64,000 bases of DNA, taken from Williamsia faeni. GTDB taxonomy: Bacteria; Actinomycetota; Actinomycetes; Mycobacteriales; Mycobacteriaceae. Location of the stretch: contig QJJF01000005.1 of assembly GCA_003202005.1 (NCBI GenBank), forward strand, positions 1 through 64,000. Direction: 5' to 3'. The notes below the pieces were generated by a model, which ran no database searches, had not been told where the DNA came from, and saw nothing but the letters and a program-made list of their open reading frames with translations. The position numbers and the translations under genes were made by a program. This document shows, in pieces, positions 1-64,000 of the stretch. Within the stretch, counting starts at the first letter, position 1; every line of letters begins with the position of its first letter.

Positions 1-89
1 CGGTCCCATTCCGAACCCGGAAGCTAAGCCTACCAGCGCCGATGGTACTGCACCCTAATCAGTGTGGGAGAGTAGGACACCGCCGAACA
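1..89 (+). rRNA. rrf: 5S ribosomal RNA, 3' part
   Basis: The first bases match the conserved interior and 3' end of actinobacterial 5S rRNA, including the CCGAACCCGGAAG block, the AAGCC...GCGCCGATGGTACTGC loop region and the final AGTAGGACACCGCCGAAC stretch. The 5' part lies outside the window. This is the last gene of an rrn operon running on the plus strand, and a strong hairpin terminator follows directly. The exact 3' end is placed by similarity to known 5S ends and may be off by a base or two. Confidence 0.95.
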
Positions 90-98
90 CAATTTGCG

Positions 99-146
99 GA
101 TACCCCGTATTCACAGTCCCCGGACTGCGAATACGGGGTATTTTGC
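99..146 (+). terminator. rrn operon intrinsic terminator
   Basis: A near-perfect inverted repeat (arms about 100-119 and 123-142, with ATACCCCGTATTC pairing with GAATACGGGGTAT) is followed by TTTT. It lies about 10 bases past the 5S end, where a Rho-independent terminator of the ribosomal operon is expected. Confidence 0.9.
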
Positions 147-336
147 TATCCCCAACATTTTCGTCACGCACAGCACCCGCGAAGGGGAATACGCCCTCGC
201 CGGCTCCATCCGGGGACGAAATTTACCGTCCAGGCCGGCAGGCAAGTGCCCATGACAGCGCGTGACAGCTCATGGCAGGGCGGTGCAAGGCCCATCTCTT
301 AGCGTCAGTTCCATCAACGCGAGCTAGGAGACCACG

Positions 337-1800
337 ATGCCCACCACCACCAAGACTGCGACCGCCACACCGTCGCGCACCTACCCGTCGCTCGCTGCGG
401 CCTGGATACCGCTGGCCGCGCTGTGCCTGGCCTTCTTCGTCGAGATGGTCGACAACACGCTCCTGTCGATCGCGTTGCCGACCATCGGCCGCGACCTTGG
501 CAGCGGCACCACTGACCTGCAATGGGTGACCGGTGCCTATTCGTTGACCTTCGGAGGTCTACTACTCACCGCAGGGTCGATAGCCGACAGGTTCGGCCGG
601 CGCAAAGTGCTCCTGATCGGACTCGGCGTCTTCGGCACGTTGAGCCTGCTCGTCGTGGCCGTCACCACGACAGGCGAGCTCATCGCCTTGCGTGCCGCAC
701 TCGGTATTGCTGCTGCGATGATGGCGCCGATCACGAACTCGCTGGTGTTCCGCCTGTTCGACGACAAGGTACTGCGGATGCGCGCTATGACGGTGATGAT
801 CGTCGTCGGCATGTCCGGATTCGTTCTCGGCCCGGTGCTCGGTGGAACCGTGTTGGCCCACGTGAGCTGGGAATGGCTGCTGGTCGTCAACGCGCCGATT
901 GCGCTGATCGCCGGCCTCGGCGTCTGGTTCGGCGTCTCTGCCGACCGCCGCGACGACCTGACCAACGATCGGCTCGACATTCCCGGTGCCTTGCTGAGCA
1001 TCAGCACCATCGGCCTCGCCTGCTGGTCGCTGACCAGTGGTGTCCTGCACGGCTGGGCCTCGGCGGTCACTGTGATGTCGATCCTCGGCGCCATCGTCGC
1101 CGGGGTGGCGTTCATCTGGCACGAACGTCGCAGCGCGGCACCCATGCTTGACCTGAGCCTGTTCTCGGTCGGCACCGTCCGAGGTGCCGCCATCGCCCAG
1201 ATCGGGACGTCGGTCGCGATGGCGAGCGTCATGTTCGGGCTCATCCTGCACTTCCAATACGCCTACGGCTGGAGCCCGACCAAGGCCGGTCTCGCGAACC
1301 TGCCGATCATCATCACCATGATCGCGGCGACCCCGCTCTCGGAGTGGCTCGGCGCCCGGTTCGGCCACCGCATCGCCTGCCTCGTCGGCGCGGCTTGCCT
1401 CGCCGGTTCGCTGGCCGGTCTGTCGTGGGGCGTCGAGCACGGATACCTCGCCATCGCTGTCTGCATGGTGGTCATGACCATCGGACTGCGCACCGTCATG
1501 ACGATCTGTGCGGTCGCTCTCGTCGAGGCCATGCCGGCCAACCGCACCTCGATCGGCACTGCCCTCAACGACACCGCGCAAGAAGTCGGCACCAGCTTCG
1601 GCACTGCGGTGGTCGGCACCCTCATCGCGGCGCTGGTGACCACCCAACTGCCGACCGGTACGTGGAGCAGCAGCCTCGTCGACTCCTTCTTCCGCGGTGA
1701 ATCGATCACGTACGCGATCCTGGCGGTTGTCGTCGGCCTGATCTCCGCGGGTGGCGCGCTCATGCTCACCAACTCTCGGACCACCGAAGAGGTGCACTGA
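337..1800 (+). CDS. MFS transporter, DHA2 (EmrB/QacA) family drug exporter
   Basis: The 487-residue membrane protein has about 14 hydrophobic segments, the usual number for DHA2 proton-coupled drug exporters. Visible family motifs are the early acidic VDNTLLSIALP segment (about residues 38-48), the loop 2-3 motif ADRFGRR (about 83-89) and the antiporter motif C-like GFVLGPVLGG in the fifth helix. It would export toxic compounds across the cytoplasmic membrane; the substrate cannot be read from sequence. The ATG is supported by AGGAG at 326-330. It stands alone between the rrn terminator and the next gene, with no regulator gene adjacent. Confidence 0.9.
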   Translation: MPTTTKTATATPSRTYPSLAAAWIPLAALCLAFFVEMVDNTLLSIALPTIGRDLGSGTTDLQWVTGAYSLTFGGLLLTAGSIADRFGRRKVLLIGLGVFGTLSLLVVAVTTTGELIALRAALGIAAAMMAPITNSLVFRLFDDKVLRMRAMTVMIVVGMSGFVLGPVLGGTVLAHVSWEWLLVVNAPIALIAGLGVWFGVSADRRDDLTNDRLDIPGALLSISTIGLACWSLTSGVLHGWASAVTVMSILGAIVAGVAFIWHERRSAAPMLDLSLFSVGTVRGAAIAQIGTSVAMASVMFGLILHFQYAYGWSPTKAGLANLPIIITMIAATPLSEWLGARFGHRIACLVGAACLAGSLAGLSWGVEHGYLAIAVCMVVMTIGLRTVMTICAVALVEAMPANRTSIGTALNDTAQEVGTSFGTAVVGTLIAALVTTQLPTGTWSSSLVDSFFRGESITYAILAVVVGLISAGGALMLTNSRTTEEVH

Positions 1801-1849
1801 ACTGTGACTGGTCGGAAGTGTCCGGTTGGCCAACAGATAGGCTCAGTCA

Positions 1850-4800
1850 GTGCTTTTCAGCTGGGCGAACACCATCACCGCGGAACGGCTGACACCCATA
1901 TTCGGTGCCAACGTCGTGGCGCGGGGCCAGCGCTACGCAACCGACTCGACGGTTCGCGACCTCACGTGGGAAAGCGGAACGATCCAGACCTTGAGTGGGA
2001 CCTGCGTCGGACCGGACGATGGATCCAACGACGTCACGATCAGGTTCGCCGCTGTGGGCGAACACTGGTCGATCGGCACGGCAATCTGCACCTGCCCGGT
2101 CAGGATGTCCTGCAAGCACTGCGTAACGGTTTTGCTGGCCGCAGCGGGCGAAGGAGTTCCGGACGGGTCACCTTCCTGGGAGTCGGTGGCCACATCGATC
2201 ATCTCCGAGTCCGAACACGCCCCGGCCAGAGCACTCGCATTGCTGGTTGTCGTCGAACAGGACGAGACCATCGGGGACCCGGCCGTGCGCCTTCGGCCCA
2301 TGACAACCGACACCAATGGCGCTTGGGTACGAACGGGTGTCTCCTGGCGGGTGCTCCAAGGTCCTGACGTCCACAGCGAGTTCGACGCAGCTCAGTATCG
2401 GGCGTTGCAACACCTTGCCCAGACCGACGATGGCATTCAGAACTCGAGCCCGCACGATCACCTCGAGCTGTCCACCACGTCGGCGGCGATCTGGACTGCG
2501 CTCGAAGATGTTGTGTCCGCGGGCATTCCTCTGATCTCAGACAGTTCGTCACTCGCCGACCGCGTCGAGATCGCGAAGCGGGCAGTGCTGGGCCTCGACA
2601 TCGGCCCAGGTGACACGACCGCCGCCGCTTCCCTCGACGCGCGCCTGCTCGTTGACGACGAACCGTGGGATCTGACCCACGCCTACATGCTGGGTAAACC
2701 CAATCCCCACGGCGTTTTTCACGTCGAAGACCGGGTTCTGACACTCGCTCCCTTCGAACCCCTTCCACCGAAGTCGCTGCTGGATCTGGCCGGCAGCAAG
2801 CTGACTGCTCAGATCCCGGTCACCGACGCCGACCACTTCATGAACGACGTGCTGCCGCGGTTGCAGGCATCCGTTCCGGTGCGGGTGGCCGACCGACTAT
2901 TTGAACCGCCAGAGATCACCGGTCCGACACCGGTACTCACCGTCTCCACCACAGCCGTCGGAGTTCGAGCGCGCTGGACCATCCGGTACCACGTCAACGG
3001 CGACCAACGCGACATCGATCCGACAGCCCAGGGCCCCCGTTCCTTCTACCGCGACAAAAGTGCGGAAGATGATGTGTGGCAACAGAACAGCGACATCCTG
3101 GGAGCCGTTGCGAGGAGCGCGGATTCCTGGCAGGAGCCCGCGCAGGCCCCATCGGTACGTACGCTGCTTGCCGGTGTCGAACTGTCCGGGGTAGAGGCTG
3201 CACGTTTTCATGTCGAGGTGTTGCCACAGATCGTCGACCGCGACGACATCGTCGTCGAGTTGTCCGATGAACCAACGGACTATCGACAGTCAGAATCTCC
3301 TGCGCAGCTCGATTTCTCCGCTCCGGATGCGCAGGCCGAAGGAAACGATTGGTTCGACCTGCGGATCACCGTGACCGTTGAGGGAGAGCAGGTTCCACTC
3401 GCCGATCTGATCAGAGAGCTGTCGTCCGGCGCCACCCACATGCTGCTCCCGTCCGGCACGTACTTCTCGCTCGACACGCCTGAGTTGGTCCGGCTGGTCG
3501 AACTCCTTGCGGAGGGTCGGGCACTAGGCGAGTTCGAGGGAGGCCAGGCGAGGGCAGACTCGTTCAACGTCACGCTCTGGGAGGAACTGCTCGAACTGGG
3601 GACGGTCGACGAACAGACCCGTGGTTGGCAGGAGAATCTGGCGAGGTTGCGTGCCGCCCGACCTCCGTCCGACATCGACCCGCCGGCCATGCTGCGCGCC
3701 GAGCTGCGGCCGTACCAGCGCGACGGACTGAACTGGCTGAGCTTTCTGTGGGACAACGGCTTAGGTGGAATCCTCGCCGATGACATGGGCCTCGGCAAGA
3801 CCCTGCAGACCCTGGCTTTGATCGGGCGGATCCGAGAGGCCGGCCTGACGTCCGGGCCCTTCCTCGTGGTTGCGCCGACCAGCGTCATCGCCAACTGGCT
3901 GGCCGAGTGCGCGAAGTTCACCCCCGACCTGATCGCGGTTGCGGTGACGGCCACCGAGGCGAAGAGCCGTGGGGCGCTGCAAGCGCGAGTGGATGGTGTC
4001 GACATCGTGATCACGTCGTACACGTTGTTGCGCATCGACTTTGATGTGTTCGACGCCGTCGACTGGGCAGGGCTCATTCTCGACGAGGCGCAGTTCGTGA
4101 AGAATCACAGAGCGAAAGCCCACCAATGTGCGCGACAGCTGTCAGCGCCGTTCAAATTGGCAATCACCGGTACGCCGATGGAGAACAACCTCTTGGAACT
4201 GTGGTCGATGTTGTCGATCACCGCGCCGGGCCTGTTCCCGAAACCGAAGCGGTTCACCGAGTTCTTTCGCAAGCCCATCGAAAGCGGAGCCCATCCCGAA
4301 CGGTTGGCAACGTTGCGCCGTCGCATGAAGCCGATGATGCTGCGGCGCACGAAGGATCAGGTCGCCACCGACCTACCACCCAAGCAAGAACAGGTGGTGC
4401 CGGTCGCCCTGATGGAGCCGCACCAGACGATGTATGACACCCGACTCGCCCGCGAGCGGCAGAAAGTCCTTGGCCTGCTCGGTGACTGGGAAAAGAACCG
4501 TTTCGAGATCTTCCGGTCACTGACGATGCTGCGTCAGCTGAGTCTGCATGCCGGACTGGTCGACCCGGCGAAGCGAGACCTGCCATCGGCCAAGATCGAG
4601 TTCCTGGTCGAGCAGTTACCAGAACTGATTGCCGAGGGTCACAGCGCGCTCGTCTTCAGTCAGTTCACCGGGTTCCTCAGGATCATTCGCGAGCACCTCG
4701 ATGCCGAAGACATCCCGTACAGCTATCTCGACGGGTCGATGAACGCACGGCAGCGCACCGAGGCGATCCAGCAGTTCACCGACGGCACCACCAAGGTGTT

Positions 4801-5113
4801 CCTGATCAGCCTCAAAGCCGGTGGTTTCGGCCTCAACCTGACCGAGGCCGACTACGTGTTCGTCTGCGACCCGTGGTGGAACCCGGCCGCTGAAGCCCAG
4901 GCCATCGACCGTGCCCACCGCATCGGCCAGACCCGCTCGGTCACGGTGTACCGATTGGTATCGGCGGGGACCATCGAAGAGAAAGTTGTTGCGCTGCAAG
5001 AGCGCAAGCGCGAGCTTTTCACCGCAGTCATGGATGAAGGCGAGATGTTCGGGAGCGCAATCGGTGCTGATGACATCAGGGAGTTGCTGGGAGTGACCGG
5101 CAGCGATCACTAG
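1850..5113 (+). CDS. SWIM-finger SNF2-family helicase
   Basis: This 1087-residue protein has an N-terminal SWIM zinc finger (CxC...CxH pattern ICTCPVRMSCKHC, about residues 78-90) and a C-terminal SNF2/DEAD-like motor. Motor motifs are DDMGLGKT (Walker A, about 643-650), LDEAQ (about 743), ITGTPMEN and the motif VI hallmark AHRIGQ. Bacterial SWIM-SNF2 proteins are predicted DNA translocases that remodel protein-DNA complexes; the exact role is unknown. The GTG at 1850 is the furthest upstream start and has no strong ribosome site, so the start is uncertain. It stands alone and converges with the next gene. Confidence 0.9.
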   Translation: MLFSWANTITAERLTPIFGANVVARGQRYATDSTVRDLTWESGTIQTLSGTCVGPDDGSNDVTIRFAAVGEHWSIGTAICTCPVRMSCKHCVTVLLAAAGEGVPDGSPSWESVATSIISESEHAPARALALLVVVEQDETIGDPAVRLRPMTTDTNGAWVRTGVSWRVLQGPDVHSEFDAAQYRALQHLAQTDDGIQNSSPHDHLELSTTSAAIWTALEDVVSAGIPLISDSSSLADRVEIAKRAVLGLDIGPGDTTAAASLDARLLVDDEPWDLTHAYMLGKPNPHGVFHVEDRVLTLAPFEPLPPKSLLDLAGSKLTAQIPVTDADHFMNDVLPRLQASVPVRVADRLFEPPEITGPTPVLTVSTTAVGVRARWTIRYHVNGDQRDIDPTAQGPRSFYRDKSAEDDVWQQNSDILGAVARSADSWQEPAQAPSVRTLLAGVELSGVEAARFHVEVLPQIVDRDDIVVELSDEPTDYRQSESPAQLDFSAPDAQAEGNDWFDLRITVTVEGEQVPLADLIRELSSGATHMLLPSGTYFSLDTPELVRLVELLAEGRALGEFEGGQARADSFNVTLWEELLELGTVDEQTRGWQENLARLRAARPPSDIDPPAMLRAELRPYQRDGLNWLSFLWDNGLGGILADDMGLGKTLQTLALIGRIREAGLTSGPFLVVAPTSVIANWLAECAKFTPDLIAVAVTATEAKSRGALQARVDGVDIVITSYTLLRIDFDVFDAVDWAGLILDEAQFVKNHRAKAHQCARQLSAPFKLAITGTPMENNLLELWSMLSITAPGLFPKPKRFTEFFRKPIESGAHPERLATLRRRMKPMMLRRTKDQVATDLPPKQEQVVPVALMEPHQTMYDTRLARERQKVLGLLGDWEKNRFEIFRSLTMLRQLSLHAGLVDPAKRDLPSAKIEFLVEQLPELIAEGHSALVFSQFTGFLRIIREHLDAEDIPYSYLDGSMNARQRTEAIQQFTDGTTKVFLISLKAGGFGLNLTEADYVFVCDPWWNPAAEAQAIDRAHRIGQTRSVTVYRLVSAGTIEEKVVALQERKRELFTAVMDEGEMFGSAIGADDIRELLGVTGSDH

Positions 5114-5193
5114 TCAAGGAAGGTTGTTGAATCTGCGGCGCTGCTCCAGTCAGAGCGCGGCCGGTCGTTGTGATCGTTGTCGATGCGAGGAAG

Positions 5194-6552
5194 CTAGACG
5201 CGATTGTCCCTGCGCAGGACTTCGCGAGCGAACATTGGGATCCACGGTGGCACCGGGAGTTTCGCGCGTTCGGTGGAGCTGGGGGCGCCCAGTAGAAAGA
5301 GGAACCGGCGGGAGGTCGCGGCAGCGTACGTGAAGGCCCGTGAGTGGTTCGCTTGCCACCCAAGCGCGGGCATGGTTTCGAGAAGAATCGGATCGGCATC
5401 GTCGATCCCGGCTGCGGTTGCGATCAACGCGACAAGACCGGCGTCTCGTTCGGCATCGTCGTTGCCCCGTGGCATTCGGGACGCCACGTGTTCCCAGAGC
5501 TTTCGTGGTTCGGAGCGAAGCTTCGTGGCCCGCGCCGTCGGGAGCAGTTCGCCCTTGACCTTCCGAATGAGGCCGAATTTGATCATCGACTCACGCAATA
5601 GTGTGGCCTGAAAGTGGTCGACCTCCCGATTCCCTCCGATAAAGGGCCAGGCGTTCCAATCCAATTCGTGACGCATCTGTGCAACAGATGTCGGTGGGAG
5701 GTATCCGGCGGGGGTGAGTTTGAGTTTGTCGCCGATGTGGTCGATCAGCCAGGTGATCTTCGCCAGCGCGACCGTCGCATCGGTGTCGTCGATCTCGACA
5801 GCTTCGGAAAGGTGCGCTGCATCGAGTGCGTCGACGAGGAGCGGGACCGAAATGGGGTGGACGCGGGTTAGAAGTGCGCCGACCAACGGCGACGCCGCGG
5901 CGGCGGTGGCGAGTATCGCCTTCCGTCGGGCGCGGTTATCCAGTTGCGCATTCACGTCGATGACGTCGAAGTGTTCGGCCTCGAATATGCCGGCCCAGGC
6001 GGAAAGGTGCTCGTACTCGGCATCTTCCGGGTCGTCGAGCACGCGCAGAAGTTCTGTGTAGCCGAACTCTCCACCGCAATCCTCAGGCGGGCACGCTCGC
6101 GCGCCCTCCAGACAGACGACAGACTGATCTGGGTCCTTGCGCACCTCGACCAACGCGATGTGGTGTAGCCAGCCGTCGCCGTAGTCGTACACATACAGGA
6201 CTTCGTCACCCGGCTCGATGAGAATCTCCTCGATACGAACGCCTTCGGCCAGTCGCTCCCTCCCGACATCGTCGAAGTAGCTCTCGTCGAGTTCGGTCTG
6301 TTCGACAAAGCTCACCGCGTTGGAATCCCAGGGGTTGTCTCCGAGGACGAACTTGTGGAGGTGATAGTCCTCCCAGCCCATCACCACCTGCAGCGCGTCG
6401 TGCAGATCGGGAAGGGTGATCGAAGCCGGCACCTCGATCGTTCGCCAGATTTCGGGTTCGATCCCGTCGAGGGTTATGCGCAGCTGGTAGCGCCGACCAA
6501 CCGCGAGGTCGTCAGCCGGCAACGTGTTCCGCTTCTCTTGATCGAAGGGCAT
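5194..6552 (-). CDS. Plasmid pRiA4b ORF-3 family protein
   Basis: The 452-residue protein has the IS1096 TnpR/pRiA4b ORF-3 fold at its N-terminus (about residues 20-150). Typical elements are YQLRITLDGIEPEIWR, the LHDALQVVMGWEDYHLHKF block and the YVYDYGDGWLHHI motif. The remaining 300 residues are a helical region without a recognised domain. Family members are widespread, often plasmid- or transposon-linked, and of unknown function. The start ATG has only a weak ribosome site. It converges with the SNF2 gene and has no obvious operon partner. Confidence 0.85.
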   Translation of the reverse strand: MPFDQEKRNTLPADDLAVGRRYQLRITLDGIEPEIWRTIEVPASITLPDLHDALQVVMGWEDYHLHKFVLGDNPWDSNAVSFVEQTELDESYFDDVGRERLAEGVRIEEILIEPGDEVLYVYDYGDGWLHHIALVEVRKDPDQSVVCLEGARACPPEDCGGEFGYTELLRVLDDPEDAEYEHLSAWAGIFEAEHFDVIDVNAQLDNRARRKAILATAAAASPLVGALLTRVHPISVPLLVDALDAAHLSEAVEIDDTDATVALAKITWLIDHIGDKLKLTPAGYLPPTSVAQMRHELDWNAWPFIGGNREVDHFQATLLRESMIKFGLIRKVKGELLPTARATKLRSEPRKLWEHVASRMPRGNDDAERDAGLVALIATAAGIDDADPILLETMPALGWQANHSRAFTYAAATSRRFLFLLGAPSSTERAKLPVPPWIPMFAREVLRRDNRV

Positions 6553-6657
6553 GGGCAGAGGCTACCCGCAAATCGGGAACGGATTCGGCGGGGTGAGCCC
6601 GGTGTTGGCGGGGTTGGATTTTGGTGAGGAAATCGCGATTCGTGGCGCTACCGACGT

Positions 6658-7059
6658 TCAGTCCGCAGTCTCGGCCGGAGGCTCCCACAATTCGATCGCG
6701 TTGCCTTCGGGGTCGTCGATGCGGGCAAACCGTCCGATCTCGGGTGTTGCATCCCATTCGGGTTTGACGATCACCGTGATCCCGCTGGCCTTCAACTGGT
6801 CGAGCAGATCGTCGAGGTCGCTGACGCGGAGGTTGAGCATGTACTGCTTGTCTGCCGCCCAGTAGTCGGTGCCCGCCTCGAACGGCGAGAAGACGACCGG
6901 GCCGCCCTGCGCCTTCCAAGACCATTCATCGGGTGATCCGGTACCTTCAGCGGCGCAGCCGGCTCCGACACCGAGATGGTCGCGATACCAGGCGCTGAGC
7001 GCCTCGGGATCATTTGCGCGAAAGAAGATTCCGCCAATTCCGAGCACTGGCACGGTCAT
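6658..7059 (-). CDS. VOC (glyoxalase/bleomycin resistance) fold protein
   Basis: A small protein of about 134 residues with the beta-alpha-beta-beta-beta VOC pattern. It opens GIGGIFFRANDPEALSAWYRDHLG and closes with the IDDPEGNAIELWEP signature that carries the usual C-terminal metal-ligand Glu. Such proteins are metal-dependent lyases, dioxygenases or drug-binding proteins, and the substrate is not deducible. Start choice: AAGGAG sits only one base before the ATG at 7059, so a GTG two codons later (7053, about 7 bases from AAGGAG) is an equally good start. An upstream ATG at 7083 has no ribosome site. Confidence 0.8.
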   Translation of the reverse strand: MTVPVLGIGGIFFRANDPEALSAWYRDHLGVGAGCAAEGTGSPDEWSWKAQGGPVVFSPFEAGTDYWAADKQYMLNLRVSDLDDLLDQLKASGITVIVKPEWDATPEIGRFARIDDPEGNAIELWEPPAETAD

Positions 7060-7221
7060 TCTCCTTGGCTGATCGCCGAGCATGTCGACGTCCGGTGACA
7101 GCGGTCGCCCTCGACTACTGATGGCACAGCGATCCTATCGCTGGGGTCGTGTCGGAGGCGAGCTCTACTGTGTTCCACGAGGTCATCACCGATGACCGAC
7201 GGTACCGGGGAGGGCACCAAG

Positions 7222-8496
7222 ATGAGACCTGATTTCGGGGACAACACCAACTTCGACGAGAGTGTGGAAGCCGCTTGGCGCGAGCTCGCAGATCAGTTGG
7301 TCACGCGGCTCGCGACACTTCAACGCAAGGAGTTCGTCGAGGTGGCGCGCACAGACATGGTGGGCGGGTACCACCTGCTCCTGACATTCACGCTGACCGG
7401 CTCGGGGCGATTTCGTTGCACGGTCGACGGTTCGGCGTTCACGACCTACGGAGTCGACGGCTGGATTTCGGTACAACGAACCCAGCGCTTCGCACTGATG
7501 GGGCGTGGTTGGCGTGTGTTGCGCAATCGGACGTTCATCCATGAGGCCGGCAAGCGGAGCATCGATAGCCTCGTTGCCACCGCGATCCAATCGTTGAGGC
7601 AGGTGTGGGAGTTCGACGATCCGTCGGTCCTGACGGTGCGTGACCCCTTCGGCCCGCGATCTGAAGAACCGGATCCGCCCCCGTTCGTACCCTCATTCGT
7701 ACCGCCGGTCACGGGGGCCAACAGCACGCCGGGCGCGCCCGCAGGTGTTGGCATCGTGCCTGACGATGCGACGCATTTGCTGGAGATGACCCGCAAGATC
7801 CTGTCGGCGCGCTTCGGTAAACGAGTTGCATTCGACCAGAAGGTAATTGGGTTCGCCACCGATGCTGCGCTTCACACCAATATCCTGGTATCGCCGCAGT
7901 CCCTTCGCCTCGAGTTCTGCACAGTTCTGGCGCACGAGATCCCGGACATGGACCTGCTCGGTGCGGTGGTCGCCGAACACTCGTCCCGGTGGCCGGACGT
8001 GTCGATCGTGGTCACCAAAGGCCACGTGTTTGCGGTGCGCGCGATGGAGGCAGCAGTCTTCTCTCACACCAATCTGTTGGCCGCGTTGCAGGCGTGGCAG
8101 GAGTTTTGCGGCGACGGAGCAATCGACATCATCGAGCAACTGCAACCCGGCGTGATTGACATCCTCGACTGCACGACCGACTGGGTTCCGGACCGTCTGA
8201 TCGACTGGGTCGCCCGGTTTGACCAGGACCCGTCGGCGATCACACCTGACACGATCGTGCGATCCTGCCGAGCCAACACTCCGATGCTGCGTCGATATGC
8301 ACGCATCGCTGCCGACCAGATCAAACAAATGAACGTAATCGAACAGGCATGGGTCGCTGCGGGCGGGAGCCCTGAGGAGATAGCAGCCGGCGTACGCCAA
8401 CGGCAGGCAATCGAACAGTTCATGCCGGTGCTGAACGCATCGATAAGCCTTGCAGCAGAACTCAATGTGGAGTTGGAGCGGCGACGTTGCGGCTGA
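7222..8496 (+). CDS. Conserved hypothetical protein, possible TY-Chap/YbjN-like
   Basis: About 424 residues. An N-terminal region (about 10-130) with WRELADQLVTRLATL and a beta-rich segment resembles the actinobacterial T3SS/YbjN peptide-binding chaperone-like (TY-Chap) repeats. A proline-rich linker follows, then a second alpha/beta region (about 180-290) and a helical C-terminus. The assignment is by general pattern only. The ATG at 7222 is preferred over the one at 7192 because GGGGAGGG lies 8 bases before it. It may be related in type to the smaller 10112 gene. No enzymatic motif is visible. Confidence 0.6.
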   Translation: MRPDFGDNTNFDESVEAAWRELADQLVTRLATLQRKEFVEVARTDMVGGYHLLLTFTLTGSGRFRCTVDGSAFTTYGVDGWISVQRTQRFALMGRGWRVLRNRTFIHEAGKRSIDSLVATAIQSLRQVWEFDDPSVLTVRDPFGPRSEEPDPPPFVPSFVPPVTGANSTPGAPAGVGIVPDDATHLLEMTRKILSARFGKRVAFDQKVIGFATDAALHTNILVSPQSLRLEFCTVLAHEIPDMDLLGAVVAEHSSRWPDVSIVVTKGHVFAVRAMEAAVFSHTNLLAALQAWQEFCGDGAIDIIEQLQPGVIDILDCTTDWVPDRLIDWVARFDQDPSAITPDTIVRSCRANTPMLRRYARIAADQIKQMNVIEQAWVAAGGSPEEIAAGVRQRQAIEQFMPVLNASISLAAELNVELERRRCG

Positions 8497-8569
8497 TCAG
8501 ACCAATGGGATCAGAGGAGGCGAACGCGACAATTGCCGTCGCTTCGATGTACCTCGGCCGCACCGGTAT

Positions 8570-9917
8570 TCACTTGATGTCAATGGTGGGTCCCAGCTCC
8601 GGATGGTCGGTCACACGAGGGTTCCCATAGGGGTCTTTTGCGAATTGGGGGATCACGATAGGCCGATGGATCCCTGGGATTCTGGGGAGGTGCAGTCCGG
8701 AGATCAGCGGTAACACCAGACCTTTCACACCGTCGATACCTTCATCGATCCAATGGCCCTCGTCGCCGAGGTTCACATCGATATTGTTGGACTCGATGCT
8801 CCGTTCTACATATCCGGTGACCTCGCCTCCACTGATCACTCCTGCCATGTTTGCAAACGCGGTCGACCCAGGATCGTTCCAATAATCGCCGTGACCGTCA
8901 GGTCCGAAAACGATTTCGCCCGGATGATCCCCGGTTGCTCTGGCTGTAGTAGCCGGTGTCAAGCCTTGTCACACCGGGCATTTCGTCGGGATCGGAGCCG
9001 TGTGGGTTGATTCGCTTGTCGAGAGACTGGGTCGCGCCGATGAGGTCTCCGGGCGCGGTCATCGAGAACCGCTGAACCTTGGGGTTCTTGTTGACCCACG
9101 GGCCGTCGTACACACCGGTTCCGGCGGATGAGGCGTAGAGGACGCGATCGGCGCGGAGCCCGAGTTGTTCGGCTGAACCGACGACCGATCCACCGTAGGA
9201 GTGGCCGATGTAGGTGACCGGTGTTCCTGGCGCGTTGTCCATGACCGCACGGTCGACTTCTTTCCCGAACTCGACAAGCCCCCGCGCCATGGCTTTGGCG
9301 TTGCCGGGTAACGCTGCTTCAGTCAGAAGTTTTTGCGGGAGTTCACCATTCATGTAGAGAAACACGGGAGAGTCGCTGAGTCGAGCGAGGTTCCATGCCG
9401 CGTTGTGGTTGACGCTACTTCCGTTGAGATTGGTTCCCATGCCGGGCACGTAGACGCCCACTCCCTTGTTGCCGGGGTGAAGGCTACCGATCATCTCGAT
9501 CATCCGCCCAACGCCGGCAGGGGAGAAGGCGACGAATTGTCGGTTCATCAAGCCATCAAAGGGGTTGCCGGGCGGGCCTTCGGGGGTAGCGATGTGGTCG
9601 CGGGCGAACTCGGGGTCTTCGATCGGCGCGAGCATCGCTCCGAGTTGGGTGATGCGGGCCGCACTTGGATTGGGCCTTTGTTGTTCGTCGATGAGCGCGT
9701 TGTGGATATTGATCCTGTTCGCGGCGATCCGGGCCGGGAAAGGCACACCGTCGGTATTGCCCATGATCTGAGGATTGGCGTCGATGAGTGCTTGCAGGTC
9801 TTCGGCACTCAGTGAACCTAAGGGTGTTGCGCGCTGATCGGGCGTCATACGTCCCAGACTCGTGACCACATCGTCAGGTGCGGCGGGTATCGGTGAGGGT
9901 GTTGGTTTTGGTGCCAT
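8570..9917 (-). pseudogene. DUF1023 alpha/beta-hydrolase, frameshifted
   Basis: Two minus-strand reading frames together make one DUF1023 (Abhydrolase_8) protein of about 449 residues. The upstream part carries the VYVPGMGTNL strand and the nucleophile elbow GHSYGGSVV, then runs out of frame after DTGYYSQSNR. The downstream part (stop at 8570) continues with HPGEIVFGPDGHGDYW, which includes the expected C-terminal Asp/His region. Removing one base from a run of four C (8929-8932 on plus) joins the frames seamlessly. This is either a recent inactivating insertion or an assembly error. The start ATG at 9917 is preferred (GGGGG upstream) over 9953. Confidence 0.8.
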
Positions 9918-10111
9918 GGATACCCCCGGTCTACGACCAGATTGACTGGCCATTCACATCACGGTCCAACCGCACATCCAGTGTATCTGGCCTGGTCGAG
10001 ACTTAAATCGATCCTCGTCGTCGGTGGCCGAACCTACGGCATCGTCGCAGAGATTTGTCGGTACCCGGCGCTATCTTGTCACTAGAGAACAGTTGAGGAC
10101 GGGATGCCATC

Positions 10112-10558
10112 GTGGACGAATCGGAACAGACATCGAACGTGGACCAGTGGTCCGATATGGCAGCGTGGATCATCGAGTCGCTCGCCGACAAGCCGGTCGG
10201 CTTCCTCTTTGAAATGGGACCGGGCGACTACGTCTATAGCGACGATGACGAGGACGACGTTGTGTGCGTCCAGGTCCAGATGCTCTCCGACGGCGTGATG
10301 ATGCTCCGTCGCTCGCGCTCGGTGCTAGGTCGTCTGTTCATTGCCGACTATTCCTCCGACAGGTTGCCGCTCGACAAGTGGCTGTTCAACGACCACTTCG
10401 AAGACTGCACCGACGGCTATCTGTTCAGCCGCGATCTGCAGCTCGTCGCCGACACCTGTGTCACCTGGTTCCGGGAAAACTGGGGAGTCCGCTCGCCCGA
10501 CGACCTCGGCTGTGAGTACAGCTTCCCCGATGAGCTATTGCCGCCGGTGGGTTATTGA
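10112..10558 (+). CDS. Conserved hypothetical protein (small, acidic)
   Basis: 148 residues starting at GTG with GAGGACGGG upstream. The protein is acidic and mixed alpha/beta: an N-terminal helix with WSDMAAWIIESLAD, strands around VVCVQVQMLSDGVMMLRR and a C-terminal helix ending WFRENWGV. It resembles TY-Chap/YbjN-type folds in size and layout, but I do not recognise a specific family. There is no signal peptide or membrane segment. It is followed after about 70 bases by a gene with its own strong ribosome site. Confidence 0.65.
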   Translation: MDESEQTSNVDQWSDMAAWIIESLADKPVGFLFEMGPGDYVYSDDDEDDVVCVQVQMLSDGVMMLRRSRSVLGRLFIADYSSDRLPLDKWLFNDHFEDCTDGYLFSRDLQLVADTCVTWFRENWGVRSPDDLGCEYSFPDELLPPVGY

Positions 10559-10630
10559 CGCGTCGGCTGCGGGTGTCCGGGGTGAGCGCCGTCTCCTTTC
10601 AATGTCGAACGCTGCCCACAAGGAGCACAT

Positions 10631-11689
10631 ATGGAATCAGTGATGCACGCAATGTGCAGAGCCACAATCACATTGCCGCGACAGGTGGTCGCATGGATGG
10701 TCGAGACCGCCGGACCGAAGCGTCAGCCATGGCGCGACCTCGTTCAGCGCGACGACCTCACCGACCAGCAAGCCTGGGAGTGTCTGTGGCGCGACGATGC
10801 CTTGATCAAGTCGGCGATGAAGATTCCGGGGAAGTGGACGGCCAATGCCGCGTCGGATGAACTTGCAGACGTTGTGGCGCTGTACCTCGCGCGCTCAGAC
10901 GTGCCGGCCGGTCGCATCGCGTTGCTACGTACACGCCTCGATTCGGATCAGTTGCGTCGAATTGATCTGTTGCGGTGCGTGACTCGTCTCGGAGGGAGTG
11001 ATCTTGTCTGTCAGGAGATTGTCGCCGAACCACCGCCGGGGTCGTCTCGAGAAGAACACCTGGGGCCGCGGGAACTGGCGCTGATCGAACGGTATCGTCA
11101 GGCGGCGCGCGATGAGGCTGCGGATCGCAACAGCACGGCCAACTGGGTTGTTGAACAGATCCTTCAAAAAGAAGGTGTTATCGCGCGGGCTGCGACGGCA
11201 CGGCAGTCAGATCCGGTCGATCCACTGAAGACTCTCAAGGCGTGCTTGTTCGGTCGCGGGTCGGTCGCCGCGCGTCCTGAAGATGCCGATTTTTCGACCG
11301 CGCAATACCTGTTGACGCTCGGACGTCATGCGTCGACCTACTATTACGCCGATGAGGGCCTGGGTGAGGTGCTGTCAGCGTTGCGACCCATCCTGCGCGC
11401 CTACATCAACCCTGGGTATACGCCGCCGAGAAGCTGGGTGTCTGAACGGTTGTTGACCTACGGAGAAGCAGGCATTGTGCCACTTGGTCATTCGATCTAT
11501 GCCGAAGAGGGGGACTACCTTGTTCGTCGATTTGGTTCGAACGTGAGCAAGTATGAGTCGCTCGGGAAGCTGGTCGGGGAGAACCAAGATGTGCCGCTAC
11601 GTGTGCTGTGCGATCGGGTGGAGGCGGAGCAGTTGGCGCGTCATAGATGGATTGTCGAACAACAAGAAAGAGGAGATCACCGTGAGTGA
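10631..11689 (+). CDS. Conserved hypothetical protein
   Basis: A 352-residue, largely helical protein without recognised motifs. The ATG at 10631 is well supported by AAGGAG at 10620-10625. Its stop overlaps the next gene by 8 bases, so it is probably translationally coupled to the alarmone hydrolase-like HD protein downstream. Middle segments rich in Leu and Arg (RIALLRTRLDSDQLRR) suggest a helical repeat scaffold rather than an enzyme. Function unknown. Confidence 0.7.
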   Translation: MESVMHAMCRATITLPRQVVAWMVETAGPKRQPWRDLVQRDDLTDQQAWECLWRDDALIKSAMKIPGKWTANAASDELADVVALYLARSDVPAGRIALLRTRLDSDQLRRIDLLRCVTRLGGSDLVCQEIVAEPPPGSSREEHLGPRELALIERYRQAARDEAADRNSTANWVVEQILQKEGVIARAATARQSDPVDPLKTLKACLFGRGSVAARPEDADFSTAQYLLTLGRHASTYYYADEGLGEVLSALRPILRAYINPGYTPPRSWVSERLLTYGEAGIVPLGHSIYAEEGDYLVRRFGSNVSKYESLGKLVGENQDVPLRVLCDRVEAEQLARHRWIVEQQERGDHRE

Positions 11690-12173
11690 ACGTAGTAAGC
11701 AGATTGACCTGGACATTGTCGGGATTGCCGACGCTATTGCAGTTGAAGCGCATCGAGGTCAGACGGACAAGCTCGGCAACGACTACATCGAACACCCGCG
11801 GTCGGTATCACGTCGGGTTGACCCCACGAACGTGGAAGCGGTCACGGCGGCATTGCTCCACGACGTCATCGAAGACTCGGAGTTCACGGCTTCGGACCTT
11901 GTCGATCGCGGAATCCCTGCGACAGTTGTCGCTGCAGTACAGGTGCTGACCCGTCACAAGGACGTTCCGGACACCGACTACTACGCGGCGATCGTCAATG
12001 ATCCCGTGGCGCTGGCGGTGAAGCTCGCAGATCTGGCCGACAATACCGACCCTGCCCGCTTGGGGCTATTGGACGAGGCTATGCAAACGAAGCTGATCAC
12101 GAAGTACACCAAAGCATTTCGTGCGCTGGGTCGGGAAAATCTCGCTGCCGAGTTGGCGTCGCGACGTAGTTGA
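11682..12173 (+). CDS. Small alarmone hydrolase-like HD protein
   Basis: A 163-residue protein with the hydrolase half of RelA/SpoT enzymes only. Visible are EAHRGQTDKLGNDYIEHP (His24, His38), the metal-binding LLHDVIEDS (HD at 60-61, ED at 64-65) and KLADLADN (about 114-121), equivalent to the KLADRLHN motif of Rel enzymes. It should hydrolyse (p)ppGpp or a related pyrophosphorylated nucleotide; no synthetase domain is present. The GTG start has AAGAGGAG just upstream and lies inside the end of the preceding gene, so the two form an operon. Confidence 0.85.
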   Translation: MSERSKQIDLDIVGIADAIAVEAHRGQTDKLGNDYIEHPRSVSRRVDPTNVEAVTAALLHDVIEDSEFTASDLVDRGIPATVVAAVQVLTRHKDVPDTDYYAAIVNDPVALAVKLADLADNTDPARLGLLDEAMQTKLITKYTKAFRALGRENLAAELASRRS

Positions 12174-12244
12174 AGGTTCGCACATCTGAGGCCGATCTAG
12201 CCCGGATGAATCGAAACCCTACGGAGACAGCGCCGGCAATGCTG

Positions 12245-13288
12245 TCAGTCATCCCGTTCTCCCGCATTGATCGATTCGGCGCAGCGCAGCGCGATCGGCC
12301 AGAACTCGTCGAGGTCGATGTCGGCCAGAGGACGGCCTGTGGCGCTCGCCGTGTGGTCGCGACCGAGGTAGCCGGCGAGCTCTGCGAAGCCCGGATGGTG
12401 CAGTACCGCCGTGTAGTTTGTCCAGAGTCCCGAAACCATGACCACTCCGGATACGTTGAGCCACAATTGAAACGGTGCGAAGCGAAGCCCAAAGTGGTGG
12501 AAGAAGATGCCTCCCGTTGGCGGCGTCCCAAACCAGAAGTCATCCTTCGGACCGCGCCGGTCGTCGATGGCCTCCTGACGTTCGAAAAGGGCTATTGCCC
12601 GTTCCCGATCGTCCGCAGAAGCGATCGACTCCAAAAACGAGGCTTTGGTCCAACGCAGGCCGGTGCTGGACGAACGGGCCTTGGCTGCTGCAATCTCACC
12701 GCCATATGTCGACGGGACGAGGATCTCAAGATCGCCGTGGCGCGCATACGTCAGTTGCAAGGCGGTGACCCTGATGTCATCGCGAGTGATCTGGTTGAGG
12801 TATTCGACGAGGCGGCGTAAATCGGAGTCGATCTGGTCGACCGCCAGGCACATGTGGATGCGCCCTTCCGTCAAGTTGCGATTGAGTCGCTCACTACTGG
12901 CCGCCTCGAGCAAGGCGAGGTCAGGTCCGCCGGCTCTTGCCCACCGGTCACGGAACTCGATGTCACCGCCGAGACTGATCGCTGACGCGTAGTCCAGCAC
13001 TTGGCCGATGACCATGCGGCGTTTCTCCGAGTTGGACGCGAGTTTGCATTCGACGACCGTGATGGTGCCGTCCGCGTCGACGATGCAGACGTCAGCGGGT
13101 CCGGCGGATGTATGCAGTTCACGTGCCGTGATGGCGTCCTCCGACACTCCTGACACATGGCTGGGAGTCTCAACGATGACCTGTTGCAGGTGACCCTCAT
13201 CGGTGTAGGCCGTCATATCGGGCGTCACCCACCGGTCCGCCGAACCAAGTCTGCGCACCAGGAATCCCGGATTCTCGCTGGCGTTCAT
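12245..13288 (-). CDS. PD-(D/E)XK nuclease-like protein
   Basis: 347 residues. A nuclease-like core is visible at about residues 63-95: GPADVCIVDADG followed by a strand ending VVECKLA, giving Asp66 and the E80-x-K82 pair of the PD-(D/E)XK superfamily, then a Gln-containing helix (IGQVLDYAS). The C-terminal part (about 220-340) is a DUF4268-like alpha/beta region with WLNVSGVVMVSGLW. It may be a stand-alone nuclease or a defence accessory, and no methylase is next to it. The ATG has GGGGA upstream. Confidence 0.7.
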   Translation of the reverse strand: MNASENPGFLVRRLGSADRWVTPDMTAYTDEGHLQQVIVETPSHVSGVSEDAITARELHTSAGPADVCIVDADGTITVVECKLASNSEKRRMVIGQVLDYASAISLGGDIEFRDRWARAGGPDLALLEAASSERLNRNLTEGRIHMCLAVDQIDSDLRRLVEYLNQITRDDIRVTALQLTYARHGDLEILVPSTYGGEIAAAKARSSSTGLRWTKASFLESIASADDRERAIALFERQEAIDDRRGPKDDFWFGTPPTGGIFFHHFGLRFAPFQLWLNVSGVVMVSGLWTNYTAVLHHPGFAELAGYLGRDHTASATGRPLADIDLDEFWPIALRCAESINAGERDD

Positions 13289-13333
13289 CGAGTCCCCTGT
13301 CTGTCGATTAAGACTGTGGAAGATGTCAGGGCA

Positions 13334-13714
13334 TCATCGTCGCGAATCCAGCGCTGCAGCAACGCGTTTTCCAAGTAGTTTCTCGGCGGGATGGCGATCG
13401 ATCTGCTCCAAAGTCAACTCTGCCTCGGGATGTGTGAGACGAGCGACATCAGAGGCCGCAGGTTCCTCGATGTCGACAACAATCGTACGAGCTTCCTCCA
13501 CGTCGATGTTCTCGTGAACCCACACGTTCGCGTCACCGTGGTGATCCTGGGTGACGAACCAGTTTGCGATGAACACACCACGGTTGGGAATCAGTGTCCA
13601 GACCTTGCGCTGGTCGATGACGGCACGGGCTCCTGGCCGGGTGATAGCCAGCCACTCAACGCGATCGTCGTCGACCCGCGTGAGTTTCCAGAACTCCCAG
13701 CCTGCGTTTGCCAT
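13334..13714 (-). CDS. Hypothetical protein
   Basis: 126 residues, not recognised. The N-terminal half is beta-rich (WKLTRVDDDRVEWLAITRPG, then WTLIPNRGVFIANWFV). The C-terminal half is acidic, ending in a helix with LTLEQIDRHPAEKLLGKRV. The start is well supported by GAGGAGA five bases upstream. It is co-oriented with the PD-(D/E)XK gene downstream and may share its transcript across a 45-base gap. Confidence 0.6.
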   Translation of the reverse strand: MANAGWEFWKLTRVDDDRVEWLAITRPGARAVIDQRKVWTLIPNRGVFIANWFVTQDHHGDANVWVHENIDVEEARTIVVDIEEPAASDVARLTHPEAELTLEQIDRHPAEKLLGKRVAAALDSRR

Positions 13715-13785
13715 ACGTTCTCCTCATTATTCGGCCGAAATCTACCAAACGAGCCAAGGCGAGTTTGCCAGCCACTATGGACCTG

Positions 13786-14538
13786 TCAGAAGTAGTCCGC
13801 TCGACGCCCCGTGATGGTCTCAAGGGTTTCCGCGATCATGGCCCTCGCCGAACCGTCCGGATTGTGTGCGAGTTCTTCGAACCAGTCCCAGGTGCGGCAC
13901 ACACGTACGCTCGCGATGGGCCAGGTGCTGACAATTATGCTGACTCCTTTTGCTGATGCACCTGCGGACGTCAATGCCTCTTCGGGGGCGTGATCCTGGT
14001 CGTAAAGGACGATTTGACCGCGACCAAGAGCGCTCTGCCCAAACGAGTTAGGGCGATGATGACGCAGGTCATTTTGCATGGCGTCCCAGTCAGATTCTGA
14101 AATGCATCCGGGGGAGTCGAGTAGTTCGATCACTGTCACGGTATTCAGGCCGTTGGCCAGTCCTGCGATCATCTCGAAACGATCTGGGAATTCTGGATCT
14201 GGTCTCGATGACCCTGACTGATATCGCGAATCGACTGCTGCTTGAACCTGCCAGAAATCAGTTCGTGAGATGAACCCTCCCGCTACCGGCAGGCCGGCGT
14301 CCGCGAGGCGACGTGCAAATTCCTCTGCCTTCCTCCCCGGCGTGGACCAGTCCCATTGCCTCATCGCGAAGGTCACCCGAATCTTCCCGAGTCGTGAGCG
14401 GTGGAACGTGAGGCTCCGCCTGTCTGACGCTGATCGGACCTCGTCTTCAATCTCTTCGAGATCTGTCCAGGTGTGATCGAGATCGACCCCTACAGTTGCG
14501 CCGGGTTCGCGCGGTGGGCGGTCACTTCCAGGAGTCAT
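13786..14538 (-). CDS. Hypothetical protein
   Basis: 250 residues, not recognised. Its start overlaps the stop of the upstream nucleotidase gene (ATGA), so the pair is translationally coupled. The first 25 residues are polar; then come alternating strands and helices, with a tryptophan-rich MRQWDWSTPGRKAEEFARRL segment. No catalytic signature or membrane segment is seen. Coupling to a 5'-nucleotidase suggests a nucleotide-related or regulatory role, which is inference only. Confidence 0.6.
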   Translation of the reverse strand: MTPGSDRPPREPGATVGVDLDHTWTDLEEIEDEVRSASDRRSLTFHRSRLGKIRVTFAMRQWDWSTPGRKAEEFARRLADAGLPVAGGFISRTDFWQVQAAVDSRYQSGSSRPDPEFPDRFEMIAGLANGLNTVTVIELLDSPGCISESDWDAMQNDLRHHRPNSFGQSALGRGQIVLYDQDHAPEEALTSAGASAKGVSIIVSTWPIASVRVCRTWDWFEELAHNPDGSARAMIAETLETITGRRADYF

Positions 14539-15026
14539 AATTCCTGCCGTGCTCTGTCGAGCAAGAAGTTGGTCACCGATGGCCAGTCGGGGAAGAGTAC
14601 AGAGCCAAAGTGGATGTGCGTCCCGTTGAAATCCTTGACGCCGTTCTTATCTCGGTCATCGACGATGTAGTCACCGTGATTCAGATTCTTGTGGTGGGAC
14701 AGGATCAGCCGCTTCCACGCGGGCGTATCCTCGTCCTTGCCGAAATGCTTTTGCACCCATTCCAGCTTGTCCGACCAGGCGCTCGGGTTGTTCCAGGGTG
14801 CTGTCGAGAGGATGTAGGTGTCGTAGACCTTCGACAGGGTCGTGAATGCCTCAATTGCACCGTCGAGCGGGATCATGGTGCCGAAGATTCCCGGCGCGTC
14901 GTCGTAGGCTTCCTTGTACTTCTCCGCGTCCTCCGAACTGAGGCGTGAGATTCCGTATTTGAAGTCGACGAGGGTGTTGTCCATGTCGATGTAGAGGATC
15001 TTCTTCTTTTCATTTGGCTCCGTCAT
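14535..15026 (-). CDS. 5'(3')-deoxyribonucleotidase-like HAD phosphatase
   Basis: 163 residues matching the NT5C family. Motif I is YIDMDNTLVDF with the catalytic D14/D16 pair; motif II is ILSTAPWNNPSAW; the late acidic motif DYIVDDRDKNG gives the magnesium ligands. These enzymes dephosphorylate (deoxy)nucleoside monophosphates in the cytoplasm and are common on phages and mobile regions. The length is normal for the small bacterial version. It is the first gene of a two-gene operon with the overlapping gene at 14538. Confidence 0.85.
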   Translation of the reverse strand: MTEPNEKKKILYIDMDNTLVDFKYGISRLSSEDAEKYKEAYDDAPGIFGTMIPLDGAIEAFTTLSKVYDTYILSTAPWNNPSAWSDKLEWVQKHFGKDEDTPAWKRLILSHHKNLNHGDYIVDDRDKNGVKDFNGTHIHFGSVLFPDWPSVTNFLLDRARQEL

Positions 15027-15273
15027 GCCCCAATTATGGCGGCACGGTATGACACCAGTTGTTCAATCGCGCCAAATCAGTCAATGCGCGTCCAATCAGC
15101 CCCTTTTGGACGGAATGCCCGCACAGGGCGTGACATCATCGAACAGATCGCGGGCTTCTGCAAACACCGGAGCAAAATCAGCCCTGGACTTGGCCACGAC
15201 AGAAATCGGTCCCTGCTGCCGGCCAGTGGCCCTCAGCTCCGGTTACGTCAGAGCGCTCGAGGCGGGATGGTCA

Positions 15274-15962
15274 GTGGCTACTTCGCTTGTCGTGGATCGC
15301 GCAGTGTTCGGGAGCGGTGACCGCGCGATCACATACCGAATCCTCGGGGGAGGTCGTGAATGCGTGTTGTTGATCCATGGACTGGGGCCGACAGTTCCGA
15401 TTGGACAACGGCGGCTCAGCGAGAGTCATTGATGCACGCTGATGCCACATTCCTGGCGGTTGACTTACCCGGTCACTCGCCGGTGGGCGCCGTTACTGCA
15501 TTCGAAGGGCTCTCCGACCTTGGCGACCGGCTGGCCGAGCTTCCACTGAGTCTGGGATGGAAGAGCTTTGGTGTCTGCGGATACTCATTCGGCGGACTCG
15601 TCGGACTCCATGTCGAAGCGTCCTCGCCGCGGGTTGACTGGTCCGCAGTGGGCGGCGTAGGAGCTCGCCATTTTACGAAGGCTGCCGCGTCCGCTGGAAT
15701 GGCTGACCGATTCGACACGGAGACCGAAGCTTTCCTACATCGCCGCCAGCGCGATCGGCAGGCCATCGCGAGTCTATTGACGCTTGAACCAACCCAGTCG
15801 GCTGACCTTGTCCTCGGTGATGACTTGCGGTTGTTGGCAACTCCCGACGACATCGTCGACGTTCGGTCGCTTGCCTCGCAGCTACAAGGGCGGCCGATCG
15901 TGACCGCGCTTGAAGGTGACCACATCAGTGCGTTACAGAGGTGGTATTCGCGGCCTCTGTAG
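15274..15962 (+). pseudogene. Alpha/beta hydrolase, frameshifted
   Basis: Two overlapping plus-strand frames make one alpha/beta hydrolase. The first carries AITYRILGGGRECVLLIHGLG (beta-3 and oxyanion loop) and ends early. The second, one frame over, continues SSDWTTAAQ...ATFLAVDLPGHS, the nucleophile elbow GYSFGGLVG and a C-terminal EGDHIS, where the catalytic His is expected. One missing base near the GGGG at about 15385 explains the break. The GTG at 15274 is a likely start. The gene is therefore non-functional unless the break is a sequencing error. Confidence 0.7.
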
Positions 15963-16405
15963 CGAACGAGCGATGGCCGAAACCAGCACATGCTCAGAAG
16001 TCGCGTGTATGCCTTGCGCTAGCCGGACTGCCTGGCGCCGGGCAGTCAGCTATCGCGAACAAGGTTGTAGAGACCACTGGTTTCTCCGCACTCCACCTGT
16101 CCTCGGACGTAGTCCGTCGCAAGCTCTTTCCGGAGGCTCGAAGTGACAACCCTCTGGAGGGCGACCTTACGTATGCAGAGTTGACCTCGAAGACGATCGA
16201 AGCCTTGAACTCGGGGAGCGACGTGGTGCTGGACGGCACGGTCTTTGGTGGAAACCCAGACGACTCGATTGTGGAAGGGGTTCTCGCCGAAGCCCGCGAG
16301 AACGGTCACGAGACGGTGGGTGTTCTACTCGATGCGAACCACGAGCCCCTGCGACGGAGAGTCAACAGTAGCCACCTACCGCCGCGCGGTTTTTTCTCGG
16401 CTTGA
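15941..16405 (+). pseudogene. P-loop kinase-like ATP-binding protein, degenerate
   Basis: About 150 residues resembling AAA_33/zeta-like small-molecule kinases: a P-loop strand with LALAGLPGAGQS, then HLSSDVVRRKLF and LDGTVFGG. The P-loop Lys is replaced by Gln (GxxGxGQS instead of GxxGxGKS), which should abolish phosphate binding. The natural start may be the ATG at 15973 in another frame, implying an N-terminal frameshift, and the C-terminus stops early. Together these suggest a decaying gene. It overlaps the broken hydrolase upstream. Confidence 0.55.
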
Positions 16406-16442
16406 TACGAATCTCTTCGACATCAGTGCTGTCAGTAGGTTG

Positions 16443-17249
16443 TTGCATTCAATTCTCTTGAGGCAAGAACTTCGCTTTGTCGCTCACGCGTTCCTCCGCA
16501 GCCACGGGACGCTGGTTCGAGCGTGCGCGCCGCCGGCAGAAGAGTTCACAGATCCCCGATCCTGGATAGCCACCCAGCTACGGCCGCAAGTCGAAAGTGA
16601 CGGGAGCGACGGCATTTTCCGTCGGTGGGGGAGATCTACAGTGATCGATGACAACGTCGGGGAAGTACTTGGTTCTGAACTGCTTCAACATCTCAGTACA
16701 TGGGCTGGGGTCGATACATCGTGGCCTGAGAGCAACGCGGGGTTGGCCCACGCATACGGCTATCTATTCGCCAACCGTCTGACCCCCTATGGGTGGAAAC
16801 GGGATCGTTGGCTAGACGGTGACCTCGCACACCATCTCGGTGTTGACGCAAGAATGATCAGCCCCGTACCGCCCGAAGGTACCCTCCTCGGCAATCTGAC
16901 CACTGCGTTGGATGTTCACCTCAAAGGCGTAGAAGCACCATGGTTTGTGGTGCCAACGGAGCGTGTCGTCCGGCGCCTCATTGAAGAAGATCCGAGCAGC
17001 GGGGTGCGGATGGAGACCGCATTGATCGGAGAGTCCGATGCCGGCTTCGCACTTGTTTATTCGTACAGTCGAAACGGCGGCGAGTCGCTCTACATCACCG
17101 CATTCGCGGTCGACGGAGAGGTCGCTCGCGGTTTGCTCGGCTCTGCCGAGTCCACGACGCCACTTCGACTTCGCTATAACGCCGTTGTTCCGGAAGAACC
17201 TGGTGACCGTTGCGTCAGGACAGTGACGGGCCCGCCGCTTGATGAATAG
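16443..17249 (+). CDS. Hypothetical protein, start uncertain
   Basis: An open frame of about 269 residues with good codon usage but no clear ATG or ribosome site. TTG at 16440/16443 is the earliest plausible start that does not overlap the kinase remnant. The sequence contains SWIATQLRP, a GYLFANRLTPYGWKRDRWLDGD block and a beta-rich C-terminus (FALVYSYSRNGGESLYITAF). I do not recognise it. Its N-terminus may have been lost with the decay of its neighbours, in which case it is a fragment. Confidence 0.45.
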   Translation: MHSILLRQELRFVAHAFLRSHGTLVRACAPPAEEFTDPRSWIATQLRPQVESDGSDGIFRRWGRSTVIDDNVGEVLGSELLQHLSTWAGVDTSWPESNAGLAHAYGYLFANRLTPYGWKRDRWLDGDLAHHLGVDARMISPVPPEGTLLGNLTTALDVHLKGVEAPWFVVPTERVVRRLIEEDPSSGVRMETALIGESDAGFALVYSYSRNGGESLYITAFAVDGEVARGLLGSAESTTPLRLRYNAVVPEEPGDRCVRTVTGPPLDE

Positions 17250-17385
17250 AACCTGATTCAGATTTGGTGTTGCCACATTCAATCGGACCCGTGAGTACGG
17301 ACTAATGCGTAGTGGGAGAACCGAATTGAGGCCCGGTGTCAGCTCCAGTCGGATGATGCGCTGGTTTACCGGCTGACATATCAGA

Positions 17386-17475
17386 TCACTTCTTCTTCTT
17401 CTTCTTCTGGTCGTCGCCAGTTATGAAACGGTAAATGGCTGTCAGTATCGCGAACGAAAGGAGAGCCAATGGCAT
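17386..17475 (-). CDS. Possible 29-aa single-span membrane peptide with hexalysine tail
   Basis: A short minus-strand frame encodes a hydrophobic stretch PLALLSFAILTAIYRFI, then TGDDQ and six consecutive lysines from an AAG repeat, then TGA. It has the layout of a small membrane protein with a cytoplasmic basic tail. No convincing ribosome site precedes the ATG, so expression is uncertain. The rest of 17250-17526 shows nothing else recognisable. Confidence 0.3.
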   Translation of the reverse strand: MPLALLSFAILTAIYRFITGDDQKKKKKK

Positions 17476-17603
17476 AGACGGCTTCGCTCGAATGTTGAAG
17501 CCGTTCCATTGCTATTTAATGTGGCGTGTCCCCAGTAGATGAGTCCACGAAGTTTTAGAGTCTTTGTTGCCCCGACCTGGGGTTGGAAGGACGATAGACA
17601 ATA

Positions 17604-18385
17604 TGGCTGGGCGGAAACGGCACTCCGCGGAGCAGATCGTGCGCAAGCTGCGCCAAGGCGACGAGCTGGAGGCTGCCGGAAAGACCTCTGAGGAGATCGC
17701 TGTCGAGCTCAAGGAGCTCAAAAGAGATCCGCGAGCAGAACAGCAGACTCAAATGCCTGCTCGCCGATGCCGAACTGGAGAAAGACGCGCTGCGAGAGGT
17801 GGCCAAGGGAAAATTCTGAGCCCAGCTGCCAAACGCCGCCGTCGACATGCTCGTCACCATGATCGGCATGTCGAAACGATTGGCGTGCAAAGCTGTTGGG
17901 CTTGCCCGCTCCACCTACAGTCGTATCCCGATCGCGCAGACCCGGCCGACCCGGACGCCGAGTTGCGTGGTTGGCTGCGCACCTACGCCACCAAACACCC
18001 ACTGCATGGGTTCCGGCGGGCGTGGGCCGCGCTGCGCTATGACGAGCGCCGCGATGTGAACAAGAAGAACGTCCACCGCCTGTGGAAAGAGGAAGGTCTG
18101 CAGGTCCGCATCAACCATCCCCGCAAGCGAGCGGGCCAATCGTCGGTGCCGTTCGTCGATGCTGATGCACCGAAAGTGGTGTGGGCACTAGACTTTCAGT
18201 TCAACTCCACCGTCGACGGTAAAGCGATCAAGATCGCGTCGATGATCGACGAACACACCCGCCTGTCGGTGATGAACATTGTTGAGCGGTCCATCACGAG
18301 TGATCGGTTGGTGGTCGAGTTGGGCAAGGCGTTCGCGCTGTGGGGCGGGCCGCCACAGGTGCTGCGGATTGACAACGGCCCTGAG
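17604..18385 (+). pseudogene. IS3-family transposase orfA/orfB, 5' part
   Basis: It begins like an IS3 OrfA (MAGRKRHSAEQIVRKLRQGD). The helix-turn-helix middle is missing and the frame is shifted: the OrfA C-terminal segment SRLKCLLADAELEKDALREV is readable only in another frame. OrfB follows in mixed frames and then in the main frame from ELRGWLRTYATKHPLHGFRR onward, with DDE residues in VVWALDFQFNSTVDG and LRIDNGPE. The reading is cut exactly after GPE by the inserted IS21-family element. Several frameshifts make this transposase inactive regardless of the insertion. Confidence 0.85.
18380..18385 (+). repeat. 6-bp target site duplication, left copy
   Basis: CCTGAG directly precedes the TG of the IS21-family element and recurs directly after its CA end at 21033-21038. 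Removing the element and one copy restores the IS3 orfB reading frame across the site. Confidence 0.9.
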
Positions 18386-18393
18386 TGTCAGCG

Positions 18394-18468
18394 GTCACGG
18401 AATTCCCCAGGTTGATGGGGTTGTCCGTCACGTAATTCCCCACCCGGCCGTCACGTAATTCCCCACCC
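18394..18468 (+). repeat. Left-end multiple transposase-binding repeats of IS21 element
   Basis: Three copies of a GTCACG(T/G)AATTCCCC motif occur at about 18394, 18427 and 18451. Inverted copies (GGGGAATTACGTGAC and AGGAATTACGTGACC) lie near the right end at about 20984-20998 and 21011-21025. Multiple terminal repeats are characteristic of IS21 ends and serve as transposase sites. Confidence 0.8.
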
Positions 18469-18571
18469 TGGGGTGTGTCTGCCGGGGTTCGGGTGCGGCT
18501 ACAGGTTCGCTTCGTCCAGGGTCTCCTACCGGCCCTGGAAGGGGCCCGTGGTGGCGAGGAGAACGTGGACG

Positions 18572-20107
18572 ATGACCGATTTGATGGAGTTGTTCCGGCA
18601 TTGGCATGGCGGCCGGTCGCAAGTGCAGATCGCTGCGGCGTTGGGGATCGACCGCAAAACGATCCGCAAATATTTAGCGCCGGCGATCGCGGCGGGGATC
18701 ACTCCCGGTGCGGAGCGGTTCGACGAGTCGGTGTGGCGGGAGTTGATCTCAGGTTGGTTCCCCGAGGTGGCTGATCCGGCGGTGCGGGCGGTGACCCGGC
18801 CGGCGATCGCGGTCCACCACGACTGGATCAAAGAGCAACTGGGCGAGTCGGTGACGGTGGCCACCATCGCCCAACGGTTGCGTGATGACCACGGAGTCGG
18901 GGCTTCGGAGTCGTCTGTACGACGTTATGTGACAACAGCATTCGCCGAACAGTTCGCCGAAGGAAAGGTGACGGTCCCTCGTGGTGCGGTCCCACCCGGC
19001 GATGAAGCGCAAGTCGATTACGGCAAACTCGGCATGTGGCACGACCCGGTCACCGACCGGCGGGTCGCGGTCTGGGCATTCGCGATGATCCTGGCGTGCT
19101 CGCGGATGTTGTTCGTCCAGCCGGTGCTGCGGATGGACCAATCATCCTGGTGCGCTTCGCATGTCGCGGCGTTCGAGTACTTCGGTGGCGCCCCGTCCCG
19201 GATTGTGTGCGACAACCTCAAAACCGGTGTCGATCGTCCTGATCTGTACGATCCGCAGATCAACCGGGCTTATGCCGAGTTCGCGGCGTTTTACGATGTC
19301 CTGATCGACCCGGCGCGGGCCCGCAAACCCAAAGACAAGCCACGGATCGAACGCCCCATGCCCTACATCCGGGACTCATTTTTCAGGGGCCGCACCTTCA
19401 CCTCGCTACCGCAGATGCAGGCCGCGGCGGTGGTGTGGTGCACCCAGGTCTACGGCCAGCATGCGCACCGCGGTATCGACGGGATGGCACCGGTGGATCT
19501 GTTCACTCAGATCGAGCAGCAGGCGTTGAAACCGTTGCCTCCGAGACCGTTTGAACATGTGGTCTATCACGTCGGCAAAGTTGCGCCGGACTGTCATGTC
19601 AAGGCCGGCAAAGCGTTGTATTCGGTGCCGTGGCGGCTGATCGGGCAACGCGTCACGATCCGCACGTCCGGCGACATCGTCCAGATCTTCGACGGCGATG
19701 AGGTCGCAGCCACCCATGTCCTGCATCTATCGGGGCGGTCGACGAACTTCGAGCACTACCCGCCACACAAGGTCGCCTACACGTTGCAGACCGTGTCCTG
19801 GTGCCGCCACCAAGCCGACGAGATCGGACCTGCAGCGGTAGCGGTCGTCACCGAGCTCTCTGAAGTCAACGCGCTGCACCGGCTGCGAGCGATCCAGGGC
19901 ATCGTCGGCTTGCGCAAAAGCTATCCCGACGACCGAATCAACGCTGCCTGCCAACGTGCCCGGCAGGTCGGTGATGTGCAGTACCGCACCATCAAAGGGA
20001 TCCTGGCCGCAGGCACCGAAAACGAAGGGGCACCCGCGCCGGCCGCTGCCGTGGTCCCGGCTCTGCTCCGCGGGCCGCAAGCCTTCGACACAGCCTCCGG
20101 TCAATAG
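18572..20107 (+). CDS. istA: IS21-family transposase IstA
   Basis: About 511 residues from the ATG at 18572 (GAGGAG upstream). An N-terminal helix-turn-helix is visible (QVQIAAALGIDRKTIRKYL). The DDE catalytic core follows, with DEAQVDYGKLG, RIVCDNLKTGV and KDKPRIERPMPYIRDSFF supplying the acidic residues. IstA cuts and joins the element ends with the help of the IstB ATPase. Full length and without interruptions. The next gene is istB, 66 bases downstream. Confidence 0.95.
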   Translation: MTDLMELFRHWHGGRSQVQIAAALGIDRKTIRKYLAPAIAAGITPGAERFDESVWRELISGWFPEVADPAVRAVTRPAIAVHHDWIKEQLGESVTVATIAQRLRDDHGVGASESSVRRYVTTAFAEQFAEGKVTVPRGAVPPGDEAQVDYGKLGMWHDPVTDRRVAVWAFAMILACSRMLFVQPVLRMDQSSWCASHVAAFEYFGGAPSRIVCDNLKTGVDRPDLYDPQINRAYAEFAAFYDVLIDPARARKPKDKPRIERPMPYIRDSFFRGRTFTSLPQMQAAAVVWCTQVYGQHAHRGIDGMAPVDLFTQIEQQALKPLPPRPFEHVVYHVGKVAPDCHVKAGKALYSVPWRLIGQRVTIRTSGDIVQIFDGDEVAATHVLHLSGRSTNFEHYPPHKVAYTLQTVSWCRHQADEIGPAAVAVVTELSEVNALHRLRAIQGIVGLRKSYPDDRINAACQRARQVGDVQYRTIKGILAAGTENEGAPAPAAAVVPALLRGPQAFDTASGQ

Positions 20108-20173
20108 GTCGAATCCGCATTGCTATTGATACACAGCATCTTTCACGATCATTTCACGTAAGGAACTGTTGCT

Positions 20174-20938
20174 ATGACTATTCATGATCCCAGCCTGCGA
20201 GCCGCACTGAAAACCCTGAAGCTCGGTGGCATGCTCGACACCCTCGACGCTCGTCTGGCTCAAACCCGCGACGGGCAACTCGGGCATCTGGAGTTCTTAC
20301 AAGTGTTGTGCGAGGACGAAATCTCCCGCCGCGAGCACGCCGCCCTGGCCCGGCGCGTGCGGCGAGCCCGATTCGAGCAGCAAGCGACCTTCGAGGATTT
20401 CGACTTCACCGCGAACCCGAAACTTCCCGCCGCGATGCTCCGCGACCTCGCCGCACTGCGGTGGCTCGATGCTGGTGAATCGGTGATCCTCTACGGACCG
20501 GTCGGAGTCGGCAAAACCCATGTGGCACAAGCACTCGGCCACCATGTAGCTCGCCGCGGCGCGGACGTGCGGTTCGTCAAATGCGCACGGATGCTCGCCG
20601 ATCTCGCTGGTGGGCACGCCGACCGGACCATCGGCCAACGGATGCGCGAATACACACGACCGGCGGTGCTGATCATCGACGACTTCGCGATGCGTGAGCA
20701 CACCACCACCGGATCCGATGATCTCTACGACCTGGTTTCTGATCGAGCGATCGCCGGCAAGCCGCTGATCTTGACCAGCAACCGCGCACCCAAAGACTGG
20801 TACCCCCTGTTTCCCAACCCGGTGGTCGCCGAATCGCTGCTCGATAGGTTGATCAACACCAGCCACCAGATCCTGATGGACGGCCCGTCCTACCGACCCC
20901 GCAAACGACCCGGACGGCCCGCCAAGAAGACCGCCTGA
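20174..20938 (+). CDS. istB: IS21-family transposition helper ATPase IstB
   Basis: 254 residues of a DnaC/DnaA-like AAA+ ATPase. Walker A is YGPVGVGKTHVAQAL (about residues 112-126) and Walker B is VLIIDDFAMRE. The C-terminus is basic and rich in Arg/Lys (RPRKRPGRPAKK). IstB selects the target and stimulates IstA. It is intact and co-oriented with istA, with a short istA-istB spacer. Confidence 0.95.
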   Translation: MTIHDPSLRAALKTLKLGGMLDTLDARLAQTRDGQLGHLEFLQVLCEDEISRREHAALARRVRRARFEQQATFEDFDFTANPKLPAAMLRDLAALRWLDAGESVILYGPVGVGKTHVAQALGHHVARRGADVRFVKCARMLADLAGGHADRTIGQRMREYTRPAVLIIDDFAMREHTTTGSDDLYDLVSDRAIAGKPLILTSNRAPKDWYPLFPNPVVAESLLDRLINTSHQILMDGPSYRPRKRPGRPAKKTA

Positions 20939-21032
20939 CCCAATCCACCCGCTCAGCTACGCTGAGCCCAGCACGCTCGAACATGGGGAATTACGTGACG
21001 GAAACCCCTGAGGAATTACGTGACCGTCGACA

Positions 21033-21038
21033 CCTGAG
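21033..21038 (+). repeat. 6-bp target site duplication, right copy
   Basis: CCTGAG, identical to 18380-18385, immediately after the CA end of the IS21-family element. Confidence 0.9.
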
Positions 21039-21332
21039 TTCATTTCCCATGCGCTACAACAGTTCTGCGACAAGAAGGTAGGAATCTCCTACATCCCTCC
21101 GGGCACGCCGTGGAACAACGGACACATCGAATCGTTCAACAATCGGCTACGAAAGGAATGCCTCAACCGCAATCACTGGACAAACCTCCTCGAGGCCCGA
21201 GTGGTCATCGAGGACTTCAAAGACGACCACAACCACCGACACCGACATTCATCGCTCGGCTACAGGACGCCGGCCGAGTATGCTGCCCAATGCACCCACA
21301 CCCACCATCCCGTGGAGTGCGAGATCGACTGA
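21039..21332 (+). pseudogene. IS3-family transposase orfB, 3' part
   Basis: This is the continuation of the interrupted IS3 OrfB, in frame with the left half once the insertion is removed. It reads FISHALQQFCDKKVGISYIP, then PGTPWNNGHIESFNNRLRK, which contains the catalytic Glu, and the C-terminal HSSLGYRTPAEYAA signature. It ends at TGA 21330-21332, shortly before the right terminal repeat. Confidence 0.9.
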
Positions 21333-21540
21333 ATCAATCACCCGTGGCTCTACAACCACGTGGCCCGACTATCGGGGACCTGCCAAATGGATTTTTTTTC
21401 ATTCGCGTCGGTGCTGTCAGCCGTCCATTTGGTCGATAACGTACAGCTCTATCTTCTTGGAGTCCGCATATGACGCGTGATCAGCGCATCGCCCGACCAG
21501 AATCGCCCTCAACGGATCACCGGCTTTTGTTGGCCGTTAT

Positions 21541-21850
21541 GTGGTTGCTCCTTCCGATCAGATCGGCGCTGCGCCGCAAACATTGTTGTGGGACAACGAG
21601 ACAGGTATCGGACAGCGCCGAAAGCTGGCGACAGAGGTGTCGGGGTTCTGGCGCCCTGGGCACCCGGATGATCCAGGCCCGCCCGTACGATCGGCGAAAG
21701 CTAGGGGCTGGTCGAATGTTCCGACGGCTATTTGAGACCTCGTTTCTGCCGGGCAGTACCTTCACTTCTCCGACGGATCTCAACACCTAGATCCAGCAGT
21801 GGCTGACCCTGGCCAACGCCGGGATCCATCGCACCACCAAGCGGCGGCCA
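21541..21850 (+). pseudogene. Remnant of a second IS21-type istA
   Basis: Fragments in three frames match an IstA catalytic region: TLLWDNETGIGQRRKLA, then RMIQARPYDRR, FETSFLPGSTFTSPTDLNT and QQWLTLANAGIHR. Frameshifts and a stop separate them. It is not a copy of the intact istA at 18572. The surrounding 21390-21540 and 21850-22020 hold nothing else I recognise. Confidence 0.75.
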
Positions 21851-22023
21851 GTGCGAGGAAGCTGGGTTTGTTCAAGTTCGGGATCGATGCGATGTCCACC
21901 ATGGGCCTGGCACCTCGGAAACAGCGCCCCGCGAGCAGTGGAGTAAGCCGCCCCGCTCGTAACGGCCGGCTCGGCCAGCGAGTGTCAGACGACTGCAGCC
22001 GACCGCCGAGGCGTCAGACACCT

Positions 22024-25000
22024 TCACGCGTCTGGTTCCGCGTCGACGATCACGTCGTCGGGGTAGTCTTTGCGACGCACAGTGAACGCGATGCGGCCAG
22101 CCGGCGCCGACGCTAGCGGAAGCGCGTACGAGAACAGCGTCGCGATGTGCTTCGGGTCGGTCGGGTTTGGCAGCTTCTTCGGGTCCGTCACACCCTTTGC
22201 GTCGTGGAAGCGTGCCGAGGAGCTATCTCCCGCGAAGGTCAACAGGAAGGCGCCGCGGGTGGCGACTTTGAGTTCTTTGACGTGTTTATATTCTGGACGG
22301 TCTAGTGCTGCCGCGATTTCATGGTCGACGTCAACGGTGTCGGAGTCAATACCGCTCGAGATCGCCAGTAACGCGTCACGCTGTCGGGTCGAGGAACCCG
22401 AGAACTGCCACGGTCGGTCTGAGCGGCGGGAGCGGCGGATGATCTTGAGATCCCGGCCTCCGACAGTTCTGGTCGGGAGCGAGTCGATCTCCGGCACGAT
22501 GACTGCCCAGTCCTTAAGCGTGCCTTCGGCGATCGCCTTTCGCATGAAGGCGAGGTACGGATTGAACTTGAAGTTCTTGGCCCACCGAAACTTGGTGACG
22601 ACCTCGATGAGAGCGTTTGCGTCGACGATTCCGTATTGGGCGTTCCAGGGCCGGGGGGTCCCGGCTTCGTTGATGTAGAAGAACTCCCCCCCAGTGTTTG
22701 CGGCGTCTAACAGCGATTGAACCGCCTCAAAATGGTCCACATTCACTTTATTGTCGTGCTCGCCCTGCTGGTTGAAGTCGACGACTTTGCCGCCTTCGCC
22801 CTGCTCGGTGAGCTCGGCGTTGTACATCTTGTTGCTGGCCGCCGGTTTGAGGTAGGGCAGGCTCTGGTAGACCAGCGGGGGCACGTCCATGGGACGTACG
22901 CGAGGCCGGCCATCGTCGTCGAATCCCTGAAACCGGCGGAGTTCCTCGCGGAAGTCTTCCTCGTCACGCACTATTGCCTCGAAGGACTTGTAGAGGTCAA
23001 GAATCGTCTTTCTTGGCCCGGGTACGTTGCGACCGATGTACAGGCGCACGAGGTCACGGTAACCCGGCCGGTAGCCGAACCAGCGGCCCATCTGCATGAG
23101 CGTGTCGGCGGAGCTCGTCTTTCGGGTGTAGTACGAAATTGTCAGTCCTTCTATGGTGAAGCCACGAGAGAGCTTGGCGCCGCCTACGAGAATTTTCCAG
23201 ACATCGCCCGCCTGAAAGTTGATGTCGTCCTGTAGGTAGTCCTTCTCGGCGACACCGTTGACGATCACGACGGGGTTGATGCCCTCCTGGATTTTGTCGA
23301 CCGCGTGTCCGATATGTGGAATCAGCTCGGGAAACCCGGCGAGAGCCGGCTCCTCCGGCGCACGAGCGGTCGTGACGAGCCGAAAGTCAGTGTTCCACAG
23401 ATCCTGGAGTCGCTTAAGGCCCATCGGCAGGTCGTAGCCCGCCGATGCCCAAACGCGACGAATGTCGTTGGCGAGCAACGCTTGCTCGGCTGTGCTGACG
23501 GACTCGTGGACGAGCATTGTGTGATGACGGAAGAGTTTTGGTTTTCCAAGCACAGAAGCCCGGTGCAGCTTGATGGCCCCAGATAGAACGTAGGCGTCCA
23601 GGCCCGCGAGCATTTCCTTGTCGCGCGTCTCCAGATCGTCAGGATCTGCGAGGAGAGAACGTATGTAGGCTTTTTCGTTGGAGTTAGCGACGGTGCGTTC
23701 CTCGTCGATTTCGCCGTTGTCGTCGGCTGTGTCCCGGTCGAGATCGTGGAAGGCTTTTCCGCCCATGTACCCCGGCGGAGGTTCGAGGCTGACGATGAAG
23801 TCCTTCGGGAAGATGTCCTGGGAGTCCTCGATGTCGACGAACACGTTGGCGAATGGCGTGGCGGTGTAGCCCACATACTGTGCGCGCGTGAGTTCGTGCA
23901 GGAGTTGTGCGATTAAGCGGTTGATCGCCGTGCGTTCTTTGGCCTCCTTGGATTGGTTGTCCCTTTCCTTCTTTGGCCGCGTGGTGTTGATCGAAGCCTG
24001 GTCTGCTTCGTCATCGATGATGAGTGTGGGTATCTCACCGAGATCCGTCTTGGTGGATTGCAGGTCACGGACGAGCTTCTGCAGCACGCTCTTATTCTTT
24101 TTCACGACAGCGATGCGGATGTCGGGGCGATAAAGATTCTGCGGGTCGTAGAGCGGCCGTGCTGGGTCGACGAGGTGGTCAGTCTGACGGAAGTCGAGGT
24201 AGCCAAGTCCGGCCTTCAGGGGCTTGTAGTCGTCAGTTGCTCCCGTCAGTCGACGGATTCCGGGGATGCCGAGCTCTTTTGGGTCCTTGCCGTATGAGAC
24301 AAACTTCCCCTCGTACCAGTCGACATCGCCATTGCCGATGTAGTCGACCGAGGAGGTGAGTTCCGCGTTGTCGCGAGGAACGCCGCCGAGGATGTTCTCT
24401 TCGCCGACAAGCTCCATGTCGAGGCGGCGCTGGGTCTGACCGCGCAGTAGTTCGATGGTTCCGGTGAGGACAATGACGAGCTTGTAACCGGCATCGATTG
24501 CTTTGGCGATGACGCCTGTGAAGTTGGCAGTCTTCCCGGACTGAACGTGGCCGACCACGAGACCCTTCGACTGGTAAGGGTGCTCCCGTGCGGGATTTGC
24601 CAGGCGTTTGACCACTTCGTCTGTCAAACGATTCAGTTCGCTGATCGCGTCTGCGTCCCATCGCTTCGACTCCAGGACGCCTCGGTACCCGTCCCAGTAG
24701 AAGGAGCGTCCCGCCTCGGCGTTGTACCACGGGTCCCAGTCGGCTGGCTTGCCGGAGATGACGACGGCGCCGGAGAGGTTCAGATGGAAAGCGTGGTTGA
24801 TCCTGTCTCGCGCTTCGACGGAAAAACCTAGAGCTGCGAGGATGGCGTTACGTCGTTCCTGTGAATCGGGCGGCGCCATGCTTAATGCCCCCGTCGGGTC
24901 GGGCGAGGCGTCCCATTTGGAGAGCTGGATGTGAAACTCGTACCGCGCGGGAGCATTGAGGTCCGGAGAGGTCAATGTGTCAACCAAATCGGACTCCGGA

Positions 25001-25122
25001 AAGTCGTCGGAGACGCCCGCGTCGTCGAGTTCGAACTGCACGCGTTTTAGCATCGGCTTGGGCTCGCTTTTGCTCATGCTGCGCACGACGCTAACGATCG
25101 CGTCGGTGTACGGGTCGGTCAT
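22024..25122 (-). CDS. Z1 domain superfamily-2 helicase-like protein
   Basis: 1032 residues from the ATG at 25122, which has a perfect AGGAGG six bases upstream. The ATPase has Walker A VVGHVQSGKTANFTG (about residues 188-202), Walker B TLIIDDEADQASI (about 366-378) and the Z1-domain core (about 560-800) with GGAKLSRGFTIEGLT and MQMGRWFGYRPGY. Z1 proteins travel with GHKL (MutL/MORC-like) ATPases and DUF4420 nucleases in predicted restriction and MZA-type defence systems. It is the last gene of a five-gene operon, one base after the DUF4420 stop. Confidence 0.92.
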   Translation of the reverse strand: MTDPYTDAIVSVVRSMSKSEPKPMLKRVQFELDDAGVSDDFPESDLVDTLTSPDLNAPARYEFHIQLSKWDASPDPTGALSMAPPDSQERRNAILAALGFSVEARDRINHAFHLNLSGAVVISGKPADWDPWYNAEAGRSFYWDGYRGVLESKRWDADAISELNRLTDEVVKRLANPAREHPYQSKGLVVGHVQSGKTANFTGVIAKAIDAGYKLVIVLTGTIELLRGQTQRRLDMELVGEENILGGVPRDNAELTSSVDYIGNGDVDWYEGKFVSYGKDPKELGIPGIRRLTGATDDYKPLKAGLGYLDFRQTDHLVDPARPLYDPQNLYRPDIRIAVVKKNKSVLQKLVRDLQSTKTDLGEIPTLIIDDEADQASINTTRPKKERDNQSKEAKERTAINRLIAQLLHELTRAQYVGYTATPFANVFVDIEDSQDIFPKDFIVSLEPPPGYMGGKAFHDLDRDTADDNGEIDEERTVANSNEKAYIRSLLADPDDLETRDKEMLAGLDAYVLSGAIKLHRASVLGKPKLFRHHTMLVHESVSTAEQALLANDIRRVWASAGYDLPMGLKRLQDLWNTDFRLVTTARAPEEPALAGFPELIPHIGHAVDKIQEGINPVVIVNGVAEKDYLQDDINFQAGDVWKILVGGAKLSRGFTIEGLTISYYTRKTSSADTLMQMGRWFGYRPGYRDLVRLYIGRNVPGPRKTILDLYKSFEAIVRDEEDFREELRRFQGFDDDGRPRVRPMDVPPLVYQSLPYLKPAASNKMYNAELTEQGEGGKVVDFNQQGEHDNKVNVDHFEAVQSLLDAANTGGEFFYINEAGTPRPWNAQYGIVDANALIEVVTKFRWAKNFKFNPYLAFMRKAIAEGTLKDWAVIVPEIDSLPTRTVGGRDLKIIRRSRRSDRPWQFSGSSTRQRDALLAISSGIDSDTVDVDHEIAAALDRPEYKHVKELKVATRGAFLLTFAGDSSSARFHDAKGVTDPKKLPNPTDPKHIATLFSYALPLASAPAGRIAFTVRRKDYPDDVIVDAEPDA

Positions 25123-25123
25123 T

Positions 25124-26107
25124 TCATGCCTCCTGCGCGGGTACTGAGCTGATAAATCCGGTGAGCGGCTCGCCGGGGTCTCCCGGCGTGCGTGAGGAGA
25201 CGTCGACACGGTAGGTCACGGCACTGACAAGGTCACTGTGCGGAACGACAGAGCGCAGGCGACCAGGCGTGACAGCCGGGAAATCGTCGTCGACCAGGTA
25301 CGCCGTTGGCACGGTGCGCAATGTGTACGCCGTCGGATACATGGCCGCGTCGTCGTCTTCCCACCCCTCTGAAGCGAGGCACGACACGAACCGGTCCCGC
25401 GTCGTTGTGAGTTGGTCGCGGATCTTCAGTATCAGCCCTGGAAGAGTGAGACCGTTCGGATCGCCCCCCGCCCGGGTGATCTGGATGGACACGAGCCACA
25501 GCGCTCGGCCGGGGCTCGGTTCGAGTTGGCCCGCTCCATGGATGACGTGCGTCCGTGACTCACCGAGCGTGGTTTTGACCTCGGCGTCGAACGCCGGGAA
25601 CGCATAGTCGCGCTCCTCGGCGAGAGGGCCCAACCACCAGTCGATGATCGTGTACTCATCGAAGGCGTCCAGCAGAGCGCGGAACAGGAGAAGCTCGCCG
25701 ACCAACCCGATTTGCTTTTCTTCGGAGATCCGCGACTTCGCGGCGAGCAGGGCCTTCATGTTCGTCATCGCGGCCGACGTCGCGGCAGCGAAGGTCGCGC
25801 CGCCGTGCATTGTCTGGACGACGGATAGCATCAGTCCGTAGGCCTCGGGATACATGTTGCGCGCGTCGATGGTGAAACGGGCCCACTGCCGGCCTTCCCG
25901 GCTCTCGAGGCCGGCGGTGACCCGCTTTAGCCCGGAGGTGTCTTGAACCATCCCGGTGTGCGGCGTCAGCAGTGAGATCTTCTGGCCGGGCCCGTCGATC
26001 CTGATGATGAGTTCGGGAGATTGACTGACGAGATGCGTAGTAACAGCGCCGCTCCGAAAGTACTTCGCCAACGTTTCCGGGTTTAGTTCCGACGACGGCT
26101 CACTCAT
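25124..26107 (-). CDS. DUF4420 PD-(D/E)XK motif protein
   Basis: 327 residues. An N-terminal beta-rich domain is followed by a PD-(D/E)XK nuclease-like core with FPAFDAEVKTT (about 169-179, supplying D and E-x-K) and LVGELLLFRAL as the preceding helix. DUF4420 members are found beside Z1 and GHKL proteins, as here, and are predicted to be the DNA-cutting subunit. The gap to the GHKL gene is 18 bases and to the Z1 gene 1 base, so all three are co-translated. Confidence 0.88.
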   Translation of the reverse strand: MSEPSSELNPETLAKYFRSGAVTTHLVSQSPELIIRIDGPGQKISLLTPHTGMVQDTSGLKRVTAGLESREGRQWARFTIDARNMYPEAYGLMLSVVQTMHGGATFAAATSAAMTNMKALLAAKSRISEEKQIGLVGELLLFRALLDAFDEYTIIDWWLGPLAEERDYAFPAFDAEVKTTLGESRTHVIHGAGQLEPSPGRALWLVSIQITRAGGDPNGLTLPGLILKIRDQLTTTRDRFVSCLASEGWEDDDAAMYPTAYTLRTVPTAYLVDDDFPAVTPGRLRSVVPHSDLVSAVTYRVDVSSRTPGDPGEPLTGFISSVPAQEA

Positions 26108-26125
26108 ACTGCGCTCTCATTTCGC

Positions 26126-27625
26126 TCACGTGGACTGTGCTCCGATGGCGGCCAGAAGGATCGCCTGCCAAGCCGCTTCCTCCCGCTTCTTCTTCGCGCC
26201 ACTGCCGGTGCCGACAAAGTGGTCCTCGAGTAGAAGAAGCAGCAGACTTTTGATGAGCGGCGCGTCGTCCAACTCGAGGCTCCTGTGCCCGACGATGGCC
26301 GATCGGTACCTCGCGTTCAGGACGAGTCGGTGCTCGTAGACATTGATCTCGTAGACCTGCTCATCGGGCAGGATGCTCCATCGAATGTCTATCGGGAACG
26401 TGTCGTTAGGCTCAGTATGTGTGGCGAACGCGTCCTTGACCGAAACCGGTAGCCCGCCACCGGGAAGCGGCGCGTCGATGGGCGAAGCTGTTCGTTGCTT
26501 GGCAATCTTCGCCGCATGCTTGGCGTCTTCTCGGAACGACGTAAGCGTTGTACCGTCCGCCGCGCGTGCGCGCGACAACGCACCGCGCAGTTCGTCGTCG
26601 AACGTTGTGCCGACCTTCTCGGGATTGATCGTGACGTGATTTTCCAGGTCAGGCGTCAAATCAAGCGCCACGCGGGCGAAAGCGATGTCGGGCCTCGATG
26701 CGGCAAGCCCGTTCCAACCGCCTGCCTGCAGGAGCCTGTCGTTGCGATAGACGTAGAGTCCCTGGGACTCGGTCTCTGGTCGACCGCCCAAGACAAATCC
26801 CGGCCCCTTGTCGCGGTGGGGCCAGATGTGTAGTTGCGCGGTCCCAGTCGCGTCCCCCACAACCACAGGCAGTTCCTTTGGATAGCCCGCCTGCCCTACA
26901 CCGCGATAGGAGAAGGGGCTGATGGCCCTAACCGGGCGCGGAGGTCCGGGGAAGCCAAGCAGCACGTCGAACGTATTGATCGTCAGCGTCAGCTCGTCGC
27001 GTTCCAGAATCCGGTGCAGGACGAGGCCGAGGTGGTTGACCAACTCCTGCACGGTTCGATTTGTCCACGCCCGCTGTTCGTCATTACTTGACGAGGTGAG
27101 AAAGGTTTGAACGTCCTGCCATTCGACGATGGTGCCGGTTTCCATCGCAAAGTCGACCCCCGCATTGGAAAGGCGTTCGGCTGCATCTGTGGTGGAGAAC
27201 TCCTCGACCAGAGGGCCGGTGTCGATGGTCTCCCGGCACAGACGCCGTCCTACGGCTGGCGACCCGTACCGCTTCGACCACACGATCAACGTGTTCGCTT
27301 GGCTAAGAGAGGCAGCCTTGAGCCCGATGCCGAAGTGTCCGAGATCGTGCCCCTTGTACTCGCGCTTCTTGGCGTAAGTCATCGCATCGTCGATAGCTGC
27401 AGAATCCATACCCGACGCGTTGTCGATCACCTCCAGACCGACCGGGCGAGCGCCCTGCATCAAGAACCTGACCAGAACATGTGTAGCGCCAAAGTCGATG
27501 CTGTTGTCCACGAGATCGGCGATTGCCGTCCCCAGCGTGTGGTGGCGGCCGATGGCCGAGGTGATCGACGGGTCGGGAGGGACGATCCTCGATCCGACCG
27601 GCTGAGGTGCGGAAGGCGACCCCAT
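26126..27625 (-). CDS. GHKL (MutL/MORC-like) ATPase
   Basis: 499 residues with a clear Bergerat ATP fold. The N-box is TAIADLVDNSIDFGA (about 33-47), the G1 box VIDNASGMD (about 67-75) and the G2 box HDLGHFGIGLKAASL (about 93-107). A transducer-like domain follows. MutL/MORC-type GHKL ATPases of this kind accompany Z1 helicases and DUF4420 nucleases in prokaryotic defence clusters and are thought to act as ATP-gated DNA clamps. Its ATG overlaps the TAA of the DUF499 gene by one base (TAATG), indicating translational coupling. Confidence 0.9.
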   Translation of the reverse strand: MGSPSAPQPVGSRIVPPDPSITSAIGRHHTLGTAIADLVDNSIDFGATHVLVRFLMQGARPVGLEVIDNASGMDSAAIDDAMTYAKKREYKGHDLGHFGIGLKAASLSQANTLIVWSKRYGSPAVGRRLCRETIDTGPLVEEFSTTDAAERLSNAGVDFAMETGTIVEWQDVQTFLTSSSNDEQRAWTNRTVQELVNHLGLVLHRILERDELTLTINTFDVLLGFPGPPRPVRAISPFSYRGVGQAGYPKELPVVVGDATGTAQLHIWPHRDKGPGFVLGGRPETESQGLYVYRNDRLLQAGGWNGLAASRPDIAFARVALDLTPDLENHVTINPEKVGTTFDDELRGALSRARAADGTTLTSFREDAKHAAKIAKQRTASPIDAPLPGGGLPVSVKDAFATHTEPNDTFPIDIRWSILPDEQVYEINVYEHRLVLNARYRSAIVGHRSLELDDAPLIKSLLLLLLEDHFVGTGSGAKKKREEAAWQAILLAAIGAQST

Positions 27626-30600
27626 TACAGGTCCTTGAAACTGCTGTCCGTCACGCCAAGGTCTCCGGCGTTCTGCTTCACGGCCCGAACGGTGTTTGTG
27701 TCAAAGCCGTCCGCCTTCTGGGCGTCCACAGTCAAGGTGATGTCGAGGACATCAGGGCTGGCGTTGCAAAGGACCTCCAAGATCTCCTGGGCGATGGTCT
27801 GCAGTTCGCCGGTCATGTCGGCGGTGGGGTCGACGACGTGCCGAAGCGTGAACGTCGCGTTGGCTACCGTGCGCCGCACGGGCGTCGGCTGGGCCGGCGC
27901 AGGCTTCAACTTCGGATCCTGGTTCGGGCCTGCTTCGGGCGCGGGCTCGGACTTCTCCAGTTCGCGCGTTCTCTGCTCGACCGCGAGGTCCGGCCGCACC
28001 ACTAGCGTCGTCGCGTCGAACGGCCCGAATTCCGTGTCGTCCAGCGGTACTGCAAGCCCGAGGAAGTCGCCTGTCGTAGAGTCGAATCCGGTCGCGAGTG
28101 CGAACCCCGTCTCGACGAACGCGGCATCGACTAACGATTCCTCGAGAGCCCTGACGAGCACCGACTTGTCACGCAGCCGATGGAGGTAGGGATACCGGCA
28201 GTAGTAGGCCCACAGCTCGGTAAAGCTGATGAAACCACGGGTCCACCTCGCGCGTAGAAATTCCTCGATATCCAGGCGTACAACGCGATTGGCCAGATAG
28301 GCGTGGGCGGCGTCCACCGAGGCAAGCTTGGTGCCGATGCGCTTGGTGAGGTTCTTCTCCTGCCCATCTGCACGTACCTGTCCGACGACGAACGGTGCCT
28401 GCGGGTCGTCCTGCACCGCATGTAATCCCCAGATCCACGTGTGGGCAAGGCGATCGTCCACCGTCCGGTTCGCGGTCTCCAGCATCGACTGCGCCTGCGC
28501 GGCCGCCGACTGGGTCAGATCAAGTCGTGCGGTCTCGTTGAAGATCGAGTTCCACGCAAGGTATGAGCGCACAGCCGATTCGAGTGTGCCCCACTGCTTC
28601 TCGTCAGCAGCGACCGCCACGATGGTGTTGACGTTCGAGCGTGGAGCGTTACCACGCTGCCGCAGAAGGTCGTGCACCCACCTGGAGGCACTGGAGTCCT
28701 TGTCCTTGCCGTTGTGAGCGTACTGCGGTGGCACGACGACTAGGCGCAGGTAGTCGACCTCGTCGACATCGGACGACGACTCTGGATGCACGACGTCGGC
28801 GATGACGTCAGTTGAGCCCTTGAACACCCGCTTGAGCCGGGTCGCAACCTCGCCGTGGACGGCGGACATCGGCAGTTGCGCCGCGCGCTCGGCGGCGAGC
28901 CGGTTGAGCGAGGGCTGGGTGTCGTACCAGAACCGTCCGTCCTCGCTGTAGTAGTGCGATGACTTCTCCTGCAAGCCATCCAGCGCCGATCCAATGTTGC
29001 CAAGCACATCGCCGGGCATGGCGACACCGAGCGTGATGCCCTTGCGGTCCTTGCCCTTGAGTGCTGCGTCGAGAGTCGGCGTGGCCTCAACGAAAATCGT
29101 TCGGGCCGTGCGCAGCGCGAGCGAGCGGTCCTTCAGCACAGGACGTTCGGCGTCCACAGTGCGGGCGACCGCATTCTCCCCGTCGATCTCAGACTGGATG
29201 ATTGCATCCCACGCATTGTCCACGTACTGAGTGATCTCCGAGCGCACCGGCTGCGCATCCAGAGGCACTGATCCGGTCATGATGAGCGGTGACGCGTCTT
29301 CGCGCTCGTAGAGCTGATGGACCACGTGGCTCATCAGCCGCAGCACCCCTCGCGTTCGCTGGAACTTCTCCAATGTCGACCAGTCCGAGTAGAGGCGGTC
29401 TAGCAGTTCGGGGTGGATAGGGTAGGCGGCCCTGATCCGCGACTCATACTCGGACGATCCGACCCCTGTCGGGAACTCCTTCGGGTGATGGCGGTAGTAG
29501 TCGGTGAACCGTCGCGCCGCCGTGGCGATGGTGGCGATCGCCTTGGCGTCCGGCTCCACAAACAACCGCCGCCGCACGATCTCGTAGGACTCGTCCCGAG
29601 TCGCTGGGCTCCATTGGTAAGCCACTCGCCGAATGACGTAGTCCAGCCGGTGCAGAGCGTCGAGCCCGCGTTGCCCGCCGACCTCGAGATCACTCGCTTT
29701 CGCCTCATCGCGCTCGCCGCCCCCGTCGCCGGAGGTCACCTGTCGACCCTCGCTCGCCGGTACCGATACCAGCAGCAGCGTGCCGGGGACGTTCTCCGCC
29801 GCGAGCGTCAACGCCTGGGCGAAGGTGAACTGTGTCTCGAACAGGCCGGCTGCCACGCGCTGGGCGCGTGAGTCCCTACCGTCGTAGCTGTCCGGGAGCT
29901 GTCGGGCGTAGGCGACCCATTCGTCGATCAGGACGACGGCCGGTCCGAACTCGGCGAACAGTTCACGGAGCAGGTTCCCCGGGTTGGTTCCCGTCCGGTC
30001 GGCATCGGCGACGATCGCGTACGCTTTCGCACCGCCGAGCTGCCATGCGAGCTCACCCCACAGGGTGTGCACCACGGTGCCGTCGGGCTTGTGGGACGGG
30101 GTAGCCGGCGGGATCTCGTTGCCCACCAACGCCGCTTTCCTCACAGGCTTGCTCAAGGCGTCGGTGTTCTCGCCCGTGAACAGGTCCTGCACGCTTTGAG
30201 GGAACTCGTGAAGCGCCCGACCCGAGAACAGGTGCCACACGGCCAACATCGAGTGAGTTTTGCCGCCGCCGAACGTGGTCTGCAGATTGATCACCGGGTT
30301 GGCCGACGCTGATCCAGAAATGCGGTCCACAGCTCGGCGCAGCAACTCCCTGAGGCCGTCGGTCAGGTAGGTCCGGCCGAAGAACTCGACAGGGTCCTGG
30401 TACTCCTTGGCGGCGTTCTGTTGCACGGCGACCGAGTACAGGTCGGCGGCGAACTCAGCGTTGTTGTAACGACCTGAGGCAACGTCGGGGTGTGGCTTCA
30501 GTACCTCACGCCACGACGGCAGCTCCGCATCCGGCGTCCCGGGAAGCGCGATCGCCTCGCGCACCGCTTTACGAGTCTGGTGCTCGAAGTTGCCGCGCAG

Positions 30601-31026
30601 AATGTCCAGCCGCGACGTGCGAACGGAATCTGCCTCTCGCACAGCACCAATGGCGCGCATCACCCGCTCGATCGTGTCCAGCGCGCGGACTGCGTCGTCG
30701 GGAGTGAAGGGCTTGAAGTGAGCGATGTCGTTGCGCACGCTGCGAAGCTCGCCCACGAAACCCTGTTCACCTCGCGACAGGTGGTCGTTGAAGATGTACC
30801 CAAGCGAGGACATCGGCTCGGCGATGATCCGGAACTGATCTTGCGGGTCGGTGCGCGAGTACGACTTGCCCCGGATCCCCTTCTCTGCGTCCTTTGAGGC
30901 GAGGAGCGCGGTCCAGTCCTTTCCCGTCGGTACATGCTTAGCGGCGACCCGTTCGATGTACGGATCGAGGACGTTCGACAGGGACTCGAGCGCCGTGCGC
31001 ACTATGTCAATGTTGCTCTTCGCCAT
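27625..31026 (-). CDS. DUF499 ATPase with N-terminal Swt1-like HEPN domain
   Basis: 1133 residues. The N-terminal 120 residues are helical and contain the HEPN ribonuclease-type R-x4-H motif (R98 to H103, in SVRNDIAHFKPF). The DUF499 P-loop ATPase follows with NLQTTFGGGKTHSM (about 247-260) and Walker B VVLIDEWVAYARQL. Its C-terminal 150 residues are a DUF499-associated region rich in Pro and Ala. DUF499 ATPases accompany DUF1156 methylases in defence islands and are related to BREX-type ATPases. The start overlaps the methylase stop by one base (TGATG). Confidence 0.9.
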   Translation of the reverse strand: MAKSNIDIVRTALESLSNVLDPYIERVAAKHVPTGKDWTALLASKDAEKGIRGKSYSRTDPQDQFRIIAEPMSSLGYIFNDHLSRGEQGFVGELRSVRNDIAHFKPFTPDDAVRALDTIERVMRAIGAVREADSVRTSRLDILRGNFEHQTRKAVREAIALPGTPDAELPSWREVLKPHPDVASGRYNNAEFAADLYSVAVQQNAAKEYQDPVEFFGRTYLTDGLRELLRRAVDRISGSASANPVINLQTTFGGGKTHSMLAVWHLFSGRALHEFPQSVQDLFTGENTDALSKPVRKAALVGNEIPPATPSHKPDGTVVHTLWGELAWQLGGAKAYAIVADADRTGTNPGNLLRELFAEFGPAVVLIDEWVAYARQLPDSYDGRDSRAQRVAAGLFETQFTFAQALTLAAENVPGTLLLVSVPASEGRQVTSGDGGGERDEAKASDLEVGGQRGLDALHRLDYVIRRVAYQWSPATRDESYEIVRRRLFVEPDAKAIATIATAARRFTDYYRHHPKEFPTGVGSSEYESRIRAAYPIHPELLDRLYSDWSTLEKFQRTRGVLRLMSHVVHQLYEREDASPLIMTGSVPLDAQPVRSEITQYVDNAWDAIIQSEIDGENAVARTVDAERPVLKDRSLALRTARTIFVEATPTLDAALKGKDRKGITLGVAMPGDVLGNIGSALDGLQEKSSHYYSEDGRFWYDTQPSLNRLAAERAAQLPMSAVHGEVATRLKRVFKGSTDVIADVVHPESSSDVDEVDYLRLVVVPPQYAHNGKDKDSSASRWVHDLLRQRGNAPRSNVNTIVAVAADEKQWGTLESAVRSYLAWNSIFNETARLDLTQSAAAQAQSMLETANRTVDDRLAHTWIWGLHAVQDDPQAPFVVGQVRADGQEKNLTKRIGTKLASVDAAHAYLANRVVRLDIEEFLRARWTRGFISFTELWAYYCRYPYLHRLRDKSVLVRALEESLVDAAFVETGFALATGFDSTTGDFLGLAVPLDDTEFGPFDATTLVVRPDLAVEQRTRELEKSEPAPEAGPNQDPKLKPAPAQPTPVRRTVANATFTLRHVVDPTADMTGELQTIAQEILEVLCNASPDVLDITLTVDAQKADGFDTNTVRAVKQNAGDLGVTDSSFKDL

Positions 31027-33899
31027 CAGGTCTCATCCTCGAAATCGAACGCTGCTTGCACCGCGTCGGGGCCACTTTTGCGATTGACGGTATCGGTCAG
31101 GTCTGTCCACGATCCGCCGATCAGGTTGAACAGGCGCGCATCGTCTGTGCGGGACGTTTTGGTCATCTCGTAGAGTCGGTATGCCAGGCGCTGAACGGCT
31201 TCGATGTCGATCTCTGAGCGCGTGGCCGCGGCGGCCATAAGCATTGCTGCTGGCTCCACTCCGCCGTCTTCCGCGGAGAGTACGCGGCCGAGGTGACACA
31301 TGACCTCCCATGCCGAGATCCGGTAATCCGTGACCGGGTTCCACTTCGCAGACAGGTCAGTTGGTCCGATGAGCTGGACAACTCCTTCTCCCTGCGTAAG
31401 CACGCCGGAGTCCGCGACCCCGCGGACCGAGGTGTCATAGGAGCGGGCTAGGAGGTCGGCGTCACCGAACGGCCCTTTACCCCAGCCGTACTGCTCGTAC
31501 CACTTCAGGCAGAACCGAGTGTCGGCGTCAAGGTCGCCCTCGGTCTCGGCGAGCACCTCGTCGAGGGCCTGGTTGATCAACCTGAGCGCCGCCTTGACGC
31601 TCATGTCGCTACCGTCGTTCTCGACCACGCGCGTGTAGCTCGAAAACACGGCCATCCCGGGCCCGATGGTCGCCTGGGTGAGGTCTACCGGCGCGATCGC
31701 CCCCTGTCGCAGATTCTCTAGTGCCGCGGGAAGCTCCCGCCGGAGCGCCGCAAGGAATCCGCGACGCGTCGTCTGGCCCGCAGTTTCGTGGCGCGCTCGG
31801 AGCACCAGCACGATCGACGAGGCGAGCGCGTTCGTGCCCGATGCGATCATCCGGCTAGCCATCTCCGTTCGGACTGGCCATGTCGCAGTGATGGCCCAGC
31901 CTTGGCGGATCATGCCCGCAAGGATGGTCGCCCAACCGGTACTCGTGACTCCCTCGGCCTCGAGCTCAGACTGTTTAAATGCGTAGTAGACAGTTGTTGG
32001 GTAATTTTCGGATACTCCTTCACGAGCACGTGCAAACACATTCTCGAACCCCGCCTCAAAAAACTTCTCTGCGCCTTCTCTGCCATTGTGGCGATATGCG
32101 TTGGCCACGAGTTCTTCCGCCTTGGGAACAAGCATCGAGGCAAATAACGAAGGGTGGACATCGCGAAGCGAACGGCGCAACCAAACATAGAAGAAGTCTG
32201 AAAGATCAGAGTAAACAATGTTGTCGTAATATGGCGGATCCGTGCTGACAACAGCTCCGCCATACTGCCGGGCGGCAGCGTCGGCTTGATCAGCGTGCCC
32301 GAATAACTTGGTCGCAGGCAATGAATCGAGAACCTCGGCTTCGGATTCAACAACCATGCCAAATCCGCCTCCGAAATCCTCGATGGGATTCGCTTCCGCG
32401 AAATCCCATGTCATTGAAACGGCTTGGCGCTGGAACGATCCGCGGAGCCGGTCCATGCCGTTCTCCCAGGTGCACATCGTGTTGTTTCGCGCGGAGAATT
32501 TGCTCAAAGTGAATGTCAGGTAGGTAGCGACAGCGTCCGCGTAGGCCTCCGCACCGTCACCACCATCGGCAAGGCGAGCGCCCGACGGGTGGCCTGCCGC
32601 GAGTGCGTCCTTTAGTGCCTTCTCCCGCGCCTCACCGATCAGGTCGCTCAACGTCGTCAGTGCCACCAACTGCCGGTCTGTGAAGTAGTCGCAAAAAGTG
32701 AAGAAGCCCCATCGTCGTCCTTGTGCATTGCCCCCGAATGTCCCGCGTGACTTTGCCGAAAGGTTTCGCTCGGTGCGGCGAATCGAATCTGCTTGATCCT
32801 TGACCGAGTTCGCGGCCGCGAAATGCTCAGGACTCGGCGGAACGTACACGCGTCGGCGATCGCCCGCCGCGACAACTGCAATGAGAGTTGGGGCGGGCTG
32901 CTGCGCCCGCGGAACATCAATTTCTGAGTGCGCCTGCGCTGCCGAAATCACGGCACCGCACGCAAGACAATGGCCTCCCCGCCGTCCCGACATAGTGCCG
33001 TCGCCGCGCTTCGATGGAGCCTTCGTGCTGTCATGCCCAATCGCGAACGCGACGCTCCGGCCAGCGGGTTCAGTGGCGTCGCCGATTACCGTCGGAACGA
33101 CGTACGCCTCCTTACCCTTCCTTGTGCCTAGCCACCACGAACGCACGAGCGGCACTGTGATGCCGCAGGCAGGATTCGGGCAGGTGGCGGTGCGGGCCCA
33201 GATCCAAGCAATCGTCGTCGCCTTTTCCTTCTGGCCGGTTTTCGGGTCGACGATCGTGGCGTGAGGGTAGAGATGTCCGATACGTTCCCTTGCCTGCTCA
33301 CGCATCCACGCGCCGTAACGGCGAACGTCTTCGCCGAGACCGGTCGCTCGCGGCCAGTCCCCGAGCTTTGCCTCAGCGGAACCCGGGAAGACCGGTGGCC
33401 GGCGGGCGAACCTCGGAGGGATCTCAATAAGCGCTTTGTTGATGAGGACGGCCACTGGATTGAGATCCGAGGCGTGCGCCTCCAGACCGAGGCGTTGCGC
33501 TTCTAGGGGGATCGTGCCACCGCCAGCGAACGGGTCGAGTATCGCGGGCGGGCTGCCGCCAGTGGACTTGAGGATTTCCTCATGCGCCTCACGTAGCAAG
33601 GTCTCGTTGTTGATGTTTTCCCACTTGACTAGGCGTCGGATGATCCCGTGTAGGCGCTCACGCTCGACCTTCTGCTGCTCCTCGGTTAGGTCCGGGTCAG
33701 AGGAGGGGTCGTCAACGAGCTGTGCGAAGAGCACGGCGCGAGCCGCCGCGAGCGGCCGGCGCGCCCACCAGAGGTGAAGCGTAGAAGGGTGGCCGTGACG
33801 GATGGACTTCTCCCGCGCGGATTCGGCGTTGATTTCCTCTAACGGAATCGACACCTCGATCAGCTTCTTGCGGATCAGGGGATCGGGCGTCGTCGTCAT
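31026..33899 (-). CDS. DUF1156 N6-adenine DNA methyltransferase with zinc ribbon
   Basis: 957 residues. It starts with the DUF1156 region (KKLIEVSIPLEEIN...HLWWARRPLAA). The SAM-binding motif I is ILDPFAGGGTIPLEAQ (about 118-133) and the catalytic motif IV TDPPYYDN (about 550-557). An inserted zinc ribbon carries CPNPACG and CLACG pairs. It should methylate adenine N6 and so mark self DNA for the operon. It is the first gene of the operon; GGAG lies 10 bases before the ATG. The 145 bases upstream, to the Vsr gene, should hold its promoter, but no clear box is visible. Confidence 0.93.
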   Translation of the reverse strand: MTTTPDPLIRKKLIEVSIPLEEINAESAREKSIRHGHPSTLHLWWARRPLAAARAVLFAQLVDDPSSDPDLTEEQQKVERERLHGIIRRLVKWENINNETLLREAHEEILKSTGGSPPAILDPFAGGGTIPLEAQRLGLEAHASDLNPVAVLINKALIEIPPRFARRPPVFPGSAEAKLGDWPRATGLGEDVRRYGAWMREQARERIGHLYPHATIVDPKTGQKEKATTIAWIWARTATCPNPACGITVPLVRSWWLGTRKGKEAYVVPTVIGDATEPAGRSVAFAIGHDSTKAPSKRGDGTMSGRRGGHCLACGAVISAAQAHSEIDVPRAQQPAPTLIAVVAAGDRRRVYVPPSPEHFAAANSVKDQADSIRRTERNLSAKSRGTFGGNAQGRRWGFFTFCDYFTDRQLVALTTLSDLIGEAREKALKDALAAGHPSGARLADGGDGAEAYADAVATYLTFTLSKFSARNNTMCTWENGMDRLRGSFQRQAVSMTWDFAEANPIEDFGGGFGMVVESEAEVLDSLPATKLFGHADQADAAARQYGGAVVSTDPPYYDNIVYSDLSDFFYVWLRRSLRDVHPSLFASMLVPKAEELVANAYRHNGREGAEKFFEAGFENVFARAREGVSENYPTTVYYAFKQSELEAEGVTSTGWATILAGMIRQGWAITATWPVRTEMASRMIASGTNALASSIVLVLRARHETAGQTTRRGFLAALRRELPAALENLRQGAIAPVDLTQATIGPGMAVFSSYTRVVENDGSDMSVKAALRLINQALDEVLAETEGDLDADTRFCLKWYEQYGWGKGPFGDADLLARSYDTSVRGVADSGVLTQGEGVVQLIGPTDLSAKWNPVTDYRISAWEVMCHLGRVLSAEDGGVEPAAMLMAAAATRSEIDIEAVQRLAYRLYEMTKTSRTDDARLFNLIGGSWTDLTDTVNRKSGPDAVQAAFDFEDET

Positions 33900-34045
33900 G
33901 CGTGGAAACTCCAGGTGTCTCGGCTGCTCCGATGCTATCGGCCCTGTGGTGACAGCCGCTCGAAGTCAGACATTTGTTCGGGGCGAACTGGCTGCCGTGC
34001 AGCGATATCCGTCACATCTGGACAGTAAGGTCCGATGGGGTGAGG

Positions 34046-34525
34046 TTAACGGCGTCGTCCCGGAGTATGAACGCTGGCATCGACATCGGCGGGGTGAAGC
34101 CTCCGAGAACGGACGATCCGTTCTATTTCGGTGGCTGCGTGTGTCATTTCCTCATGTTCCCAGACACGGAGCACCGTCCACCCGACCGAGCCCAGATGAG
34201 CATCTGTCTCACGGTCCCGCTCGATGTTCCGGGCGAGCTTGGCCGCCCACCACGTGCCGTTGTTGGTGGGCGCGGTTTTGTGTTCGGGACAGCCGTGCCA
34301 GAAGCAGCCGTCGACAAACACCGCAATCTTGGCGCGAGTGAACAAGATGTCCGCACGCCGACGGGGCAGCCCAGGGACCGAAACGTCGACTCGGTACCGC
34401 AGACCTCGTCGATGGAGCTCGCGCCGGAGAAGCATCTCGGGTTCCGTGTCGCGCGTTCGCTGACGGGACATGCGTTGGGATGTGGCGGCGTCGACCGACC
34501 TCGGGGGGATCGCCGAGTTGGTCAT
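34046..34525 (-). CDS. vsr: Vsr-type very short patch repair endonuclease (first copy)
   Basis: 159 residues from the ATG at 34525, with GGGAGGA six bases upstream. Family motifs are DTEPEMLLRRELHRRGLRYR, then ADILFTRAKIAVFVDGCFWHGCP (catalytic Asp and zinc-binding Cys/His) and the final VLRVWEHE. Vsr nicks T:G mismatches arising from deamination of 5-methylcytosine and is normally paired with a C5-methylase. Here that partner is the broken gene divergently placed at 34562. It is co-oriented with the DUF1156 operon. Confidence 0.92.
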   Translation of the reverse strand: MTNSAIPPRSVDAATSQRMSRQRTRDTEPEMLLRRELHRRGLRYRVDVSVPGLPRRRADILFTRAKIAVFVDGCFWHGCPEHKTAPTNNGTWWAAKLARNIERDRETDAHLGSVGWTVLRVWEHEEMTHAATEIERIVRSRRLHPADVDASVHTPGRRR

Positions 34526-34561
34526 GGTGAGTCCTCCCATTGCCGGCCGCCCTAACGAATT

Positions 34562-35080
34562 ATGTCGATCTCTATGCCATCGTCCAGCTCTGGGTCGACT
34601 GCAGCAAAGCCGCAGGGCCGTGGCGCGAAGGTCACGCCGTTGGATCTCTTCGCCTGGGGGCGGGGGCTACCGGAGGGCTTGACGGCGCCCTGGCCGTATA
34701 TGTAAGCCCGTCCGGGCCGTGGAGTGGGAGCATGCGGCTGCCGCCACGTACACACTCAATCACGGTGGACGTCTGCGCGAAGGAAGGGTCGAAGGGGGAC
34801 CGCCATCACTGACGCGATCAAACGTTGGCTTGCCGAGAACGACGTTTCCGCACGTTGACGTAGTCGTCGGGAGACCTCCGTGCCAAGGATTTTCGACACT
34901 CAATCGTGCCGGCGTCGGGCTGCACAGGAACGAGCTGTGACGCCTGTGTGCGAAGGCCGTCCAGAAGGCACCGCCGAGCTACTTCGTGTTGGAGAATGTT
35001 CCGACCTTCCTGAAGTCCGTCCTGGCGAGTGTTTCAGGAAGCGCGCTAAGCCTGGATCCGTGGACTGGCGTCTGTAGACG
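34562..35080 (+). pseudogene. dcm: C5-cytosine DNA methyltransferase, N-terminal half, broken
   Basis: Motif I-like TPLDLFAWGRGLPEGL is followed by a stop. Another frame then gives VEWEHAAAATYTLNHG, then VDVVVGRPPCQGFSTLNRAG (motif IV with the catalytic Cys) and GLHRNEL. After a TGA in place of the expected Trp codon, the text continues LCAKAVQKAPPSYFVLENVP, the ENV motif VI. Nothing recognisable follows beyond about 35080. At least one frameshift and two stops make it inactive. It lies next to vsr, as dcm/vsr pairs do, but divergently. Confidence 0.8.
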
Positions 35081-35160
35081 CTCGCACCGTTGTTGGATTC
35101 GATGAAACAGGTTGTGTACGTGTTAGATCCGATGGTCAGTCCAGCATTTTCACTTTGGTC

Positions 35161-35188
35161 CAGGTTCCAGGTTCCAGGTTCCAGGTTC
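35161..35188 (+). repeat. Short tandem repeat, AGGTTCC about x4
   Basis: The 7-base unit AGGTTCC is repeated about four times without interruption. It lies between the methylase remnant and the ATPase-AlbA gene end. Noncoding as far as can be seen. Confidence 0.8.
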
Positions 35189-35254
35189 GCGGGCTGAGCG
35201 GTCGCAGAGGGGCAGGCTGTGAGTGCGCGCTGAATTTGCACCTTCCAGAATTGG

Positions 35255-37477
35255 TTAGTTTGTCTTATGAAAGTGATCATTGACGTAGGAGGTAATATCT
35301 TGGCCTGCTAGCGCCTGTGTATTGGCGTTCTGTCGAACCCAAAGCACGTCCGATTTTCCGGAAATAGCGCGCTGAGGCCAGACCGGCTCCGGTGAGGCTG
35401 GGAATTCAACCGACATGATCCGCTCACCCTTGATTTCAGGAAAGCTAATAGAAATTCCAGACGAAACAGCTCGTCCGATGCTAGCGTTTAAGATGGACTG
35501 AACTTTCAGGGTGAGCTGGTCAAGTGAGCCTTGACACGTCTGCATGTCTTTTTTAAGGCCAACCACCGTGCCAGCGTCGTCCACGCCGACATAGATTGTG
35601 CCTCCAATGGAATTTAGGAACGAAACACCTACCTTGATAAAAGAATCACGAACGTCGCTTTCTTTCCCGCCGGCAACTGGAACCGAAAACGTTGTTTTGA
35701 ACTCTAGCCTCTTAGATTCTCCTGTCGCGATATGGTCTAGAATCTTCTGTGACTTTTCCGCGTCAGACTTTGCTGCCTTAAGCGGGTCTAGGCTTGCTTT
35801 CCAGCCCAAGGCAAGAAGCTTGGACGCCGTCCACTTGTTATCAACGAGCTGGATTATTCCAAGATTCTCGAGGCGGTTTATGGCTGCGGGATAAACTTCG
35901 TCAAACTCGTCTAGACCACCTTCTGACATTAGATGCTCCAGTAGCTGCCACTCTGTGCTGTAGAACTTCTCGATGTGAGACAGAATCTGGTCGATCTGGC
36001 TGGAAACTGCGCGTTGATACTTTGGTAAGACGGAGCGGACCGCGCTCTCATCGATGGATACAATCTCGAGACCATGATCGGCGATGTTACGTGTCGCCTG
36101 AGAAGCAAGTTCACGAACCAGAATTGCATGTCCACCTGACTCTGTATGAACCAAAGTGGCCGCGCCTGCGCTCCAATGGAACCCCTGCCTCGCGCCGAGA
36201 ACTTGAAGTAAGTCCGTCGTGTCTTCAATGGTTAAGGGGCTGACATAGTAAGGTTTAGCGAAGCTAAACAAGGGGTTCTCGCGGCCGTACAGCTGTCGTG
36301 CCTCCACTGAGGCGCTTGCAAGGCCTGCAAGAATAAGGCTTACCCGGCCGCCTTCGCCCCCCGCACTTTCCTGAACCAACTTGCGAAGAACGCCAAAGAA
36401 TTGTGGAACTAGAGATGAAGTACTCGTTAATCTGCCATTCTCTGCTCCGGGTGGGCATAAGTACTCGATTTCATCTAGAATGATTACCAGATGAAGATTT
36501 CGGCTTGAGTTATGATGAAGAATTCGTTGCATGGCACGCTTAAACTCTAGCAACGACGATTCTTCGTTAAGCTCGCTAAGGGGTTGTGTTCGAAATTTTG
36601 ACTCAGATAGTCGTCGTCGAATTTTTTCCGTCAAGTCCAGCATCAGTTCTCGGACGGGGTTGCCAAAATCGATATCTGGAAGATCCTCGAGATCCTGGTA
36701 GACATACACTGTCCTGGTAGTTCCTGAAGATTCTTCAGCTGCGATTCTGTTTTGCCGCTCTAGCTCCATCAGTACGGACGTCTTCCCGGTCTTGCGCATT
36801 CCAAATATTGCCGGGATTTGTTGATTCTTGACATTCGCGCTTATTGAATTCAGGAGTACTCGGCGACCGAAGAATTGATCGCCGGTCACGGAACCGTGCT
36901 GGGTGTAAGGGTCTATGGAGTGAATGCGTTTGGCCATATCGCGGATAAGTGATTCAGCATCACTATCCTGCGATTTGCGCCATAGTGGAATGAAGATCTT
37001 AGTTGCGTCACTAAACTCGTCGAGCTTAAATGCTAACCTGACATCCGACGAGCTTAGGAAAGTTAGCCAGCGTGTGTAATTGCTGCGATCATCCGGCAAG
37101 TATCCTAACATTTCTGGAATTCTTGTGACCGTGCGTGATTGTATATCATCATGCGGCGAATAGATTATCGGTACTTCTGAGCTAAGTCCAAAGCGTTCCT
37201 CTAGGCTTCGGCCAAATCGTACAAGTACAATCCATGAGCCTCGAAAATGTTCTTCGGCGATTAGTTTTCGGGCGAATACATACTCAGATCCTAAGCGGCG
37301 AAAATTGGCGCGGTCTTCGACACTCGACGGAAAGTCGGCGGCCAGCTCCTGTAGTCGCTTAACAACATCGTGGTTACGCATCTCCTTGACGGCGCCGGAC
37401 GCGAACTTCGAGTGTGGGTTTGGCAAGATCAAACGAACACCCGGCTGCAGGTCTGGGATGCGCTTTTGGTCGCTCAC
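35255..37477 (-). CDS. AAA/STAND-like ATPase fused to Schlafen AlbA_2 domain
   Basis: 740 residues in three parts. Residues 1-190 are an unrecognised N-terminal domain. Residues about 200-550 are a P-loop ATPase of the ATPase_2/STAND type, with AIFGMRKTGKTSVL (Walker A 226-233) and LVIILDEIEYL (Walker B 331-338), then a winged-helix-like segment. Residues about 585-735 are an AlbA_2 (Schlafen) domain, with ESKRLEFKTTF and FLNSIGGTIYVGVDD. AlbA_2 domains bind or cleave nucleic acids. The gene is visibly AT-richer than everything around it, indicating separate acquisition. It looks like a single-gene sensor-effector defence protein; that function is inference. Confidence 0.85.
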   Translation of the reverse strand: MSDQKRIPDLQPGVRLILPNPHSKFASGAVKEMRNHDVVKRLQELAADFPSSVEDRANFRRLGSEYVFARKLIAEEHFRGSWIVLVRFGRSLEERFGLSSEVPIIYSPHDDIQSRTVTRIPEMLGYLPDDRSNYTRWLTFLSSSDVRLAFKLDEFSDATKIFIPLWRKSQDSDAESLIRDMAKRIHSIDPYTQHGSVTGDQFFGRRVLLNSISANVKNQQIPAIFGMRKTGKTSVLMELERQNRIAAEESSGTTRTVYVYQDLEDLPDIDFGNPVRELMLDLTEKIRRRLSESKFRTQPLSELNEESSLLEFKRAMQRILHHNSSRNLHLVIILDEIEYLCPPGAENGRLTSTSSLVPQFFGVLRKLVQESAGGEGGRVSLILAGLASASVEARQLYGRENPLFSFAKPYYVSPLTIEDTTDLLQVLGARQGFHWSAGAATLVHTESGGHAILVRELASQATRNIADHGLEIVSIDESAVRSVLPKYQRAVSSQIDQILSHIEKFYSTEWQLLEHLMSEGGLDEFDEVYPAAINRLENLGIIQLVDNKWTASKLLALGWKASLDPLKAAKSDAEKSQKILDHIATGESKRLEFKTTFSVPVAGGKESDVRDSFIKVGVSFLNSIGGTIYVGVDDAGTVVGLKKDMQTCQGSLDQLTLKVQSILNASIGRAVSSGISISFPEIKGERIMSVEFPASPEPVWPQRAISGKSDVLWVRQNANTQALAGQDITSYVNDHFHKTN

Positions 37478-37499
37478 AGTCTGACCCTATCGTGTCGCG

Positions 37500-37800
37500 A
37501 CTACGTCACGTAGTCGACAATGACGAAGATGTCACCGTCGTCATCCCTCTTCTGCGCGGATCCGGTTGCGCTCGAGCGCCGCATGGACGAGACCGCTCAG
37601 GCGTGGCTTGATCGTCGGCTGAAATTCGATGTGCTGGACGGGTTCGGCGGACTGTTCCTCGGCCGTGAGAGGAATGCGTGGTGGACCACCTGCCAAAGTT
37701 CTTGGATCACAACGGTCGCCGCCAGAACCACATGCTCGACCTCGTCACGTCCGCGCTCGACAACGCACTCGTTCTCGCTGATCGGAATCCCACTACAGGT
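37500..37800 (+). pseudogene. Decayed plus-strand ORF, unrecognised
   Basis: Protein-like segments in successive plus frames (RMDETAQAWLDRRLKFDVLDG, then VDHLPKFLDHNGRRQNHMLD and LVTSALDNALVLADRN) suggest a gene broken by frameshifts. No family is recognised. It converges on the minus-strand remnant at 37793. Confidence 0.35.
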
Positions 37801-38060
37801 CCATCAGTAGCTGCAGTTCGTCGTCATCGATGTCGCGGTCCAGCCCGAGGAGTGTGGGGCCAACGTGACACCGCACTTCATCGTCGACGGTGATCGTGAA
37901 GAAGGCAGACGGACCGGAGCCGTTCAAGGCGGCGTTCGGCGCGGTTACTCGCACAGAGCCCGAGATCTGCAGCTCGATCAGCCGATCGTCAGCTCGCCAC
38001 GGAATGCTGCCCATCCATCGGCAACGAGAGCTCGAAGTCGAAAATGTTGGACATCGGGCA
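37793..38060 (-). pseudogene. Small frameshifted hypothetical gene
   Basis: A 73-residue frame (LIELQISGSVRVTAPNAALN, ending DIDDDELQLLMDL) follows an out-of-frame start segment MSNIFDFELSLPMDGQHS from an ATG near 38050. Joining them needs one frameshift. Acidic C-terminus; not recognised. Confidence 0.4.
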
Positions 38061-38099
38061 TCTTCCTCTGTTGTCTTGTAGGACTAGGGTAGCGAGGGG

Positions 38100-38335
38100 G
38101 TCTGACGTTTAGACTTGCTAATTGTTCGTCGGGGATGTGGCCCTGGGTCTGACTGACTCCCTTCGCGGGATGTCCTTGACTTGATCAGTCCATCTCCGGG
38201 GAACCTCACCAAGGCAGTTCGATCCGGCGGGCGTGACCTCATAGGAGCCTGGCCTATAGGCCCCGTAAACGTCTCGTCCACCCACTGGACCGAACCCGCG
38301 CCGCCCATCAGAAGTGGAAGGCAAGTTCCAGCATG
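38100..38335 (+). ncRNA. 5' noncoding end of IS110-family element, possible bridge RNA region
   Basis: About 235 bases without a gene precede the IS110-type transposase. IS110-group elements encode their structured bridge RNA in this left noncoding end, so one is expected here. Several GC-rich inverted segments are present, but I have not folded the region. Because the transposase is dead, the RNA would be a relic. Confidence 0.35.
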
Positions 38336-39539
38336 ACTGAAAATCCCCGCGCCGTCATCGGAGGTGTCGGCACCCACTTGGCAAACTCATCCCGCGGCCG
38401 TACTTGATGCAGCTACCGGTAGCTGTCTGGCCGGTGCCGAGTTCGCCGCGACCACTGCCGGCTACCGCCAGCTCGGCGAATTTCTCACGGCCCACGGACA
38501 GGTGCTGCGGGTCGGTGTTGAGGGCACCAACAGCTACGGGGCCGGTCTGACCCGGCATTTACGTCGCGACGGAATCGAGATCGTTGAAGTGATCCGCCCC
38601 AACCGCGCCGAACGTCGCCGCGGCAAGTCCGACCCTCTCGACGCAATTACCGCGGCACGTAATACTTTGGCACGAAACGATTTACCGATGCCGAAGATCG
38701 GCGAGGGTTCAGTCGAATGCCTCCGTGTACTGCACATCGCGCGCGACTCGGCGGTCAAAGCCCACACCAAAACGATCCAACAGATCAAGTCGATCCTGGT
38801 TTCCGCCCCGGAGCAGCTGCGCGAACACCTCAATCAACTCACCGACCCCTGCGCGGTTCTCCACACTGCGTACCGCTGTGCCCAACCCGGCAACGAGTCC
38901 TGTTACACGCACGACGGTGTGCACACTACGCACTTTGGCGCAACGACTTCATCACCTCGAAACCGAAATCGAGTCCACAACAACAGAACTCGGAGACTTC
39001 ACCGTGCAAGTAACGCCTGTACTCGTGCATGCACGTGGTATCGGCACCGTCACCGCGGCGCGACTGTTGATCACCGCGGGCGACAACCCTGAACGCCTAC
39101 GCACTGAAGCGGGATTTTCAGCCCTCTGTGGAGGCAGCCCTATCCCGGCATCGTCGGGTAAGACCACCCGTCACCGACTCAACCGCGGCGGCGACCGCAG
39201 GGCCAACTGCGCGATCCATCAGATCGCCCTGGTCCGCATGACTTGCGATCCACGGACCCAGGCCTACATTGCGAAGAGACAGGCGAGGGGAAGACGACCC
39301 GCGAGGCCATGCGATGCCTCGAACGCGCCATCGCCCGCGAGGTCCTTCATCTCCTCGTCAACCCGTCGGAAATCCCGGCCATTGACGATCTGCGCCCCGC
39401 ACGAAAAGCACACGGATGGACGTTGCAGCACGTCGCCAACCACTTCGGCGTATGGCCCGCGCAGATCTCCCAAATCGAACTAGGCAAACGCCGACACGAC
39501 CCCCTCATCAGCGCCTACCGAGACCTACTCAGATCTTGA
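38336..39539 (+). pseudogene. IS110-family (DEDD) transposase, broken
   Basis: It reads as an IS110 recombinase in three frames. The start AVIGGVGTH should be GGVDTH, so the first catalytic Asp is lost. The RuvC-like region is VEGTNSYGAGLTRHLRRDG with RPNRAERRRGKSDPLDA. After a frameshift near 38930 the C-terminal part has ARGIGTVTAARLL and FSALCGGSPIPASSGKTTRH (Tnp20, catalytic Ser region). After another shift it ends with an XRE-like helix-turn-helix tail (WTLQHVANHFGVWPAQISQI). It is certainly inactive. Confidence 0.85.
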
Positions 39540-39544
39540 ATGCC

Positions 39545-39883
39545 TATAGGAGCATCAATTTTCGGCGGCCAACCTCCTCGCTCGATCATGTGTTCGGAAC
39601 TATACGTCTGGCATTAAAAGAACAGTCGCGCAACGGATTTAAATGTCAGACCGCGCCGCTACCGACGTTGACCGAGTGTGCGATCGAAGTCCTGCGGACC
39701 TGGCGGATCTGCGACACCAAGGAGGCGGCCGCGCGAATCCTGTTCATCACGGCGGCGACCGTGAACACTCACATCTCTCGCTTCTGCGAGAAATGCGATG
39801 CCGCTGGCCGAGCTGCGAACACCAAGGCGGCATTGCTGGTGCGGGCGATGCAGGACGGTCTGATAACTGTCGAGGAACTCTGA
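39545..39883 (+). pseudogene. LuxR-type response regulator, C-terminal fragment
   Basis: In the frame ending at 39883, LPTLTECAIEVLRTWRI, then EAAARILFITAATVNTHISR and KAALLVRAMQDGLI form a LuxR/NarL helix-turn-helix, except that the normally conserved E-R-E turn is degenerate. The receiver domain is missing: directly upstream is the IS110 element, which appears to have replaced it. The fragment has no start of its own. Confidence 0.6.
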
Positions 39884-40195
39884 TGATGAGCGACATCTTC
39901 GAGTACTACGCCGCCGGTGCACCTCTTCCCGGAAGCTGGCAGGTGCTCACGTTGGTCGAGTCGGACGGTCACCATGAACGTGGCGGCCATTTGCGTGGCC
40001 ATCGCGTTGGTCGCGGCATTGGTGGTGCATGTCTGCTTCGGGCTCGCGGGTGCATTCGCGGCGATCTTCGTCTTGGTGTCTGGAGCTTGGCCGCGTGAGG
40101 TCTTCCGTTCCAGATGGGTAGAAGGTCACAACGACGTGTGGGGCAGATCGAATACGCCGCGGCTGTCGGTGTCCTCGGCAATGATGCTGAGATGA
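39883..40195 (+). pseudogene. Small membrane protein remnant
   Basis: An ATG overlapping the preceding TGA opens MMSDIFEYYAAGAPLPGSWQ. About 30 residues later the sensible reading moves to another frame, with ATG at 39974 and two hydrophobic spans (NVAAICVAIALVAALVVHV and FGLAGAFAAIFVLVSGA), then RSRWVEGHND. This suggests one frameshifted membrane-protein gene formerly coupled to the regulator. Alternatively the 39974 frame alone is a 73-residue protein. It overlaps the start of the AddB-like gene. Confidence 0.35.
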
Positions 40196-43005
40196 GTAAC
40201 GTCGCCTACCAGGACGTAGCGGCTGCCATGAAACGTGCCAAAGCCGGTAGTCCGCTGACGCAGGTCACCGTCGTAGTACCAGGCACCGGCGCGGGCCGTG
40301 ACGTGATGAAGCACCTCGCCCGCAGCGGTGGGCTCGCAAATACGCTTGTCCTGACGCTCGCTCGTGTGGTGGAGTTGCTCGCCGCACCGGTTTTGGTCCC
40401 ACGGCTACCGCTGTCGTATCCACTGCTCGAAGCGTCAGTGCAGAAGGTGTTGGCAGAACAGCCTGGCCTCTTTGAGCACGTAGCCGATCAGCCGATCACA
40501 TCCCTGGCAATTGCTGGTGCGTCGTTGACGCTCGCCGGATATCCGGACCCGGCAGTCGAGCGCCCGACCAAGCTGGTCGGCGACATGCTCCGAGTCCACA
40601 ATCTGGCGACCCGTGCTCAGTCATCGGCCTACTACCTCCCGCACGAGGCTTACGCCGCGGCGATGGATCGGCTCGATCAGCTCGGCAAGATCATCGTGTT
40701 CCAGCCTTGCGAAACCGATCCGGCAGCACTCGAGCTCCTGCGCGCCATGCAGAACCGCGGGGAGACGATTGAGGTGGACGCGGAGGCTACCGGGACGACA
40801 GTGGTCCACACCCCAGACGCAGATGACGAGGTTCGGGCGGTCAGCCGCAAGGTCCGCAAACATCTCGCTGAAGGTACACCGGGACACCGCATCGGCGTCT
40901 TCTATGGCAACGACGATCCCTACCTGCACCTGATCCACGAACATTTCACCAACGGTGGGATCTCGATCTCCGGACCTGACTGCGCGTCGCTCATCGACCG
41001 TCCTCTGGCCCGCTCGCTGCTCGCACTGCTGGCGTTGGATGTCGATCTGATGCCACGTCGCGAACTGTTGGCCATCTTGGCTGAGCGCTCACTCAAGCGG
41101 CCGGAGATTGGTGGCGAACAAATTTCGCTGCGGAAGCTGGAATTGCTGACGCGCAAATATGTTCCGATTGTCGGCGGCGCCGATTGGGGTCGGCTCGCGC
41201 AAGTCGAGTCGAGCGACAGGCGGTACGAGCAAGCTCAGGCGTTGCACTCATTCATCGAGGATCTACGAACTGAACTTCGCCACATCACGTCCGCGCCTAC
41301 TTGGACGGGCGCGAGTGAACTTCTTCTCGACTTCATCGAACAGCGCTTCAGTACCAGTTCACGGGGCGACGACGACCCGACCACGGCTGACGCCGAATTA
41401 CTTCGACAGATCTGTGGCGACCTGCAAGCGATGGACGGCATTGCACCGGACCTCACGGCGCCCAGACTTGTCGAGGCGTTGACTGTCCGGATCGTCAGTG
41501 TGCGGCGCACCGTCGGCAGATCGGGAACGGGCGTATCCATCGGACCGATCAGCGCCGGCGTCGGTCGCGATTTGGATATCTGCATCGTTCTCGGTGTTGC
41601 CGAGGGGATTGTGCCGGCTCGGCGCCGCGAAGATCCGCTGCTTCCCGCGGAATTAACCGGACGAAAGCCTGCCGCCGAGATCGACGGACAACACCGGCAA
41701 CTGATGCTGACACTTGGATCAGGCCGGCATCACCGCATCATCACCTTTCCTCGCGGAAGCCTCCGCGGGGGTGCCGAGAATGTTCCGTCGCGATGGCTCA
41801 TCCCGACACTCGAGCATCTGTCGGGTACGAAGATCAATGTTGTTGACTGGCAACGCCAAACAAGGGACGTCGACACGGTCGTGACGGTGGAATCGTTCGA
41901 CGTCGCTACGCAGAGATTCGATCCACGGATCGGTAGCGGTGCCGCCTCGCCCACCGAGTGGCGGCTTCGGGCCCTGGCCGGAGTGCCGGCGCGCGACCGC
42001 CGCTACATCCTGGGAGACTCCACAGTGTTCCGCGGGATGGAGATGCGCAGCGACCGCCTCAACGGCCGATTCACTCGATATAACGGCAACGTTTCCGCTG
42101 TCAGCGACCTTGTGCGGTTCTTTGACCGGCCGGTCTCGCCGTCTCGGCTCGAAGATTGGGTCGCTAGCCCGTACCGATTCTTCGTTCGCACATTGCTGGG
42201 CGTCGATGCGCTCCATGACCCGGACGACGAGGCACAACTCGACCCGCTCACCCGCGGCAACCTGATTCACGCCACCCTCGAGAAGTACATCAAGGCCGTC
42301 ATCGACGGCCGAGCTGCCACGCTCGATCGGCTCCTCGGCATCGCCGACGATGTACTTGAGAGCGCCCGCATCGATGCCCCCGGCTGGCTGCCCCAGCTCT
42401 GGGCCAAAGACAGCGACATCATCCGCCGGGATCTCGTCGACTGGCACGAACACGACACCCGGGATCGCGACGGTGGCTGGACACCCCTTGGGGTCGAACG
42501 CAAGTTTGGTGGACACCCCGACCTGGTGCAGATCGACCTCGGCAACGCTGCAATCGGATTCACGGGGTCCATCGACCGCATCGATACACATCGGGATGGC
42601 CGTGTGAGGGTGACCGACTATAAGACCGGGCTTATCGACGACTACAAGGGGCTGTCGGAGTCGGAGCCGACGGATGGCGGCACCAAGTTCCAACTACCTG
42701 TCTACGGATTGTTCGCAGCGACGCTGGGGCAGCAGGTCAGCGCGCGGTATTGGTTCGCGACCAGTCGGGGCGATTTCGACTCGGTCGAGTACAACGTCAC
42801 CGATGCAGTCATCGAAATCCTCCGGACCGACCTTGAACTCGTCCATCGTGCTGTCGCGGCCGGGTATTTCCCGCCGAGACCACCGCAGACATTCTGGGCC
42901 GACCCCTTGGTCGACCTCATCGGCAAGCCTGGTCTCGAACGTGCGTGGGTGAACCTCGACAATGTGCCTGAGATCGCTGACTACCTCGCGAAGCATGGTG
43001 CCTGA
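40192..43005 (+). CDS. AddB-like helicase-fold nuclease
   Basis: 937 residues. The N-terminal part has a degenerate P-loop-like GTGAGRDV and a UvrD-like but non-motor architecture. The C-terminal RecB-type nuclease is clear: SPSRLEDWVASPYRFF, then GSIDRIDTHRDGRVRVTDYKTG (about 792-813) with the D and DYK catalytic residues, and a Gln helix (KFQLPVYGLF). It probably forms an AddAB-type DNA end-processing complex with the next gene, which overlaps it. The ATG at 40192 is chosen because the homology-like text begins there. Whether the pair serves repair or defence is not settled by sequence. Confidence 0.85.
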   Translation: MSNVAYQDVAAAMKRAKAGSPLTQVTVVVPGTGAGRDVMKHLARSGGLANTLVLTLARVVELLAAPVLVPRLPLSYPLLEASVQKVLAEQPGLFEHVADQPITSLAIAGASLTLAGYPDPAVERPTKLVGDMLRVHNLATRAQSSAYYLPHEAYAAAMDRLDQLGKIIVFQPCETDPAALELLRAMQNRGETIEVDAEATGTTVVHTPDADDEVRAVSRKVRKHLAEGTPGHRIGVFYGNDDPYLHLIHEHFTNGGISISGPDCASLIDRPLARSLLALLALDVDLMPRRELLAILAERSLKRPEIGGEQISLRKLELLTRKYVPIVGGADWGRLAQVESSDRRYEQAQALHSFIEDLRTELRHITSAPTWTGASELLLDFIEQRFSTSSRGDDDPTTADAELLRQICGDLQAMDGIAPDLTAPRLVEALTVRIVSVRRTVGRSGTGVSIGPISAGVGRDLDICIVLGVAEGIVPARRREDPLLPAELTGRKPAAEIDGQHRQLMLTLGSGRHHRIITFPRGSLRGGAENVPSRWLIPTLEHLSGTKINVVDWQRQTRDVDTVVTVESFDVATQRFDPRIGSGAASPTEWRLRALAGVPARDRRYILGDSTVFRGMEMRSDRLNGRFTRYNGNVSAVSDLVRFFDRPVSPSRLEDWVASPYRFFVRTLLGVDALHDPDDEAQLDPLTRGNLIHATLEKYIKAVIDGRAATLDRLLGIADDVLESARIDAPGWLPQLWAKDSDIIRRDLVDWHEHDTRDRDGGWTPLGVERKFGGHPDLVQIDLGNAAIGFTGSIDRIDTHRDGRVRVTDYKTGLIDDYKGLSESEPTDGGTKFQLPVYGLFAATLGQQVSARYWFATSRGDFDSVEYNVTDAVIEILRTDLELVHRAVAAGYFPPRPPQTFWADPLVDLIGKPGLERAWVNLDNVPEIADYLAKHGA

Positions 43006-46000
43006 CGTGACGACATCTGATGCGTTTCTGGTCGACGCCGACGAACGGTCTCGTATTGAAAATGACACGGCATCAACACTTTTTGTTGAAGCCGGAGCCG
43101 GGAGTGGTAAGACCCACTCGCTCGTGCAGCGGATCTGTCATTTGGTCCTTGTCGATTGCATTGAACTCGACAACATTGCAGCCATCACTTTCACCGAGAA
43201 AGCTGCCGCGGAACTCCGCGAACGTGTCCGCGATGAACTGGCCGCCCACGACACTGCGGAGGCGGAGGCTGCGCTAACCCAGGTCGACACGGCCGCACTC
43301 GGAACTCTCCACGCATTCGCAGCCCGGATTGTGAGTGAACATCCACTGGAGGCCGGCGTTCCACCCCGGATTTCAGTGGTGGATGCGATGGGTTCGCAGC
43401 TGTCGTTCGAGCGCCGCTGGCGCCGGATGCGCACGACGCTGTTCTCCGATGAGGCCACCGCACCTGAAGGACTGGCCGAAGCAATGCAGGTGGTTATCGG
43501 CACCGGTGCATCGCTGAATCAGGTCCGCACACTCGCCGACGCTCTCGATCGGAGCTGGGATCGATTGAGGCTCAATGATTCATCACCCGTCCTCAGCATT
43601 CCGGACATCGACGCAATACTCCAGGCAGCAGATCTTGCTGTGGACGTCATGGACGAATGCCTCGACCCCACCGACAATATGGTTGCCGGTCTGGCGCGAG
43701 TGCGTGCGTGGCGCGATGACATCGCCGCCGGACGCGACACCACCGTGTGGATGTCCGTTGTCGGCGAGTACCCCAAGTTGGGCAACACCGGGCGAGGTCC
43801 GAACTGGGCGGGTGGTGCTGCCCGGCTGAGGGAAATCCGGACGGCCATCAAGGAGGCCGGTGAGTTGGCCGTGGCCACTCGGCATCGATACGTGGCGTCC
43901 GCATTGGCGGTTGTGGTGCATCACCTTTCGGTTGTGGTGGTTGACGAGGCTCGCGAACGACAGCGTGAAGGTCGACTCGAGTTCCATGATCTGCTCGTCC
44001 ACGCGCGCGATGTGGTATCCAACCCCGAGGTGCAAACCGCCGTGCACCGCAGATATCAGCGCATCATGCTCGACGAGTTCCAAGACACGGACCCGCTTCA
44101 GCTCGACATCGCCCGACGCATTGTCGCCGGCCACGGCGCGACCGGACGATTGTTCACCGTCGGCGACCCCAAACAGTCGATCTACCGCTTCCGTCGGGCG
44201 GACATCGCGTCGTACATGGCGGCTCGCGACGACACCGCCACTGCGGATGTTGTACGACTCACCACCAACTTTCGATCAACGAAACCTGTTCTCGACTGGG
44301 TGAACTCAGTGTTCAACACACTGGTCATTCCCGAGGAACACATCCAGGCCGAGTATGCGGCGCTCGATCCCGCGCCCGGCCGGCCCGACTGGACTGACTC
44401 TTCCTGGGGGCCGCATCCCTTCACCTTCGCTGACGACTCGGACCCGACGGACGACGAGCAAGGATTGTCACCGGCCGAGGTACTGCGGGCCCGGGAAGCA
44501 AAAGACGTCGCCCGCATTATCGGGACTGCGATAGCGGAGGGGTGGCAGAAGGAGACCGGAGGTTTCGGGGAGTACGAGCACACGCCGGTCGACCTCAGTG
44601 ACATCTGTATTTTGATCCCCTCGCGATCGGTGCTGCCTTTTCTGGAGAAGTCGCTCGACGCCGCCGGAATCGAATTCCGTTCCGAGGCATCGTCGCTGGT
44701 GTATTCCACGCAAGAGGTTCATGACCTGTTGGTGACGGCGCGGGCGTTGTCGAACACTGCGGACGGGGCCGCTCTGGTTGCGGCGCTGCGGACTCCATTG
44801 TTCGGTTGTGGCGACGACGACCTGCTGCAGTGGAAAGGTCAAGGCGGGCGATGGGACTTGTTCGCTGGTGCGCCAGCGGAACAAAAAAATTCACAGGTCG
44901 ATACAGCTCTTCGTTACCTAAAGGATGTTTGGTGGGGATTGGGACGACTCACGCCTGGTGCACTCCTCAGCAAACTGGCGACCGATCGCCGCGTCTTCGA
45001 GGTCTCGATGGACTCGCCGCGACACCGCGATGTGTGGCGACGGTTGCGGTTCGTGATTGATCAGGCGCATGCCTGGTATGGCGAAGATGGTGGCGACCTG
45101 CGCGATTACCTGGATTGGGCTGCGACACAACAAGAAGAGAGTGCGCGTGTGGCTGAAGCGGTGCTGCCGGAGATCGGGGTCAACGCAGTGCGCATCATGA
45201 CCATCCACGCCGCGAAGGGCTTGCAGTTCCCGATGGTGATTGTTGCCGGCATGAGCGGTGGAATCCGCAAGACGAGCGAGCCGGTGTTGTGGGACGCGGA
45301 TGGTGAGTTGCAGATTTACCTTGCGAAGTCCGCGACATCGCTGGGTTATCGCGCTGTTGCCGCGACCGAGAAGGCGCACGTCGATGCTGAGCGGGTGAGG
45401 TTGCTCTATGTAGCCTGCACTCGCGCCGAGAGTCTGCTGGCGGTGTCCGGCTACCGAACGTCCCGCGAGGACTGCTGGGGTGCGATTGTCGCCCGCGGGG
45501 TCGCCGGCGTGCCGAACGAGAAACCGCATTTGATCGACCCAGTTCGGGATGACGACGACTTCGCCGGCGCTGTGACCGAATTGGAATCGTGGGCGCAGTG
45601 GGAGACGGAGACCGAACGGATCGCTGCGATCTCGTCGCTGCCATCGTCGTTGCCAGTGACAGAAATTGTGCATGAAAAGCGTTTGGAGGGAACGACGCTC
45701 TTGCAGGCGTACCGGGCCGCGGAATTGTTGACTGCGACTGGAATGGGCGAGAAGGTGCCCGCGGCGGTCGGGTCGACGGAGAGCGGTCCGGCGCTGGGGA
45801 CGGCATTGCACGCCCTGCTCGAATCGGGAGGTCTCGGTGTCGCGCTTGACGATGCCTTCGACGAACGGGCTCGTGCAGCCGCGCGGATTGCCGGACTTGT
45901 CGATGCTGATCGCTTCGTCCTACTCGCGCGATCGGCATTGTCATCGGAGCCGGTGCGACGAGCTGCAATGCGCGACCATTGGCAGGAAATGCCGCTTGGT

Positions 46001-46255
46001 GGACTCGCTCCGGGCAGCGACATCGTGGTCGAGGGCATCGCTGACCTCGTCTATCGGGAGGACGATGGCTCCCTGGCGATCGTCGACTACAAGACCGACG
46101 TTGGCGTTTCGGCAGTGACGCTCGAGCAGTACTGGGCTCAATTGGCGATCTACGCGGACTTATTGCGGACTGCTACAGGCGAAGTGGTGTCGTCATTGGT
46201 GCTGATCTTCTGCCGACCCGACGCCGCGGTTGTGTTGCAGCGGCCGTTGATCTGA
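42995..46255 (+). CDS. AddA-like UvrD helicase with RecB nuclease domain
   Basis: About 1086 residues. Superfamily-1 motifs are FVEAGAGSGKTHSLV (Walker A, about 30-44), AITFTEKAAAELRER, LDEFQDTDPLQ (about 358-368), GDPKQSIYRFRRAD, NFRST, MTIHAAKGLQFP and LYVACTRAE. The C-terminal nuclease has GIADLVYREDDG and AIVDYKTD (about 1012-1033). It is a helicase-nuclease for processing DNA ends, partner to the AddB-like gene. ATG 42995 overlaps that gene's end by 11 bases; GTG at 42998 or 43007 are alternatives. The NERD gene follows after 13 bases. Confidence 0.9.
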   Translation: MVPDVTTSDAFLVDADERSRIENDTASTLFVEAGAGSGKTHSLVQRICHLVLVDCIELDNIAAITFTEKAAAELRERVRDELAAHDTAEAEAALTQVDTAALGTLHAFAARIVSEHPLEAGVPPRISVVDAMGSQLSFERRWRRMRTTLFSDEATAPEGLAEAMQVVIGTGASLNQVRTLADALDRSWDRLRLNDSSPVLSIPDIDAILQAADLAVDVMDECLDPTDNMVAGLARVRAWRDDIAAGRDTTVWMSVVGEYPKLGNTGRGPNWAGGAARLREIRTAIKEAGELAVATRHRYVASALAVVVHHLSVVVVDEARERQREGRLEFHDLLVHARDVVSNPEVQTAVHRRYQRIMLDEFQDTDPLQLDIARRIVAGHGATGRLFTVGDPKQSIYRFRRADIASYMAARDDTATADVVRLTTNFRSTKPVLDWVNSVFNTLVIPEEHIQAEYAALDPAPGRPDWTDSSWGPHPFTFADDSDPTDDEQGLSPAEVLRAREAKDVARIIGTAIAEGWQKETGGFGEYEHTPVDLSDICILIPSRSVLPFLEKSLDAAGIEFRSEASSLVYSTQEVHDLLVTARALSNTADGAALVAALRTPLFGCGDDDLLQWKGQGGRWDLFAGAPAEQKNSQVDTALRYLKDVWWGLGRLTPGALLSKLATDRRVFEVSMDSPRHRDVWRRLRFVIDQAHAWYGEDGGDLRDYLDWAATQQEESARVAEAVLPEIGVNAVRIMTIHAAKGLQFPMVIVAGMSGGIRKTSEPVLWDADGELQIYLAKSATSLGYRAVAATEKAHVDAERVRLLYVACTRAESLLAVSGYRTSREDCWGAIVARGVAGVPNEKPHLIDPVRDDDDFAGAVTELESWAQWETETERIAAISSLPSSLPVTEIVHEKRLEGTTLLQAYRAAELLTATGMGEKVPAAVGSTESGPALGTALHALLESGGLGVALDDAFDERARAAARIAGLVDADRFVLLARSALSSEPVRRAAMRDHWQEMPLGGLAPGSDIVVEGIADLVYREDDGSLAIVDYKTDVGVSAVTLEQYWAQLAIYADLLRTATGEVVSSLVLIFCRPDAAVVLQRPLI

Positions 46256-46268
46256 GAGGCTGACGACC

Positions 46269-47927
46269 ATGCCGTTCACCCATCCTGAATTACCGCGGTT
46301 CGCCAACGCTGCCGAGCACAAGGTCTGGCAGGAGCTGATCGGCCAGCTCCAAGATGGCGACTTCGTGACGGCGGAGCAGCGGGTAACCGACCACCTGAAG
46401 GATCATGAGGCGGACTTCGTTGTGGCCATCGAGGGCGGTGGCATCATGTGCCTGGAGGTGAAAGGCGGCGAGGTTTGGCACGACGGCCTTACGTGGCGCC
46501 AGAACCGCGGCGGCGAGTACGTGGAGATCGAGCCGGTGCGTCAGGCGCGCGAAACATGCTATGCGCTCAGAGAATTCGTTGAGAGTGATCCGCGGTGGAC
46601 GCAGGGCCGAATCCGTTGGGATCATATGGTCGTCCTGCCGAACACGAAGCTGCCGTCCGACTTCGCGCTTCCGGACTGTCCACGGTGGAAGGTAGTGGAC
46701 CGGACTCAGCTTCCGCATCTCGTTGGGCTGATGCGCAACGTCCTCGTCAGACAAGAGCTGGATCGGCCGTTTCTGAGTGATGTTGGGGTTGAGCAACTTC
46801 AGGCCGCACTGGCGGGGCGTGGCCTACCGCAGCGCGATGTGGTTGCGCGTGCTCTGGAGAACGAGGATTCCGCTGATCTGATGACCGAGCAGCAAGCAGT
46901 GATCTTGAATGCGATCACCCTGCTCAATCGCGTCGAGGTACGTGGGGGAGCAGGCAGTGGGAAGACGTTCCTGGCGATTGAGCAAGCACGGCGGCTGACG
47001 AAGGGCGGGCAGCGGGTCGCTTTGATCTGCTATTCGCACGGTCTTGCCTCGTACCTGGAACGGATCACTGCGAGTTGGTCGTACAAGCAGCGCCCGGCGT
47101 ATGTGGGCGAGTTTCACGCGCTCGGGGTCCAATGGGGTGCGCCGCATGGTCCGGATGAATCACTGAGAACCACCGAGACAGCGGAGTTCTGGGAGCGCGA
47201 CCTGCCTCGCCAGATGGCCGATCTCGCCGCCGCGTTACCCGCGAACAAGCGCTTCGATGCAGTCGTCATCGATGAGGCCCAGGACTTCGCCGATCAGTGG
47301 TGGGAACCAATTCTAGCCTCACTGAAGGACTCCGAGACCGGTGGCATCTTTCTCTTCAGTGACGAAGGCCAGCGAGTTTTCGACCGTCAGGGTGCGCCGC
47401 CGGTCCCACTTGTTCCCCTCATTTTGGATCACAACATGCGGAACACCCGTCAGATTGCCAGAGCATTTGATCCACTTGTGGGACAACGCATGAGGCTATT
47501 GGGCGGCGATGGTCCGGCTGTCCGCTTCGTGCCGTGTCCACCGTCGGAAGCAATGGATCAGGCTGACGATCAGATCGAGATCCTCATGGACGAGGGCTGG
47601 CGACCGGAAGACCTTGCGCTGTTGACCACAGGGAGTCGTCATCCCGAACAGGTCGCTCGGCAGGAGGAGGGCAACCAGGCCTACTGGGCAAGCTTCTGGG
47701 ACACCGACCAGGTCTTCTACGGGCACGTGCTCGGTTTCAAGGGGCTGGAACGGCGTGCAGTTGTCCTTGCACTCAATGAGAAGCATTCGCGCGACAGATC
47801 ACGGGAACGGTTGTACGTAGGACTGTCGCGGGCTCGTGATCAGTTGGTGGTGTGCGGTGATCCGGAGCTCGTCCGCGACGTGGGCGGTGGCGAACTGGCG
47901 AGTCGACTGGGGCTATCACTTGTTTGA
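46269..47927 (+). CDS. NERD-domain UvrD/REP-like helicase
   Basis: 552 residues. The N-terminal NERD nuclease-related domain (about 1-165) shows HKVWQELIGQL, ADFVVAIEGGGIMCLEVKGG (acidic and E-x-K residues) and VVLPNTKLPSD. The C-terminal superfamily-1 motor has VEVRGGAGSGKTFLA (about 220-234), FDAVVIDEAQDFADQWW (about 328-344) and LYVGLSRARDQL. NERD-helicases occur in defence islands and plasmids; cleavage coupled to unwinding is predicted. It follows the AddA-like gene closely and is in the same presumed operon. Confidence 0.9.
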   Translation: MPFTHPELPRFANAAEHKVWQELIGQLQDGDFVTAEQRVTDHLKDHEADFVVAIEGGGIMCLEVKGGEVWHDGLTWRQNRGGEYVEIEPVRQARETCYALREFVESDPRWTQGRIRWDHMVVLPNTKLPSDFALPDCPRWKVVDRTQLPHLVGLMRNVLVRQELDRPFLSDVGVEQLQAALAGRGLPQRDVVARALENEDSADLMTEQQAVILNAITLLNRVEVRGGAGSGKTFLAIEQARRLTKGGQRVALICYSHGLASYLERITASWSYKQRPAYVGEFHALGVQWGAPHGPDESLRTTETAEFWERDLPRQMADLAAALPANKRFDAVVIDEAQDFADQWWEPILASLKDSETGGIFLFSDEGQRVFDRQGAPPVPLVPLILDHNMRNTRQIARAFDPLVGQRMRLLGGDGPAVRFVPCPPSEAMDQADDQIEILMDEGWRPEDLALLTTGSRHPEQVARQEEGNQAYWASFWDTDQVFYGHVLGFKGLERRAVVLALNEKHSRDRSRERLYVGLSRARDQLVVCGDPELVRDVGGGELASRLGLSLV

Positions 47928-47975
47928 GGTAGCCGTCTTGAACAGAGCCCGGCAACAGCAGCCTAGTGTGCTGCT

Positions 47976-48431
47976 ATGGGAGCCGTAAACGAGCAGTCAG
48001 GAAGCAGCTGGCGCCCTCCGCCCTCATCTGTCGCGGTCCAAGCACGGATGGCTCGTCAGCGCCAACGGGATACGGATGCAGAGACTCAGGTCCGTAAGTA
48101 TCTTCATGCGAACGGCATCCGCTTCCGTGTCGATGCGAAGCTGGAGCCAGACCTTCGCACCAAGGGCGATATCGTCTGGCGGGGTCTCAAGCTGGTCGTG
48201 TTCATTGATGGTTGCTTCTGGCACGGCTGCCCTGAACATGCGACGCGCCCCAAGGCAAACGCCCGGTGGTGGGCCGAGAAACTAGACGCCAACATCGCAC
48301 GCGACCGCAAAACGGACGCTGAGCTGGCACGAAGGGGGTGGTCGGTCCTGAGATTCTGGGAGCACGAACTTCCGGAAGATGTCGCACAGTCCATCGCAGC
48401 CCGACTCGAAGCGCTCCGCGGTGAGTCTTAG
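47976..48431 (+). CDS. vsr: Vsr-type endonuclease (second copy)
   Basis: 151 residues with the full Vsr pattern: RQRQRDTDAETQVRKYLHAN, TKGDIVWRGLKLVVFIDGCF, then WHGCPEH and SVLRFWEHELPED. It differs substantially from the copy at 34046, so it is not a recent duplicate. A C5-methylase remnant overlaps its 3' end on the opposite strand, meaning its usual partner is dead here. Vsr-like nucleases are also known as accessory cutters beside DrmA/DrmB-like genes. It is in line with the preceding helicase gene. Confidence 0.92.
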   Translation: MGAVNEQSGSSWRPPPSSVAVQARMARQRQRDTDAETQVRKYLHANGIRFRVDAKLEPDLRTKGDIVWRGLKLVVFIDGCFWHGCPEHATRPKANARWWAEKLDANIARDRKTDAELARRGWSVLRFWEHELPEDVAQSIAARLEALRGES

Positions 48432-48720
48432 AAGTGGTCGAGCAGGTGTGGGCCGATCGCCTTCCGAGAGGGATCAGGACCGCGTTGCCAATGGCGATGG
48501 TGGTCTTCAATCGACCCACCTGAACGAATCGGGGAAGCCTTGCAGGACTGCCGCCTCGTAGTGGGTGATCGCCCGATTTCTGCGTGAGGTGAAGCCGCTT
48601 CCTCCGATACCACCCCGGGAATATTCGCTCCCTGGAACGTCATCGTCATCCAGCGCAGATCTCGCTCAGGGACTGCGCGGTCCGGGACGCGCATGCATTC
48701 GTCGACTGCAGGTAGATCTT
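48428..48720 (-). pseudogene. dcm: C5-cytosine DNA methyltransferase, C-terminal remnant
   Basis: On the minus strand, successive frames give FQGANIPG, GGIGGSGFTSRRNRAITHYE, then AAVLQGFPDSFRW (motif IX/X-type ExxxLQGFP) and IGNAV (motif X), ending AIGPHLLDHF and a stop at 48428. These are the hallmark C-terminal motifs of C5-methylases, split by frameshifts. No N-terminal motifs lie upstream (48720 onward). The segment 48720-49185 holds nothing further that I recognise. Confidence 0.65.
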
Positions 48721-49185
48721 GCAGTCAGGCCCTAGATGTCCCCCGAATAGACGACATCGCTGAACGTGGAGTGGTAGGTGGCAGCGGCGGCCAGATTCAA
48801 TTCGACGCGCTGGTCACGCTATATATCGAGCTCGCTTCGTGGAGCCCTCGGAGTGGCCTCCGGCCGCCGGCGAACCGGTCTAGCACTCCGATCTGATCCG
48901 AACCGTTCGCCATGGGCGTCTGTGGTACTTCGACCGGTGGACATTCGATCAACGGACACACAGGGTTTCGCCGACTTCGGGAGTTTGTCGGTGCTCTGTG
49001 CAAGAGTAATTCGCGAGCGCTTCCCACCGTCTTCGGTAACGATGACGGGTCGCTCAAACGACACCTACCTCCGTAGGTGCGCTTTGCCACAGCCGCCATC
49101 GGCTTTCGTGTGCGGACGGGACGCACTCCCACGAGAAACTAACCGACGATGCACGTCGGTCGCGAGAAGTGTGCAGGACAGGACT

Positions 49186-51003
49186 ATGACGAATGCAGAT
49201 CCCGGGTTCGAGCCAAACGAAGAACAGCGTGTAGTAGTCGAGTCGGCATTGGATGCACGACTCCTGGTCATCGCAGGTGCCGGTCAGGGCAAGACTGAGG
49301 TCGTTGCTTCACGTATCGGACACCTCGTGGAGACCGAAGAACTGTCGGCATCTCGCGAAATACTAGTGCTGAGCTTTTCTCGTGCAGCGGTGAACGCGGT
49401 GCGGACCAGGCTCACGGACCGAGAGTTCTCCGCCGAAGCGAACGTGCGGACGTTCGACTCATTTGCGTCGCTGCTATTGCTCGATGCCGATATCGAGCCG
49501 ACGGGTTCGTTTGACAATCGGATCCGTCAGGCGACCAAACTCCTGCAAGAGGCCGATGAACTACCCGACGACGTCGAAGAACTGCGCCATATCATCATGG
49601 ACGAGGTGCAAGATCTCGTCGGTGATCGAGCTGACTTCATCCTCGCCTTGCTGGACAAAATCGACCCAGATGTGGGTTTCACGGCATTGGGCGACCCCCT
49701 GCAAGGGATCTACAACTTCATTCTGGGTGATTCCGATAGTAAGACGACTTCGGATGAAGTGTTCAAGTTCCTCAAGAAGCTCGGTGCAAGTCAAGTGGGT
49801 CTTGGGAAGAACTACCGTGCTCGCGGTGATGATCCCAAGCGGGTAGTCGGGCTCGGCAACGAACTGCGCGAATCGCGACATGCCGAACTTGCTAAAGAGG
49901 TGCTGGACCGATTCGAGGCAACTCTGCCCCACGCTGGTGAGTTGGACGAGTGGCGTCCTGTGGTAGCAGGTGCAGAGAAAACGACGGCGGTTCTTTGCAG
50001 ATCCAACGCTGATGTTCTTTGGGTTTCGCGGCAACTCCGCCGCGAGGGCATCGACCATGTGATCCGTCGTGAAGCACAAGAGTTCGGTGCACCATCGTGG
50101 ATAGCAACATCGCTTGGCCGGATGTCGGGACCCGCCGCGAGCCGTGTCGAAGTTGATTCCGCCCTCCGACTCCACATGAACGACGAGGAAGCAGAAGATA
50201 GGTGGCACCTTCTCAAAGGTGCCGAGGGAAATGCCAAGCGCCTCAACGAACTGAATCTGGGCCGCCTTCGGAGCATGGTCCGAGAGGGCTCTCTGCCTCT
50301 TACCCTGACCCAGAGAGATACATCAAAGGTTGTTGTCTCAACCATCCATCGAGCCAAAGGGCTTGAGTTCGACCGTGTTGTCTTTGCGTACCCGGGTTAC
50401 GACCGCAAAGACCCGGATTTCGATGAGATGGTGAAAACGAGCTACGTTGCGCTGAGTCGGGCGAGAGACGGGATAGTCATCGTTGATCTGAAGCCGGGAC
50501 GTTACATCAAGCAGGAGTACTGGCTGAAGGGCCGATGGCAAGAACGGGTTCGAACGGCCAAGAAATCCACACGAACCAAGTCGCTCGAGGTCAAGGTTAG
50601 GGACACCGACGTCGACCGGCCCTTCGACTCACCGTTCATTTCTGCCGAATCCGTGCAGACGAATCTTCGCGATCGCGATCTCGCAGGGATCGACATCGAA
50701 GCACACCTCGACTTGACGCTATCAACCGTCGAGATCCCGATCTACGACCTTCGAGCTGACGACGGCAGGGTGCTGGGGAGAACGAGTGAATCGTTCGGCG
50801 ACGCGTTCGTGCGAGCGTTCGGTCAACGTCAAGGCACCTACCCCGCGACTCTCGCCGGGTTGTCACTCGTATCAGTCGACACCGTTGCCGGAGATCCGCA
50901 GTTCACTGAACAAGCCGGCATCGGGCTGTCCGGGTTCTGGCTTGTCCCACGGGTTGTCGGGCTTGCCGAACCTGACTGGAAATACATGGAGGATGTGTCG
51001 TGA
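49186..51003 (+). CDS. UvrD-like superfamily-1 helicase
   Basis: 605 residues from the ATG at 49186; the open frame upstream to 48778 is not protein-like. Motifs are LVIAGAGQGKTEVVA (Walker A, about 27-41), LSFSRAAVNAVRTRL, IIMDEVQDLVGDRA (about 135-148), GDPLQGIYNF and ISTIHRAKGLEFDRVV-type motif V (reads VSTIHRAKGLEF). The C-terminal 180 residues are a non-helicase region of unknown role. Its TGA overlaps the drmA GTG start by four bases (GTGA), so it is coupled to the DISARM core genes. Confidence 0.88.
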   Translation: MTNADPGFEPNEEQRVVVESALDARLLVIAGAGQGKTEVVASRIGHLVETEELSASREILVLSFSRAAVNAVRTRLTDREFSAEANVRTFDSFASLLLLDADIEPTGSFDNRIRQATKLLQEADELPDDVEELRHIIMDEVQDLVGDRADFILALLDKIDPDVGFTALGDPLQGIYNFILGDSDSKTTSDEVFKFLKKLGASQVGLGKNYRARGDDPKRVVGLGNELRESRHAELAKEVLDRFEATLPHAGELDEWRPVVAGAEKTTAVLCRSNADVLWVSRQLRREGIDHVIRREAQEFGAPSWIATSLGRMSGPAASRVEVDSALRLHMNDEEAEDRWHLLKGAEGNAKRLNELNLGRLRSMVREGSLPLTLTQRDTSKVVVSTIHRAKGLEFDRVVFAYPGYDRKDPDFDEMVKTSYVALSRARDGIVIVDLKPGRYIKQEYWLKGRWQERVRTAKKSTRTKSLEVKVRDTDVDRPFDSPFISAESVQTNLRDRDLAGIDIEAHLDLTLSTVEIPIYDLRADDGRVLGRTSESFGDAFVRAFGQRQGTYPATLAGLSLVSVDTVAGDPQFTEQAGIGLSGFWLVPRVVGLAEPDWKYMEDVS

Positions 51004-54000
51004 GCATGAAGCCAGCGCTGCAAGACAAGTATCGATTTCGTGACGAGCTGGTCGACGACCTGGTACTCGACGTCGTAGGCCCGGGTGGGGGAGAGGACGA
51101 ACTTCTCGAGGAGGCTCCCCTCGGCCGCTACCTTGTCGGGGTTCTTTGGCCCTCCGACGATGACCTTCAGGAGGGCATTGAACCTGATGGAGCCGAGCCT
51201 GAAAAGGACGGGGCGACAGACGATAGTCCGGTTGCGCAGGCGCGCATGAGGTTTCCCTCGTCCATGGGATTGACTTTTTCCGTTCGGGTGAAGGATGCGG
51301 ATTCGATCACGATCGCACCGTCGGCAGCTCGTTACGAAGAGCAGCCACTCGAAGGGGGAGACGAAGGCAAGGTGAAACGAAACCGCGATTCCAAGTGGCG
51401 ACGTGTGCCGGCGGTGATCAAGCCGTTGGTTCAAGGCGTGACCAAGCCGGGAACCTTCAGGGATCTTGTCGCGCCTGGATTGCAGTTATATCGGTATGTC
51501 AGGCCTGCCCGAGACGGTGTGGTCACAGTGTCAGTTGCACTGCGCAATGTACAGGTACCGCCGCTGAAGCAGATGCGAGATTCGTTCTCCTGGTTCCAGG
51601 TTGAGCTGGATATCCAGACGGACCAGCCCGCAATCGTCGATCGTACAAAGCATCGGAATGCTGGCAAGGACGACGATCTCGATAGCTCGGCATTGCTGTA
51701 TCGCAATGCCTACACCTTTGCAATCGGTCACGGGTGCGCTGTCGACTGGGATCTCGAGACGTCGGTGGGCGGAGCCACTACGACTGTGACGACAACTTTC
51801 TTGCCATCCTACGAGGTTGCTCGCGCGCGGCCCGCCCTCCTCAAATCTGTCGACCTGCGTATGTCCTTTCTGTCGGACGCGTCGAAGGACGAGGTCATCG
51901 GAAGCCTAGAGACCCTTGCCCAGCGCTATCGAGCGTGGATCGCGAAGCTAGGAGATTCGCTGTCAGCAGGCGAAACCGACGTCTCAGACGGCTTGCTCCC
52001 CACCGCGAAAAGGCACATCAAAGAGGCTGGGATCGCAGCTGGTCGAATCGAGGCCGGGATTCGTCTCTTGAGGGATGACGATGATGCATTGGATGCATTC
52101 AGATTGGCCAACAAGGCAATGCAACTTCAACGTGCTCGCCAGGATTGGGTGCGTTCGGGGGCCAAGGGTGACGTGGGTGACGGCGCAGGCGACCAGTGGT
52201 ATCCGTTTCAGATTGCCTACATCCTCCTCAATCTGCCGGGTCTGACGGACAGAAGGCACGAAGACCGCGAAAAGGCGGACCTCCTTTGGTTCCCAACTGG
52301 TGGCGGAAAGACCGAGGCGTACCTCGGTCTCGTCGCATACTCGATCATCGTTCGTAGATTGCGGGACTCCGATGCGACTGGCGTCGCCGTAATCATGCGA
52401 TACACCCTGCGTCTATTGACAATCCAACAGTTCGAGCGAGCAACGATGCTCATCTGTTCGCTCGAGACTGTCCGCAAGAGTGAATCCAGGCTCGGCAAGC
52501 TCCGATTTTCGATCGGATTGTGGGTAGGTTCCGGTGCGACTCCGAACTCATTGTCGGACGCCAAGAAGTCGCTTCGCGAACTGGCATCAGGGCGAGATCT
52601 GCAAGACAAGAATCCTGTTCAGCTCACCCAATGCCCTTGGTGTGGAACAGCATTGGACCACAAGAACTACACTATTCGGGCCGTTCCTGAGAAGCACATG
52701 CGAATCGGATGTAGGACTCCCGGTTGCGATTTTTCTGACGGTCTACCAGTCCACCTGATCGACGAGGATGTGTATCGAGAACGGCCCGAGTTGATATTGG
52801 GTACCGTCGACAAGTTCGCGGCAATGGCATGGAATGAAAACGTCGGTAAGTTGTTTGCCCGAGACGGAAAGGGCTATCCGCCAGATCTTATCATTCAGGA
52901 TGAGTTGCATCTCATCTCCGGGCCTTTGGGTTCGATAGTTGGGTTGTACGAGACGGCCGTTGACGCAGCATGTGAGATCCCCTCGATCGACGATGAATCG
53001 AACCGCGCGCGGCCAAAAGTGATTGCGTCGACGGCGACGATTAGGCGGGCACAGCAGCAGATTCGATCTGTTTTTGATCGCGAGGCAGCGCAATTCCCGC
53101 CTCCGGGAATCAATCCCGATGAATCATTCTTCGCCGAACCTGCGCCATCCGAGGCGCTGGGTACTCGTCGATACGTAGGGGTCATGGCGCCAGGTGCAAG
53201 TCACGCGACATTGCTGGTCCGGGTTTACTCAGCTCTGCTGCAGGCAGCCAAGGATGTCCAGGGTGACGACGTCACTCGAGATCCATATTGGACGTTACTC
53301 GGCTATTTCAATAGTTTGCGCGTCCTCGGTAGCGGTTATCTGCAGGTGGAGAGTGATGTCCGGGAACGGCTAGGCGTGGTGGCCGGCAGGAAGGGAACCG
53401 ACCCTCGGCTACTGACTCGGGCAATCGGCGAACTCACGAGTCGCGTTGCATCGTCGGAAATCCCGCAACAACTCAAGCAGCTGGAGAACAAACTCGGGGG
53501 TCCAGAACAACCGCTGGACGTCGTCCTCGCAACGAACATGATCTCAGTCGGAGTCGATATCGACCGACTCGGCCTGATGGCCGTTATGGGACAACCTCAA
53601 GCCAGCGCCGAGTACATCCAGGCGACGAGCCGTGTGGGACGTAAGCATCCCGGCCTCGTCGTCACGATCTTCAATGCTGCGCGGTCACGTGATCGTTCAC
53701 ACTACGAGAACTTCTTACCGTTCCATCAAGCCTTGTACCGCGCGGTGGAAGCAACGAGTGCAACACCTTTCGCTGCCCGGGCCCGTGATCGCGGATTACA
53801 CGGTGTCCTGGTGTCACTTGTGCGTCTCTTGGTGCCCGAACTTTCGTCGGATGGTTCTGCCTACCGTATCGATGACAGCTGGGACGCAGTCACCGCCATT
53901 GCCGATTTGATCGCGCGGCGCGTCCACAACGTGGCTGATGACGAGGAGCTCGATACGAAAGCGGAAGTCGCACAGCTGCTGGGTGTGTGGTCGGATGCAG

Positions 54001-54206
54001 CGGATGAACGGGAGTACATGCGGTACCGAAACTCCAAGAATCTGGAGGCGGCGTTGCTGGTTGACCCCGCTACCGCGTTGGTCGACGACGACATCGACTA
54101 CTCACAGAGTGACGTCCCGTGGCCCACGCTCCAAAGTATGCGGGACGTGGATGCAGAAAGTGGTCTCTATCAAATACCGATGAGCTCGATGAGGAGATCG
54201 TCATGA
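51000..54206 (+). CDS. drmA: DrmA-like DISARM helicase
   Basis: 1068 residues. The N-terminal DrmA signature is present (DLVLDVVGPGGGEDE...GRYLVGVLWP). The motor has LLWFPTGGGKTEAYLGL (Walker A, about 428-444), the DEAD-like IIQDELHLISGPLGS (about 631-645), VVLATNMISVGVDIDRLG and YIQATSRVGR (about 868-877). An internal zinc ribbon has CPWCG and CRTPGC (about 544-577). DrmA binds DNA and moves along it in the DISARM phage-restriction system with DrmB. Start is GTG 51000 (overlapping the helicase stop) or ATG 51006. It overlaps drmB by four bases. Confidence 0.93.
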   Translation: MSMKPALQDKYRFRDELVDDLVLDVVGPGGGEDELLEEAPLGRYLVGVLWPSDDDLQEGIEPDGAEPEKDGATDDSPVAQARMRFPSSMGLTFSVRVKDADSITIAPSAARYEEQPLEGGDEGKVKRNRDSKWRRVPAVIKPLVQGVTKPGTFRDLVAPGLQLYRYVRPARDGVVTVSVALRNVQVPPLKQMRDSFSWFQVELDIQTDQPAIVDRTKHRNAGKDDDLDSSALLYRNAYTFAIGHGCAVDWDLETSVGGATTTVTTTFLPSYEVARARPALLKSVDLRMSFLSDASKDEVIGSLETLAQRYRAWIAKLGDSLSAGETDVSDGLLPTAKRHIKEAGIAAGRIEAGIRLLRDDDDALDAFRLANKAMQLQRARQDWVRSGAKGDVGDGAGDQWYPFQIAYILLNLPGLTDRRHEDREKADLLWFPTGGGKTEAYLGLVAYSIIVRRLRDSDATGVAVIMRYTLRLLTIQQFERATMLICSLETVRKSESRLGKLRFSIGLWVGSGATPNSLSDAKKSLRELASGRDLQDKNPVQLTQCPWCGTALDHKNYTIRAVPEKHMRIGCRTPGCDFSDGLPVHLIDEDVYRERPELILGTVDKFAAMAWNENVGKLFARDGKGYPPDLIIQDELHLISGPLGSIVGLYETAVDAACEIPSIDDESNRARPKVIASTATIRRAQQQIRSVFDREAAQFPPPGINPDESFFAEPAPSEALGTRRYVGVMAPGASHATLLVRVYSALLQAAKDVQGDDVTRDPYWTLLGYFNSLRVLGSGYLQVESDVRERLGVVAGRKGTDPRLLTRAIGELTSRVASSEIPQQLKQLENKLGGPEQPLDVVLATNMISVGVDIDRLGLMAVMGQPQASAEYIQATSRVGRKHPGLVVTIFNAARSRDRSHYENFLPFHQALYRAVEATSATPFAARARDRGLHGVLVSLVRLLVPELSSDGSAYRIDDSWDAVTAIADLIARRVHNVADDEELDTKAEVAQLLGVWSDAADEREYMRYRNSKNLEAALLVDPATALVDDDIDYSQSDVPWPTLQSMRDVDAESGLYQIPMSSMRRSS

Positions 54207-55930
54207 GAAAAGTTGACGCGACTGCCCGTCGAAGCCAGTTGTTGAGTACGTACGGAATCGGTGGACTCTTCCCCTCCGAGACCTCCAGTTTCATGATTGT
54301 TGGTCTGGACTATTGGAACGAGGAGAATGCCCAACACGTTAGTGAGCCGCGCCTGGCGCGGTCGCTCAAAGTCCGTGAACTGAAGTCGCCACCTGCCGGT
54401 GGTGGGCGTGACGTTCCAGTAGTTCGGTTCCCGCGCAAGCAGATCTGCCCGTTCTGTCGGCGAGTCGGAACCACCGCAGAATTGTCAGGCGATTGGAACG
54501 GTTCGAAATGCGGGAAGTGCAAAGAGAAGGCGTTACTATCCCCGTTTCGTCTGATCGTCGCTTGCAACCGCGGCCATATCGACGATTTTCCAATTCACCG
54601 TTGGCTGCATAAGAAACTGCCTGAAGGACCCTCTCACGAGATCAAGATGACGGCACTCGGAAAGACGTCCTCGCTCGACGATCTTGTCCTCACTTGCGGA
54701 TGCGGTGAAACGCGCTCGCTCGGCAAGGCGTTCGGTGCAGAGGCGATGAAGGGTGTCACTCAATGCAGGGGCCTCCGGCCTTGGCTTGGACATGACCACA
54801 CCGAAGCTTGCGATGAGACACCGCGCGTCCTCCAGCGGGGTGCGTCGAACGTCTGGTTCCCGGCTGTTCGGTCCGCAATCTCGATCCCTCCGTACTCCGA
54901 AGCGCTTGCGAAGTTCGTTAACAGGCACTGGACTGCCCTGGAAGATCCCGCTGCCGTCAACGATGCGCTCTTGGCAAACATCGCAAAGGCATCCAACGGT
55001 AAGTTCACCAGTGATGACATCGTCGTCGAGATCAAACGCCGCCGCGAGTCTGATGAGGGTGCCGACCTTGACGAGGACGAACTCCGGAGGCAAGAGTACA
55101 AGGCGCTGCTCGAGGGTCGAGGAGAGCGCAAGGCCGACCGTGATTCGGATTTCGTCAGTGAGACTGTCGAGATATTGCGACCTAGGGTTCCAGATCTGAT
55201 CACCCACGTCCGCAAGGTCACCCGCCTTCGAGAAGTCCGCGCCCTGTACGGATTCTCTCGGCTCAATGGCGTAGCGGAACTTGGGCAGGAAGGTCTCTGC
55301 AAGCTGTCCGGCGAGGAAAAATACTGGCTGCCGGCGATCGAGGTGATCGGAGAAGGCATTTTCATGGCTTTCGATCGCATCAAGCTTCATGACTGGGCGC
55401 AACGTCCGTTCGCCAAACGACGCGAACGGACACTGCAGACGGCTGCAACCCGCCAGGCCGATGAGTTCAAGCGGACACCGCCGACTGTCGACATCGCGAA
55501 GGTAGCGATTCACACCCTGGCGCACCTGCTGATCGATCAACTCTCGCTCGACGCGGGCTACCCGGCCTCATCGTTGCGCGAGAGGCTATTTGTCGACAAC
55601 GAAACGGCCGGTCTTCTCATTTACACCGCAAGTTCGGACTCTGCGGGCAGCCTGGGTGGCGTCGCCTCGCAGGCGGATCCGGAGCGTTTCGCGGCCGCTC
55701 TCGATGAGGGGTTGCATCGGTTGTCATGGTGCTCAACAGATCCCGTCTGCATCGAGTCCACGGCTACTGGCACCGACGCACTCAACCTCGCTGCGTGCCA
55801 TGCGTGTGCGCTCGTTCCTGAGACCTCTTGCGAATTGAACAACACATACCTGGATCGAGCACTCCTATTCGGGACCCAGGATGAGGACGAACAAATCGAA
55901 GGGCTCTTCAGCGCCTACGTTGGCCCGTGA
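54203..55930 (+). CDS. drmB: DrmB-like DUF1998 protein
   Basis: 575 residues from the ATG at 54203 (GAGGAG upstream, ATGA overlap with drmA). It opens with the DrmB-type RRSQLLSTYGIGGLFPSE and has a zinc-binding CPFCRR...CGKC pair (about 87-115). The DUF1998 core near the C-terminus reads HTLAHLLIDQLSLDAGYPAS, then LLIYTASSDSAGSLGG and CHACALVPETSCELNN. DrmB forms a complex with DrmA and is required for DISARM defence. The length is standard. No drmC phospholipase follows; instead a RelE-like-UvrD fusion does. Confidence 0.93.
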   Translation: MRKVDATARRSQLLSTYGIGGLFPSETSSFMIVGLDYWNEENAQHVSEPRLARSLKVRELKSPPAGGGRDVPVVRFPRKQICPFCRRVGTTAELSGDWNGSKCGKCKEKALLSPFRLIVACNRGHIDDFPIHRWLHKKLPEGPSHEIKMTALGKTSSLDDLVLTCGCGETRSLGKAFGAEAMKGVTQCRGLRPWLGHDHTEACDETPRVLQRGASNVWFPAVRSAISIPPYSEALAKFVNRHWTALEDPAAVNDALLANIAKASNGKFTSDDIVVEIKRRRESDEGADLDEDELRRQEYKALLEGRGERKADRDSDFVSETVEILRPRVPDLITHVRKVTRLREVRALYGFSRLNGVAELGQEGLCKLSGEEKYWLPAIEVIGEGIFMAFDRIKLHDWAQRPFAKRRERTLQTAATRQADEFKRTPPTVDIAKVAIHTLAHLLIDQLSLDAGYPASSLRERLFVDNETAGLLIYTASSDSAGSLGGVASQADPERFAAALDEGLHRLSWCSTDPVCIESTATGTDALNLAACHACALVPETSCELNNTYLDRALLFGTQDEDEQIEGLFSAYVGP

Positions 55931-56056
55931 TCGGAAACTGTCTTCGAACCCGTGACACCAGGCTGATCGATGAACGTAGATAGCGACTGATGCTCACAAT
56001 TTTTCGGATCTCGAGCCGATGATCGCAGAGTTGAGCCATACAGTGTGAGGAGCCCG

Positions 56057-58258
56057 ATGAGAACCGCCGTCCAGATGCACGACATGTTCTCGAGTTCGTA
56101 CAACCAACTCGACGGCAGCATTCGAAGCCGCGTCCTGACCTTCATGGTGAAGCTACAACAAGACCCGGACGCCCCAGGCCTTGACTTCAAACATCCGCAA
56201 GGGGCCGCGAGCAGCCACGTACGCACGGCGCGGGTCAACGACAACTATCGTGCAGTGTTGGTCAACGCAGGTGTCGACCAGAACAACAGCCGGCTCTGGC
56301 TGGTTGCAGTCAAGAAACACGACGACGCATACGAGTTCGCCCGCACCTTAACCTTGCAGGTGAACGGAAAGACGGGCGCAGCAGAACTGTTCGATCCCAT
56401 AGCCCTTGAGACGGCAGTGGGCAATGCCCGTTCCCTTCCGCGGAAGATGAAATCCGCGACGTGCATACCAGCAAATGTCAGCCGAGCAGACCTCGAACGA
56501 TTCGGTGTCGCACCTGACATCGCGAGTGAACTCAAGCAGGTCACTGACGAGGATGTGTTGCTTCAAATAGCGGAGGCGCTGCCGACCTCACAGGCCAGCG
56601 CGATACTCGATCTCGCGACAGGGAGGAGCCCGGAGCAAGTTTGGAGCGATCTTGTCATCGAGGAGCCTGGCCCCATCGACGTCGAGGATCTCGAAGCGGC
56701 TCTGAAACGTCCGTTGTCGCGTTTGAGTTTCACTGCAGTTGAAGGCGACAACGAGGATGAGTTGCGTGCGGTCTTGGAAGGAGACTTCGCAAAGTGGCGG
56801 GTTTGGTTGCACCCACTGCAGCGGAAGTTGGCCAACCACCAAGGGTGGAATGGTCCGTTCCGCGTGACCGGGGGTGCTGGAACTGGAAAGACTGTGACTG
56901 CCATCCACCGAGCCAGGTTTCTCGTCAAGCGGTTGGATAGCACTGGCGCGGACGGGAGCGCGAAGGTGCTCTTCACTACTTTCACTCGTAACCTAGCCGG
57001 AACCATCGCGGCGCAGCTCGTTCAGCTTGCGGGTCCAGCTATCACTGACCGGGTGCACGTCGTCAATATAGACAGCGTCGCGCGGTCGGTGCTGGCAGCT
57101 ACCGACGTCGGCCGCAACCTCGTCAACACCGCTCACCTCGTGTCCGCTGATAGCAGTGATTTGAAAGCGCTGTGGCAAACGGCTGCCGGTGCCAGCAGTG
57201 GCAGCTGGGATATCAGATTCCTCAGCGATGAATGGTCCCAGGTCGTCCTTGGAAACGCGATCGCTGACGAGGCGGGCTATTTGCGGGTCGCGCGTAGCGG
57301 TCGCTCGCAGCGGCTGAGCCGACCACAGCGGGCAGACGTCTGGAAGGCGATTGATCACTTCCAGCAGTTGATGCGCGCGCAGAATCTACTCACGTTCACA
57401 GAACTCGCGGCACGATCGGCGGCAGCGTTGGTAGCAGATCCAGGCCTTCGCAGGCAGTTCGGATACCGCCACGCCGTCATCGACGAGGCGCAGGATCTTC
57501 ATCCGGCCCACTGGAAGCTGCTGCGGGCATTGGTTGCTCCCGATACCGATGATCTCTTTATCGTCGGTGACGCACATCAGCGGATCTACGGTAGAGCCGC
57601 GCCGCTGTCGCGCTACGGAATCGAAACACGGGGACGCGCAAGACGATTGACGGTGAACTATCGGACGAGTCGACAAATTCTGCGGTGGTGCCTTGGCATC
57701 GTCGACCCCGATGTCGATGACCTGGACACGTCCTCCGAAACGTTGGCGGGTGCTCGATCAGTCTTCGGCGGGCCAGAGCCAGAGGTGCTTAATTTCGATT
57801 CGAAGGACGCCGAGAATAATGGAATCGCCGAGCAGATCGCCAGATGGATCGAAGGTGGGGTGCGGCCATCTGATATCGCGGTGTTTGCGTACGGGAATGG
57901 CGACGTGGAAGAAATCAGTGCCGCGATGCAGGGCACAAGTATCGAAACCACGATTGTGAATGAAAACACCAGAGAGGAAAAGCTAGGTGATGTAGTCAGG
58001 ATCATGACAATGCACCGCGCCAAAGGCCTTGAGTACCAAGCAGTTGTGATGGCCAGGATCGGTGAAGACTCGGTTCCGCCGTACTACGTTAAGCGGTTGC
58101 AGGGTGCCGATCGCGAGCAAGCCGAGCGGAAGGTCAGAAACGTTCTCTACGTGGCAGGCTCCCGTGCCCGTGAGCACCTGGCGGTCACTTGGGCGGGGGA
58201 GAAGTCGGCTCTGCTGAGTGGTGTAATGACTAGGGCAACCGGTTCGTCTGGCGGTTAG
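56057..58258 (+). CDS. UvrD-like helicase with N-terminal RelE/ParE-like domain
   Basis: 733 residues from the ATG at 56057 (GAGGAG upstream). Residues 1-100 resemble a RelE/ParE toxin fold (FMVKLQQDPDAPGLDFKH, then SHVRTARVNDNYRAVLV and LWLVAVKKHDDAYEFA). A linker of about 150 residues leads to a superfamily-1 helicase with FRVTGGAGTGKTVTAI (about 267-282), AVIDEAQDLHPAHWKLL (about 472-488), VGDAHQRIYG, IMTMHRAKGLEYQAVV and LYVAGSRARE. It sits directly after drmA-drmB, with a gap of about 125 bases. The role of the toxin-like domain is unknown; it may act as an RNA-binding or cutting module. Confidence 0.87.
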   Translation: MRTAVQMHDMFSSSYNQLDGSIRSRVLTFMVKLQQDPDAPGLDFKHPQGAASSHVRTARVNDNYRAVLVNAGVDQNNSRLWLVAVKKHDDAYEFARTLTLQVNGKTGAAELFDPIALETAVGNARSLPRKMKSATCIPANVSRADLERFGVAPDIASELKQVTDEDVLLQIAEALPTSQASAILDLATGRSPEQVWSDLVIEEPGPIDVEDLEAALKRPLSRLSFTAVEGDNEDELRAVLEGDFAKWRVWLHPLQRKLANHQGWNGPFRVTGGAGTGKTVTAIHRARFLVKRLDSTGADGSAKVLFTTFTRNLAGTIAAQLVQLAGPAITDRVHVVNIDSVARSVLAATDVGRNLVNTAHLVSADSSDLKALWQTAAGASSGSWDIRFLSDEWSQVVLGNAIADEAGYLRVARSGRSQRLSRPQRADVWKAIDHFQQLMRAQNLLTFTELAARSAAALVADPGLRRQFGYRHAVIDEAQDLHPAHWKLLRALVAPDTDDLFIVGDAHQRIYGRAAPLSRYGIETRGRARRLTVNYRTSRQILRWCLGIVDPDVDDLDTSSETLAGARSVFGGPEPEVLNFDSKDAENNGIAEQIARWIEGGVRPSDIAVFAYGNGDVEEISAAMQGTSIETTIVNENTREEKLGDVVRIMTMHRAKGLEYQAVVMARIGEDSVPPYYVKRLQGADREQAERKVRNVLYVAGSRAREHLAVTWAGEKSALLSGVMTRATGSSGG

Positions 58259-58266
58259 GTGTAGTC

Positions 58267-59988
58267 GTGGCGCGATTCTTCAAACAAGTACCCAAACTCC
58301 AACGCACTCGAATCAAGAAACCCAAACCTAGGACTGGTATCAAATCTGGGCCATGGGACCGCGAAATTGTCTTCAACACCGTCCCCGCGGCAGTGGCGGA
58401 AGATGCGCCTACTCCAGGACAGCAAGGCCCGGACCTGGCATTCGCAGAGCATGTTGTCGACTTCGACGATGAGACTCCATCTGTCGGTGACGGGCGAGTT
58501 GTTGAGGATGATTCGTGGGTGACCCCGGCGATCTTCTCGATGTTGGAGAAGCTGGAGGGCGTAGCAACGTGGCGTGAGTTGCGTGAATTGCTACCCAGAC
58601 CGGAGGTGGAGCGTGAGCTCCTGCACGGGGCGGGTGGCCGAATCACTTGGATGTCGGTCGGGTCTGCAGTGGTTGGCGTCGGTGGCTGGTCACCTCCATC
58701 CGAAGAAGACCGGATTGAAATGCTGTTGACGCTGCGTACAGGCTTCCAACGCAGCCCCGGATTTGTATATAAAGTTGTCGCCGAGGCCTTCGGTGAGTCA
58801 GAGATCGGTGAGGTTCCGGTCCCTCGACTGCGAGAGATCTGGGCAGAAATCGCCGCCGGCCGAAATGACCTGGATCTTGTCGTCGACGCACAAAGCCGGA
58901 ACACTGCCGCTGCCAGGGAGGATTCTCAGTCGGACCTGGACGAGGCCGAACCGCGGCAAAGTCAGCCTGCTCAAGAATTGCCGGACCCTATTCCTGTGGA
59001 ACCCATCTCGGTGGGCAATGACATGCGTGAACCCGCGTCAGAAGCTGAACCCAAGCAGTCCATAATTCATCAAAAATCTGTTGCACCGAAGGATCGCTCC
59101 TCTCCCATCAATGATTTGGCGATGTTTGAGTTCGCCAAACACGTGGCTGCCCGGAAGGGTACTGCAGTGCGCCTGCAGCCGGGGAGCACGTTGAATTCAA
59201 TGTCCGTCACCGGAGTCGACGGGGGTCAGCGTATCGTCCTGGTCGAGGGTAAGCGAGCCGGCAACTGGCGCGGACATCGAAGTGATGCGACATTCAAGCT
59301 GGACGGCACACGGCCAGACGTCCGGGTTTTCGTCGATGTCGCTGACCGTTTTGACACGAAGTTCTACATCATCGATGAGCTGGACTATGCCGACCGTGTT
59401 CGCAGCGACATGGACCGCTGGGTCCGAAAAGACGAGCACACCAGTGTATCTGACGACTATCCGATTCGACCCTCGCTGGTGGTGACGGGCATGGATCGCT
59501 GGGAACTGCTGGACCTCGAAGACTACCTCGACGGTATTCTGCTCAAATCGGTCGGTGTCGAGACACCACGAACGACCGTTGTTCCGGTAGTCGAATCGGT
59601 ACTATCTCCGCCGGTGGAAGTGCCAATCGAGGCCGGAGACGAGGCGTCGCCGGACCCAGACCAGGACCCGGCGGCGGCGTCGATGCCGCCGGCAAATCTG
59701 TCACCGTATGTAAACTCTTTGACCGGGCGAAAGCGCTGCAAACTTGCCCACCGGGGTCACGTGGTCAGCGGTATCGTGAGTGTCCGAACCCGCTACTTGA
59801 CAATTACGAGGGCTCCGAGATTCGAAAGACTGGAGAAGTTCCAGCCTTTCAGGAATCCGGCCACCGCAGCCGCGGCAGTTAAGTCCGCAATCGAAAACCG
59901 GGTTGTCTTTGGCTATACCGATGACTGGCTGTTGGATGACGGTAGCGAACGGGTCGTCAGTGAAGTACTCAGCTGGTCGACCAGATAG
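58267..59988 (+). CDS. Unknown protein of the DISARM-like cluster
   Basis: 573 residues, starting GTG 8 bases after the preceding stop. The N-terminus is very basic (KLQRTRIKKPKPRTG). A structured region (about 75-205) follows, then an acidic low-complexity linker rich in Pro, Glu and Asp. A second region (about 280-430) contains IVLVEGKRAGNWRGHRSD, which could include an E-x-K nuclease-like pair, and a C-terminal region (about 480-573). I cannot assign a family. It ends only 24 bases before a converging operon, so it is the last plus-strand gene. Confidence 0.7.
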   Translation: MARFFKQVPKLQRTRIKKPKPRTGIKSGPWDREIVFNTVPAAVAEDAPTPGQQGPDLAFAEHVVDFDDETPSVGDGRVVEDDSWVTPAIFSMLEKLEGVATWRELRELLPRPEVERELLHGAGGRITWMSVGSAVVGVGGWSPPSEEDRIEMLLTLRTGFQRSPGFVYKVVAEAFGESEIGEVPVPRLREIWAEIAAGRNDLDLVVDAQSRNTAAAREDSQSDLDEAEPRQSQPAQELPDPIPVEPISVGNDMREPASEAEPKQSIIHQKSVAPKDRSSPINDLAMFEFAKHVAARKGTAVRLQPGSTLNSMSVTGVDGGQRIVLVEGKRAGNWRGHRSDATFKLDGTRPDVRVFVDVADRFDTKFYIIDELDYADRVRSDMDRWVRKDEHTSVSDDYPIRPSLVVTGMDRWELLDLEDYLDGILLKSVGVETPRTTVVPVVESVLSPPVEVPIEAGDEASPDPDQDPAAASMPPANLSPYVNSLTGRKRCKLAHRGHVVSGIVSVRTRYLTITRAPRFERLEKFQPFRNPATAAAAVKSAIENRVVFGYTDDWLLDDGSERVVSEVLSWSTR

Positions 59989-60012
59989 GCTCCTCGCGGC
60001 CTTGTTGAATGC

Positions 60013-60858
60013 TCAGACAGGCCTATCGGCATTCCTCAGCGCCTGACCCGGCTTCCCAGACAAGGCTCGGCCGAAATACTGGATGGGCTCGAGCTCGAAA
60101 TCATCTTCGGTAACTGCACCCTCATGGGTCACCAGGACACCTGACCGGGTGGTCAGCGCAATGGAATGGAAGATCCAGATCGCGTACTTGTTCGAATACT
60201 TGCGTGAATGCGCGATTTCACCTGATGAGATGAAAAATCGCGGCTCACCCGATTTGGTGCCTTTCACCTCGATGTACTGGACGATCTCGCCGTTGCGGTG
60301 CACTTCGATGTCGAAGCCGGGATTGTTGTGAGGCATTCTGACGACCAAGTCCCCGGGGTAACGCTTTTCGGCTTCGGCCATCGCCAAGGCCATTGCAAGC
60401 TCATCGACTTCGACTGCGGTATTCGGCGCTGCGTACTTGCCGGGTTGGTCCGGGAGTTCTGGCAAACCTGCTCGGCAGATCGCGTCGTATGCGATCTGGT
60501 CCAATGACCGAACGCCGACCTGGAAGTAGAAACCAACAGCTTTTCTGCTGTTCGCGGGCGGCTCGCGGTACGTCTGGCCATCCTTGAAGCCGACCGGCTT
60601 CTCGAAAGGTTGATAGTTGGTGATTGTGCATCGATATCGGTCACCGATTTCGTTTACCGTGCTGACTACACCGGTCCCAAGATAGGAGGGTGTGGTCGTT
60701 GACCCGTCCGCTCGTCGCCGACCGCGGTAGTAGACAAATTGTTCACCTGGCAGGATCAGCGTGCGATACCGGGCAGGGTACTCGTAAGTTTCGCCGAGGA
60801 CGTCGGCATATTCAAGGTTGGACAAATTGACTTCATTTTGAGTCAGAACGAGGGGCAT
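60013..60858 (-). CDS. DUF3883 PD-(D/E)XK-like protein
   Basis: 281 residues. The C-terminal DUF3883 domain (about 125-260) contains NNPGFDIEVHRNG and QYIEVKGTKSGE, giving the D...E-x-K pattern of a nuclease-like fold. The N-terminal part (about 15-110) is beta-rich, with YPARYRTLILPGEQFVYYRG and YLGTGVVSTV, resembling PUA/EVE-like modified-base readers of McrA-type enzymes; that comparison is tentative. It starts three bases after a TAG and is the last gene of a minus-strand operon. Confidence 0.8.
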   Translation of the reverse strand: MPLVLTQNEVNLSNLEYADVLGETYEYPARYRTLILPGEQFVYYRGRRRADGSTTTPSYLGTGVVSTVNEIGDRYRCTITNYQPFEKPVGFKDGQTYREPPANSRKAVGFYFQVGVRSLDQIAYDAICRAGLPELPDQPGKYAAPNTAVEVDELAMALAMAEAEKRYPGDLVVRMPHNNPGFDIEVHRNGEIVQYIEVKGTKSGEPRFFISSGEIAHSRKYSNKYAIWIFHSIALTTRSGVLVTHEGAVTEDDFELEPIQYFGRALSGKPGQALRNADRPV

Positions 60859-60861
60859 TTC

Positions 60862-61065
60862 CTAGTTATCGCTTTCAATCAGATGTATTTTGTTGCCTGC
60901 GTTGAGCAGAACGGGTGCCGAGATTCGCTGCGGCAGAATGTGCGTACGACCACCCTCGATTCGCAATCGCATAACCTTCCTGCCTTGAGGAATCGCTTGT
61001 GTCAGTGCAGTTGGGCCCGGTAACAGGCGCGTTCCAGTCTCCAGGTATCTCAGGTTGACCGACAA
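60862..61065 (-). CDS. Small ORF overlapping DUF6339 end, or frameshifted C-terminus
   Basis: A 67-residue frame from a TTG start runs out of frame under the 3' end of the DUF6339 gene. It ends TAG three bases before the DUF3883 ATG. Its text (LLPGPTALTQAIPQGRKVMR and ISAPVLLNAGNKIHLIESDN) looks more protein-like than the Ser/Ala/Gln-rich text of the DUF6339 frame in the same stretch. It is either a separate coupled small gene or the true C-terminus after a frameshift near 61060. Confidence 0.45.
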   Translation of the reverse strand: MSVNLRYLETGTRLLPGPTALTQAIPQGRKVMRLRIEGGRTHILPQRISAPVLLNAGNKIHLIESDN

Positions 61066-61765
61066 CCCACTCGAGGTAGTTTCGAAAGTCGTCGCGCTGA
61101 AAACCGGTCTCCGCCTCGGGCGGAGAACCTGCTGTTGCCAAGTTCAACACTCGTGCAAGGTCATTGATGTCGTCTGCGGTTGTGGGGTTTGCGATCGTCG
61201 AGGCCCCTGGCTGATCGTTTGGAGTGATCAGCTCGACGACACCGAGAGCGAGCGATCTGCATCGAATCAGCGGGCGATGCAGGTAGCTGTTGGGAAGATC
61301 TTGAAAAACGAACGCGCGCTCTACCGGCGCATAGTCCGACCCGTCACGGAAGAGTTCCGCACCCCACCATAGGCGAGCGAACGCCTGTTTGTGGATTGGG
61401 CCACGCCAACGATTCTGTGCCACTTCGCCTCTGGCGCCCCAACGCCATTCGACATAATCGTTGAACCGGGTCGCCAGCCAAGCCCACAGATCCTGATCCG
61501 ACGCGTCAGATCGCGTCAGCCGCAAGGAATTGTGAACCCTCGGCGCCAACCACCTGTCGCTCTCGGACGCGTCAGGCCAGACATCCTTACGCTGTCCAAC
61601 CTCATCGATGAGGGCACTGAGTGGTACGATAGAAAGTTCGGAACCGTCGGTTGCGCGTTCGACTGTCTCGGAATCACCCTCCCAATCCTGCTCATCGATA
61701 ATTCTCCGGCGGGAGGCTTGATCCAGCCGGCGAGTCAAGCGCCGCAGTGTTTCCGTGTCAGACAA
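60875..61765 (-). CDS. DUF6339 family protein
   Basis: 296 residues from the TTG at 61765, chosen because GAGGAGG lies 7 bases upstream; ATG 61789 would place that site inside the gene. The family signature is visible: WLAPRVHNSLRLTRSDASD, then DLWAWLATRFNDYVEWRW and FARLWWGAELFRDGSDYA. DUF6339 proteins are of unknown function and, as I recall, occur in gene clusters with DUF1998/DrmB-like and helicase genes. It overlaps the stop of the upstream gene by 8 bases. The last 60 residues may be out of frame, as described for the small ORF at 60862. Confidence 0.75.
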   Translation of the reverse strand: MSDTETLRRLTRRLDQASRRRIIDEQDWEGDSETVERATDGSELSIVPLSALIDEVGQRKDVWPDASESDRWLAPRVHNSLRLTRSDASDQDLWAWLATRFNDYVEWRWGARGEVAQNRWRGPIHKQAFARLWWGAELFRDGSDYAPVERAFVFQDLPNSYLHRPLIRCRSLALGVVELITPNDQPGASTIANPTTADDINDLARVLNLATAGSPPEAETGFQRDDFRNYLEWVVGQPEIPGDWNAPVTGPNCTDTSDSSRQEGYAIANRGWSYAHSAAANLGTRSAQRRQQNTSD

Positions 61766-62705
61766 ACTGCACCTCCTCAGTCGCCACACCTACCGCGGCA
61801 GACGCTTGCGTAAGCATGTCTATGGCAGCATCTACATTGGCCCAAAGCTCGGCGGTGGCAGTGCGATCGCCGTTCGCTCGGGCAACGGACTCGTAGAGCT
61901 CGTCGACCGATGTCAAGTGTGGAATGGCGTTTGCGATCGCTTCACAAGTCTGACGGAGTAGTGGGCTGGAGGGGCCTGTGATGTCGTCGTCCTCAACCAA
62001 GACCTCTGCGGCGGCGACCCGAAACAGCGTGGTAACCGTGTATCTCGCAATCTGCGACCCGATCAGGTCACGCAGCCTTCGCTTCTCCAATTTTGCGTTC
62101 TCCGACATCAAGAGAGCCTGCAACCCTGGCAATCCCGAGTTGAGGTAGAGCACCGGCGTGTCCGACCCGGCATCCAGCGCCGCATAGGACTGAGTATTCT
62201 TTCGGGCGACAGGAGGCGCGTCGGAGGCGCTGAAGTCTGCCCAAACTTGGGCAATGGGAGGACGTCCAGACTTCGGAGGTACCTCGAAGCGACGCAGCAC
62301 AATGGTCCATGGAACTGAGCTGGCGACAACCCGATTGCGCCCGTTGTGGTTGGCAACGATTTCAACGGTAAGGGTCGCCGTATCTCGCAACAGCGCTCGC
62401 TCCAACTCGATCAGGCCGCTCACTCGCGTCTTCGTATCGGAATCGAGTGCTAGTCCGAATGGAATACGTGTATTTGTCGAGGTGCACGAAATCAGGGCAT
62501 ATCCGGCCAGCATGTTCACGCCGTTCGGAATGCTTTCGTTAGTGTGCGCCACGACCTCAATGGTCGCAGTTTTCCAGTCTTCTTGGTCGAGGTGAACGCG
62601 GTATTGCTGGTCGCCATCGACAGGCTCACCTGTGTCCAGCGACACGGATTCAAGGTCACACTGCCACAGTCCGGCAAAGGTCGGCCAAGCGACGCGAGGG
62701 GTCAT
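61758..62705 (-). CDS. Unknown protein of the converging defence operon
   Basis: 315 residues, not recognised. The N-terminal half (about 1-140) is a run of beta strands reminiscent of a beta-sandwich (FAGLWQCDLESVSLDTG, then TATIEVVAHTNESIPNG and ATLTVEIVANHNGRN). The C-terminal half is helical, with VLYLNSGLPGLQALLMSEN. Its ATG overlaps the upstream stop (ATGA), and its own end overlaps the DUF6339 gene, so these genes are co-translated. Confidence 0.7.
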   Translation of the reverse strand: MTPRVAWPTFAGLWQCDLESVSLDTGEPVDGDQQYRVHLDQEDWKTATIEVVAHTNESIPNGVNMLAGYALISCTSTNTRIPFGLALDSDTKTRVSGLIELERALLRDTATLTVEIVANHNGRNRVVASSVPWTIVLRRFEVPPKSGRPPIAQVWADFSASDAPPVARKNTQSYAALDAGSDTPVLYLNSGLPGLQALLMSENAKLEKRRLRDLIGSQIARYTVTTLFRVAAAEVLVEDDDITGPSSPLLRQTCEAIANAIPHLTSVDELYESVARANGDRTATAELWANVDAAIDMLTQASAAVGVATEEVQFV

Positions 62706-64000
62706 AGGTTGGGAACCTGCCCATCCAGAGTGCTCAAATCCCGCAGCGCGATATCGATGGCGGCCTCCTCGGCGGGTATCGGAAGCTGGTCCGTCGACAC
62801 TGCCTCAAGCGTCGCTTTGATGAATCTACCCCGATCTTTCGCTGCCAGTATTGCGACCTCGCCGTCCATCTTCGCGTCTTTGGAACTTATAGCTTCCCAA
62901 GGTATCTCGATGCTTCGGCCGTCGAGCCCGAAAAAGAAGAGGGTGGGAGCGATGCGCCATCCGTTGGGACGATTACGTGCCCTGATCTGAAAAGTGATAT
63001 GCCACTTTCCGTTTCTGACATCCCACTTCTCAATGGTTACCGATGGTTTGGCGGTCGTAGTCGATCCCGAGCCTCCATGGCCGGGCTCTCCGCGTAAGAA
63101 GGAGAGGTGTTTGAACACCGATGCGGGAGGCTTGCCGTCCGATGCTGGGGGCGCGCCGAATATCTCGTAGAGCGCCGCAAGGATCTCACTTTCGATCTTG
63201 CGGAGGTTTGGTAACCAGGGTGGCGCGTAGTGGGCGTTTAGGCTCGACTGCGAGGTCTTACCTCGTCCTGCCCGAGGTATCCAGCGATCATGTGCAGGAG
63301 GCTCGGCAAAGCGGAGGAAATCATCGGCCGATCTTGCTGCGTTGTCTTCTACCTGCGGGTGGATCGCGCCTCCCGTCAGCAGGAAGGCATGGTAAGTATG
63401 ATTCTCGAACGATTTATCAATCGTTTGCACAATCATCTCCGGTTTCCGAAACAAGCACACCCTATTTTCCAGGGTGTCTTTTTGATCATCTGAGATCGTG
63501 ACGACAAGTTGCGCTTGGTGTGTGAACTTCGAATGAGTCGGAGCGGATTTCCGCCGCGGTACATCGATTGGTATCTCCCGGGTGACAACAGAATACGGTC
63601 CGCTCAACTCCTCGTCGACGTCGCCATCATCGAACCTGCGGAGAGCTCGGACCAGCTCTGTGTACGTATCTTCGGGGTCGACATCGACCCTGAACGCCTG
63701 TTTGTCATTATCGGTTACTCGGATGGTGACGTCCATCTTCCGACGGGCGAGTAACGGCCAGAAGTTCTCCTCGATGCCGGCGCGGAGCGCAGTCGCCATC
63801 TCGATAACTCCAGTCACACCGCGCTGCACCGTTTCGGGTTCGTCAGGATCGTAGAATCCTACGAGGAGGGCTGTCGTGCCGGGACGATCGTCAGATCGAT
63901 CAACGTATAGTTCGCGAACCAAGTCGGGTGGAGCCCACGTCGAGGCCACGTTCTCGGTTTCGTCTTTCACACCGAAGTAGCCACGCCCCTGAAAGGATTC
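62702..64000 (-). CDS. C-terminal part of a large unknown protein, cut by window edge
   Basis: The frame stays open to the window's right edge and reads protein-like up to it (SFQGRGYFGVKDETENV). The GTG at 63970 is therefore probably internal and the 5' end lies outside. The visible 430 residues include a region with TIRVTDNDKQAFRVDVDPE, HTYHAFLLTGGAIHPQ, ADDFLRFAEPPAHDRW and a beta-rich end. The RGYFGVK segment followed by such a domain could be the tail of a GHKL/Hsp90-like ATPase, but the ATP-binding boxes are not in view. Confidence 0.7.
   Translation of the reverse strand, partial: ESFQGRGYFGVKDETENVASTWAPPDLVRELYVDRSDDRPGTTALLVGFYDPDEPETVQRGVTGVIEMATALRAGIEENFWPLLARRKMDVTIRVTDNDKQAFRVDVDPEDTYTELVRALRRFDDGDVDEELSGPYSVVTREIPIDVPRRKSAPTHSKFTHQAQLVVTISDDQKDTLENRVCLFRKPEMIVQTIDKSFENHTYHAFLLTGGAIHPQVEDNAARSADDFLRFAEPPAHDRWIPRAGRGKTSQSSLNAHYAPPWLPNLRKIESEILAALYEIFGAPPASDGKPPASVFKHLSFLRGEPGHGGSGSTTTAKPSVTIEKWDVRNGKWHITFQIRARNRPNGWRIAPTLFFFGLDGRSIEIPWEAISSKDAKMDGEVAILAAKDRGRFIKATLEAVSTDQLPIPAEEAAIDIALRDLSTLDGQVPNL

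Follow-up and report, generated by a model that had tools for sequence, protein, structure and literature searches.

A probably reduced UvrD-DrmA-DrmB locus in Williamsia faeni from a proposed DISARM-like class in which helicases would stand in for DrmC

Class 2 DISARM comprises a 5mC methylase, drmA, drmB, drmC and drmE. In PMC9142583, DrmAB is described as discriminating by DNA structure, with an ATPase rate that methylated DNA lowers; DISARM can restrict phages without methylation sites, DrmC is reported to be non-essential, and DISARM targeting is called still unclear. ARMADA Type II consists of ArmA-D (Bell et al. 2025 preprint, PMC12458937), and the MORC/paraMORC restriction-modification neighbourhoods, in the sections of Iyer et al. 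2008 (PMC2292703) at hand, join a GHKL ATPase, an SF2 helicase, a cytosine methylase and Vsr, with no mention there of DrmAB or a UvrD gene. PADLOC holds the candidate system PDC-M33, for which the literature searched gave no link to DrmAB. The one preprint on the family mentions classes of the kind described below only as uncharacterised.

We analysed a stretch of 64,000 nucleotides from Williamsia faeni (the window), a dense defence island whose features of interest are collected in Table 1.

Table 1 Features of the UvrD-DrmA-DrmB locus and the converging operon
Feature	Coordinates	Strand	Evidence
Vsr endonuclease, adjoins ruined 5mC methylase	47976..48431	+	Pfam Vsr 5.1e-16
5mC DNA methyltransferase relics (pseudogene)	48445..48946	-	tblastn
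UvrD/GajB-like SF1 helicase (U1), 605 aa	49186..51003	+	UvrD-helicase 2.1e-22; orthologs in same place
DrmA, YprA-family SF2 helicase, 1068 aa	51000..54206	+	NF038325, PADLOC DrmA 3.4e-245, motifs, tree
DrmB (DUF1998/MZB protein), 575 aa	54203..55930	+	NF038324, MZB 8.8e-8
ArmD homolog, 733 aa, UvrD helicase with N-terminal region of RelE-like secondary structure	56057..58258	+	homology, model
573-aa protein, homolog of SF2 helicase C-terminal half	58267..59988	+	sequence comparison
NOV_C (DUF3883) protein, 281 aa	60013..60858	-	PF13020 1.6e-11
M33C, DUF6339 family, 304 aa	60875..61789	-	PF19866 1.6e-11; PDC-M33C 2.7e-5
M33b (label of this analysis), 315 aa	61758..62705	-	no Pfam, PADLOC or NCBIfam family matched
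M33A, GHKL ATPase, 639 aa	62702..64000, continues to C5:64621	-	PDC-M33A 1.2e-22

The U1 open reading frame is listed from 48778, and the ATG at 49186 is its likely start because the nearest homologs measure 597–641 aa (G230 610, G178 629, Tsukamurella 597, G359 641, Prescottella 608 aa); that of G067 is longer, at 1045 aa. U1 carries the motifs AGAGQGKT (Walker A) and DEVQD and overlaps DrmA by 4 nt. DrmA scored 1030 bits against NCBIfam DISARM_DrmAS, the short form (NF038325, cut-off 950), in an open frame that keeps Walker A GGGKT and DELH, and DrmB scored 471 bits against DrmB_fam (NF038324, cut-off 240), with a start at 54119 or 54203, an open frame and CxxC pairs. The two genes had been read as intact and coupled to the upstream UvrD, and the scores above cut-off, the open frames and the UvrD/DrmA overlap bear this out.

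The Prescottella agglutinans locus has the same order in fuller form: 5mC methylase, GHKL-SF2 helicase, UvrD, DrmA, DrmB, ArmA-B-C-D and, converging on them, the M33 operon. Seven genes occur in both loci, at 47–67% identity; the window is without the GHKL-SF2 gene and ArmA-C. Among 78 loci retrieved by searching with the GHKL-SF2 protein, and so picked by the presence of that gene itself, an SF1 helicase, DrmA and DrmB stand directly 3′ of it in 67; a 5mC methylase lies nearby in 62 and PglX-like methylases in two. The window likewise has its SF1 helicase directly 5′ of DrmA. A further 37 loci were fetched, for 28 of which the ORF map yielded a DrmB context (its ORF picking missed the other nine), and five genomes with DrmB at E 3e-7 to 6e-5 were left out of the mapping. 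In a FastTree phylogeny of 118 DrmA sequences, that of the window falls inside a 70-leaf clade (support 0.999), all other members of which, at least 58 of them fetched by the GHKL gene, have this gene except G067, Tsukamurella and G359, where it is also missing beside UvrD. Within the clade, the window DrmA joins Nocardia L119, Prescottella, Tsukamurella and G359 (0.994; Nocardia L119 and Prescottella alone, 0.67). On these sequence comparisons, the gene set is not a chance mix, and it seems to represent a DISARM-like class that has helicases where others have DrmC.

The locus resembles class 2 DISARM in its short-form DrmA, its DrmB and the 5mC methylase that lies near many relatives and persists as a relic in the window; it differs in that no DrmC was detected, an SF1 helicase directly precedes drmA, ArmD and M33 are attached, and relatives have a GHKL-SF2 fusion. 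The proteins scanned between 46.3 and 79.9 kb gave no PLD match, and blastp with one DrmC reference found it in 0/78 related loci. The HKD pattern occurs behind DrmB in three of 65 DrmB contexts, all ArmA-type; by this simple test the GHKL-class loci show no PLD-type gene behind DrmB. An ordinary class 2 DISARM with bystanders would account for the short-form DrmA, the 5mC type of the ruined methylase and the HKD-pattern ORFs found elsewhere in loci L109 and L110 (not behind DrmB); the negative outcomes of the simple HKD test and of blastp with one DrmC reference, and the fixed order in which UvrD and GHKL-SF2 recur, make it improbable.

Up to the window edge, no intact methylase or PLD gene had been visible in the sequence-only reading. 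A scan of the proteins from 46.3 kb to the edge confirms this and finds no intact DNA methylase beside DrmAB, only 5mC relics in the 754-bp gap upstream of UvrD, with a C-terminal piece at ~48445-48602 and an N-terminal piece at ~48735-48946 in different frames (best tblastn E 4.8e-10; 26 of 74 5mC methylase queries at E<1e-3). Three of 200 control pieces gave E below 1e-4, two of them being the relic (34-35 kb) of a second, also broken Vsr-methylase pair in the window and one a shuffle; the best E among the 100 first-order Markov shuffles was 1.5e-5. The window Vsr is 66% identical to that of G359 and 63–65% to those of L108, L109, L110, L112 and L116, which adjoin a 5mC methylase upstream of GHKL-UvrD-DrmA-DrmB. 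Since the relic is closest to the methylases of L124, L171 and L173 (5e-10 to 6e-7) and matches those of L108-L116 only at 8e-4 to 7, synteny with these Vsr-bearing loci is positional only.

To the right of 64000, a stretch whose inspection had been proposed, the 20 kb to C5:80000 hold no standard drmC/drmM pair; a NaeI-type endonuclease with a 5mC methylase (C5:72909-76101) and GmrSD and Mza genes were found instead. Reliance on the 31-34 kb adenine methylase, the other option raised, is rejected, as this gene matches HmaB of a separate Hma/Mza cluster and the relatives favour 5mC over PglX-like methylases (62/78 versus 2/78). The genome still has a full-length 5mC methylase at C5:75013 and, at C23:27104, an open frame that corresponds to the family's first half, so the locus could be methylated in trans. 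These observations bear on whether the surviving genes form a working methylase-free minimal system, in which DrmAB, UvrD and ArmD discriminate by DNA structure and the methylase is dispensable. The open window genes would suit it, as would the structure discrimination and the restriction of phages without methylation sites described in PMC9142583; with most relatives keeping a nearby 5mC methylase, methylated DNA lowering the DrmAB ATPase rate in the same source, and methylation in trans possible, we regard it as unlikely.

The GHKL-SF2 fusion is absent from the window, and the genome holds partial matches and no full-length copy. A search for its relics in the gap upstream of UvrD gave nothing better than E 0.013, and the presumed loss of this gene is deduced from its absence. 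In viral contigs, the GHKL-SF2 alignment gave one near-full-length match (L186) among the 80 matches kept, with its downstream side off the contig. The fuller loci share with the MORC/paraMORC neighbourhoods, as far as the available sections describe them, a GHKL ATPase, an SF2 helicase, a cytosine methylase and Vsr; in the present loci, unlike there, GHKL and the SF2 helicase form one fusion gene, after which come SF1 and DrmAB. The GHKL part of this fusion is similar to PADLOC's TmtA, on which no paper was found.

Behind DrmB, the window resembles ARMADA Type II in its ArmD homolog and differs from it in having ArmD only and a YprA-type protein that is DISARM-type DrmA with DrmB, not ArmC. 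The ArmD homolog is full-length (start at 56045 or 56057, at most 126 bp from the DrmB stop) and is 60% identical to the gene that closes the ARMADA operon in Tsukamurella, 64% to that in G359, 65% to that in Prescottella and 58% to its homolog in Nocardia L119; in the alignment, rows L120, L155, L165 and L168 carry long N-terminal read-ins from ORF calling. It had been called a RelE-like-UvrD fusion. The UvrD part holds, through homology to ArmD and UvrD matches of the predicted structure in Foldseek; the RelE part was not confirmed, as the model's N-terminal strand/helix order is compatible with RelE but a PDB sequence search returned nothing relevant and no RelE stood among the best 50 Foldseek matches. 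No ArmD relative was found in viral contigs. ArmA, ArmB and ArmC in order are absent from the window, with no convincing relic or deletion scar behind DrmB. Prescottella and G178 have an ARMADA operon at this place, as do G359 and Tsukamurella, where its genes are split.

The next gene encodes a 573-aa protein that is 30% identical over 494 columns to the genome's own SF2 helicase at C5:67387-70491. It matched no Pfam or NCBIfam family and one PADLOC model marginally (E 0.0076), its tail gave an hhalign probability of 1.7 against RAMA, and as a conserved member it was rejected, with no relative in pattern scans of the genome and viral contigs or tblastn of plasmids. This protein and the window's NERD-UvrD are not part of the conserved set; a NERD-UvrD 67% identical to the latter lies near the UvrD-DrmA-DrmB of G067. 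Conservation of the neighbourhood as a unit, raised in the sequence-only reading, holds for UvrD-DrmA-DrmB, ArmD and the DUF6339 operon including the 61758-62705 protein and fails for the 573-aa protein.

On sequence grounds, the locus probably belongs in reduced form to a DISARM-like class that occurs mainly in Actinomycetota, having lost the methylase, GHKL-SF2 and ArmA-C. The cluster put forward as the window's best candidate for an undescribed defence system is thus not supported as a complete, self-contained new one; the simplest reading makes it a cut-down version of a larger locus. Reduction might have gone further, to a decaying remnant in which UvrD-DrmA-DrmB-ArmD has ceased to defend and is still present only because little time has passed since the loss. 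Relics of the methylase in more than one frame, the missing full-length GHKL-SF2 and ArmA-C, and the second broken Vsr-methylase pair would fit such decay; yet four genes are open over ~9 kb with helicase motifs kept, ArmD also stands just behind DrmB without ArmA-C in G230, L119, L147 and L159, where the GHKL gene is present, and singleton changes in DrmA/UvrD/ArmD (53/22/43 in the window versus 54/29/40 in Prescottella, whose DrmB figures were left out) show no excess. The surviving genes are not faster-evolving than those of the fuller locus and so may still be functional; we give decay a lesser, though appreciable, chance.

The minus-strand operon, described as four genes 24 bases away, ends at 60013, 24 nt from 59988, as stated; the start placed at 63970 for its fourth gene does not stand, as this gene runs to 64621. 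PADLOC's M33A and M33C models match the operon, and the G230, Prescottella and Streptomyces loci have orthologs of M33C and, between M33C and M33A, of M33b. M33A being incomplete in the window, its L165 ortholog was modelled (mean pLDDT 68.7); all 29 Foldseek matches at E<=0.001 were Topo VI-B, TRAP1 and GyrB chains (E down to 2e-8), and M33A is predicted to have a GHKL ATPase fold. M33A was found in 35 of the 78 GHKL-SF2 loci by tblastn and in 29 by profile on ORFs. Genome-wide placement of M33A and ArmD, for 50 of the 78 loci, gave one M33A match in 31 genomes: 29 fall within the locus as fetched, one is its immediate neighbour and one stands behind ArmD, ~16 kb further on. In a sample selected independently of GHKL, three of five strong M33A matches lay within 15 kb of UvrD-DrmAB, and two (G166, G239) occurred without DrmAB. 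The converging operon is thus a frequent partner of the cassette. It is doubtful that DrmAB, ArmD and M33 are independent defence modules merely sharing an island, as M33 without DrmAB, the ArmD homologs that several genomes have elsewhere and the density of the island might suggest, given this placement of M33A in both samples and of ArmD just behind DrmB in five loci.

The fuller version of the reduced locus combines DrmA and DrmB with an SF1 helicase (UvrD or NERD-UvrD), a GHKL(sacsin-type)-SF2 fusion and a 5mC methylase that Vsr sometimes accompanies; the GHKL-type M33 operon is often present too, and some lineages have an ARMADA Type II operon behind DrmB. DrmAB would load on single-stranded-ended phage DNA and translocate, as others report for Serratia DISARM, and the co-transcribed UvrD would replace DrmC as processing partner, unwinding DNA so that other nucleases act. 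The GHKL proteins could serve as MutL/MORC-like clamps or loopers that couple DNA recognition to the helicases, ArmD (per others, a RelE-like RNase on a UvrD motor) could be an exchangeable effector, and 5mC would mark self in the fuller loci. With methylase and GHKL-SF2 lost, the rest would need either to discriminate by DNA structure or to rely on 5mC produced at another genomic site, unless it is a remnant that is already partly disarmed. Only tentatively, and at somewhat less than even likelihood, do we propose a new DISARM-like class of Actinomycetota with a MutL/MORC-type GHKL-SF2 fusion, SF1 and DrmAB, 5mC-marked and often accompanied by M33ABC, in which a MutL-UvrD-Vsr-like machine replaces DrmC and ArmD is a plug-in effector.

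It is still unsettled how DISARM can destroy phage DNA without harm to the host, and a large clade with DrmAB, no detected DrmC and fixed SF1 and GHKL-SF2 helicases names testable candidate partners. ArmD or an ARMADA operon behind DrmB suggests that two defence systems may exchange parts. With its ruined methylase and intact helicases, the window is a copy suited to asking whether self-tolerance needs methylation. If the proposed class is real, the machine replacing DrmC would resemble very-short-patch repair turned on phage DNA, and the window would offer, as a natural experiment, a system of this kind operating with no methylase of its own.

The reading from sequence alone had drmA and drmB intact and coupled to an upstream UvrD-like gene, with a four-gene minus-strand operon converging 24 bases away, and both parts are borne out: the three plus-strand frames overlap, DrmA and DrmB each exceed their NCBIfam cut-offs, and four minus-strand genes end 24 nt from the plus-strand genes (see table). 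From this layout UvrD, DrmA and DrmB are read as one operon; UvrD, DrmA and the ArmD-type protein all contain helicase motifs. The true UvrD start is most likely the ATG at 49186 rather than the listed ORF start at 48778, because the nearest homologs are 597-641 aa long and the extra 136 codons overlie methylase relics. The last minus-strand gene, M33A, reaches 64621 on the 275-kb contig C5. Residues ~285-440 of the 573-aa protein recur in small proteins without assigned function across many of the family's genomes (open frames of ~255-313 aa; some match in 73 of 301 family genomes).

Features of the cluster and its surroundings (window coordinates unless marked C5 or L003)
Feature	Position	Strand	Remark
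Mixed Mza/Hma cluster	22024-33899	-	MzaC-, MzaD- and MzaB-like genes, then HmaC and HmaB (DNA adenine methylase) matches
Second Vsr gene	34046-34540	-	adjoins a broken 5mC methylase (region 34046-35093)
Second broken 5mC methylase	34662-35018	+	PF00145 match, two internal TGA
AddAB-like pair	40114-46255		PDDEXK_1 protein (963 aa) overlaps 1097-aa UvrD helicase
UvrD	49186-51003	+	overlaps DrmA
DrmA	51000-54206	+	above NCBIfam DISARM_DrmAS cut-off
DrmB	54203-55930	+	ORF also permits start at 54119; above DrmB_fam cut-off
ArmD-type protein	56057-58258	+	behind DrmB
573-aa protein	58267-59988	+	after ArmD-type gene
Genes right of the window	C5:65066-79888 (L003 5066-19888)		two GmrSD-type proteins (one with RAMA), SF2 helicase, NaeI-type endonuclease with 5mC methylase, second MzaC-like gene

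The UvrD-DrmA-DrmB cassette recurs, as a gene-neighbourhood search revealed. A DrmB match was obtained in 47 of 249 genomes of the order; five (E 3e-7 to 6e-5) were excluded and the loci of the remainder fetched, giving an ORF map of 37 DrmB contexts, one plasmid record included, with nine fetched loci lost in ORF picking. UvrD-DrmA-DrmB stands in the same order in five close relatives (genomes G230, G178, G067, G020 and G076), and in all of these except G067 UvrD is immediately preceded by a gene for a 1567-1596-aa protein with a sacsin/GHKL-like region at its N-terminus and an SF2 helicase at its C-terminus (GHKL-SF2). G178 (loci L037-L039) has two differing GHKL-UvrD-DrmA-DrmB copies ~27 kb apart, one with ARMADA and the second with its DrmB split in two.

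We searched with an alignment of eight GHKL-SF2 proteins, and the best 80 of 434 relatives corresponded to 78 named loci. A fixed tblastn rule places an SF1 helicase, DrmA and DrmB directly downstream in 67 of the 78 (UvrD in 60, the alternative NERD-UvrD in seven; best 80 of 434). Among the others, the ORF map of L109 has a UvrD gene that the tblastn rule missed, L169 has the three genes upstream instead, L167, L170 and L173 have DrmAB with no SF1 gene detected, L140 and L161 have DrmAB on the opposite strand, and less than 4.5 kb of sequence remains downstream in L145, L166 and L168; L155 has none of the three genes. A 5mC methylase is nearby in 62 of the 78 loci (profile, weakest E 7e-7), a PglX-like methylase in 2, Vsr in 14, ArmA in 8 and ArmD in 11 (all for the best 80 of 434).

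Fuller loci in relatives show what the window lacks. In Prescottella agglutinans (NZ_RKLP01000009.1), a 5mC methylase, GHKL-SF2, UvrD, DrmA, DrmB and the ARMADA Type II genes ArmA, ArmB, ArmC and ArmD are followed by a 212-aa minus-strand gene and then by minus-strand M33C, M33b (our own label) and M33A; identities to the window are 56% for UvrD, 67% for DrmA, 67% for DrmB, 65% for ArmD, 58% for M33C, 47% for M33b and 64% for M33A. The window keeps this order without an intact methylase, GHKL-SF2 or ArmA-C, and has the 573-aa and NOV_C genes where the converging operons meet. The order in G359, a species of the same genus, is Vsr, a 340-aa gene, UvrD, DrmA, DrmB, ArmA, ArmB (two ORFs), ArmC, ArmD and a UvrD paralog (two ORFs), with GHKL-SF2 absent at that locus; that in Tsukamurella is 5mC methylase, RelA/SpoT-type gene, UvrD, DrmA, DrmB, ArmA, ArmB, ArmC (two ORFs), ArmD and a UvrD. 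The Tsukamurella 'plasmid 10' (L050, NZ_LR134452.1) has smc, rnc and mutM next to the locus and might be a chromosomal fragment. ArmD follows directly behind DrmB, with no ArmA-C, in the window, L119, L147, L159 and G230, where a 114-aa ORF lies between the two; G178, a near relative of G230 (78-80% DNA identity), has GHKL-SF2 with ArmA-D.

Between Vsr and UvrD, a gap of 754 bp contains two minus-strand stretches of a 5mC methylase, each in a different frame (tblastn, best E 4.8e-10; 26 of 74 query methylases below 1e-3); three of 200 control pieces fell below 1e-4, two from the second methylase relic (34-35 kb) and one a shuffle at 1.5e-5. Both window Vsr genes adjoin ruined methylases. These results suggest that the cluster is probably a reduced copy of a larger DISARM-like locus, although the relic's sequence affinity counts slightly against this reading: a 5mC methylase lies between Vsr and the cassette in L108, L109, L110, L112 and L116, and the relic is farther from these (8e-4 to 7) than from the methylases that precede the cassette in L124, L171 and L173 (5e-10 to 6e-7). 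Full-length GHKL-SF2 was found nowhere in the window's own genome, and neither it nor ArmA-C is represented by a convincing relic at the window junctions. Besides the broken copy at 34.7 kb, the genome retains one full-length 5mC methylase gene (C5:75013) and an open frame with a match to the family's first half (C23:27104).

In a DrmA tree of 118 sequences, the window falls inside a 70-leaf clade (support 0.999) in which all leaves but the window, G067, Tsukamurella and G359 have the GHKL gene, most leaves having been fetched by that gene. L119, Prescottella, Tsukamurella and G359 cluster with the window at 0.994, and a narrower grouping of the window with L119 and Prescottella has 0.67; on the simpler reading, the GHKL gene would have been lost from the window and, independently, from the Tsukamurella/G359 line.

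Singleton changes were counted in a four-way comparison of the window, G359, Prescottella and Tsukamurella, covering DrmA, UvrD and ArmD; the DrmB row is left out because its Prescottella sequence was an incorrect protein. The window (DrmA 53, UvrD 22, ArmD 43) is near Prescottella (54, 29 and 40), which argues against long neutral decay of the window genes; G359 gave 28, 24 and 23, its sister Tsukamurella being included in the set. Alternatively, the loss may be recent.

M33A matches the PADLOC candidate PDC-M33A and is a predicted GHKL ATPase: the model of its L165 ortholog, with a mean pLDDT of 68.7, has matches to topoisomerase VI-B, TRAP1 and GyrB at E values down to 2e-8. It occurs in 35 of the 78 GHKL-SF2 loci (tblastn; best 80 of 434); in loci such as L146, L157, L159 and L172, M33C-M33b-M33A is transcribed away from GHKL-UvrD-DrmA-DrmB, and the M33 genes are followed by one or two 5mC methylases. 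Of 50 genomes picked by means of the GHKL gene, 31 carry a single M33A match: in 29 it falls within the fetched locus, in L162 it is right next to it, and in Prescottella it lies ~16 kb beyond it, behind ArmD. The order sample, not so chosen, gave matches in 15 of 249 genomes, five strong (at least 173 bits) and ten weak (35-46 bits). Three strong matches (window, G230, G076) lie less than 15 kb from UvrD-DrmAB; the other two (G166, G239) adjoin 5mC methylases, with no DrmB match in the genome survey and no DrmAB within the 40 kb fetched. M33 is therefore a frequent, not obligatory, partner of the cassette.

DrmC was found in none of the 78 GHKL-SF2 loci with one blastp reference (best 80 of 434). 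A second test examined the gene immediately following DrmB for an HKD pattern: a same-strand gene lies within 300 nt in 30 of 65 contexts, and the three with the pattern (L109, L110, L122) all match ArmA. The test is able to detect such genes, since it found small HKD genes behind DrmB in L062, L068, L070, L079 and L084, five class-1-like loci from the survey of the order. Elsewhere in the 78 loci (best 80 of 434), four ORFs of 200-700 aa show the pattern, two of them being UvrD in L142 and DrmB in L184; the remaining two, upstream of Vsr (L109 5495-6634, L110 7195-8100), could be PLD-type. Right of 64000, where a methylase or PLD gene had been thought possible, NaeI and a 5mC methylase are present, and the proteins scanned from 46.3 to 79.9 kb include no standard-type drmC or drmM. 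Left of the cluster lie the PDDEXK protein and UvrD helicase, NERD-UvrD and Vsr, and further left the Mza-/Hma-type genes. The NERD-UvrD gene starts 13 nt past the AddAB-like pair, and a 67% identical NERD-UvrD is near UvrD-DrmA-DrmB in G067.

In the open-access library searched, no paper among the hits listed was seen to describe GHKL-SF2 with DrmAB, ArmD behind DrmB, or PDC-M33 with DrmAB, so 'undescribed' is a provisional term. Shield ShdA, a partner reported for DISARM-like operons, differs from those here (PMC10270631). In Serratia, DrmAB binds DNA with a 5' overhang, a trigger loop keeps it autoinhibited, and 5mC reduces its ATPase; DrmC is seemingly non-essential (PMC9142583). ARMADA Type II requires all four genes, and the authors describe ArmD as a GajB-like UvrD that carries a RelE-like RNase domain (PMC12458937). 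GHKL MORC/paraMORC proteins are found with SF2 helicases, cytosine methylases and Vsr, and DNA looping in restriction systems has been proposed for them by analogy with MutL and UvrD (PMC2292703). The present analysis itself shows gene content, order, relatedness and folds. Taking the Serratia, ARMADA and MORC/paraMORC reports together, we infer each functional step of the following proposal: DrmAB would find phage DNA ends, the UvrD and GHKL-SF2 proteins would form a processing machine in place of DrmC, and 5mC would mark self.
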